Origin: a virus
Strand: one strand, 5' to 3'
DNA: 33,754 nucleotides
Virus record (IMG/VR): IMGVR_UViG_3300005529_000075
Coordinates: 1-33,754 of that record
Every line of letters begins with the position of its first letter. Position 1 is the stretch's first letter. The position numbers were made by a program, and so were the translations under genes. The notes under the pieces were generated by a model, which did not search any database, was not told where the DNA came from, and saw only the letters and a list, made by a program, of their open reading frames with translations. Of the stretch, positions 1 to 33,754 are shown piece after piece.

Positions 1-2
1 AC

Positions 3-110
3 TCCGGGCACGCATCGGCCACGGGCAACTCCGGGCACGCATCGGCCACGGGCTACTCCGGGCACGCATCGGCCACGGGCTACTCCGGGCACGCATCGGC
101 CACGGGCTAC
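3..110 (+). repeat. 27-bp tandem repeat, four copies
   Basis: Four head-to-tail copies of a 27-bp unit lie at 3-29, 30-56, 57-83 and 84-110. They are identical except for one base in the first copy (AAC instead of TAC, giving Asn for Tyr). The unit is in frame and encodes nine residues. The window opens inside the array, so more copies may lie upstream. Near-perfect nucleotide identity points to recent slippage or expansion. Confidence 0.95.
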
Positions 111-296
111 TACGGTTGGGCCATTGCTGGGTACGCTGGAACTGCCAAAGCCGACTCGAACGGTGCCCTGACTCTGCTCTGGTTCGATCAGAAAGCCAAA
201 CGTCCGCGCGTAGCTGTAGCCTATGTGGGAGAGGACGGAATCGAAGCCAATACAGAGTATCGGCTGGACGAGAAAGGCAAATTCACCAAGGTGTGA
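3..296 (+). CDS. DUF7666-like repeat protein, C-terminal part (5' end outside window)
   Basis: The frame is open from the window start and ends at TGA 294-296. It begins with four copies of a nine-residue unit SGHASATG(Y/N), followed by a short hydrophobic stretch and a compact C-terminal domain ending EYRLDEKGKFTKV. This layout, with Ala/Ser/Thr/Gly repeats and then a domain ending in 'tYrLdekGkf', is what I recall for DUF7666 proteins, which are common in phages and prophages and have no known function. The repeats probably form a small beta-solenoid. The N-terminus and the number of further repeats lie outside the window. A longer overlapping frame that starts at 116 and reads into the next gene is spurious there, because this frame carries the regular peptide repeat. 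The family assignment is from memory of the pattern. Confidence 0.72.
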   Translation, partial: SGHASATGNSGHASATGYSGHASATGYSGHASATGYYGWAIAGYAGTAKADSNGALTLLWFDQKAKRPRVAVAYVGEDGIEANTEYRLDEKGKFTKV

Positions 297-314
297 GCGT
301 GCTCCGGTGGCCCG

Positions 315-328
315 GCCCAAATAAAAGG
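315..328 (+). repeat. Intergenic 14-bp leader repeat, copy 1
   Basis: GCCCAAATAAAAGG lies 18 nt after one stop codon and 6 nt before the next ATG (335). It is identical to 1157-1170. Its 3' end supplies the ribosome-binding purines (AAGGGA). A short GC-rich dyad (CCGG, four bases, CCGG) lies just upstream. Confidence 0.7.
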
Positions 329-334
329 GAGCGC

Positions 335-1144
335 ATGAAGCATATTGTTTGCTTTTCGGGTGGCAAGGATTCAACGGCACTACTGTGCTGGGCAGAGCAG
401 AATCTAGAGAGCTACATGACAGTGTTCTGCGATACCAAGTGGGAGCATCCTGAGACGGAGAAGTACATCGCGGAGATTATCGCCCAACTCGTCCGCTCTG
501 AGTCGTTTCATGTGCTGACATCCGAGAAGTATGCAGGCGGGATGCGCGACCTAGTTCAACTCAAGGGCCGCGTGCCTTCGGCGAAGGCACGCTTCTGCAC
601 CGAGAATCTAAAAGTCGAACCGATGCAGCGGTTCCTAAAAACCATCAACGATGAGTTCATGCTCTACCAGGGAATCCGCCGCGATGAGTCGGAAGCCAGA
701 ATGCGGATGCAGCAGCGGGAGTGGTCAGACATATACGACTGCTGGGTAGAAAGGCCTCTGTTCTATGAAAGCGCAGAACAATGCTTTGAACGGATAAAGC
801 TCGCTGGATTCCGCCCCAATCCTCTCTATCTTGCGGGTGCTGGGCGTGTTGGGTGCTTCCCGTGCGCGCTAATCAACCAGCGGGAATTGAAAGCGTACCT
901 TGCGAATCCAGCACTCGGCCCAATGATTAAGGCCAACATTCTTGAACTTGAAGCCCTATGTGGGGGAAGTTTCTTCCCGCCCAGCTACATCCCCGATCGT
1001 TTCTGCACGGGATTAGATGCCGCGACGGGTGCAGTGTTCCCGTGGGCGCAGGACGTATTCAGCTACATTGAGAATGTGGACAAAGATCAACTGCCGCTCC
1101 TGCCAGCCAGATCGTGCATGAGCGTGTACAACCTGTGCGAGTGA
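335..1144 (+). CDS. PAPS-reductase-like PP-loop ATP pyrophosphatase family protein
   Basis: The 269-aa protein starts at ATG 335, chosen because the PP-loop motif SGGKDS (residues 8-13) sits right at the N-terminus and AAGGGA lies 5 nt upstream. Further family marks are FCDTKWEHPE (31-40), RFCTENLK (87-94), IRRDESEAR (114-122) and a GCFPC cysteine pair (C174, C177), with C88 and C224 nearby. PP-loop enzymes of this family adenylate a substrate or reduce activated sulfate. Phage members have been linked to sulfur chemistry, such as DndC-like DNA phosphorothioation or nucleotide modification. The extra cysteines could hold an Fe-S cluster as in DndC-like proteins, but that is inference. No dnd partner genes are present, so the substrate is unknown. 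Confidence 0.88.
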   Translation: MKHIVCFSGGKDSTALLCWAEQNLESYMTVFCDTKWEHPETEKYIAEIIAQLVRSESFHVLTSEKYAGGMRDLVQLKGRVPSAKARFCTENLKVEPMQRFLKTINDEFMLYQGIRRDESEARMRMQQREWSDIYDCWVERPLFYESAEQCFERIKLAGFRPNPLYLAGAGRVGCFPCALINQRELKAYLANPALGPMIKANILELEALCGGSFFPPSYIPDRFCTGLDAATGAVFPWAQDVFSYIENVDKDQLPLLPARSCMSVYNLCE

Positions 1145-1156
1145 GGCGGGGGAGCC

Positions 1157-1170
1157 GCCCAAATAAAAGG
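1157..1170 (+). repeat. Intergenic 14-bp leader repeat, copy 2
   Basis: This is a second exact copy of GCCCAAATAAAAGG (see 315-328), again 12-20 nt after a stop codon and upstream of a start (1190). The bases just before it can fold as GGCGG-GGGAG-CCGCC (1145-1159). AAGAGGAAGCGGAG downstream provides the ribosome-binding site. The gap 1145-1189 otherwise holds nothing I recognise. Confidence 0.7.
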
Positions 1171-1189
1171 AAAAGAGGAAGCGGAGACA

Positions 1190-1504
1190 ATGGCGAAATT
1201 TCGCAAGAAGCCCGTATTAATTGACGCAGTTCTGTGGCACGGAGCTAACGTGTCGGAAGTAATAAGCCTTGCTGCTCTCGGGAAGGCGGATGACCGCAAC
1301 GTCAGCATCAAGTTTGACCTCAGAAAAACTGGCTATCCCGAGCTGGTTATCGAGACACTGGAAGGAAACATGAAAGCCGACCTGAATGACTGGATTATTC
1401 GCGGCGTCAAGGGAGAACTCTATCCGTGCAAGCCAGACATCTTCGCGGCGACTTATGAACCTGTTGAAGCGGGCAGCTCCCCGGAGCCAAACTCTGTAGC
1501 CTGA
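1190..1504 (+). CDS. Conserved phage protein with PGDYG-like motif
   Basis: The 104-aa protein starts MAKFRKKPVLIDAVLW and has the C-terminal signature NDWIIRGVKGELYPCKPDIF (66-85) followed by ATYEP. This is the pattern of a small, widespread phage protein often listed as a PGDYG domain protein. Family members usually begin with FRKKPV.IEAVQW and end with GDWIIRGVKGE.YPCKPDIFE.TYE. The function is unknown. A GGAAGCGGAG ribosome-binding site lies a few bases before the ATG. It is the second gene of the tight + strand cassette 335-3434. The family match is strong by pattern. Confidence 0.8.
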   Translation: MAKFRKKPVLIDAVLWHGANVSEVISLAALGKADDRNVSIKFDLRKTGYPELVIETLEGNMKADLNDWIIRGVKGELYPCKPDIFAATYEPVEAGSSPEPNSVA

Positions 1505-1513
1505 AAGGGAAAA

Positions 1514-1732
1514 ATGGCGAATCCACTGTGGAAAGAGAGCGGCGGGACAGCGGAGGGTAGGCGCAATGAGGCGAGCGATCTGCTGAAGATACTCGTAGCC
1601 TTCGACTGCGATGTTGGCGAGATGGCACCGAAGGACCGCGACTTCGTAGAAAAGATGTTGGACGATGAAGAGCAGCCCATCAGCCCGCGCCAACTGTTCT
1701 GGCTGCGCGACATCAAGGACAGATACCTGTAG
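1514..1732 (+). CDS. Small conserved hypothetical phage protein
   Basis: This 72-aa soluble, acidic protein starts 9 nt after the previous stop, with AAAGGGAAAA before the ATG. The C-terminal half (DRDFVEKML... ISPRQLFWLRDIKDRYL) resembles the ending of short phage proteins that carry a 'fv..ml...iSpkQ..wL..i..rY' pattern. That pattern is seen in early regions of many phages and has no assigned function. There are no membrane segments and no cysteine cluster. It lies between the PGDYG-like protein and another short unknown, so it belongs to the accessory cassette. No function is assigned. Confidence 0.7.
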   Translation: MANPLWKESGGTAEGRRNEASDLLKILVAFDCDVGEMAPKDRDFVEKMLDDEEQPISPRQLFWLRDIKDRYL

Positions 1733-1753
1733 CGGGCCGAAAGGAAGGAAGAG

Positions 1754-2110
1754 ATGGCGCGACGTAAATCCAAGCCGCTGACGAAGCAGCAGGTAGCGGC
1801 GATGTGGCTCTACCACGACGCTTACGCTCGCCAGAGATGCGGTGCGGTGAAATTCTACGAGCAGCTCCACGATTGGGAGAAGCGCACGATTCAGTCGGTG
1901 ACGCCAACGACCTACATTTACAAGAATGGAAATGAACCCGGAGTGGTCGTCGGAATTATCAATTACCCGAGATTTCCCAGTGAGGCAGCAGCGTTGAAAG
2001 CCAAAGCACTTGAAGTCGCGGCTCTGCTGCTCAAACTTTATCGGCAAATGAAAGTGTCAGTCGTATTCCCTGACGAAACGGTAATGCTTGAGTCCGAGGA
2101 GGCCCAATGA
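1754..2110 (+). CDS. Hypothetical protein
   Basis: The 118-aa protein has a basic N-terminus (MARRKSKPLTKQQ) and a central part rich in aromatics. Its C-terminal half is Ala/Leu-rich and probably helical (about residues 75-103), ending acidic. GGAAGGAAGAG just before the ATG is a strong ribosome-binding site, and the gap to the previous gene is only 21 nt. I do not recognise a family. It stands as a real gene because of its signal, its spacing and its place in the cassette. Confidence 0.68.
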   Translation: MARRKSKPLTKQQVAAMWLYHDAYARQRCGAVKFYEQLHDWEKRTIQSVTPTTYIYKNGNEPGVVVGIINYPRFPSEAAALKAKALEVAALLLKLYRQMKVSVVFPDETVMLESEEAQ

Positions 2111-2134
2111 CTGACCTTAAAGGAGAAAAATTCC

Positions 2135-2752
2135 ATGACTGACCCCCAGGCCCAGCCCACCGTGGGCGCGGCCCCGGAATGCTACAAGTGCGGCAATGCA
2201 ATGGAACCACGTGCAAGTCGCCTGCCGCAGGGAGCATGGTTCTGCCCAAAATGTGAACACCCCGTGGCCGCCCCGACTCCCCGCGAGGACGGATACGAAC
2301 TGGAACCGTGTCCATTCTGCGGAGCTGGAGTAAGCAGCCTGTATCTATGCACAAATACTGTGTCCTGCCGTAAGTGCGGCGGCAGCTTGATTGTTGACCT
2401 CGATGATTCGACAATCGACAATTCAGACGTGCAGTTCACTGCCGAAGCCATAAGGCGCTGGAATGTTCGGGCCTCGCGCTCCAGCTCCCCGGCTGCCCCG
2501 CCCGACCCGACGCTAACGGTGGAATGTCCGCAGTGCAAGACGGTGCTCATGGGCATTCCGATTCCGCGTGGCGGCTCGACGGGCTGGGTGGACGCAGCAC
2601 GCAAAGCACTGGAAATGGCAATGGAATGGGCAGCCAGGTTTCCACTGAGCACGAGTCACCAAGAGGCCGATAAAGCAGCTTCCGCCGAGGTATATGTGGC
2701 GTGTCGAGAAGTTCTGCGGGCACTGCCTCCCGGCCCGGAGGGGCAACGATGA
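2135..2752 (+). CDS. Multi-zinc-ribbon protein with Lar-like domain
   Basis: The 205-aa protein carries three cysteine modules. The first is CYKC...FCPKC (C16, C19, C37, C40) around an MEPRASR motif. The second is a Lar-type ribbon, CPFCG (58-62), C77 and C80, ending EAIRRWNVRAS, which matches the 'LkPCPFCG...eAieaWNrR' layout of restriction-alleviation (Lar) family proteins. The third is a lone CPQC pair (130-133). Lar proteins modulate type I restriction in Rac prophage, but most phage look-alikes are untested, so anti-restriction is only a possibility. AAAGGAG lies upstream of the start. The stop overlaps the next ATG (ATGA), so translation is probably coupled. Confidence 0.75.
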   Translation: MTDPQAQPTVGAAPECYKCGNAMEPRASRLPQGAWFCPKCEHPVAAPTPREDGYELEPCPFCGAGVSSLYLCTNTVSCRKCGGSLIVDLDDSTIDNSDVQFTAEAIRRWNVRASRSSSPAAPPDPTLTVECPQCKTVLMGIPIPRGGSTGWVDAARKALEMAMEWAARFPLSTSHQEADKAASAEVYVACREVLRALPPGPEGQR

Positions 2753-2946
2753 AGCGCGCAATAGTCCAACTTCTTTTGGCGATACTGAATAGCCGCTGGC
2801 TCAATGCTAGTCCGTGCAAATACGAGTTTGTAGGCAACATTGACGCGTTTAGCCGCTCGGACATTGAGAGCAACATACGCACAATCGTGCAGGCAGTGTT
2901 GCCTAGAGATGGGCGCTGGTCACCTAGAAAGGATGAAGGGGAATGA
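2749..2946 (+). CDS. Small hypothetical protein
   Basis: The 65-aa protein starts at ATG 2749, overlapping the previous stop by four bases, with GGAGGGGCAACG as ribosome-binding site. The frame stays open upstream to 2701, but the 2749 start has the Shine-Dalgarno sequence. The product is a short mixed sequence with a hydrophobic N-terminal stretch (AIVQLLLAIL) that is too short and flanked too closely by charge to call a membrane helix. It ends in a charged tail and overlaps the next start by four bases. No family is recognised. It is kept as a gene because both junctions are coupled overlaps. Confidence 0.62.
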   Translation: MKRAIVQLLLAILNSRWLNASPCKYEFVGNIDAFSRSDIESNIRTIVQAVLPRDGRWSPRKDEGE

Positions 2947-3434
2947 GCAGTCTGGGAATGAATTTCAGCGATGACGAATTGCGCGTGATTGATGAAATCG
3001 CCGCGAAGCAGGAGATTACACAGCGCAAAGTACTAATCCAAGCCCTGCGTTGTTATCAGCTTATGGTTATGGGCACACACGAGCTGCGCGAGTTGAATCC
3101 GCAGCCCAAGATGAAGTTCGCGCCCGCCTCGCGGCCCACAGGGGAGCCGCCCCGGTGCCCTGCCTGCAAAACTGTAATGCAGCCGCGTGCTAGCCGCATT
3201 CAATCAGCATCGTGGGAATGTCCCAACTGCTCAGTAAGCCTCAATCAGCCCAGCCCAGCGCCAGAGGGACAGCCCCCGCTTATAAATCTTGATTTGGATG
3301 ACATCGAGAACATTCTTGATACCGTGCAAGACCCGTGGCAAGACCCGTGGAAAGCGCTCGGCGGCATTGCAGACATCGTTAAGCGAATGCGCAAATCCGG
3401 GGCTGCTCGGGACGCCGCCCAAGAGGAGGGCTAG
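2943..3434 (+). CDS. Ribbon-helix-helix-like / zinc-ribbon protein
   Basis: In this 163-aa protein, residues 6-45 (NFSDDELRVIDEIAAK...KVLIQALRCY) look like a ribbon-helix-helix or CopG-type DNA-binding fold. Residues 72-96 form a zinc ribbon, CPAC...CPNC, around MQPRASR. The same CxxC-M-x-PRASR-W-x-C-P-x-C module occurs in the protein at 2135-2752, suggesting shared origin. The C-terminal third is acidic with a duplicated DPWQDPW stretch. A DNA-binding regulator is plausible but unproven. The gene ends against the convergent serine recombinase with a 4-nt overlap (3431-3434). Confidence 0.65.
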   Translation: MSSLGMNFSDDELRVIDEIAAKQEITQRKVLIQALRCYQLMVMGTHELRELNPQPKMKFAPASRPTGEPPRCPACKTVMQPRASRIQSASWECPNCSVSLNQPSPAPEGQPPLINLDLDDIENILDTVQDPWQDPWKALGGIADIVKRMRKSGAARDAAQEEG

Positions 3435-4078
3435 CGCAGGAGGATGCGTCTCACCGTGGCTGCGTACCATCTGCCGCTCGACCTAGTTTCAATGCGCTCC
3501 CGATTCAGGGCCGCAGCAATCTGCTCGTAATTAAATCCTGAGCTATGTAACTCTTTCATTCTGCTGTATATCTCACGCTCTTGCGGTCTATTGGCATCAG
3601 GATAAGGTTTCCGTCCTTCGCGCCGGCCACACGCCCGCATCTTATTGAGACCTGCTCTAAGCCTCAAAACAATCATGGTGCGCTCATACTCAGCAAAGGC
3701 GCCGAAAACCTGTCGCATCAACTTCCGGCTGGCATCGTCTGAGCACATATCAGGCTCCATGACTGACACCATTGCAAAGTGATTGGTCTTGAAGTAGGCG
3801 AGGATGGTCTCCTGGATCATAAGATCCCGAGCCAGACGATCTAGCTTCTCGATGAGCACCGTTCTGACTCCATTGCTGTGCAGGGCCAGCATCAGAGCTT
3901 GTAAGGCTGGGCGGTCAGCGACGTTCTTGGTGCCCGATACGCCTTCTTCTTCAAACCACTTCACAATCTGGATGTTATGAGCAGCAGCATAGGCAGAGAT
4001 GGTGTCTCGTTGTCGTCCCAGGCCGTCACCCTCGAGCTGGGATTTCGAACTCACGCGCAGGTAAGCATAGGCTTTCAT
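3431..4078 (-). CDS. Small serine recombinase (resolvase/invertase family)
   Basis: The 215-aa protein has N-terminal YLRVSSKSQ, with S10 as the expected nucleophile. It also has EEEGVSGT (43-50), the family motif EKLDRLARD (77-85), a long helix at QVFGAFAEYER (123-133), and a C-terminal segment NYEQIAAALN...RWYAATVRRIL that fits the recombinase helix-turn-helix. Small serine recombinases resolve or invert DNA between two res/gix-type sites. At 215 aa it lacks the large C-terminal domains of serine integrases, so resolution, inversion or a transposon/IS607-like role is more likely than phage integration. It is the only substantial minus-strand gene. A GGGGGTGA ribosome-binding site lies inside the end of an upstream 24-codon ORF. 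Confidence 0.92.
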   Translation of the reverse strand: MKAYAYLRVSSKSQLEGDGLGRQRDTISAYAAAHNIQIVKWFEEEGVSGTKNVADRPALQALMLALHSNGVRTVLIEKLDRLARDLMIQETILAYFKTNHFAMVSVMEPDMCSDDASRKLMRQVFGAFAEYERTMIVLRLRAGLNKMRACGRREGRKPYPDANRPQEREIYSRMKELHSSGFNYEQIAAALNRERIETRSSGRWYAATVRRILLR

Positions 4079-4081
4079 AGC

Positions 4082-4156
4082 TCACCCCCGGCGGAGAAAG
4101 GCGTAGCGCTTTTCGGGAAGCTCTTGCAACGCTGCAATTAGCTCTTTCACTGTCAT
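4082..4156 (-). CDS. 24-aa upstream ORF, possible leader peptide
   Basis: A 24-codon ORF begins MTVKELIAALQELPEKRY and ends at TGA 3 nt before the recombinase ATG. It has a textbook GGAGG 7 nt before its ATG. The end of the ORF overlaps the recombinase ribosome-binding site, so translation of the two is likely coupled. The first half resembles the start of small phage or plasmid proteins of the type 'MTVKELI..LQ.LP.d', so it may be a remnant of such a gene or a true leader peptide. Coding status is uncertain because of its size. Confidence 0.45.
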   Translation of the reverse strand: MTVKELIAALQELPEKRYAFLRRG

Positions 4157-4207
4157 GTTTTAGCCTCCAAGAAGTTCGCCCTCGCTCTCAAAGACATCGA
4201 ACGCCTC

Positions 4208-4236
4208 ACTGTAAATGCCACTTCGCCGCCTGTCAA
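4208..4236 (-). promoter_or_regulatory. Sigma-70-type promoter for the serine recombinase
   Basis: Read on the minus strand, a perfect TTGACA -35 box (4236-4231) is followed by a 17-bp spacer and TACAGT (4213-4208, four of six matches to TATAAT). The upstream ORF starts 52 nt downstream of the -10 box. This is the best host-type promoter in the window. Confidence 0.6.
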
Positions 4237-4257
4237 GCTAAAAGCTTACATTTAGCT
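4236..4257. repeat. Inverted repeat next to the recombinase -35 box
   Basis: AGCTAAA (4236-4242) and TTTAGCT (4251-4257) form a 7-bp inverted repeat with an 8-nt centre that includes AAGCTT. It abuts the -35 box of the minus-strand promoter, so it could be an operator or part of a recombination site. No second copy was found in the window. Confidence 0.45.
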
Positions 4258-4568
4258 AAGTGATTGGATCGGCGTGCTCGCACTCCAGATGATCACTGGC
4301 AGGCTTTGCCCGAGAACTGGCGGGACGATCCGCCGTAAGTTAGAGCAGGCTCTTGCCTTAAGTCTGTTTCATGCCACGCGCCAGCCGAGCTGCTGCCATT
4401 CGCCTTCTCTTCGCCAGGACAGGGGGTGGGGGATACCCGGGCCTCACTATGCGCATCCGCCCCGGGGATACTCACCGAGATTTTTCAAACGTATTTGCCA
4501 CGCTTTATCAACGAGTTACGTAGAGTGTGGCTTATTTACCACAGGTTGTTGCAAAAAGGGCACAAAAG
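4258..4568. other. Non-coding region between leftward and rightward genes
   Basis: No convincing gene is seen. The stretch contains a G-rich run with GGGATAC twice (near 4430 and 4465) and a small dyad TGTGG/CCACA (about 4528-4545). A weak promoter-like pair lies on the + strand (TTTCAA at 4483, TATCAA at 4506, 17-bp spacing) that could start the 4569-6120 operon. The frames open here have no ribosome-binding site and a composition unlike the neighbouring genes. Confidence 0.5.
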
Positions 4569-4871
4569 ATGTTGCCAAAGGCGTGGAAGCGGGGTAAAAG
4601 GAAAGCGAAAGGCGAAGGGGAAGCGAAGGTGGGAAAAAATGCGGCGGAGAAGCGGGAGAGACGGGGCGATAGCGGAGTATGTGCGGGGATGCAGGCAACC
4701 GAACAACTCGTGAACGAGGCTGGGTTTGAGACGGCGATAGCGATGCCGTGGAGCCCTACGGCGGAGCATTTTGTGCTGTTCTGCCGGATGGCGTTCGGGA
4801 TGGGGTTGGATGGGCCGCCGCCGTACTGGCATTTTGTGCAACTTTGCAATGAGGTGAGAAATGGCGGGTGA
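4569..4871 (+). CDS. Hypothetical protein with very basic N-terminus
   Basis: The 100-aa protein is counted from ATG 4569, which has AAAGGG about 8 nt upstream. GTG 4527 and ATG 4689 are alternative starts in the same frame. Residues 1-35 are Lys/Arg/Gly-rich and low in complexity. The C-terminal 60 residues look globular, with aromatics (PWSPTAEHFVLFCRM, PPPYWHFVQLC). If only that part is real, the gene starts at 4689. The stop overlaps the next start. I do not recognise a family. It is the first gene of the operon that leads to the GroES-like and sigma genes. Confidence 0.5.
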   Translation: MLPKAWKRGKRKAKGEGEAKVGKNAAEKRERRGDSGVCAGMQATEQLVNEAGFETAIAMPWSPTAEHFVLFCRMAFGMGLDGPPPYWHFVQLCNEVRNGG

Positions 4872-5103
4872 TTCACTGGCAGCGGGCGCGAAGTCGGCGC
4901 AGTTTCGAACGGGCGGCGGGACTCTCTCCGAGATCGCCTATGACCTGCGGGTGCTGACCAAAGCTGAGTTTGAGGCCAAGCATCCTGAGCAGAATTACGA
5001 ACGACTCATGGCCGATATGTCGAAGATCAAGCGGGCAAGCCATGAGCGATTCACACAGGATGTCACGATGAAGCACGGCGATTTGAAGGTATCTGCCGAA
5101 TGA
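4861..5103 (+). CDS. Hypothetical protein
   Basis: This 80-aa protein starts inside the end of the preceding gene (11-nt overlap), with GAGGTGAGAA as ribosome-binding site. It ends with a 4-nt overlap (ATGA) with the GroES-like gene. The sequence is soluble and mostly helical by eye, with charged residues in the second half (EAKHPEQNYERLMADMSKIK). No motif or family is recognised. Its coupling on both sides supports it as a real gene of the GroES/sigma operon. Confidence 0.65.
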   Translation: MAGDSLAAGAKSAQFRTGGGTLSEIAYDLRVLTKAEFEAKHPEQNYERLMADMSKIKRASHERFTQDVTMKHGDLKVSAE

Positions 5104-5486
5104 GCGCCCCTGTGACACCAAACCTGACAGTGGTGGACAAGCGACCGAGTTTTGGCCAAAGCGATAACCCGGCGCCAGAGCCTGAGTGTGGTAAAAAAGA
5201 CACACCTTGCCCGACCGTCAATGCTCGGCCTCTTGGCAGCAAGGTTCTGCTATGGCGCATACCGGAAGTTGAAGGGGCAGTGGTAACGCCGGATGCCTTC
5301 AAAGACAAGCCGGTGCGCTGCAAAGTGGTAGCCGTTTCTGACAGCCTCCGATTCCCCTCTCCCAACCCGACCAGCATCAGCGTAGGCGATGAGGTTCTGA
5401 TTCGCAGTTTTAGCGGTACGGAAGTCAAGGTGGATGGGCACGATCTCACGGTAGTTCTCGTGGACGACATCCTCCTTCGCCTCTAG
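5100..5486 (+). CDS. groES: GroES-like co-chaperonin (Cpn10 family)
   Basis: In this 128-aa protein, residues 43-128 follow the Cpn10 plan. ARPLGSKVLLWRI corresponds to 'iRPLhDRVlVkr'. The mobile-loop region EGAVVTPDAFKDKP (58-71) corresponds to GroES GGIVLTG plus the following strand. Then come CKVVAVSD, ISVGDEVLIRSFSGTEVKV (93-111) and the terminal VDDILLRL (121-128), matching the ending E(S/D)DIL. GroES caps GroEL rings, and phage versions (T4 gp31 is the known case) adapt the host chaperonin to fold the capsid protein. The first 40 residues are a Pro-rich extension with two cysteines not found in ordinary GroES. No GroEL gene is in the window, so host GroEL would be the partner. The sigma gene follows after one base. 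Confidence 0.85.
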   Translation: MSAPVTPNLTVVDKRPSFGQSDNPAPEPECGKKDTPCPTVNARPLGSKVLLWRIPEVEGAVVTPDAFKDKPVRCKVVAVSDSLRFPSPNPTSISVGDEVLIRSFSGTEVKVDGHDLTVVLVDDILLRL

Positions 5487-5487
5487 G

Positions 5488-6120
5488 ATGCAGGCCACAT
5501 CACGTTTCGGGCCTACTAGACGTTCCCAGCCGAACGGAAACCAGACTATTTGCCTCCAACTGCTCGAGAAGTTCTCTCCGCTCATTCAGGCCATTTCGCT
5601 CAAGATGGGCGTCACCTATTCTCTGGCGAAAGAGGATAGGGAAGACCTTGTGGCCCAAGTCACAATGAAGATTTTTGCCGTGGACTGGGTAACTCTCCAC
5701 CAGGAATCGAACGGGCGCGACCCTTCTGATTACTGTCGTTCGCTGATTCTCAATTCCATGCGCAAGGAAGTCAGGAGAATAAAGGCTAATGGGTTTAGAG
5801 GCTTGGGAACGATGGAAGTAGGCCACATTCCTCAACCCGAAGACGTGGAACTGACAGAATCGGAAAAGAAACAGCCATCGGAAGAATCTGAACTCGAGCA
5901 CGCCGCCCGCGATCTAGCACGCAAGGCCCAAGCCGTTCTTACTCCTGCCCAATTAGCGGTTGTCGAAATGCTTTTCGGCTTTGATGGCGGAGGCGAGCGA
6001 AGTATCGAGCAGACAGCGAAAGAACTGGGCATCTCCCGCCGTGAAGTCTCGGAATTAAGCATCACCGCCATCGAAGCTCTCCGCCGCCACCTGAAACGCC
6101 GCTCGGTATCTTTTTCATGA
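5488..6120 (+). CDS. Phage-encoded sigma-70-family RNA polymerase sigma factor
   Basis: The 210-aa protein has region 2 in about residues 24-100 (LLEKFSPLIQAI, then EDREDLVAQVTMKIFAVDW, then YCRSLILNSMRKEVRRIKANG). An acidic linker spans 115-140, and region 4 lies at 150-205 (LTPAQLAVVEMLF and a helix-turn-helix in RSIEQTAKELGISRREVSEL). Such two-domain proteins redirect host RNA polymerase to phage promoters. The gene starts one base after the GroES-like stop. Its last codons contain the first CTCGGTATCTT element, and the seven other copies lie downstream among structural genes, so it is the natural candidate reader of those sites and may be autoregulated. An anti-sigma factor is not seen. 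Confidence 0.85.
   Translation: MQATSRFGPTRRSQPNGNQTICLQLLEKFSPLIQAISLKMGVTYSLAKEDREDLVAQVTMKIFAVDWVTLHQESNGRDPSDYCRSLILNSMRKEVRRIKANGFRGLGTMEVGHIPQPEDVELTESEKKQPSEESELEHAARDLARKAQAVLTPAQLAVVEMLFGFDGGGERSIEQTAKELGISRREVSELSITAIEALRRHLKRRSVSFS
6102..6119 (+). promoter_or_regulatory. Repeated late element 1 (CTCGGTATCTT)
   Basis: The core CTCGGTATCTT (6102-6112) is followed by TTTCATG. It lies inside the final codons of the sigma-factor gene, 15 nt before the start of the small membrane protein (6117), and is the first of eight copies. If it is a promoter it would drive the fibre-type genes up to 14154. Confidence 0.6.
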
Positions 6121-6266
6121 TGATGATTTGGTGTGCGCTCGCCTTTCTCGTGGGTTTCCTTGCGGGGCTTTCAACCCGCTGGATACGCATTCAGTTTGAG
6201 CAGTTGCACGCCAAGCTCGATTCCCTGTTGGGCAAGGCCAAAGTGAACGTGTTTCCCCGGAGCTAA
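6117..6266 (+). CDS. Small membrane protein, 49 aa
   Basis: ATG 6117 overlaps the sigma stop codon (ATGA). The product begins MMMIWCALAFLVGFLAGL, one hydrophobic segment at residues 3-19, followed by a basic stretch (TRWIRIQ) and a short amphipathic tail. This is a single-pass inner-membrane topology with an N-out or short N-in end. Small phage membrane proteins of this size include spanin- or holin-like helpers and superinfection-exclusion proteins, but nothing here decides between them. Three ATG codons in a row leave the exact start open. The next gene begins 3 nt after the stop. Confidence 0.6.
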   Translation: MMMIWCALAFLVGFLAGLSTRWIRIQFEQLHAKLDSLLGKAKVNVFPRS

Positions 6267-6269
6267 CCC

Positions 6270-6971
6270 ATGCCTGCATACATTACCGAGCCGACAGTTC
6301 AGACCTTCCCGCCTGTAACCATCCCGTGCGTCATGCCCAGTGCGCCCAACTACAGTTTCGGCTCTCTGGATGACTACGCCGCGAACGCCGCGCTCGGCGC
6401 CCAGATTTCTTCGTATTCGATTACGTCCAACGTGGTGACGTTCACCGTGACATGGCCTTATACCAAGCCCTCTCAGTTTTCGAGCGGGAACACGGTCGTG
6501 GTCTCTGGCGTGGCGTCGCCCAACGACTTCCTGAACGGCTCATACAGCGTGACCGGAGTAACGAGTACCACGTTCACGGCTGCCCTGACGCACGCCAATG
6601 TCAGCGCAACCGCGATTACCGGCGAAGCCGACCGTGCTGGGACACTGGATGCCGAAGTTGCCGAGAACATCCCTGCCAATGGAACCGCAGGGCGGCAGTT
6701 TGCCGTTAGAGCCTTTGCGGGCCTGAATCAGAACTCTCCCGCGGTGACCTGGGAAACCAAGACCGGTGGCACGGTCTCGGCGATCAGCGTTCAACTTCAG
6801 GGGGCCATCCGCGATCACGATGCCGATTACGCGACCATTGACACTTCGACGGCCACGGGTGGGGAAGTGCGAACGGTAGCTCTGGGGCAGAATCGCTGGA
6901 ACTTCCTGCGTATCCGGCTCAACACTTCGACCAACACCAACGGCACGATTATCGCCAAGTTTGTGCTCTAG
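6270..6971 (+). CDS. Putative virion protein with shared beta module
   Basis: This 233-aa protein is rich in Ser/Thr/Gly/Val and has no cysteine cluster or membrane segment. Residues 46-120 form a module of the type SNVVTFTV...GNTVVVSGV...FLNGSYSVTGVTSTTF...THANVS...TGEA, which recurs in the proteins at 27022 and 27717. The C-terminal half (GGEVRTVALGQNRWNFLRIRL) looks like a jelly-roll or receptor-type beta domain. The composition and its place at the head of the fibre cluster point to a capsid decoration, fibre or tail-associated protein. The exact role is not assignable. Confidence 0.65.
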   Translation: MPAYITEPTVQTFPPVTIPCVMPSAPNYSFGSLDDYAANAALGAQISSYSITSNVVTFTVTWPYTKPSQFSSGNTVVVSGVASPNDFLNGSYSVTGVTSTTFTAALTHANVSATAITGEADRAGTLDAEVAENIPANGTAGRQFAVRAFAGLNQNSPAVTWETKTGGTVSAISVQLQGAIRDHDADYATIDTSTATGGEVRTVALGQNRWNFLRIRLNTSTNTNGTIIAKFVL

Positions 6972-6974
6972 GCC

Positions 6975-7349
6975 ATGTGGCACGACGCCATCATGCTCGC
7001 AGTGTTCGTCGCGCTAGCCGCCTACGTGGTTGAGCGCCGTCTGCGCACGCACTCGCAAAACCTCTATCACGCCTTGTCTGACGAATTGGCTGCTCTGATG
7101 GCCGGACATTCTCAAGCCCTTCATACGGGTTTCAGCGATGTCCATGATGTGCTCGAGAAGCACGGAGCGCGGGTCGAAGCGGCAGTCGAAGCAGCCGAAG
7201 CAGGAGCCCGGCATACCCGTCAGTTGGTAGAAGTTGCAGGCTCTGCCGAGATGTGCAGCTTTTGCGGGCTGATTGTGGCTCGCTACGAGAAGCTGCCCGA
7301 CGACCGTATCCAGTGCGAAAACTGCCGGCAGAAGGGCGCGGATGCCTAA
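6975..7349 (+). CDS. Membrane-anchored coiled-coil / zinc-ribbon protein
   Basis: In this 124-aa protein, residues 5-19 form a hydrophobic N-terminal anchor (AIMLAVFVALAAYVV) followed by arginines. An Ala/Glu/His-rich helical region, likely a coiled coil, spans about 28-90. A C-terminal zinc ribbon has C94, C97, C114 and C117 (CSFC...CENC). A membrane anchor plus a cytoplasmic zinc ribbon is an unusual combination for a gene between virion proteins. I do not recognise a family. The gene overlaps the next start by 8 nt (7342-7349). Confidence 0.6.
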   Translation: MWHDAIMLAVFVALAAYVVERRLRTHSQNLYHALSDELAALMAGHSQALHTGFSDVHDVLEKHGARVEAAVEAAEAGARHTRQLVEVAGSAEMCSFCGLIVARYEKLPDDRIQCENCRQKGADA

Positions 7350-8472
7350 TACCGGCAACGTCACAGCTACTCCGGTCAAGCTGGTAGATGCGGTTGACGC
7401 CAATCAGCCGCCTTTAGGCACAGCCTCGAATCCCGTTCGTGTTGATCCCACTGGAACTACCGTCCAGCCCGTCAGCGTGGTTTCTGGCGGAGGCGGAGGA
7501 ACTCAATACGCCGATGGCGCCGCATCAGGAGCCCATCCCACAGGCACACAGGTCATCGGCTGGAACAAAGGGGCTACCACCGAGCTAGGTGTCACCGCCC
7601 GGGCTCTGACCAATGCCCAGTCGCTCGACGTTTCGATTGTTGATGGCAGCGGAAATCAAGTCACGAGCTTTGGGGGCAGCGGGGGAACGGTCAATCAGGG
7701 CACGGCTGGCACGTTAGCTGGAGCATGGCCGGTCGAGCTGAGCGATGGCACCAACCTGCTCGGAGTATCGGCGCACCCGGTGCGTACCGACCCCACGGGA
7801 ACCACGACTCAGCCCGTATCAGGCACCGTTACCACGACTCCGCCATCCCATGCCTCGACCAATGTTGACCAGTGGAACGGCACTACGGTTGACACCAACT
7901 CAGGCGTTAAGAGTGCGGGAACACTCCGCGTGGTGCTGGCGACCGACCAGCCCGCACTTACCAATGCCCAGCCCGTAACTCTTCCTGCTGGGCAAGCAGT
8001 TGAACTGCTCGACTCTGGCGGCACGAACAAAGCCAGCATTTCGGCGGGCGGGGCGGTGAAGGTTGATAACTCAGCCGTTAATCAGCCTGTCACCCAAGTA
8101 ACAAGCCCCTGGGTCACATCGGCTATTCCGGCAGCTTCAGGCGGTCTGACGATCTCGCACTTAGTCAGCGCAGCGACTACCAACGCCACTAGCGCCAAGG
8201 GTTCTCCGGGGCAGGTGTATGGCTGGAGCATCGTCAACACCACCGCCAACATGGAATTTGTGAAGTTGCACAACACCGCCTCGACTCCGACTCCGGGCTC
8301 AGGCGTGGTTTATACCATCGGTGTGCCGGGCAACGGCGGCACAAACTTAGACATTGATTCGGGGCTCGCCTTCTCCGCAGGAATCGGCTTTACCACCACC
8401 ACGGGCGGAGCCGATGCGGACACGGGAGCCGTAGGCGCGGGCGACCTGATTATCAACCTGCACTACAAGTGA
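7342..8472 (+). CDS. Putative fibre or decoration protein with repeated motif
   Basis: The 376-aa protein starts at ATG 7342 (MPNTGNVTATPVK), inside the end of the previous gene. The frame is open upstream to 7273, but the product pattern begins here. The sequence is low in charge and rich in Gly, Thr, Ser and Val. A motif NPVRVDPTGTTVQPVS (30-45) recurs as HPVRTDPTGTTTQPVS (about 143-158), with partial echoes in between (TNAQ, TDQPALTNAQPV). The C-terminal part (about 255-376) looks globular and ends AGDLIINLHYK. Such proteins are typical of phage head or tail fibre layers. No enzyme motif is seen. Confidence 0.62.
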   Translation: MPNTGNVTATPVKLVDAVDANQPPLGTASNPVRVDPTGTTVQPVSVVSGGGGGTQYADGAASGAHPTGTQVIGWNKGATTELGVTARALTNAQSLDVSIVDGSGNQVTSFGGSGGTVNQGTAGTLAGAWPVELSDGTNLLGVSAHPVRTDPTGTTTQPVSGTVTTTPPSHASTNVDQWNGTTVDTNSGVKSAGTLRVVLATDQPALTNAQPVTLPAGQAVELLDSGGTNKASISAGGAVKVDNSAVNQPVTQVTSPWVTSAIPAASGGLTISHLVSAATTNATSAKGSPGQVYGWSIVNTTANMEFVKLHNTASTPTPGSGVVYTIGVPGNGGTNLDIDSGLAFSAGIGFTTTTGGADADTGAVGAGDLIINLHYK

Positions 8473-8479
8473 GGACGAA

Positions 8480-9157
8480 ATGGCAGTTCTAGAAACCTTG
8501 ACCAGCGAAGTATTGAGCACGCAGGCGCTTGGCTACTTCGAAGAATCGGTGACGCGGGCGGCGAAAGATGTCATCTGCCCCAACGAGTTTGCCGACGAAT
8601 TGAAGCTAGCCATGCGCAAGCACTATATGCACTGGTCTCAGCCTACGGGCTATTCGGAAGCCATGCGCCATGCCCGGCAGATGTGGACACGCTATGAGTT
8701 GGTAAACCGTGTTTGCTGCGAAAACGACCCGGTGTACTCGATTGTGAATCCTGGAGTGGCGCTCTCAACTTCGGCTGACACATTGACCTTGCAGGCTGCA
8801 GCGGCAGGGCAGACGCGAGGACTAGAAATAATCATCGGCGGTGAAGCAACGGCATCGGCAGTGAACCGTGTTTCCGTGCAGCGTGCGGGAACGTCTATCA
8901 CGGGTAACTCAGCGATCACGCCGGAGAAGTTCAACACGCGCTCGGGAACCGCGGCAGGAACATACGGCAAGGCAGGAACGCAGGCTCTTTCGGGCAATCC
9001 GACGCTCTCGCTCGCATTCAATGCTTTTGGTGGATTCATCCGCTGGGTCGCGCAGCCCGGCGAAGAACTCTACGTAGTCAACTCGGAAGTCTATTCCATG
9101 CGCTCGGCTTCAGGAACTTCCACGGTCTCGGCAACGTGGATTTTCGAGGAATTGTAG
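8480..9157 (+). CDS. Hypothetical virion-type protein
   Basis: The 225-aa protein has a helical N-terminal 75 residues rich in aromatics and His (HYMHWSQPTGYSEAMRHARQMW). The rest is beta-type with Ala/Ser/Thr/Gly, including TRGLEIIIGGEATASAVNRVSVQRAG, split in the middle by loops, and ends STVSATWIFEEL. GAGGACGAA before the ATG gives a ribosome-binding site. A helical head plus beta tail is common for proteins attached to a virion surface, but I recognise no family. It forms part of an uninterrupted run of fibre-cluster genes. Confidence 0.6.
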   Translation: MAVLETLTSEVLSTQALGYFEESVTRAAKDVICPNEFADELKLAMRKHYMHWSQPTGYSEAMRHARQMWTRYELVNRVCCENDPVYSIVNPGVALSTSADTLTLQAAAAGQTRGLEIIIGGEATASAVNRVSVQRAGTSITGNSAITPEKFNTRSGTAAGTYGKAGTQALSGNPTLSLAFNAFGGFIRWVAQPGEELYVVNSEVYSMRSASGTSTVSATWIFEEL

Positions 9158-9862
9158 ATGGGAATTTCGAGCGGCTGCACCAATGCTAGTGACGCGGGGG
9201 TGATGAACAGCATCCTCGTTGGTGGTAACGACACCAGCGCACTCACCTCGTTTCACGTAGCCAATAACCAGACGGCTGTTACTCAAGGCCAGCGTGACTG
9301 GATTGCCCGCCAATCAGGGGGCACTTCCAATGTCTCGCAGGGGCTTGAGAACTACAACAGCCGGAGTGCTGGCACTGTTCTCCAGTTTGTTACTTCATGG
9401 ACCGTCGCCCCGACCGATACGGGCAAGCCACTTGTCGTAATTCCACGCGTATCAAATGCTAATCCCGGATTCCACCAATGGGCGTCCCCTCGACCGCGCT
9501 ACCCAGTCATTATCAATATTAACGACATCATTTCAGTAGAAACTTCCGACGCTACCGCCCGCCCCTACACCATCACCATGAACGTCGCTGCCGACGAGAC
9601 GGAAAAGATCATGACGACGAGCATTCCTATCCGCTCTAAGCGTGCTCGTACTCCCGGTTACATGGCCTTTTACGGCCAGAATATGCAGCAGATTGGAACG
9701 CTCACCGGGCGACCCGTGGGGGGCACTCAATTCTTCAGCGTTCATACCCGCGTTGATCCTTCCGCATGGCAGGACACGCAAGCGCAGTGGAACCTAAATC
9801 TTTATGGCGGAGCCGTAGCAGTCAAACGGCATTTTCTCAGCTCAATGGGAGTGGGACAGTGA
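9158..9862 (+). CDS. Hypothetical virion-type protein
   Basis: The 234-aa protein starts immediately after the preceding stop codon. The composition is rich in Ser, Thr, Asn and Gln. The middle part reads like beta strands (AGTVLQFVTSWTVAP, RPYTITMNVAADE), and aromatic residues are scattered (TPGYMAFYGQNMQQIG). There is no signal peptide, membrane segment or catalytic motif. The last bases overlap the start of the kelch gene (GTGA). The context suggests a capsid-surface, fibre or tail component, but no homologue is recognised. Confidence 0.58.
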   Translation: MGISSGCTNASDAGVMNSILVGGNDTSALTSFHVANNQTAVTQGQRDWIARQSGGTSNVSQGLENYNSRSAGTVLQFVTSWTVAPTDTGKPLVVIPRVSNANPGFHQWASPRPRYPVIININDIISVETSDATARPYTITMNVAADETEKIMTTSIPIRSKRARTPGYMAFYGQNMQQIGTLTGRPVGGTQFFSVHTRVDPSAWQDTQAQWNLNLYGGAVAVKRHFLSSMGVGQ

Positions 9863-10941
9863 AGTATCTCGCAATCATTCTCTTGCTATGCGCGGCTGCT
9901 GTCGCCCTCCTGGTTGGCGGATGGCAGCAGGTAATTCCGTCTGGCACATGGCAGTCAATGACGTGGGTGTCAGGCACCGGATGGAACTCTCTCCTCTCCG
10001 ATGGCCAGGGCGGAATTTGGGAATACGGCAGAGTCAGTCCATGCGGCGACCCGTTCTCAAATTCACTGTGGAATTACAGCATCTCGACGAACACCGAAAA
10101 TCTTAAATGGTGGTCAGGCGGCGGTGCGGCCGGCTCTCCCTGTCCTGCTCCCGTCGTCCTGGCGAACGGTTCAGGAATACCGGGCGACCGTCATCCCATG
10201 CATCAGAGCGCGATCGATACCAAGCGCCAGCAATATGTGCAGATGGGCGGTGTCGTTGAGATTAACGGCGTCAATCTGCACTACCAGGACAACTGGCGTT
10301 TCGATCTGCTCGCGCTGGCCTGGACGCAGGACGCGGACAATCCTCTCGCTCTCGGCAAACGCAACGAAGCGTGCATGGTGTACGACCCGGTCCATGATCA
10401 GGTTGTTCTCTACGGCGGAGTGACAAATGGCGGCGGCGATACAAAGACGTGGGTCCGCAACATGGCGACGAGCGGGCCGTGGACGATGGTCTCGAAAGTT
10501 GGACCGCCGACGCGCATTCGCTGCACGTTGGTTTGGGATGCCTCAGCACAGCGCGTGCTCCTCTACGGCGGCACGGCGGACAACGGGAAAACCTGGTTGA
10601 ACGATGGACCGTGGTCATGGGACGGGACGGCATGGACGAACATGAACGCTGCGAATCCTCCGCCGGCGATCCCGTTCCCGCCGATCGTCTACGTGGGCAG
10701 CATCGCCGAGGATCTGGTTTTTATCCAGTCGGGCCAGACCTACGCGTACAGCTATTCAGCAAACGCGTGGACGTTGACCGCGAACACAGGCGGTCCAGGC
10801 CTTTGCGTCCAACCATATTGTGACGCGCGCAATGCTGCATGGGACGCAGCGACTAATACCGTAGTCATGGAGGATTACACGCCCGGAGACGGAAACCAGT
10901 ATCTCTACGTCCTGAATACTCCGACCGCGAGGCGCAAATGA
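9859..10941 (+). CDS. Kelch-repeat protein with N-terminal signal or anchor
   Basis: The 360-aa protein is counted from GTG 9859, which overlaps the previous stop and has GGGAGTGGGA upstream. The N-terminus KYLAIILLLCAAAVALLVGG is a signal peptide or membrane anchor. The rest shows kelch-type blades, including DPVHDQVVLYGGVTNG (about 173-188), DASAQRVLLYGGTADNGKTW (about 226-245) and WSWDGTAWTNM, with further blades around 124 and 326. Kelch beta-propellers bind proteins or glycans and are common in soil bacteria. A secreted or anchored kelch protein in a virion cluster is odd: it could decorate the host surface after infection, be a tail component, or be a gene taken from a bacterium. Confidence 0.72.
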   Translation: MKYLAIILLLCAAAVALLVGGWQQVIPSGTWQSMTWVSGTGWNSLLSDGQGGIWEYGRVSPCGDPFSNSLWNYSISTNTENLKWWSGGGAAGSPCPAPVVLANGSGIPGDRHPMHQSAIDTKRQQYVQMGGVVEINGVNLHYQDNWRFDLLALAWTQDADNPLALGKRNEACMVYDPVHDQVVLYGGVTNGGGDTKTWVRNMATSGPWTMVSKVGPPTRIRCTLVWDASAQRVLLYGGTADNGKTWLNDGPWSWDGTAWTNMNAANPPPAIPFPPIVYVGSIAEDLVFIQSGQTYAYSYSANAWTLTANTGGPGLCVQPYCDARNAAWDAATNTVVMEDYTPGDGNQYLYVLNTPTARRK

Positions 10942-13409
10942 CGACTCCATTTCGCAACACAATCAAAACCTATCTTCATCCGGTCTTCGGCGGATTGGTC
11001 GCAGGTGACATTCCTGCCGCTACTCCTGTAGTCAAAGGCGTAATCTCTGTAGGAGTGGCTTTCTGGGGCACGGGCTATGGCCCTGCTCCCGCTGCTACTT
11101 CGGGTTCGCTCTCGCTCACGCTGATGCTTGACGGAGCTGAATTACCCGCCATTGTGACCGGGCCGCCCTTCAGCTTTCAGCTCGACACCACGCAACTGAA
11201 TGATGGCACTCATACCGTCTCGTTCTGCGTAAAGGCTTCTACTTCCGCCGTTCAGTATTCGGCTGACCAAGTTCGCTCACTCGCACAAGAGTTCGTAGTC
11301 GCCAATCATGGGCAAGTCTCCGAAGGGCCACAGACTATTCCGGTAGGCGGCGGCTGGATGCACTCGGTAATTGACCCTCCGACGCCTGACATCTACAACT
11401 TCCCCGGCACTCCGCTGCCGTCCAAATCTGTTCCGCTGGCCTACGTCCCAGTACCTTCAGCGAACGGCAACATCGCCATGCGCGACCCGAGCCGCTGGTG
11501 GGTTGAGCCCATAACTTCCGTGCGCAACGGCCTCTACACCAGTTGCCCCCGCGTCTTTACTACTCAGTCGGGCGGGGCTGTGGTCAAGATGTACAACCCC
11601 GAAGCCCAGGGAGGACTGCCTCAGTCACGTCCTCAGCTTCGGATGCACCAGAACGCTGACGGCGGGCGGAACGTCAACATGGTTGACCCGTACTCAACCA
11701 TCGCCGCCTACCCCAACCAGCCCGGGCACTGGCTGGCAATCGAGGCTCCCGGACGGCTTTCGCACATCCATCCTGATGGTTCCGTAACCGTCATTGCTGG
11801 GTTCCAGAAAGACACAGCCACACTCCCTTACGATTTCCGCGACACGACCGTGCCGGACAACCTGCTCTACGCCCGTGGGTCAGCACTCCCGCCGAACAAT
11901 CATGTGTGCAGTCCGAACGACTGCCCGACTGACGTGTGCTTTGACCCGCGTGACCCGCACATCGTTTATGTCTGCGCCTATGGCTCCCATGCCATTGTGC
12001 GCATTGACATCACGGATGAAGGGAACCCTCTCCTGTCCTTCTACGCCGGGCAGGATGGTCATGCGGGCTACGCCGAAGGCCCTGCTCTCCAGGCTCTCTT
12101 TAACAAGCCCTACTCAATCACCATGCGGGAAGACGGCACGATGATTGTGGCCGACTTTCAGAATCATGCGCTGCGAGGAATTACGCCTGATGGTCAGACG
12201 GTCTTCACCATCGCGGGCGGGAATCTAGCTGGTCCGGTTATCGCCATGAACCAGATGACCGTTACCCTGCGTGACAGTTATTCGTCCCCCGGCACGGTGC
12301 CGATTGACGGCTCAACTGTTCCCTATCCGCAGTGCGTTCGGGTTCTTTCAACTGGCGACATCGCTATCTGGGAGGGGTGCACTGCAACTGTTCGTCAGTT
12401 AAATTGGGGCGGAAACTCTCTGACCCGCATGGCTGCCTGTGAAGGTGTCATCAATCAAGAAGCCTGGGCGTGGCTCGACGTTGATGTCAAGGGAACTTGC
12501 GGACCGGTAGATGACATCGGCTTGGTTATCTCGAATGCCGCCGCGCTACGTCTCGGAAATGGCACAGTACCGTTCGCCAAAACGAGTATCTATCGTCTCC
12601 CGGTGGAGAATCGCGCCAACGTCCTCCAAATGGCGGCCAATGGCGGATTCGGAATTTCCGATGGCGAGAACGTCTATTCCCAAGAGACTTCCGGACATTA
12701 CCCGTGGGTATTCGCGTTCTCTCGTACTGAGTGCCGATTCGTCTCAATGGGCTACGGACACAACGGAATTTCTGGCTTCCGGGCGAAGTTGCCGACCGAC
12801 CCATCCTATTTGACCTACACCAAGCCCTACCAGCAGAACTGGCTCAATGGGTTGCATATCTGGAAGACGGGCACCGTGTCCTCGTGGCCGTGGGGCTCAC
12901 GTCCTGCCTTCTCCACTCTGCACGGTGAGTACGGACACGGCTATCTCGGGCTAGCCAACTTCGATGATCTCGCTTCGATGTCTGACGCCGACCTAGCAAC
13001 ATTCTTTTCAGGCGGCATGGAAGGCGGCATCGCGCGTCCCGAGATCACGGGCAACGATATGCGCGACCTGATCTATTTCGCTCGGCGCATGGCATTGCAG
13101 ACGGGCTCGCTCCATCCGGTAAAGCCCGGCCCGTCCAGTCCCGATGTAACGCCTCCCGTTATCAGCGGGATCTCATCGAGTCGAAATGGCAACTCGATCA
13201 CCGTCTCTTGGACTACGAACGAGCCCGCTATCGGCTATGTGGCCTTTGGGGTGGGAACGTCCTATGTGCATGAATGGAGCCCACTGGAATCAGCCTATTC
13301 GACGCAGCACTCAGTGACTTTCGATGTCATGGATGGGCAGATTCATTACGTGATTGTTGCAAAGGACGTAGCAGGGAACGTCGCCAAATCTCAAACTCTT
13401 GTCGTCTGA
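10938..13409 (+). CDS. Large Ig-like / NHL-propeller / FnIII protein
   Basis: This 823-aa protein overlaps the kelch gene by four bases (ATGA). About residues 35-125 look like an Ig-like fold (SLTLMLDGAEL... FSFQLDTTQLNDGTHTVSF). About 270-480 contain NHL-type propeller repeats (GRLSHIHPDGSVTVIAG, NKPYSITMREDGTMIVADF, NHALRGITPDGQTVFTIAGG). The last 90 residues (TPPVISGISSS...VAKDVAGNVAKSQTLVV) are a fibronectin type III domain. All three modules are adhesion or binding domains. The protein has no signal peptide, so it is more likely a virion receptor-binding or fibre protein than a secreted host factor. No glycosidase motif is recognised. Confidence 0.75.
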   Translation: MTTPFRNTIKTYLHPVFGGLVAGDIPAATPVVKGVISVGVAFWGTGYGPAPAATSGSLSLTLMLDGAELPAIVTGPPFSFQLDTTQLNDGTHTVSFCVKASTSAVQYSADQVRSLAQEFVVANHGQVSEGPQTIPVGGGWMHSVIDPPTPDIYNFPGTPLPSKSVPLAYVPVPSANGNIAMRDPSRWWVEPITSVRNGLYTSCPRVFTTQSGGAVVKMYNPEAQGGLPQSRPQLRMHQNADGGRNVNMVDPYSTIAAYPNQPGHWLAIEAPGRLSHIHPDGSVTVIAGFQKDTATLPYDFRDTTVPDNLLYARGSALPPNNHVCSPNDCPTDVCFDPRDPHIVYVCAYGSHAIVRIDITDEGNPLLSFYAGQDGHAGYAEGPALQALFNKPYSITMREDGTMIVADFQNHALRGITPDGQTVFTIAGGNLAGPVIAMNQMTVTLRDSYSSPGTVPIDGSTVPYPQCVRVLSTGDIAIWEGCTATVRQLNWGGNSLTRMAACEGVINQEAWAWLDVDVKGTCGPVDDIGLVISNAAALRLGNGTVPFAKTSIYRLPVENRANVLQMAANGGFGISDGENVYSQETSGHYPWVFAFSRTECRFVSMGYGHNGISGFRAKLPTDPSYLTYTKPYQQNWLNGLHIWKTGTVSSWPWGSRPAFSTLHGEYGHGYLGLANFDDLASMSDADLATFFSGGMEGGIARPEITGNDMRDLIYFARRMALQTGSLHPVKPGPSSPDVTPPVISGISSSRNGNSITVSWTTNEPAIGYVAFGVGTSYVHEWSPLESAYSTQHSVTFDVMDGQIHYVIVAKDVAGNVAKSQTLVV

Positions 13410-13416
13410 GGTGGGA

Positions 13417-14154
13417 ATGAAGAAGTTAGCTTTGCTCTTGCTCTCCGCTGTGGCCTTTGCCCAGATGCCGGGCACCAATGATCCGGCACCGTCTGTCAGT
13501 CAGTGTCCCTCTGGCTACGAAGACATGGTGGGGTGGATGCTGCCATCGAATCTCTCGATTCATCTGGTAGGCAGCCACGACTACAAAGGCTTCGGGCTGG
13601 CTCCTGGAAAAATGTACTTCATCAAGAGCAAGAAGGGTTGGCCGCTCGATGAAAAGCTCTATGACGCCGAGTTCGTCTATGACTACATCACGGAGAACGG
13701 CGCACAGGGCTGGGCCTCGCCTTCTGCGGTCAAAGAGTACGTCATTCCGGTAAAACTCGCTCCACGGTGCATCCCTTACGTGGCCGTGGGCAAAAGAGCA
13801 GCGTCAGTCTCTACGCCATCAAGTGAGACGGAATTTGTCTCCAAGCTCAACTGTATAGAAGTTGGGCGGCACAATCTCGGCTACATCATCGGGCAGGTAT
13901 GGAATCAGGGCATGGTTAACTTCGGCGGAACTATCGGGCTGGCTGACACCAGGGTTCTGACTTACCGCTGGGGATGTGACTCGACTTATTCAAACTGTGC
14001 AGCGAGAGAGGAATTGTGGCTGGCTCGGGGCTATGGATGGGTGGAGTGGAAGCTCTACAAAAACGGGCAGCTCATCAATGACACTAAGTCGAATGTGGTA
14101 CAGCCGGGCAATGTCGCTCCGGTACAGCCGTGCGGTGATGCCCGAGTCCAGTAA
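13417..14154 (+). CDS. Secreted protein with signal peptide
   Basis: The 245-aa protein is counted from ATG 13417 with GAGGTGGGA upstream. An in-frame codon at 13399 would add six residues and spoil the signal peptide. MKKLALLLLSAVAFAQ is a classic type I signal peptide with an AFA-Q cleavage site. The mature part has six or more cysteines, probably disulfide-bonded after export, and aromatic beta stretches (YGWVEWKLYKNGQL). No peptidase, lysozyme or amidase motif is recognised. Export by a phage gene suggests action in the periplasm or at the surface: superinfection exclusion, surface alteration or a moron-type function are options. It ends the putative first late unit. Confidence 0.68.
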   Translation: MKKLALLLLSAVAFAQMPGTNDPAPSVSQCPSGYEDMVGWMLPSNLSIHLVGSHDYKGFGLAPGKMYFIKSKKGWPLDEKLYDAEFVYDYITENGAQGWASPSAVKEYVIPVKLAPRCIPYVAVGKRAASVSTPSSETEFVSKLNCIEVGRHNLGYIIGQVWNQGMVNFGGTIGLADTRVLTYRWGCDSTYSNCAAREELWLARGYGWVEWKLYKNGQLINDTKSNVVQPGNVAPVQPCGDARVQ

Positions 14155-14254
14155 CAGGAGGTCGCGGAGAATCGCCAGAGCCATTGTTCGGGCTGCTCCC
14201 CCAAGCGGCCCGCCCAATGTTTGCTCGGTAACTTTATTGCAAAGGGGAGCGTAG
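14138..14254 (+). CDS. Possible 38-aa basic ORF (weak)
   Basis: ATG 14138 opens a 38-codon frame overlapping the end of the preceding gene and ending exactly at TAG 14252-14254, just before the next ATG. The product is Arg-rich at the N-terminus (RRSRRIARAIVR). GGTACAGCCGTGCGGTG upstream has no good ribosome-binding site, and the frame runs over the CTCGGTAACTT element, so it may be a chance ORF within a 100-nt intergenic region. Low support. Confidence 0.2.
   Translation: MPESSNRRSRRIARAIVRAAPPSGPPNVCSVTLLQRGA
14224..14241 (+). promoter_or_regulatory. Repeated late element 2 (CTCGGTAACTT)
   Basis: CTCGGTAACTT (14224-14234) is followed by TATTGC, 31 nt before ATG 14255, with AAAGGGGAG as ribosome-binding site between them. 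It is the A-variant of the core shared with 32049. It would head the terminase unit 14255-16670. Confidence 0.6.
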
Positions 14255-14464
14255 ATGGGGGAGAACCCGGTCACCGTTTCGCTACACGTGGGAGAGATAC
14301 TGGCGATTCTGGGAGTTGGGTACAAGATTTTCCGCAAATTGAGCGTCATCATTGATGCCTTTGAGAACTTTCCGCCACACCGCCACGTGAACGGCAAAAT
14401 ACTTTATCCCCGCGATTTTTCACCGGGACGAATCGAGGTAGAGAGTGCCACAAAAACGACCTGA
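14255..14464 (+). CDS. Small conserved hypothetical protein with possible membrane segment
   Basis: The 69-aa protein has a moderately hydrophobic stretch at about residues 10-26 (LHVGEILAILGVGYKIF) that could be a membrane or amphipathic helix. It is followed by NFPPHRHVNGKILYPRDF, a His/Pro pattern ('fPPHRH.nG.ilYP') that I recall from short unknown proteins in several phages. It may be a transmembrane virion or lysis-helper protein, but no function can be given. It overlaps the next gene by 20 nt, lies directly upstream of the terminase genes, and starts 21 nt after late element 2. Confidence 0.6.
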   Translation: MGENPVTVSLHVGEILAILGVGYKIFRKLSVIIDAFENFPPHRHVNGKILYPRDFSPGRIEVESATKTT

Positions 14465-14837
14465 TGTTTACGAGATGACGAACCAAGCTCAGGACGAGAT
14501 CGCCGAAGCCGCCAACGAGAGCATGGAACAGGAAGGCTGGCCGCGCAAGATTCCCAAGCGTGGCAAGACCTCCTACATGAGGCGTGCGCTCATCCGCATC
14601 TTCGCCATGAAGACGGATGAAAGGCTTACTTATACGCCCCGCAACGGCTTTGAGGAATCTGCGCTGGCAATGTTTAACGTGGTGACAGCGGAAAAGTCTC
14701 ACTCCGTAGCGGCATGGAAGGAAATCAGGGAGACCATCGGCGAGAAGATTGGGACGAACTGGAAAGCTACGATGGATGAACTTGAGCCGAAAAGCCGTCT
14801 CTCGATTGACATTCCCACGGCTGACCGGAAACAGTAA
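14445..14837 (+). CDS. Possible terminase small subunit
   Basis: The 130-aa protein starts at GTG 14445 with GAGGTAGAGA upstream (ATG 14475 is an alternative) and ends TAATG, overlapping the start of the large terminase. Its position fits a small terminase, which recognises the packaging site and feeds DNA to TerL. The sequence is highly charged and helical (AQDEIAEAANESMEQEGW, RRALIRIFAMK, AWKEIRETIGEKIG), consistent with a DNA-binding helical oligomer. I see no clear helix-turn-helix signature, so the assignment rests on context. An unrelated head-packaging accessory protein is the alternative. Confidence 0.5.
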   Translation: MPQKRPDVYEMTNQAQDEIAEAANESMEQEGWPRKIPKRGKTSYMRRALIRIFAMKTDERLTYTPRNGFEESALAMFNVVTAEKSHSVAAWKEIRETIGEKIGTNWKATMDELEPKSRLSIDIPTADRKQ

Positions 14838-16411
14838 TGCCCAGGTTCGAACAGCGCAGCTCGGCTAATTCACTGTTCGCCAATTACGCCGGGCCGCGCA
14901 AGCCTCCATCTCCGCAGCAAATCAAGTTTCACACCGACCCGGCGACTTACCGTCTCTATGGCGGCGCGAAGGGTGGCGGGAAGTCTCTCGCTCTTTTGTG
15001 GGAGGGGGTGAAGTGGTGTCTCCGGGTACCTGGGGCAAACGTCCTGCTCTTACGCCGAACCTTCCCCGAGTTGAATAAAGGTCTCATCAGGCACTTTGAG
15101 CTTTACATCCCCCCCGCGGTCTATGGAGGAAGACGACACTACAACGCCAGCGAGCACACAGTCACGTTCCAGAACGGCTCCAAGCTATTTTTTGCTTCGT
15201 GCCAGCACGAGAAAGATGTCATGGCCTTTCAGGGGCAGGAGTTCGTCTTCATTGGGATTGATGAGGCAACGGAGTGGACGTTCGAGATGTTCGAATTTCT
15301 CACTCTCCAGAACCGCTGCCCGGTAAAACGAGATATTGACGGCCACGAAGTTGTGCCCTGCATGGCGCTAGGTTCTAACCCGGGAGGTATTGGGCATCCC
15401 TGGGTGAAAGCTCTTTTCATCGGCGAGAAGCAGGATGACGGCACCTACAAACGCACCGAAGAGAGTGTCAGAAAACGTATTCCCGAGATGTCCCGGGTCA
15501 CGCTTTCAGATTACTCGTTCATCCCGGCCAAAGTCTTTGACAACCCTGCCTACGCAACCGACGAAAAGTATCTCGACAAGCTGAAGACGGCGAACAAAGC
15601 CTGGAAAGACCGCTATCTCTACGGCTCGTGGGAAACCTTCGAAGGCTCCTACTTCGAGAAGTACGATCCTGCGGAAACCAAGATTGATAAGTGGATGGCC
15701 CGCAGGCTGGTGGAGTCTCAGCCGTGGCAAGCAAAGTGGCTAGGCATTGACTGGGGCTATAACCACTGGGCCTCTGTGTTCTGGTTTGCCACAGTCGAGA
15801 TTAGCGATACAGACGGCCAGAAACGAGACGTGACGCTAGTCTATAGGGAGCTGGTTGTCAGACAGGCGGGAGAAAAAGAGCTGGGCCGGAACATCGTAGA
15901 ACTGACGGGCAAAGAGAAAATCTCGGCCGTCTATCTCTCGCCTGATGCCTTTGCGAAGCGTGGCGCCCAAAACACCATTGCCGAGCAAATTGGCGAGGTT
16001 CTGGTCGCTTCGCACCTGCCCTATCCAGATCCTGCGGATGATGACCGCGTAGGCGGAGCGCGGCTCATGGATCAGTTGCTTTCGCTGAGACCGTGCGACC
16101 TGCTCATCTCGGAAGATTGCGGGGAACTGCTCGAATCCATCCCCCTGCTGCAGGTAGATGAGAAAAACCGCGAAGACGTGAAGAAAACGGAGCTGAAATC
16201 CGACGACATCTATGACGGCTGCCGTTATGGGCTGAAATCGAAGCTCGGCGGAACGAAGACTCCGTGGGAAATAGAGCGCGAGCGGGCTTTAACGGCCTGC
16301 ACGACTCCGCAAGAGAAGTTTTGGACCGATCTGGCCCTACAGCAGAGGAAAAAGCAGACCAAAGTGGTGCGTTTTATGAAGCCGCGCACCTTCGGAGCGT
16401 TCAATGCGTGA
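14837..16411 (+). CDS. terL: Terminase large subunit
   Basis: The 524-aa protein is the motor ATPase and nuclease that pumps phage DNA into procapsids. The Walker A motif is GGAKGGGKS (42-50), Walker B with the catalytic acid is FVFIGIDEA (136-144), and the coupling motif LGSNPGG is at 179-184. The nuclease domain begins at WLGIDWGYNH (301-310), with D305 as the first metal-binding aspartate, and a further acidic motif YLSPDAF lies in the second half. The length is normal for TerL. The start overlaps the upstream gene (TAATG), and the end overlaps the next by 8 nt. The head-module order that follows (portal, scaffold, capsid) supports the call. Confidence 0.95.
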   Translation: MPRFEQRSSANSLFANYAGPRKPPSPQQIKFHTDPATYRLYGGAKGGGKSLALLWEGVKWCLRVPGANVLLLRRTFPELNKGLIRHFELYIPPAVYGGRRHYNASEHTVTFQNGSKLFFASCQHEKDVMAFQGQEFVFIGIDEATEWTFEMFEFLTLQNRCPVKRDIDGHEVVPCMALGSNPGGIGHPWVKALFIGEKQDDGTYKRTEESVRKRIPEMSRVTLSDYSFIPAKVFDNPAYATDEKYLDKLKTANKAWKDRYLYGSWETFEGSYFEKYDPAETKIDKWMARRLVESQPWQAKWLGIDWGYNHWASVFWFATVEISDTDGQKRDVTLVYRELVVRQAGEKELGRNIVELTGKEKISAVYLSPDAFAKRGAQNTIAEQIGEVLVASHLPYPDPADDDRVGGARLMDQLLSLRPCDLLISEDCGELLESIPLLQVDEKNREDVKKTELKSDDIYDGCRYGLKSKLGGTKTPWEIERERALTACTTPQEKFWTDLALQQRKKQTKVVRFMKPRTFGAFNA

Positions 16412-16670
16412 AATTCTACGGAAAATTGCCCGCAGATTGCTTGCCGATGTGCTGGCCGAGCAGGAAAGAACCATCCAGGCCCGCGAGGAAGCTATCCAGA
16501 CCCTTGCTCATGCCCTGGTGTACATCACGACGCCCCCAGACAGGCCCGGAGTGAGCCGAATTGTGCGCATGGGGCGGATGTCCTACGCCGAAGAGCAGAT
16601 GAGTTACGAGTGGTCGCACAACAAGCGTGCCCAGGAGATCGTGCAGCGAGCAAAACTGGGCATTTTCTGA
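16404..16670 (+). CDS. Small hypothetical protein after terminase
   Basis: The 88-aa protein starts 8 nt inside the terL gene. The N-terminal half is a long charged helix (LRKIARRLLADVLAEQERTIQAREEAIQ), likely a coiled coil. The C-terminal half is less regular and ends near AQEIVQRAKLGIF. No family is recognised. Its stop codon (16668-16670) is immediately followed by late element 3, so it is the last gene of the terminase unit. It could be a packaging accessory, but nothing in the sequence says so. Confidence 0.6.
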   Translation: MREILRKIARRLLADVLAEQERTIQAREEAIQTLAHALVYITTPPDRPGVSRIVRMGRMSYAEEQMSYEWSHNKRAQEIVQRAKLGIF

Positions 16671-16690
16671 CTCGGTATCTTTTTTAATGA
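16671..16690 (+). promoter_or_regulatory. Repeated late element 3 (CTCGGTATCTT)
   Basis: CTCGGTATCTT (16671-16681) begins at the base right after the stop codon of the preceding gene. ATG 16703 is 32 nt downstream, and GAGGGAAAA serves as ribosome-binding site. It would head the portal unit. Confidence 0.65.
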
Positions 16691-16702
16691 GGGAAAACGC
16701 CC

Positions 16703-17011
16703 ATGTTTAAGTCTCCCATGTCCCGTTTCGGTGCTGAAGAGAAGACCAAAGGCCAGCCCGGACATACCAACGGCCGCGCCTCCAATTCTTCGGGCGAAAT
16801 CCGCAAAAGCATGACGGTAAACGCTCACCATGACGGGCACTATTCCGTTGACGACCACCAGGGCGGCGACCCGGTACACCACCAGACCTCCGATGAGGCC
16901 ATGCAGCACGTTTTCACGGCAATGGAGCCCGATGCGGACGACATGATGAATGCCGACACCGAATCTGAGATGAAAGTCTCCGGGAAGCACGGCAGCATCG
17001 TCAAAAAGTAA
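16703..17011 (+). CDS. Hypothetical His/Asp-rich protein
   Basis: The 102-aa protein has a basic, Ser/Gly-rich N-terminus (FGAEEKTKGQPGHTNG) and a middle rich in His and Asp (AHHDGHYSVDDHQGGDPVHHQ). The rest is acidic and Met-rich, ending in a basic tail. The His/Asp cluster could bind metal, but no motif spacing is conserved as far as I can tell. It probably has little fixed structure. It is the first gene after late element 3, one base before the next small gene and upstream of the portal. The function is unknown. Confidence 0.6.
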   Translation: MFKSPMSRFGAEEKTKGQPGHTNGRASNSSGEIRKSMTVNAHHDGHYSVDDHQGGDPVHHQTSDEAMQHVFTAMEPDADDMMNADTESEMKVSGKHGSIVKK

Positions 17012-17160
17012 TGCCTTTCGCCTCCAAAGCGCAGCAAAGGTTCCTGCACGCTCATCCCGAGAAAGTGGGCGGCAAGCAGGCCCTGAGCGAGTGGGATAAG
17101 GCGACCGACTTCTCGAACCTGCCCGAAAAGAAGGCTCCGAGCAAAAAATCGCATGGCTAG
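17011..17160 (+). CDS. Short conserved phage protein (MPFxSKAQQRF type)
   Basis: The 49-aa protein begins MPFASKAQQRFLHAHPEKVG and ends NLPEKKAPSKKSHG. Many phages encode a 40-60-aa protein that starts 'MPF.SKAQ.rf..a.hPe' and ends '...f..LPek', usually close to portal or terminase genes. This matches that pattern well. The function is unknown. The first base overlaps the stop of the preceding gene, and its end overlaps the portal start by 8 nt, so translation of all three is coupled. Confidence 0.75.
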   Translation: MPFASKAQQRFLHAHPEKVGGKQALSEWDKATDFSNLPEKKAPSKKSHG

Positions 17161-19459
17161 CGTCCCTGAAATCACCGAAGACGGCCAAGAACCATCTTTC
17201 GCAGACGCTGCCGAAGGCTCGCAAGACGAGCAGCAGCCCGAAGAGCTTTCCGACGATCTAATCGCCGAGCTGCGCACGCTCATCAAGAAGTTCTCGCTCG
17301 AGGAAATGCCAAACCGCCGGCAGGAATTGCTCAAGGCCCGCGAAGGCCGCTTCTTCTGGGAAGGCTACCACTACCCGATGTACAGCGCCGACAATGGCGT
17401 CTGGGCGGTGCCTGAATCAGGCGGGTTTCCGTGGATGTCCGGGCAGGATGAGCGTTCCAAGCGTTTCTACTACGTCCACAACATCTATACGCCTCTGGGC
17501 AAGACCCTGATCTCGACTTTAGCCGGAACCCCGCCTCCCGTCCGGTTCATGCCCTGCAATCCGCTCGAAATATCAGATATTGAGTCAGCCAAAGAAGCGG
17601 AGAAGTATCGCAAGCTCTTTTACCGGGCTGTGGACATCAGCCAATTCTTGCGTGACCTCGCCCGCTACGCCTACACCGATGGCCGCACCGTGGGCTGGGT
17701 GAAAAAGGTTACTGACGGGAAACGCTTTGGGTTCAATGCTGACGGCACAGAAAAGACGCAGGAAGTGGCCGAATTATACGGAGTGCTCGAGACGAAAGTC
17801 CCGATCTCGCTGCGCGACCAATCAGAGTTCCCTTATCTCCAGATCAGTTACGAACGGCATATCAGTGCGGCGAAAGACGAGTTTTCCGACAAGGCCGACA
17901 AGATCAAATCCCACGAAAGTGCACCGGGGGAAGACAGGTTTGACCGCATCTGCCGTTTAGCTGTCCTTCAGGGCACAGAGCAGGCTACGAGCACCGGAGA
18001 GTCCTACAACCATCTGGTCACGGAGCAGCATACTTGGATTCGCCCATCCGCATTCCGCATGATCGCAAACGAGACGAAGCGGGCCGCCCTTGCCGGAAGG
18101 TTCAAGCGCGGAATCCACGTCATCTACGTTGGCGAAACCTTCGTGAAGGCCACCGAAGAAAACATGGACGAGACCGTAGTGACCTTCCAGCCGATGAGCG
18201 GTGATGGGCAGGCTATCCCTGCTCTGGGAAGGTTCCTAATCCCGATTCAGAAACGACTCAATAACCTTGAGAACCTATTGCAGGAGAAGTACGAAAAGGG
18301 AACACCAATCAAGTTTGTTGATTCGAAGCTGATTGACTCGGAGGGATTGACCGATGCCGTAGCTTCGCCCGAGCAGTACGTCGAAGTCAAAAAGCCTGCC
18401 GGGGAACCGTTAGAAAACTTCTTCTTCAAAGAGCCCGAGCCTACCGCCTCAAACGACATGATGGCGATGATTAACAACCTGAAAGGCACGGACGCGCAGA
18501 TGGTTTCAGGCGCTCAGCCTGCCTTGTTTGGCGGTTCGATGACCAACGCCAAAGCTGCCGCCATCTACGCCCAGGCCAGGGACCAGGCTCTCGGCTCGCT
18601 GGCAATTACTTATGCTCCCATGAAGACCTTTCTCGCCAAGATCAACGAGTTGGCGGCATGGTCAGCGGAGACCCGCGAAGCGCAGACAATTAGTGGCCTG
18701 GTACCCGATGAACGGGGAACCTTCCAGAACGTGAGCCTCGATCTCGACAAGTTGCGTCAAGGCTTCTACAAGTGCGAGCCGGAAGTGGATGAAGGGCTGC
18801 CTGAATCTCCCTCGGCCCAGAGACAGGCGTTTATGAGCATGGTGCAGTTCATGCCTGACAATCCCATGTTCCAGCAGTTGATGCAGCAGCCCGATAACCA
18901 GTACCTGCTCAAGACTCTTACCGGAATCAAGGGTTTCACGGTGCCCGGCGCCGACCAGAGAAACGTGCAGCTCAAGGAAATCGAGCAGTTGCTCGAAGGC
19001 GAGCCAACCCTGCCTACTCCCGAAGAAATCCAGAAAGTCGCGCAGCACCAGACTATTCTCGAGGCTTCCGGGGCACCTTCGCCTCAGCCCAAGCCCGAAG
19101 ACCTAGTTAGGCCGAGCATTGAGATTGATACTGAGTGTGATGACCACCCGGTACATTGGGCCGAGGTTCAGCGTTGGATGTATTCCGAAGAAGGGCAGCA
19201 GGCCAAACTTATCAACCCTGCGGGCTTCGAAAATGTGAGATTGCACGGTCTCTTGCACAAACGGTCAATACAGGCTGGCCCCGATGCTGGCGTGCCCATG
19301 CAGGACAACGTGCCCAATCCCCAGAAGGCCATACAGGGCATGAGAACCAAAGCTGCGTTAATGGCGCACTCGGCATCAGGGCAACCCCCGATGGGACCGC
19401 CCGCGGCTCCGCCCAAGCTCCAGAACTCCGCTGCTAAAGCTCGCCCGCAAAATGCCTGA
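17153..19459 (+). CDS. Portal protein
   Basis: This 768-aa protein would form the dodecameric ring at the DNA-entry vertex that binds TerL and the tail. It follows the terminase genes and precedes the scaffold and capsid genes. The sequence has an acidic N-terminus (to about 40), then FFWEGYHYPMYSADNGVWAV, a long body with the stem/crown pattern of large portals, and a C-terminal stretch (SIEIDTECDDHPVHWAEVQR... RLHGLLHKRSIQAG) that I recall from portals of P22-like or unclassified phages. The length is close to P22-type portals (about 725 aa) and longer than HK97 types (about 400-500). A Gly/Pro/Ala-rich tail ends the protein. It overlaps the phosphatase gene by 8 nt. Confidence 0.82.
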   Translation: MASVPEITEDGQEPSFADAAEGSQDEQQPEELSDDLIAELRTLIKKFSLEEMPNRRQELLKAREGRFFWEGYHYPMYSADNGVWAVPESGGFPWMSGQDERSKRFYYVHNIYTPLGKTLISTLAGTPPPVRFMPCNPLEISDIESAKEAEKYRKLFYRAVDISQFLRDLARYAYTDGRTVGWVKKVTDGKRFGFNADGTEKTQEVAELYGVLETKVPISLRDQSEFPYLQISYERHISAAKDEFSDKADKIKSHESAPGEDRFDRICRLAVLQGTEQATSTGESYNHLVTEQHTWIRPSAFRMIANETKRAALAGRFKRGIHVIYVGETFVKATEENMDETVVTFQPMSGDGQAIPALGRFLIPIQKRLNNLENLLQEKYEKGTPIKFVDSKLIDSEGLTDAVASPEQYVEVKKPAGEPLENFFFKEPEPTASNDMMAMINNLKGTDAQMVSGAQPALFGGSMTNAKAAAIYAQARDQALGSLAITYAPMKTFLAKINELAAWSAETREAQTISGLVPDERGTFQNVSLDLDKLRQGFYKCEPEVDEGLPESPSAQRQAFMSMVQFMPDNPMFQQLMQQPDNQYLLKTLTGIKGFTVPGADQRNVQLKEIEQLLEGEPTLPTPEEIQKVAQHQTILEASGAPSPQPKPEDLVRPSIEIDTECDDHPVHWAEVQRWMYSEEGQQAKLINPAGFENVRLHGLLHKRSIQAGPDAGVPMQDNVPNPQKAIQGMRTKAALMAHSASGQPPMGPPAAPPKLQNSAAKARPQNA

Positions 19460-20282
19460 TCCCAACGCCAAGTACAGGGAGACTGGCTCAGCCATTGCCG
19501 GGTATGCCGAGCAAGGGCCATATCACTGCCAAGACTGCATTCACGCCCAGAACGGCTTTTGCGTCCATCCTGCGGTAGTAGCCGACCCGGAACTCCAGCA
19601 CCTGATGACGGAGCAGGGAATCCAGATCAATCCTGAGCGGGGCTGCTGCCGATATGTCAATCCCGGGCTGGTCGCGCTGCTCTTGAGGCACGGGGAAACC
19701 GAACTAAACGCAGAAAACAAGTTTCGCGCATGGCTGGACGTGCCTCTAGACAAAAACGGCCTACAGCAGGCACAGGACGCAGCCCAATTCATTCTCGCAA
19801 ACTATCCCGGCATTGTGCGCATCGTGTGCTCGCCATTGCAAAGAGCACAGCAGACGGCCCAACCGATCGCGGAGGCTCTGGGCATCCAGCCGGAGATAGA
19901 ACAGAGGCTCATCTCATGGCACTTGGGAGTGCTCACCGGGCAGGATAGGGACAAGTACAAAGACGTGCTTCAGGAGTACATTGAGAATCCCTCAGAACCT
20001 ATCCCGCAGGGCGAATCGCTTGACCAAGTGCGGGAGCGGGTAGGGCAAGCCATTGACGAAATTCTGGAAGAAGCCGAAGAACGCGGTCTAACGCTGGTGG
20101 TCACCCAATCCTCTGACATCTTCCCCATCTTGCAGCTCATGGAAGGTAAAGAGCATGGGGAAAAGTTAGACACGCCCATGACAGGCCCGGGCGGAGTGTT
20201 TGCGGTCTCGATTGATGGCGATGGGTTCAAAGCAGAAGTAGTTTTCGGGGAAGAGAAACCTGCGGAAATCGGAGCCAGCTAG
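19452..20282 (+). CDS. Cys-rich domain fused to histidine-phosphatase (PGM-like) domain
   Basis: In this 276-aa protein, residues 20-70 hold a cysteine cluster (C26, C29, C37, C65, C66: CQDC...FC...GCCRY) like the small Cys-rich domain found in some phage head proteins. Residues 73-262 follow the histidine phosphatase plan: LLRHGETELN (77-86, H80 the phospho-acceptor), CSPLQRAQQTA (126-136, R131), WHLGVLTG and QGESLDQVRERV. The second catalytic His expected in 'VVtHg' is replaced by Gln (VVTQSS, Q219), so classical phosphatase activity is doubtful. It lies between portal and scaffold, where a prohead protease often sits, suggesting a head-assembly role. It overlaps the portal gene by 8 nt. 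Confidence 0.82.
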   Translation: MPDPNAKYRETGSAIAGYAEQGPYHCQDCIHAQNGFCVHPAVVADPELQHLMTEQGIQINPERGCCRYVNPGLVALLLRHGETELNAENKFRAWLDVPLDKNGLQQAQDAAQFILANYPGIVRIVCSPLQRAQQTAQPIAEALGIQPEIEQRLISWHLGVLTGQDRDKYKDVLQEYIENPSEPIPQGESLDQVRERVGQAIDEILEEAEERGLTLVVTQSSDIFPILQLMEGKEHGEKLDTPMTGPGGVFAVSIDGDGFKAEVVFGEEKPAEIGAS

Positions 20283-20284
20283 TC

Positions 20285-20304
20285 CTCGGTATCTTCTTAG
20301 TAAG
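20285..20304 (+). promoter_or_regulatory. Repeated late element 4 (CTCGGTATCTT)
   Basis: CTCGGTATCTT (20285-20295) starts 2 nt after the phosphatase stop codon. The downstream leader of about 70-85 nt leads into the scaffold-like gene. It is followed by CTTAGTAAGAG, similar in position to the tails of the other copies. Confidence 0.65.
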
Positions 20305-20372
20305 AGTGAGCCAATCGGGATGTCGAACTCCCGCCGCTTCGTGCGGAAAACTTCGTGGCTCCGAGGGAAAGC

Positions 20373-21722
20373 GTGCCAGATATTCTTGATAACATCCTGC
20401 CTGGCGTAGCCGACGCCACCGAAAACCTTGATGATGTATCATCCGCTGATGCCGAAGAAATCATTGAAGCTGACCCCGATGCAGAAGGTGCTGATTCGGG
20501 TGATGAGCAGGAAATTGCTGGCGATTCTAATGAAACAGAGTCCGAAGGTGACGCCGCCGCCGCCGCAGATGATAAACGTGCCCGCGGCGACGGTCGCACC
20601 CTTCCGTCTGCCCTTAAAGACCTCATCAAAGCGCACCCCGAGCACTCCAAGCTCCTAAAAGACCTCTACTTCACCAATGCCGCCTACGGCAAGTTCGGCA
20701 AGACTGCCGACATCAAAAAGCTCAAAGACGCGGTAGATGCCTTCGGCTCATTCGAAGAGTTCTCCGCCGTCAAGGACCGCATTGAGGCTATCGGCGGCCC
20801 GGCAGCCATCGAAGAACTCGTCCAGAAAAGCTCCCGTTTCGACGACATTGAGCAGAAGTTCGATTCCGCCGATCCCAGCTACGTTGAAATGCTCGCCAAA
20901 GGCAACCCTGAAGCCTTCGGGAAACTGGCTCCCGCGTTCATCAACCGTTTCGGCACCGATCACCCGGAAGCCTACAATCACCTGATGGCTCAGGTGGTCA
21001 CCAACACCCTGATCCAGAACGGCACATTCAACAATATCGCCATGCTGGAAGCGGCTGTCACTGCCGGGAACACCCAGCAGGCCGCCGAAGCCCTGAAGCA
21101 GATCAAAGCCTCGCTCTCGAACGTCCAAGCCCTCGCCCAAAAAGCCCCAGAAGTGAAAGTTGCCTCCAACCCCAAGCTGACGGAGATGGAGACCAAGCTC
21201 CAGCAGTACGAGCGCGAGAAGCAGCAGGCATTCATCGGGGAAATCAAGAATGCGACGAACGCATGGGTAACACCCGAGATTGGCAAGGCCCTCACCTCCT
21301 ACCTGAAGGACAAAAAGGTCACAGGAGCCTTCAAGACCTCGCTCGACGGTGCGATCAAAGAGGAAGTGGGGAAAATCCTCAATAACAACGCTGCTTTTAA
21401 GGCCAAGCGGGACGCGGCATTCAAGCGCGGCGACCGGGAAGGGCTCCTACGAATCTACAAGCAGTTTGCCACTCCGCTGATTCCCCAAGCTGCCCGGAAA
21501 GTGGCCCGCGAGTACGGTCTCCAGGTTCCCGCCAAAAAGACCACCACGCAGACGGAAACCAGAACTGAGACCGGCAAGCAGACAGTTGAGCCGGGCTGGG
21601 AAAAGGTCACCAAGTATCCCGACCCGAAGGACGTTCGCAAAGACATTCCGAACTATTACGACATGGCCGCGGAGGACAAATTCATCCTCAAGAGCGGCAA
21701 AAAAATCCAGGTAGTTAGCTAG
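20373..21722 (+). CDS. Putative scaffolding protein
   Basis: The protein has 449 aa from GTG 20373, chosen because GAGGGA lies 4 nt upstream (GTG 20355 would add six residues, MAPRES). The N-terminal 70 residues are extremely acidic (SSADAEEIIEADPDAEGAD) and the rest is helical with long charged stretches (KLTEMETKLQQYEREKQQAF). The C-terminal basic part ends KFILKSGKKIQVVS. A helical, charged protein directly before the major capsid gene is the usual place and look of an internal scaffold that guides procapsid assembly. No protease motif is seen. A capsid-associated internal protein is the alternative. Confidence 0.65.
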   Translation: MPDILDNILPGVADATENLDDVSSADAEEIIEADPDAEGADSGDEQEIAGDSNETESEGDAAAAADDKRARGDGRTLPSALKDLIKAHPEHSKLLKDLYFTNAAYGKFGKTADIKKLKDAVDAFGSFEEFSAVKDRIEAIGGPAAIEELVQKSSRFDDIEQKFDSADPSYVEMLAKGNPEAFGKLAPAFINRFGTDHPEAYNHLMAQVVTNTLIQNGTFNNIAMLEAAVTAGNTQQAAEALKQIKASLSNVQALAQKAPEVKVASNPKLTEMETKLQQYEREKQQAFIGEIKNATNAWVTPEIGKALTSYLKDKKVTGAFKTSLDGAIKEEVGKILNNNAAFKAKRDAAFKRGDREGLLRIYKQFATPLIPQAARKVAREYGLQVPAKKTTTQTETRTETGKQTVEPGWEKVTKYPDPKDVRKDIPNYYDMAAEDKFILKSGKKIQVVS

Positions 21723-21730
21723 GAGCGCAC

Positions 21731-22546
21731 ATGGCAAAGCCACATTGGGCACAGGGCGACGTGCAGGAACTTCCCCCGGGGCAGGTCTTCAAAGACTACG
21801 CCCAGGACGTAGGGCTGACAAAAGACGGCCACGCCACCAAGAATCCGTGGGCGGCAGGCTATGACCGTCTGCCCGATGAGATCATGAAGGCTCCTGTCCA
21901 GTTCTGGATATACAACGTCAGCCCTATGCAGCGCTGGATTTGCATGGGCGGCTTGGGCACCAAGTTCCTGCGTCCATGCCCCGAAGGGGAGAAGTACGGG
22001 CCTCATCCTCTGCCCGTAAAACGCTACGAAGTGGACTGGGCCGACCTCGGAGAGTACAAGCACAAAGCCGTCATCATCGAAGGCAAGGACATGGTGCGGG
22101 AGATGGTTGTTCCGGGCGGAGAAGCTGAAAACGACCTTCGTAGGTGGGGAGTGTTCTACTCCGAGCACAATCCTCCGCTGGAAGAAGAATTGAAAGCCGC
22201 CAATGCCCAGCTCGAGAGAACCTTCGACGCCATTGTGAAGCAGGGCGACCAACTTTACGAGCAGAGGCGGTTCCGCGAGATCACGCCCATTTTCCAGACT
22301 GCCTCCAAGTGGATGAAGGCTCCCCGGCCCTGGTGCGCCATCTCAAAGCAGATGGAAGAGTGCCCCGGCTGCATGAAGCCCGTGGACAAGGGCGCAGCCA
22401 AGCACGAGTGCGGCGCGATTCTCGACTGGAAGAAAGCCCGCCAGTTGCGGCTTGTTACGAAAGAGGAATATCTCGAGGCTGTGGAAGATGGCCTCGTACC
22501 GGGCGAGAAGCCTGCTCCGAAACAGGAGCCGTACCGCCCCAAATAA
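21731..22546 (+). CDS. Hypothetical head-region protein with zinc ribbon
   Basis: The 271-aa protein has AGGAG 7 nt before the ATG. Its N-terminal half is a distinct globular part (QFWIYNVSPMQRWICMGGLG, GPHPLPVKRYEVDW). A helical segment spans 148-180 (PPLEEELKAANAQLERTFDAI). A zinc ribbon follows at C211, C214, H225 and C227 (CPGC...KHEC). The C-terminus is basic and Pro-rich. It is located between scaffold and major capsid protein, in the same putative unit as the scaffold. I do not recognise a family, though an accessory head protein is the natural guess. The stop codon lies 2 nt before late element 5. Confidence 0.65.
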   Translation: MAKPHWAQGDVQELPPGQVFKDYAQDVGLTKDGHATKNPWAAGYDRLPDEIMKAPVQFWIYNVSPMQRWICMGGLGTKFLRPCPEGEKYGPHPLPVKRYEVDWADLGEYKHKAVIIEGKDMVREMVVPGGEAENDLRRWGVFYSEHNPPLEEELKAANAQLERTFDAIVKQGDQLYEQRRFREITPIFQTASKWMKAPRPWCAISKQMEECPGCMKPVDKGAAKHECGAILDWKKARQLRLVTKEEYLEAVEDGLVPGEKPAPKQEPYRPK

Positions 22547-22548
22547 TT

Positions 22549-22566
22549 CTCGGTATCTTTGTGATA
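22549..22566 (+). promoter_or_regulatory. Repeated late element 5 (CTCGGTATCTT)
   Basis: CTCGGTATCTT (22549-22559) starts 2 nt after the stop of the preceding gene and 189 nt before the major capsid ATG. A partial second copy, AGTCGGTAACGCTTTCGG, lies at 22569-22586. It would drive the capsid gene alone, with a terminator behind it. Confidence 0.65.
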
Positions 22567-22737
22567 GCAGTCGGTAACGCTTTCGGGGGCACGCATCCCG
22601 GCCTTTCGAGGCAATCACGGTAGAGCGGAAGCCGAGTGCAGTTTCAAGCCATTTGCCGCTAAACAGTTCGGCAGAGCGAAGCCGTCCGGCACCCGCCGGG
22701 AACCGCAGCGGAATGAGTCCCCAACTTTTGAGGCAAT
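22567..22737 (+). promoter_or_regulatory. Long capsid leader with duplicated RBS context and hairpin
   Basis: This leader of about 170 nt carries no gene. CTTTCGAGGCAAT (22603-22615) repeats as CTTTTGAGGCAAT (22725-22737). The second is the actual capsid ribosome-binding site followed by ATG, while the first is followed by CACGG. AGAGCGGAAGCCG (22622-22634) repeats as AGAGCGAAGCCG (22673-22684). A small hairpin CCGGC-ACCC-GCCGG lies at 22686-22699. A structured leader could tune capsid mRNA stability or translation. Confidence 0.5.
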
Positions 22738-24033
22738 ATGGCAGCTCCCAGCACTCTTGCACAAACCACAGCCCTGATGTACGAGCGCGTGCGCTCGAAA
22801 ATCTCTTTGCTCTATCCCCGCGAATCCACCTTCGGCGACATCATTGAACGAATTGAAAACGACCTGGTTTCCTCGCGTGCCATGCGCCTGCCGGTGCAGA
22901 TGTTTGCCGGTTCACAGCACGCACAAACGACCTTCGCCGGTTCCGATCTCGGCGTAGGCACCGCGACCAATTATCAGGTGTTCCAAACCACGCCTATCGG
23001 ATTCGTGCAGGCAACTAGCTGGTCGCTTGACTCTCAGTTCACCACTGAGAGCGGCGAGCAGGCCGTGGACAGCTTCGTCAAGCGCGAACTGAAAAACGCG
23101 CTGGCCGAGTTTGCCTGCTATCAGGATGTGGTGGCTCAGGGCGATTCGAGCGGCACCATTGACAGCGTTCTGGCAACTGCCTCCAGCCCGAATATTCTGT
23201 ATGTCAACAACCCGTCGAAATTCCGCGACAACGGCCTCTATCTCGTGTTCTCGGCCCTGGGCGGAACCAACCGCGGCACGGTGCAGGTGCTTTCCGTGGA
23301 TGCTCTTGCGGGAGCCCTGTACATCGGCACGGGCGGCACAGTGACCTTCGGCAACATCATTGCCGGAGACTTGCTGCTCATCAACGGCGCCCCGGGAACC
23401 TCGACCAACACTTCAATCAATGGCTTGGCTTACATCCAGGCCGACCCGGGCAACACCGGAACGTATGCCGGACTCACCCGGTCATCGTTCCCCGGCAAGC
23501 TCCGTACCCCGCACGTCGCTGCCAACGGCGCTGCGCTAACCGCAGAGATGGGCCGTACCGCCATCCAGAAGATGCGGCTGCGCAACGGTGCCGAGTCTGA
23601 CGCTGATTTCACCTGGTACATGGGCCTCGACCAGGAGCAGAACGTCGAAGCCATCAGCTTGCAGACGCAGAGCGTCATCATTAATCAGGTTACCGGCTCA
23701 AACTCGGTTGATCCGATCAAATATGACGCCCCCAAAACCTTCGTCGGGCGCAAGATGAAAGTCTCGGCGACGGCGACTCCGGGCCGCATTGACGGCATCC
23801 AGACGAACCACTGGGTCAAGTCCTCGGTGCTCCCGGGCGGCGGCGATCCCCAAGTGCTCGCGTGGTCAGGCGTCAGCGAGTGGCCGATGTACGGCGCTTC
23901 GGGCGGTCTCGCTGCCGCGACGTTGACGTACCTCATCAACTTCTGGCAGATGATCTCCGACAACCCGGCTGCCGGCGTGTACGTTGACGGTCTGCCGATT
24001 CCCTCTGCGCTCCCGCTGGGCGTGAATAACTAA
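22738..24033 (+). CDS. Major capsid protein (HK97 fold, SU10-type)
   Basis: This 431-aa protein is expected to be the shell subunit of the phage head. It resembles the family of long capsid proteins typified by phage SU10 (DUF5309): N-terminal ALMYERVRSKISLLYPRES and FGDIIERIENDLVSSRAM, WSLDSQFTTESGEQAVDSF in the middle, then a beta-rich inserted domain (about 155-255) and a conserved helix-plus-strand core, with GRTAIQKMRLRNGAESD and DFTWYMGLDQEQNVEAISL. It has its own leader, ribosome-binding site GAGG and downstream terminator, as expected for the most abundant late product. The family assignment is from remembered patterns; the capsid role is well supported by context. Confidence 0.82.
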   Translation: MAAPSTLAQTTALMYERVRSKISLLYPRESTFGDIIERIENDLVSSRAMRLPVQMFAGSQHAQTTFAGSDLGVGTATNYQVFQTTPIGFVQATSWSLDSQFTTESGEQAVDSFVKRELKNALAEFACYQDVVAQGDSSGTIDSVLATASSPNILYVNNPSKFRDNGLYLVFSALGGTNRGTVQVLSVDALAGALYIGTGGTVTFGNIIAGDLLLINGAPGTSTNTSINGLAYIQADPGNTGTYAGLTRSSFPGKLRTPHVAANGAALTAEMGRTAIQKMRLRNGAESDADFTWYMGLDQEQNVEAISLQTQSVIINQVTGSNSVDPIKYDAPKTFVGRKMKVSATATPGRIDGIQTNHWVKSSVLPGGGDPQVLAWSGVSEWPMYGASGGLAAATLTYLINFWQMISDNPAAGVYVDGLPIPSALPLGVNN

Positions 24034-24050
24034 TCACGACTCACCTACTA

Positions 24051-24085
24051 AGGCCCTGTCGAACCTGACGGGGCCTTTGCCTTTC
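24051..24085 (+). terminator. Intrinsic terminator after the capsid gene
   Basis: AGGCCCTGTC (24051-24060), loop GAACCT and GACGGGGCCT (24067-24076) form a 10-bp stem with one G-U pair, followed by a T-rich tail (TTGCCTTTCC). It lies 17 nt after the capsid stop and right before late element 6, separating the two units. Confidence 0.8.
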
Positions 24086-24103
24086 CTGAGTATCTTTTTG
24101 ATG
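24086..24103 (+). promoter_or_regulatory. Repeated late element 6 (CTGAGTATCTT)
   Basis: CTGAGTATCTT (24086-24096) is the most divergent copy (two changes: positions 3 and 4 of the core). It sits directly after the capsid terminator and is followed by TTTGATGTG. It would restart transcription for the zinc-ribbon and fibre genes. Confidence 0.55.
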
Positions 24104-24264
24104 TGAGCCACGAGCCTAGCGAGCTGGAAACTTTCCGCCGCACGGTGCGTTGCGCGATATGTCAGGGGGAGCCTTTCAAGGCTCAGCATCTCGCGTTTTG
24201 GGTTTTTCTCAGGCTGGGCTACGACAAGAGCGTGCAGGCTTACTGCCCGAAGTGCTGGATATGA
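24103..24264 (+). CDS. Short zinc-ribbon protein, 53 aa
   Basis: GTG 24103 opens a 53-aa frame ending TGA 24262-24264, overlapping the next ATG by four bases. The product has two CxxC pairs (C17, C20 in RCAIC; C48, C51 in YCPKC), the mark of a compact zinc ribbon, with a hydrophobic aromatic stretch between (AQHLAFWVFLRLGY). There is no clear ribosome-binding site and the start abuts late element 6, so translation may be leaderless or the start may lie differently. The cysteine pairs and the coupled overlap make it likely to be real. The function is unknown. Confidence 0.5.
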   Translation: MSHEPSELETFRRTVRCAICQGEPFKAQHLAFWVFLRLGYDKSVQAYCPKCWI

Positions 24265-24965
24265 AGCAATACGACCGCCCCACACCCGAGTTCTGCTCCC
24301 GAATGCTCGCCAAATTTGGGCAGAATCCCTACGGCGAGAACATCTACCGCATCGTCTGGTCAGAAACCCAGTTTGAGTTTGTGGGCGGCACGTGGGAAGA
24401 CCATTTACGGCCCGATGAAGGTTCTCATCTGGTGCTCGAAGGCAAGTTCCTGCGTGAGTCGAACCCCACGATTGCGACCCGGGCCGAGTATCGGAGAGTT
24501 CCGAAGTACCCGGGCGTGCAGCGCTGGATTCTGGAGAAGTGGCTGCCGCCTTCCTGTTCCCGCTCCCGCTGGTACGAGCTTTACACGGAATCCACTTCCG
24601 GCCTGTGTTACCTCGGGCCGTACATGGAATGTGGCGACTTCCATCACTGCTACCGATTGGAACGTCTTGGGAAGTTTATGCCGCTCACGCTGGCCGTGGT
24701 CGAGTATTACTCCCGGCTCATTGAGTACGGCAGGGAATATACCGATGCCCAGCGCAAGCAGGCGCAAGAGGAAAGAATTGCCCGCGAAAAGCGAGCATGG
24801 GAAACGCGATTCGACGCGATCTTCGATGACGCTCAGCCTGCCTTCGGAGTGGACAAGTCACTGAATGTTTCTCCGAATCGCGTGCGGCCGGAAGATGTGA
24901 AGTTCGGGGATGTAAACAAGTTGCCCGCCTGGGTGCCTCGACAGGCTGGGTTCAGGCAGATATAG
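24261..24965 (+). CDS. Hypothetical virion-region protein
   Basis: The 234-aa protein is counted from ATG 24261, coupled by overlap to the zinc-ribbon ORF. The same frame is open upstream to 24150, but that part is shadow sequence of the previous gene. The first 150 residues are mixed with many Trp/Tyr and Arg (FGQNPYGENIYRIVWSETQ, KYPGVQRWILEKWLPPSCSR). Residues 165-200 are a charged helix (AQRKQAQEERIAREKRAWE), and the tail is Pro-rich. I recall similar proteins near head-tail genes in unclassified phages but no defined function. Confidence 0.62.
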   Translation: MKQYDRPTPEFCSRMLAKFGQNPYGENIYRIVWSETQFEFVGGTWEDHLRPDEGSHLVLEGKFLRESNPTIATRAEYRRVPKYPGVQRWILEKWLPPSCSRSRWYELYTESTSGLCYLGPYMECGDFHHCYRLERLGKFMPLTLAVVEYYSRLIEYGREYTDAQRKQAQEERIAREKRAWETRFDAIFDDAQPAFGVDKSLNVSPNRVRPEDVKFGDVNKLPAWVPRQAGFRQI

Positions 24966-24966
24966 G

Positions 24967-26193
24967 ATGGCTCTACCTCGTTACGATGGTGCGGTTTTCG
25001 ACAATGTTCCCCGCCCGGTGCCGGGAGCGCTCATCTACGTCTATCTCCAGCCCACAAGCCCCAGTCCCATCACTCCGCAGAACTGGAATCCTGCGACAGC
25101 CTCTCCGCTGGCGACGATCTATCAGGACAATGGTGGCATCACCCCGCTCGCCAATCCCTTTGCCGCGGATGGCACGGGAAACTACTTCTTCTATGCCGCT
25201 GCGAATACTTACACGATTGTGCTCTCGGGCGGAACCCTAGCCCAGCCTGTTGTTCTGATAGATCAGGCGCTCGGCACGGGCATTGTAGGCATCACGCTCG
25301 AGCACAACGGCGTTCCCAACTCGACTCAGAGCCTCTTGAACCTCCAGCAGGGGTCAAATATCACCGTCTCCGAGTCTGCCGGGACAGTGACCATTGCCAG
25401 CAGCGCCTCTCCAATCACGCTACAAACAAATGGCGTCAACAATCCCAGCCAAACGACTCTCAACCTCCAGCAAGGCTCAAACATCACCCTGGCCGCCTCT
25501 GGGGGTACGGTAACGATCACGGGCGCCGCAGGAGCGACGTTCAAGACGAACGGCACCACCAACACGGTGCAGAACATCCTGAACCTCATCGCCGGGTCGA
25601 ACATGACCCTGACCGCCGATGGCTCTGGGGGCGTGACTTTCGTAGCTGCGACTCCAGTCTTTGAAGTCAACGGCACCAACTTAACTACTCAGACTCCGGT
25701 CAATTTTCAGAGCACTTCAAACATCACGGTCTCGAATCCCTCGGCAGGCAACGTCTCGTTCACTCTGTCGAACATCACCGATGCAATCAAGGTAGTGCAG
25801 ACCACGCTCTCTTCGGCCCAGTTGCTTGCCCTGAAAACGACCCCCGTGCAATTACTGGCGGCGCCGGGAGCGAACCTGCAATACGTCATTCAGCGGGTCG
25901 CTCTGGAGTTCGTTCCCAACACCACGCCCTATGCCACGGTGAGCACAGCCGACATCTCCGTGTACACCGATACCACGCAAGCCTCGGCATTCAAGGGAGA
26001 TTCCACGGGGCTGCTCGACCAGAGCGCGAAAACCTATGAGCTGGTAGCGGCGACCACGACGAAGTTCTTTACCACAGACGCTCATTCGACCAATCAGCCG
26101 CTCATGGTAGCGAATGTGGCAGCCTCAAATTACACCGCGGGCAATGGCACCTGCGTTGTCACGGTTTATTACACCACGATGGCGACCACCTAA
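24967..26193 (+). CDS. Putative tail fibre with four 40-residue repeats
   Basis: The 408-aa protein has a globular N-terminal domain (1-105) beginning LPRYDGAVFDNVPRPVPGA, typical of the base of virion fibres. Residues 111-270 are four exact 40-residue repeats of the type (L/F)xxNGxxNxxQxxLNLQxGSNITxxxxxGTVTI. The C-terminal domain (about 271-408) is beta-rich and ends VVTVYYTTMATT. Repeated 'NG..QxLNxxxGSNITV..GTVTI' beta units are a known fibre shaft pattern. The likely function is adsorption or attachment to the capsid vertex or tail. The GTVTI repeats look like a trimeric shaft. The ATG lies one base after the preceding stop, and the stop overlaps the next start. Confidence 0.72.
   Translation: MALPRYDGAVFDNVPRPVPGALIYVYLQPTSPSPITPQNWNPATASPLATIYQDNGGITPLANPFAADGTGNYFFYAAANTYTIVLSGGTLAQPVVLIDQALGTGIVGITLEHNGVPNSTQSLLNLQQGSNITVSESAGTVTIASSASPITLQTNGVNNPSQTTLNLQQGSNITLAASGGTVTITGAAGATFKTNGTTNTVQNILNLIAGSNMTLTADGSGGVTFVAATPVFEVNGTNLTTQTPVNFQSTSNITVSNPSAGNVSFTLSNITDAIKVVQTTLSSAQLLALKTTPVQLLAAPGANLQYVIQRVALEFVPNTTPYATVSTADISVYTDTTQASAFKGDSTGLLDQSAKTYELVAATTTKFFTTDAHSTNQPLMVANVAASNYTAGNGTCVVTVYYTTMATT
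25297..25776 (+). repeat. Four 120-bp in-frame repeats in the fibre gene
   Basis: Four consecutive 120-bp units (25297-25416, 25417-25536, 25537-25656, 25657-25776) each encode 40 residues with the conserved pattern NG...Q..LN....SN(I/M)T. The units are diverged at the DNA level, so the duplication is old, yet the period is exactly 40 residues throughout. Confidence 0.8.
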
Positions 26194-26972
26194 TGCCCAA
26201 TGTTCCTACCAGCATCGGCGAAGGTCAGGCATACGACAATGCCGAATATGTCCTGAATCAGGTTCGCGCCATCATTAACGATGTGATGGAGAACTCCGCA
26301 GGCGACATCTTCACCGATGACTGGCCTGCGACCTGGGTATATCTCAATCAGGCCAAGAGGATTGTCGAGCACGAGCTGGCGAACAACGGCGTCGAGTTCA
26401 ATATCAAAGAAACCGTGATGACGAACTTCCTGCCCTGTGCCTCTCCAGATCCTACGGTGCAGGTGTGGGTGTCACAGTCGGGGTACTTTGACGGGGCAAC
26501 GAACTACCAGAATCCCCAGTTGCCCGGCGACCTGATTATCCCTTTGAGACTATGGGAACGGTTTTCGGGCACGCAAAACCAGTTCTGCCAGATCACCCCC
26601 GCGAAAGACGGCATTGACGGCTACGTGTCTCACACTCAGCAATTCAGGCTCTACGACTGGCGTACTGACGCGATCTACTTCCCCGGCGCCCAAGCTACAA
26701 ACGATGTTCGTATGCGTTACGTCAGCTACTCCCCGGAGCTTACCGGGCCAACCTCGGTAGTTCCTTTTCGGCGCTCTGCCATTGCCATTGCCTTTATGAC
26801 CGCGTGGTGCTTCTCCGTGCCCCGTGGCAGCGTCCAAGCCCAGACCTTGCTTGAGATGGCAAAGAACGAAATTGACCAGATTGTCTCAAGCACGGTGCGC
26901 AGAAAACAGCGGCGTGGAAGCTCTCGCCGACCCTATGGCGGCTCGGGCTGGGACGTAGGCCCTCGGTTCTAA
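26193..26972 (+). CDS. Putative head-tail connector or adaptor protein
   Basis: In this 259-aa protein the N-terminal helical part (AEYVLNQVRAIINDV, WVYLNQAKRIVEHELANNGVEF) matches the shape of head-tail adaptor proteins, which dock on the portal. A beta part follows (QVWVSQSGYFDGA, LRLWERFSG, TQQFRLYDWR), then a helix (AQTLLEMAKNEIDQIVSS) and a basic C-terminus (RRKQRRGSSRRPYGG). Its place after the capsid and fibre genes and before the large tail gene suits an adaptor, but the identification is from layout and secondary-structure impression. The stop codon is immediately followed by late element 7. Confidence 0.55.
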   Translation: MPNVPTSIGEGQAYDNAEYVLNQVRAIINDVMENSAGDIFTDDWPATWVYLNQAKRIVEHELANNGVEFNIKETVMTNFLPCASPDPTVQVWVSQSGYFDGATNYQNPQLPGDLIIPLRLWERFSGTQNQFCQITPAKDGIDGYVSHTQQFRLYDWRTDAIYFPGAQATNDVRMRYVSYSPELTGPTSVVPFRRSAIAIAFMTAWCFSVPRGSVQAQTLLEMAKNEIDQIVSSTVRRKQRRGSSRRPYGGSGWDVGPRF

Positions 26973-26992
26973 CTCGGTATCTTCTTTATAAG
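26973..26992 (+). promoter_or_regulatory. Repeated late element 7 (CTCGGTATCTT)
   Basis: CTCGGTATCTT (26973-26983) begins at the base right after the preceding stop codon, followed by CTTTATAAG. The ATG at 27022 is 49 nt downstream with GGGGAGGAC as ribosome-binding site. A near-direct repeat ATCCGGG(G) lies in the leader. Confidence 0.65.
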
Positions 26993-27021
26993 CATCCGGG
27001 CGGTATCCGGGGAGGACACTA

Positions 27022-27654
27022 ATGCCTGTTTCAGTAATCACCGTCACACCGCAGTCGTCACCTATCGGCGGGTCAACTATTGACCAGAGCCTGATTTACT
27101 ACTACTTCAAGCTGGCTGTCGCTGCGGGCAACTACCAGCCCGGAGGCATCCCGTTCAGCATGGGAGGGCAAGTCTTCGCTCCTGGCGGGCCTGTCAACGT
27201 CTCCATCACCAGCATTTCATCTCCGGCACAGGGGAAGTACAGCTACATCTACAACCCCAATGCCTACAACGTCTCGGTGATTACCAACCTCGCGTTGACC
27301 TCGAACGTGGTCACACTCACGGCAAACAATAATTTGGTGGCCACGGGCGGGCAGACGATTCAGTTGAACGGCCTGACCACGAGCACGTTCCTGAACGGAG
27401 TCACGGCGGTTGTAACCTCGGCTACGGCAACGTCCATCGTCTTCCCGTACACCCACGCAAACGTCTCGTCCGGGGCAGAAACGGGCACCGCGTCACTCGT
27501 AGTCCAGACCCTGCCAAGCGTGATTCTCGCCTCACCGACTCCGACCACGGGCGCGTTGCAAGCCTTCACGGGCGGTTCCGAGCACTCGACGGGCGCGACC
27601 GATGCAAAGATTGTCGCTGACACGATTCAGTGCATTGCCACGTTCCAGCGATAA
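27022..27654 (+). CDS. Putative virion protein with shared beta module
   Basis: The 210-aa protein has a distinct N-terminal 85 residues with hydrophobic strands (LIYYYFKLAVAAG). Residues 88-160 contain the module SNVVTLTA...GGQTIQLNGL...FLNGVTAVVTSATATSI...THANVSSGAETG, the same arrangement as in the protein at 6270. The C-terminal 50 residues are short strands. It has no catalytic or cysteine motif. It is located just before the large tail protein, so a tail accessory, stopper or fibre-base role is possible. No family is recognised. GGGGAGGAC precedes the ATG. Confidence 0.6.
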   Translation: MPVSVITVTPQSSPIGGSTIDQSLIYYYFKLAVAAGNYQPGGIPFSMGGQVFAPGGPVNVSITSISSPAQGKYSYIYNPNAYNVSVITNLALTSNVVTLTANNNLVATGGQTIQLNGLTTSTFLNGVTAVVTSATATSIVFPYTHANVSSGAETGTASLVVQTLPSVILASPTPTTGALQAFTGGSEHSTGATDAKIVADTIQCIATFQR

Positions 27655-27661
27655 GTTCATC

Positions 27662-27690
27662 CGGGGCTGCTTACCTTTGCGGCAGCCCCG
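27662..27690 (+). terminator. Hairpin between two tail genes, possible terminator or attenuator
   Basis: CGGGGCTGC (27662-27670) and GCAGCCCCG (27682-27690) form a 9-bp perfect stem with an 11-nt loop. No T tract follows, so it is not a clear intrinsic terminator. It lies 27 nt before the TTG start of the 1443-aa protein and could reduce read-through or protect mRNA ends. Confidence 0.55.
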
Positions 27691-27716
27691 CGTAACTCCT
27701 TCAGCGAGGTGAAGGA

Positions 27717-30700
27717 TTGTCGTTCAATTCGACTGGCTCCTCTCAAATTCCGTGGTCGCTGTTCGGGGGCCTCGACACCGAACTAGCCAGCCCTACGGTT
27801 CCCGAAGGACTGTCCCCAGACTGTCAGGATGTAGCCTTCATTCCCGGCCAAGTTGCTACCCGGCCCGGAGTGCAGCGACTTTTTGGTAGCCCTTTTGGGA
27901 CGATGGGAGTCACTTACGCCAAGACCTTTGTCCAGCCTGACGAGGAATCGGTCAACCTCTTTCTCGACTCGCTGGGCACCATGCGGATTCAGGACGTAGA
28001 TACCACGCCTGACAGCTATGCGACTCTCTTCAGCGTGGTTCCTAACACTTATGCATCGTCAGTCACCACCTTTGGCCGCGAGTACATGGCGTTTCACGAT
28101 GGGCAGAAAGCCAAAGACATCCCCCGGCAATACGATCCGAGCTTAGGCGTTCGGAGAATCACGCAGGATGGCCCAGCCTGCGGCCCAGGGAGTCTCACCG
28201 CTGCTGACGCTCCTGTAGTCACCATCCCGATCTCGACCATCGTTCCTAAAGGCCCGAAGACGATTCTGACGGCCGTCAATAACTCTGGCGTGGTGACGAT
28301 CACCACAGCTACGAATCACGGGCTGAACGTAGGCGACTCGGCACTCATTCAGGGCGTCTCTCAATATCAGTACAACGGCAACATCATCGTTGCCACGGTG
28401 CCTACTCTTACCAGCATCACCTATAACGCTATCGGCTCGGGCTGGCCTCCAGGCAGCGGTGGGCAGATCATCCCTCTGGAAGTGACGGTGACGACGACTA
28501 TCCCGCACGGGCTGATCTCGGGCGAGACCATCGTCATCACGGGCGATTCAGACAAGAACTACGACAACAGCACCACGCAGAGTCTCGTAGTCACGCTGGC
28601 TACGAATACCGTCTGCAACTTCTACAACGGGACCAATGCCGGGGCTTTCAGCCTGTTCTTTCCGGCAACTAATCCGCTCGCCACTTTCAGCTTTTTCGGC
28701 GACGACACGATCATGTTTAACCCCCAGAGTGAGTATCTGGGCGACATCCTGCCGGGTGTAGGAGCCTTTAATCACGGTGACTCTCTAGACCACAATCACC
28801 CGATGCAGGTGTGGGGCACGAATCCGCAAGGCTCGGCAGACGGGAATACTCAGGTCATCTGGGGCAACGCTAACTACAACTGGCAGATGACGGTTGTAGG
28901 CAACATTTCTTTCCCGGCGGCAGGGACGTACTACTTCAAAACGGTTCACGATGACGGTGCCTTCATCGGCATGGGCGGAGGCATTACCCATGTCAGCGGG
29001 CCGATGAATAACCCGGAAGGGCAGACGGTAACGGCTCAAGAAGGGCTGGCGGTTGTTTACGCGAACAACTCTAGTACCAGCTTCGCCGGCGTCAACGTCT
29101 TCAATGACACTTTCGCCGTCTCGGTTCCTGCTCCGGGCACGTATCCCTTCGAAATTGATTATTCGAACTGGGAAGACAAGCAGATTCTGACTCTGCAATG
29201 GTCTTCAGACGGCATCAACTTCAATACCCTGGTGCCCGGGAACCCGGCTTTCAATACCCCGCCAACCTGGACGGTAAAGAACGTCACTGGCACCCAGACT
29301 TTTACCTTTCTAGCTGTCTATGCCGTGGGTGAAGGGTTTGGGGGCATCATCACCGTGGGAGGCTTAGTCTCTCCCGGAACACATAAGCTCTGTGTCAGCT
29401 TTCAGACGGACACCGATTTCATTACCAAGCCCTGTCCTGCCGTCTCGTGGACATCGGCGGGCAGTAAGCGAGTCGTGGTCACAGGTCTGCCCATAGGGCC
29501 GCCCAATGTCAAAGCTCGCATCTGTCATTTCACAGGCGCCGGGGGAGGGAACTTTTTCTATATCCCGGTCCCTGCGTTAGATCCCGCGACGGGACAACAG
29601 ATCAGTACCTCGACGGTAGTCAATGACAACACCAGCACCACAGCCACCTTCGATTTCTCCGACAACACACTATTCTCAGGAATAGCAATAGACATTACCG
29701 GGAACAATCTTTTCAACCTGATTACGCTCGGACCTTGCGCCGGAGTCTTCGCCTACTCAAATCGGCTCTCCGTCTGGGGCGACACCAACAAGATTAACAA
29801 TCTGCTCAACATGGGGTTTGAGGGCGGAACCTCAACGCCCGGAGGGGCAATCCCGCTCGGCTGGACGGTTGGGTCAAACGGAACCCTGGTCAACGCGGGA
29901 GACTTTGAATTTGCCTGGAGGATTACGGGCATTGGAACGCCCAACATCACAGGGCTTTTGACCCAGCCCGCCTACCAGGATGACGTGTTCGTCCCCATTC
30001 TGACGCCCAACACGCTGTACACGTTTGAGATGTTCGCCTATTGCTCGGCAGCTCAAATGACGGGGCAGATTCTGGTTGACCTGTACAGCCCCACACAAGG
30101 TCTATTGGCGCGAGCCACGATCAACGCCTCAAGCATCGGAGTCGGAAGTTCTAACGGTTCTTTCGTCTCGGGCAACTTCTCGCAAGCAACTCCAGCCACG
30201 ATTCCGAGCGACGTGGTGCTCAATATCTATGGTTTCAACCTGCCGCTCAATCAGACAGTCACGATTGACGAGATGATGATGGTCTATACCTCGGAGCCTG
30301 TCTCTCCGGGGCAGGCACGATTCAGCTACGCCTTTAATCCTGAGAGCTTCGATGGCGTAACAGGTCTCTACGCAGTCGAGTATTCCGAGCCGCTGATGAG
30401 TCAGAAGATCATCCGCGACAACCTCTACACCCTGTCAGCAAACCATCTGAGCAGGACTACCGACAACGGGGTAGGGGAGCCGATCACGTGGACGAACTAC
30501 ACCGTCTCGGACATTGCCGGGGGCATGAGTGTCCGTTCTTTCGATGTGGGTGAGGGCTGGGGCATCTTCGCGGCTGAGTCGGGAGCCTACGTCTTTTCAG
30601 GTGGAGAACCACAAAAAATCTCGCAGGAAATTCAGACGCTTTGGAACTCGATTGATCCGGAACTTCGTCACCATGTCTGGGTGAAGAATGACCCGATTAA

Positions 30701-32048
30701 TCGGCGAGTCTATATCGGCGTGCCACTGACGTTCTACTCGCCAACCAACACGGCGTTCACGCCTCTTTCCTGCAACAAGATTCTGGTGCTCGATTACCGT
30801 GAACTTAATACCGCGGGCATGATTGAGATGGGTGCCCCGCTAGTCACCGGCTTTAGCGGCAAGATGCTGACGACCGATCTCAAGCGCAAATGGACAGTCT
30901 GGAACCTGCCCATGAACTGCGGCGAGATCATGGCGGTAGGAAACGACAACGAGCCTCAAATCCTCTTCGGCTCAGGCAATGGGCAGGGACTGAGTGGGGG
31001 ATTTGGTAACGCTTATCAGCTCGTAGATGGTCATTACTTCGATGACGATTACGGATCCATCGGAGCACTGAACGGGCAATCTACTCTCAGCTATGCCCAG
31101 TGGGTTGCTCTTGGCAACACGGGAGTCTGGCGACCGCAGGCAGCCTACTACGCGACTTACTTCTCCCCCTCGCATGAGCAGGAGCAGACGTTCCAGACTG
31201 GAAGCCAGCGGAAGCTCTACGGCTTCCTTGAAGCCTATGTCAGCGGCGTCGGAGAACTCTATGTGATTCCCCTGATGGACAGGCTGGGAAACTCCAGCAA
31301 GAGACCGCCCAAGAAACGAATCTTGTCTCAGACACCGGACACGGATACGGAATGGCCTCTGAACGTCCTGACTCAGAGGCTGGCTCTTTTGTTCTATGCG
31401 CTGCCGGGCGGAGTCACGGCTAGCCTGAGCAAGCAGACGATGACGATGGCGGTGGGCGTTCTGGTTGCTACTACGAATAACGTCAAGCTGACCACTCAGA
31501 CCATGTTTATCAGCGAAGGGGCGCTCACCACTTCGGGAATCGTGCTGCTGCCGAGCGAGTCTTTCAACTCCCAGCAGCATCCTTTCCTCGCGTACAGCGG
31601 CCCGACAAACCTGCTACAGAATCCGAGTTTCTGGAACTACACGCTCTCAAAACCAAATCTCAACGACTGGACGATTGACTCGGGCACGCCTGACACAATT
31701 CAGTACAACGATGGTGTGCAGAACTTCGTTGACGATCCCAACTCCATTGCCATCGGCACAGGGAACTTTGGAACGTCCGTCACAATGCACCAGACCATCA
31801 CAACCCAGAATGGGCACGTTTACACGTTCTCGTTCTGGGTGCTGGGCGATGGGTCAACGGGTACGGGGATTACGGTGTTCTGGAATGGGACAACGGAGTA
31901 CACGGTCACCGACCTCAACACCAGCATTCTTTACGTGCAGCACACGTTCTCGGTCACCGGGACAGGCAGCGACACGGTGAAGTTCACGCTAAGCGACAGT
32001 TCGGGCGGTCATGCGGTGCTGATTGATGAGTTTGCGGTCAACCCGTAG
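27717..32048 (+). CDS. Large tail-hub/fibre-like protein, PA14- and CBM-like modules
   Basis: The 1443-aa protein starts at TTG 27717 with a strong GAGGTGAAGG ribosome-binding site. Visible parts are an N-terminal domain, two 'VTITTA.HGL..GD' beta modules (about 188-243 and 255-308) and a PA14-like carbohydrate-binding domain (about 335-518; TYYFKTVHDDGAFIGMGGG, DYSNWEDKQILTLQW). Then come a jelly-roll of the CBM_4_9 type (about 695-860) and a central tail-hub-like block (YAVEYSEPLMSQKIIRDNLY; FDVGEGWGIFAAESGAYVFS, about 938-960). A second CBM-like jelly-roll (about 1290-1443) forms the C-terminus. The central block resembles P22-type tail proteins that bind the portal. It is probably a tail hub with glycan-binding modules for adsorption. 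No lyase motif is recognised. Confidence 0.68.
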   Translation: MSFNSTGSSQIPWSLFGGLDTELASPTVPEGLSPDCQDVAFIPGQVATRPGVQRLFGSPFGTMGVTYAKTFVQPDEESVNLFLDSLGTMRIQDVDTTPDSYATLFSVVPNTYASSVTTFGREYMAFHDGQKAKDIPRQYDPSLGVRRITQDGPACGPGSLTAADAPVVTIPISTIVPKGPKTILTAVNNSGVVTITTATNHGLNVGDSALIQGVSQYQYNGNIIVATVPTLTSITYNAIGSGWPPGSGGQIIPLEVTVTTTIPHGLISGETIVITGDSDKNYDNSTTQSLVVTLATNTVCNFYNGTNAGAFSLFFPATNPLATFSFFGDDTIMFNPQSEYLGDILPGVGAFNHGDSLDHNHPMQVWGTNPQGSADGNTQVIWGNANYNWQMTVVGNISFPAAGTYYFKTVHDDGAFIGMGGGITHVSGPMNNPEGQTVTAQEGLAVVYANNSSTSFAGVNVFNDTFAVSVPAPGTYPFEIDYSNWEDKQILTLQWSSDGINFNTLVPGNPAFNTPPTWTVKNVTGTQTFTFLAVYAVGEGFGGIITVGGLVSPGTHKLCVSFQTDTDFITKPCPAVSWTSAGSKRVVVTGLPIGPPNVKARICHFTGAGGGNFFYIPVPALDPATGQQISTSTVVNDNTSTTATFDFSDNTLFSGIAIDITGNNLFNLITLGPCAGVFAYSNRLSVWGDTNKINNLLNMGFEGGTSTPGGAIPLGWTVGSNGTLVNAGDFEFAWRITGIGTPNITGLLTQPAYQDDVFVPILTPNTLYTFEMFAYCSAAQMTGQILVDLYSPTQGLLARATINASSIGVGSSNGSFVSGNFSQATPATIPSDVVLNIYGFNLPLNQTVTIDEMMMVYTSEPVSPGQARFSYAFNPESFDGVTGLYAVEYSEPLMSQKIIRDNLYTLSANHLSRTTDNGVGEPITWTNYTVSDIAGGMSVRSFDVGEGWGIFAAESGAYVFSGGEPQKISQEIQTLWNSIDPELRHHVWVKNDPINRRVYIGVPLTFYSPTNTAFTPLSCNKILVLDYRELNTAGMIEMGAPLVTGFSGKMLTTDLKRKWTVWNLPMNCGEIMAVGNDNEPQILFGSGNGQGLSGGFGNAYQLVDGHYFDDDYGSIGALNGQSTLSYAQWVALGNTGVWRPQAAYYATYFSPSHEQEQTFQTGSQRKLYGFLEAYVSGVGELYVIPLMDRLGNSSKRPPKKRILSQTPDTDTEWPLNVLTQRLALLFYALPGGVTASLSKQTMTMAVGVLVATTNNVKLTTQTMFISEGALTTSGIVLLPSESFNSQQHPFLAYSGPTNLLQNPSFWNYTLSKPNLNDWTIDSGTPDTIQYNDGVQNFVDDPNSIAIGTGNFGTSVTMHQTITTQNGHVYTFSFWVLGDGSTGTGITVFWNGTTEYTVTDLNTSILYVQHTFSVTGTGSDTVKFTLSDSSGGHAVLIDEFAVNP

Positions 32049-32067
32049 CTCGGTAACTTATTAAGAG
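32049..32067 (+). promoter_or_regulatory. Repeated late element 8 (CTCGGTAACTT)
   Basis: CTCGGTAACTT (32049-32059) begins at the base after the preceding stop codon and ends 16 nt before ATG 32076, with GAGAGGG as ribosome-binding site. It is the A-variant, like element 2. It would drive the last unit, which continues past the window end. Confidence 0.65.
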
Positions 32068-32075
32068 AGGGCACA

Positions 32076-32489
32076 ATGGCATTTCAAGCGGGCATTTGCT
32101 ACCAGTTCAAGCAGGACTTGTTCAACGGAGTGCATAACTTCTCGTCGAACACTTTTAAGATTGCCCTCTACACCCAGGCCGGGGCGACCACGCTCAACAA
32201 CACGACTCTGACCACCTACACCACCACGGGAGAAGTCACCGGGACGGGCTACACCGCGGGCGGAGTCACGCTCTCGGGCGTCTCGGAAGGAATCTCGAGT
32301 GGCGTGGCGTATGTGACATGGACCGTGGCAGCGACGTGGCCGGGCAGCACGATCACATCTGACTCGGCCCTGATCTACAACTCAACTTCTTCAAACAAGG
32401 CAGTGGCAATCTTTGCCTTCACTTCTACGTCGAGTAGCGGCAACACGTTTACCGTGACGTTTCCGACGCAGACGCTAGCCTTGAGCTAA
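32076..32489 (+). CDS. Conserved phage virion-region protein
   Basis: The 137-aa protein is AFQAGICYQFKQDLFNG, then FKIALYTQAGATTLNNTT, then VTGTGYTAGGVTLSG, then SALIYNSTSSNKAVAIFAF and FTVTFPTQTLALS. I recall this plan ('FK.ell.GvH.f....fKiALYt..a.l...TtaYt...Ev.gtGYtaGG..L') from a small phage protein seen near tail or fibre genes and unassigned in function. It is beta-rich and probably a tail or capsid decoration component. No cysteine cluster or enzyme motif is present. The next gene starts 2 nt after the stop. Confidence 0.68.
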   Translation: MAFQAGICYQFKQDLFNGVHNFSSNTFKIALYTQAGATTLNNTTLTTYTTTGEVTGTGYTAGGVTLSGVSEGISSGVAYVTWTVAATWPGSTITSDSALIYNSTSSNKAVAIFAFTSTSSSGNTFTVTFPTQTLALS

Positions 32490-32491
32490 GT

Positions 32492-33130
32492 ATGCCGTCA
32501 TTTCCGCAGGGAAACATCGTCTATCAGCAGCCCTGGTTAGGAACAGGTGATGGCTGGGCTTCGCAGAACGATACCAATATGTTCGGCAACTATGCCGCCT
32601 GCTTTGACGATTTTACTCTGCTCACAACGACTTCAATTACAAATGCTGCTTGGGTTGGGGGATATTTTAATCCCAGCCTGCCCGCCCCGATCTCGGCATG
32701 GGACGTGAATTTCCTTTCCGATAATGGAGGACTGCCGGGCTCTATCATTGCTACGACGCACATCTTCGGCAACGGGAACGAGACGTTTCTTGGCATCTTC
32801 CCGGACAAGAACGGCGACCAGAACCCGATGTACTCGTACTTCGTGGACATCAGCTTCCAGGCTATTGCCGGAACGAAATACTGGTTCTCTGTAGTGCCTT
32901 CCGTAGGCTTCCCCCCGGAGTGGGTTTGGAGCTTTGGTTCTGGAAATGATGGGACGGCGTATCAGAACTTCTTTGGAACGCTGAGCCAGATTACCCCTGA
33001 CCTGAACTTTGCTCTCTATGGAGCTGGTGGGGGAACGGCTCCTCCCAGCCCGGGCTCGTACTTCAAACTCCAGAAGCTCGTTGTCAGCGTGAAGCAGGAC
33101 AACATTCCTGTGCGGGGCCGCAATAAGTGA
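32492..33130 (+). CDS. Putative virion protein
   Basis: The 212-aa protein is rich in aromatics and Gly/Asn. It has a beta-sandwich look (AAWVGGYFNPSLPAPISAWD, FVDISFQAIAGTKYWFSVV) with a Pro/Gly-rich linker near the end and a basic tail (DNIPVRGRNK). Carbohydrate-binding or adhesin-like folds often look like this, but I recognise no family. It lies in the last putative unit. The stop overlaps the next start (GTGA). Confidence 0.6.
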   Translation: MPSFPQGNIVYQQPWLGTGDGWASQNDTNMFGNYAACFDDFTLLTTTSITNAAWVGGYFNPSLPAPISAWDVNFLSDNGGLPGSIIATTHIFGNGNETFLGIFPDKNGDQNPMYSYFVDISFQAIAGTKYWFSVVPSVGFPPEWVWSFGSGNDGTAYQNFFGTLSQITPDLNFALYGAGGGTAPPSPGSYFKLQKLVVSVKQDNIPVRGRNK

Positions 33131-33754
33131 AGATTCCGAACATTGATGCCATCTGGCGCGAGAATCCCAAGCTCGCTGAGGCGCTGGTGGCAATGGCGGC
33201 CGCTACCGATACAGTAGCGCAGAAGATCACAGTCAACCCGCAAGGGACGACCAACGCCCCGGCTCCGCCCAACGCGATCTCCGCCACCGCCAATGCTTCG
33301 GGGATTCATAGAGTCTCAATCACCGACCAGAATCCCCGCACCAAGAATGTCGAGTATTTTGTCGAGCACTCAACTGACCCGAACTTCCTTGCCAACGTGC
33401 AGACGGAGCATCTGGGAGTTGCACGACAACGCTCGATTCCGCAGGCAATGGGCACGGTGCCTGTCTATTACCGCGCCTATGCCCAATACCCTGACGGCGC
33501 ACGCTCCGAGATTACCTACTTTGGCTCAGCCCAGAACCCGACTCCGGTAGTTGATGGCGCTACCACGCTCGGCCCGCCTCACCATCCGACGCAGGGCAGC
33601 GGAACTTCTCCCGCCGCAGGCTATGGCTACGGCAGAGAAACATTCATTGCTCCGCCGACTACTCCCGGCAAGCCTCCGAAAGTTTGGGGCGAGCCTGCGC
33701 CTCCGGTGCGGGCTGGTGGTGCTTTGGGAACATCGTTGCCTCCGCCTCCCCCCC
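33127..33754 (+). CDS. Putative virion protein with FnIII-like domain (3' end outside window)
   Basis: GTG 33127 overlaps the preceding stop by four bases, and the frame runs open to the window end (209 codons). Residues 1-33 are helical (IPNIDAIWRENPKLAEALVAM), and about 45-142 resemble a fibronectin type III domain (NAISATANASGIHRVSITDQ; TVPVYYRAYAQYPDGARSEI). The rest is a Pro/Gly-rich linker with poly-Pro at the very end (PPPPP). Such proteins in other phages are capsid or tail accessory proteins. The C-terminus is missing, so the length and further domains are unknown. Confidence 0.65.
   Translation, partial: MKIPNIDAIWRENPKLAEALVAMAAATDTVAQKITVNPQGTTNAPAPPNAISATANASGIHRVSITDQNPRTKNVEYFVEHSTDPNFLANVQTEHLGVARQRSIPQAMGTVPVYYRAYAQYPDGARSEITYFGSAQNPTPVVDGATTLGPPHHPTQGSGTSPAAGYGYGRETFIAPPTTPGKPPKVWGEPAPPVRAGGALGTSLPPPPP

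Follow-up and report, generated by a model that had tools for sequence, protein, structure and literature searches.

Genes and repeated elements of the window

The stretch of DNA analysed here (the window) is an entire record of 33,754 b; it represents a genome fragment, and counts given for the window phage are limited to that fragment. It carries the genes expected of a tailed phage, including a large terminase, a portal, a probable capsid and tail genes, which are preceded by genes for a cpn10 protein and a sigma-70-superfamily factor. The principal genes are as follows, "the relative" being the phage IMGVR_UViG_3300031718_000016 described below:

5488..6120, + strand: sigma-70-superfamily factor gene (210 aa, regions 2 and 4, ECF-like size), the proposed reader of the elements
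14837..16411, + strand: large terminase gene (PHROG_979, E 1.8e-39), a putative late gene under the elements
17153..19459, + strand: portal gene (PHROG_156, E 4e-7), 67% identical in the relative
22738..24033, + strand: major capsid-position gene, between the scaffold-position and tail genes, 78% identical in the relative

No PHROG match was returned for the gene at 22738..24033, and its position together with the relative suggests that it encodes the major capsid protein. A GroES-like (cpn10) gene (5100-5486) lies directly 5' of the sigma gene in both phages, while a histidine-phosphatase-family gene (19452-20282, 48% identical in the relative) is found between the portal and scaffold-position genes. 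The sole - strand gene called in the window is that of a serine recombinase (resolvase, 3431-4078), whereas the relative possesses a tyrosine integrase gene. A tandem array of a 27-bp unit (4.3 copies, 97% matching) occupies positions 1-115 and runs off the contig end.

A preliminary description of this DNA reported eight copies of a CTCGGTAWCTT element, proposed to be late promoters, and all eight were recovered at the same positions when these were rechecked:

6102..6119, + strand: element 1, CTCGGTATCTTTTTCAT; predicted +1 G6119; overlaps the sigma gene end, upstream of gene 6270; same junction in the relative at 12626
14224..14241, + strand: element 2, CTCGGTAACTTTATTGC; predicted +1 A14241; precedes a small ORF (14255) and the small-terminase-position gene; relative counterpart 18182
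16671..16688, + strand: element 3, CTCGGTATCTTTTTTAA; predicted +1 about 16688 or G16689; behind the terminase module, before 16703 and the portal gene; relative counterpart 20796
20285..20302, + strand: element 4, CTCGGTATCTTCTTAGT; predicted +1 A20302; junction of the histidine-phosphatase and scaffold-position genes; relative counterpart 25348
22549..22566, + strand: element 5, CTCGGTATCTTTGTGAT; predicted +1 A22566; precedes the major capsid-position gene; relative counterpart 27061
24086..24103, + strand: element 6, CTGAGTATCTTTTTGAT; predicted +1 G24103; 3' of the capsid gene and a hairpin; junction without counterpart in the relative
26973..26990, + strand: element 7, CTCGGTATCTTCTTTAT; predicted +1 A26990; precedes gene 27022 and a gene for 1443 aa; relative counterpart 32254
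32049..32066, + strand: element 8, CTCGGTAACTTATTAAG; predicted +1 A32066; precedes gene 32076, with a predicted leader of 10 nt containing AGAGGG; junction without counterpart in the relative

As had been described, five copies are identical (CTCGGTATCTT, at 6102, 16671, 20285, 22549 and 26973), two read CTCGGTAACTT (14224 and 32049) and one reads CTGAGTATCTT (24086), with an invariant T at position 14 of the window copies. The claims made for strand and placement hold equally: all eight copies are on the + strand, the - strand of the window contains zero matches to CTCGGTAWCTT, and every copy is either intergenic or no more than about 20 nt from the end of a gene, with another gene downstream. 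Nor is the element explained by chance, since the exact pattern occurs 7 times in the window against 0.02 expected from dinucleotide shuffles, and none of 100 such shuffles of the window reached 7 matches. The copy at 24086 has 2 mismatches to the pattern and is unremarkable by pattern alone, but it scores 16.1-16.3 with the joint weight matrix of the window phage and its relative, above every non-site in the window.

Directly 5' of element 6, and 3' of the capsid gene, lies a GC-rich hairpin (about 24050-24073) with a short T run; hairpin and element (24050-24103) possibly constitute a terminator-promoter pair. A terminator scan found no excess.

A close relative with the same element

Searches with single window proteins in viral and genome contigs found no relatives. 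An alignment of terminases led to distant relatives, and a portal alignment built from these led to one close relative, IMGVR_UViG_3300031718_000016 (48,515 b), in which the capsid is 78%, the portal 67% and the sigma factor 40-42% identical to those of the window phage; scans with sigma and capsid alignments returned no other relative. Gene calls in relatives were made with a simple codon-usage script and not a standard gene finder.

In a blind search of the relative for words enriched between genes, the best two 14-mers were CGATAACTTTCTAT and GCCGGTATATTTCT, both of which align with the block of the window. The relative carries ten divergent copies (CGRTANMTT-TYT), nine on the + strand and one on the - strand, each oriented as its neighbouring genes are:

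12626, 16130, 18182, 20796, 25348, 27061, 29356, 32254 and 38292, + strand: nine copies (coordinates in reversed orientation)
42994, - strand: tenth copy, a joint-matrix match between two - strand genes

Ortholog mapping places copies of the relative at 6 of the 8 window junctions, namely sigma/6270, before the small-terminase-position gene, after the terminase module, phosphatase/scaffold, before the capsid gene and after gene 26193. In the window phage as in its relative, the final codons of the sigma gene run into the first copy. Moreover, the capsid gene keeps its element despite an exchanged upstream neighbour (gene 21731 precedes the capsid gene in the window and follows gene 24150 in the relative). 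Joint-matrix matches scoring at least 15 number 8 in the 34 kb window and 10 in the 48.5 kb relative, as against only 4 in 963 kb representing 79 loci of other relatives, which the portal search had brought in. When the sites of one phage are scored with the matrix built from the other, they rank only moderately, and the sequence of the element has thus drifted.

The relative contains both replication and structural modules. Its contig is probably a complete, circularly permuted genome, because exonuclease and RecT genes stand at its opposite ends in the same orientation; no terminal repeat was found in the contig. Its large non-structural ORFs encode DNA polymerase A (828 aa), AAA proteins, an integrase, RecT and an exonuclease, the rest being identified or too small for a T7-like polymerase. 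The 828-aa protein (L281, 1571-4057) is a fusion of DNA polymerase A with a uracil-DNA glycosylase domain at the N terminus.

Anatomy of the element

The joint consensus of the window phage and its relative is CGRTAnCTT-n6-R, with conserved columns C G R T A n C T T T Y T across the 17 + strand sites. Their arrangement is that of an extended -10 element, with CGR at -15 to -13 and TAnCTT at -12 to -7, such that the block bears the -10 signature TA---T at -12, -11 and -7. A T is found at predicted -4 in 18/18 sites and a purine at predicted +1 in 16/18, copies distant from start codons included.

We were unable to detect a -35 element: the best upstream hexamer occurs in 5/18 sites, as in random sets, and the joint value of the columns from -45 to -3 before the block never exceeds 0.5 bits (17 + strand sites). 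A second conserved element about 16 nt away, as in the bipartite promoters of phage 7-11, was likewise not found. Given 18 sites, there may nevertheless be a weakly conserved or structural -35 at the elements.

In about half of the copies a Shine-Dalgarno sequence stands at or just after the predicted +1, and the leader up to the start codon measures 8-16 nt. The start codons of the other half are distant (leaders of 50-170 nt, for example at the capsid genes), and these copies keep both block and purine. The predicted capsid leaders are long, at about 172 nt in the window (22566-22737) and 108 nt in the relative (L201, about 14796-14903). Two of the relevant gene starts are supported by alignment, gene 32076 by a PHROG_644 alignment from residue 1, and gene 12655 of the relative by alignment from residue 1 of window gene 6270. 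The copies share no conserved RNA fold (mean z 0.06, empty consensus).

The sigma factor

The sigma gene of the window matches TIGR02937 over residues 24-202 (E 3.7e-10), as does its 191-aa ortholog in the relative, which adjoins the same cpn10 gene (E 1.8e-7); both proteins match over the full length of the model, though below the curated cut-off of 42.9 bits. Region 4 (PF04545) is above cut-off in the sigma factors of both phages, which rules out a sigma of the gp55/gp36 type that lacks this region. Consisting of regions 2 and 4 only, in about 200 aa, the protein is ECF-like. The fold matches of its model are mostly sigma factors; the model is poor (pLDDT 58), and these matches are consistent with the assignment. 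Between the two phages, regions 2.1-2.4 are 57-61% identical and region 4.2 only 32%, as would be expected if region 2 does the reading. In the window, the sigma gene is not preceded by any copy of the element.

Searches among more distant relatives

A scan of viral contigs with a 17-bp motif pattern returned 99 stretches, about the chance level, and no contig with many copies, and a portal-based genome scan found nothing. The terminase alignment yielded relatives at 26-42% identity, and those examined have neither motif nor sigma, different intergenic repeats being present in some of them. The 21 other, more distant records searched yielded no sigma homolog, and the relatives' contigs scanned (79 portal loci) no set of motif copies; two scattered matrix matches in locus L215 were judged to be noise. 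Among the matches listed in a literature search with the core sequence there were only unrelated subjects, probably chance primer matches. That the motif travels with the sigma is consequently suggested by two genomes related by descent, and the absence of both from other, far more distant relatives is weak evidence.

In two of the distant relatives (L010 and L008), many of the gaps between genes contain arrays in which 7-bp units (ATCAGCG/ATATCAG) precede CACAGAG-type repeats and a AACCCAAGACCCAGGCACACACTCCGTGCCTGGGGCACCC hairpin repeat:

L010, 4333-4540, 6049-6190, 6446-6600 and 20189-20310: intergenic arrays
L008, 618-700, 13158-13200, 13547-13600 and 14895-14945: intergenic arrays

Proposed late promoters and alternative explanations

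The window presents what would be expected if a phage sigma directed late transcription from single-block promoters, namely a repeated directional block of about 8-12 bp before late genes, no -35 and an encoded sigma-70-superfamily factor. We consider it likely that the eight copies are phage-specific, extended -10 late promoters read by the host core RNA polymerase together with the phage sigma. The preliminary description had put forward phage-specific late promoters recognised by this sigma and proposed a search for the motif in phages with a homologous sigma; the relative has both, mostly at the same junctions, and their joint recurrence makes this the best-supported reading, in which we infer the promoter identity of the copies, their recognition by the sigma, their start sites and their timing.

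Under this model, the element-free sigma gene would be expressed first, from upstream transcription, and its product, with region 2 joined to region 4, would bind host core RNA polymerase. Region 2 would then recognise the extended -10 element CGRTAnCTT and melt the T-rich stretch, in which the T at -4 is invariant, and RNA would start at the purine just past the six bases that follow the block. Each copy would thereby open one of the late units, for packaging, portal, scaffold, capsid and tail, and in many cases the RNA would have an 8-16 nt leader beginning at the Shine-Dalgarno sequence. The order of expression, sigma early and units late, is suggested by position.

Several alternative hypotheses may be considered. 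A host sigma (housekeeping or ECF) might recognise the promoters while the phage sigma serves other genes, given that TAnCTT has T-12, A-11 and T-7 in common with the standard -10 element. However, there is no -35 above chance, matches to the sigma-70 consensus are no commoner than in shuffles, and the conserved CGR, C-9, T-8 and T-4 are not sigma-70-like, conservation at these positions not being typical of sigma-70. Moreover, 79 loci of more distant relatives are without sets of the element, the first copy of which, in both phages, lies at the end of the phage sigma gene. We therefore regard recognition by a host sigma as very unlikely.

The preliminary description had likened the block to T4 late or T7-type promoters, and named a T7-like polymerase elsewhere in the genome as an alternative to the sigma. 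The first comparison stands as regards a single block with no -35, but not as regards the T7-type form, the geometry being that of an extended -10. Promoters of T7 type, read by a single-subunit phage RNA polymerase from the missing part of the genome, would be consistent with a directional single block that ends just before a purine run at late-gene positions, and the window record, as a fragment, leaves room for another polymerase or activator in the rest of the genome. This alternative is weakened by the lack of any PF00940 match in the relative, whose genome is probably complete, or in the window fragment, whereas the phage T7 control gave E 1e-109. The large non-structural ORFs of the relative are accounted for by other functions, and the TA---T signature of the block also speaks against it. 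Searches for a T7-like polymerase in more distant relatives gave no match; these lacked a positive control, and no weight is placed on them. Overall, a T7-type system seems very unlikely.

It is more improbable still that the copies act at the RNA level, as processing sites, antitermination boxes or translation enhancers before ribosome-binding sites. Many copies do stand directly 5' of a Shine-Dalgarno sequence and start codon, yet no fold is conserved among them, and the roughly half that have no start codon nearby still keep the block and the purine at +1.

Finally, it is barely conceivable that sigma region 4 reads the block as the -35 half of a bipartite promoter of ECF type: the sigma does possess this region, and ECF promoters often have a strong -35, but in several copies the start codon follows the first C of CGR by 23-30 nt (two of these starts being backed by conserved N termini), so that a block acting as a -35 would place the RNA start inside the genes concerned, and genes 32076 and 12655, if they use their Shine-Dalgarno sequences, require an RNA start at or before the predicted +1, in which case the block is not a -35.

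Comparison with known systems

Phage promoters that consist of a single element are known from several systems. The middle/late promoters of phiEco32, read by gp36, possess a single element (tAATGTAtA), no -35, a start 6-8 bp downstream and few copies, located before middle and late genes (PMC8948821). The arrangement predicted here is similar, with a phage sigma in the host core, a single element, no -35 and few copies before late genes, albeit from sequence alone. The consensus differs (CGRTAnCTT), as does the sigma, which has region 4 whereas gp36 has no homology to it, and we found no sequence relation to the phiEco32 system in the phage collection.

Phage 7-11, in which late promoters read by gp47 are bipartite (GTAAtg-(16)-aCTA; PMC8948821), resembles the window phage in its region-4 sigma and in having eight promoters before late genes, but the copies described here have no second element. 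In phiEco32-like phages, sigma region 4 accompanies a -35 element (PMC8948821), whereas here region 4 is present and yet no -35 was found. A potential explanation, which we advance only tentatively, is that the sigma keeps its region-4 helix-turn-helix but has given up -35 reading, its promoters being reduced to one -10 block with a CG extension; this explanation predicts the divergence seen in region 4.2 (32%, as against about 60% for region 2). If true, region 4 without a -35 would contradict the phiEco32/7-11 rule by which sigmas with region 4 use bipartite promoters, and the sigma would be caught in transition to the gp55/gp36 condition. The 18 sites from two genomes provide a set for asking how a region-4 sigma works at promoters with no -35.

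T4 late promoters, read by gp55, consist of a single 8-bp box at -10 with no -35 and an AT-rich melting stretch downstream, and gp55, which has no region-4 equivalent, works with gp33 and the gp45 clamp (PMC2988020). The single box at -10, the absence of a -35 and a putative melting stretch downstream are shared with the elements described here, the T4 box being a TATA box. Likeness to T7-type promoters extends to a directional single block at gene junctions, but these need a single-subunit polymerase, which is absent from the relative.

The late promoters of Kayvirus vB_SauM-515A1 have a long -10 box (TGTTATATTA), no -35 and an initiating base 6 bp downstream (PMC7698491). They share with the present elements a long -10 box with no -35, a T extension after the box and a location in the structural-gene region; the sequence is different, and Kayvirus is a large Staphylococcus myovirus. 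For a phage lineage without a cultured member, the analysis offers a transcription map, drawn solely from nucleotide and protein sequence, of putative late genes, RNA starts predicted to the base and the protein that may direct them. Precedents for such promoters are already known in phiEco32, Kayvirus and T4, and by analogy the best reading is that the present system works like the late promoters of phiEco32 and Kayvirus.
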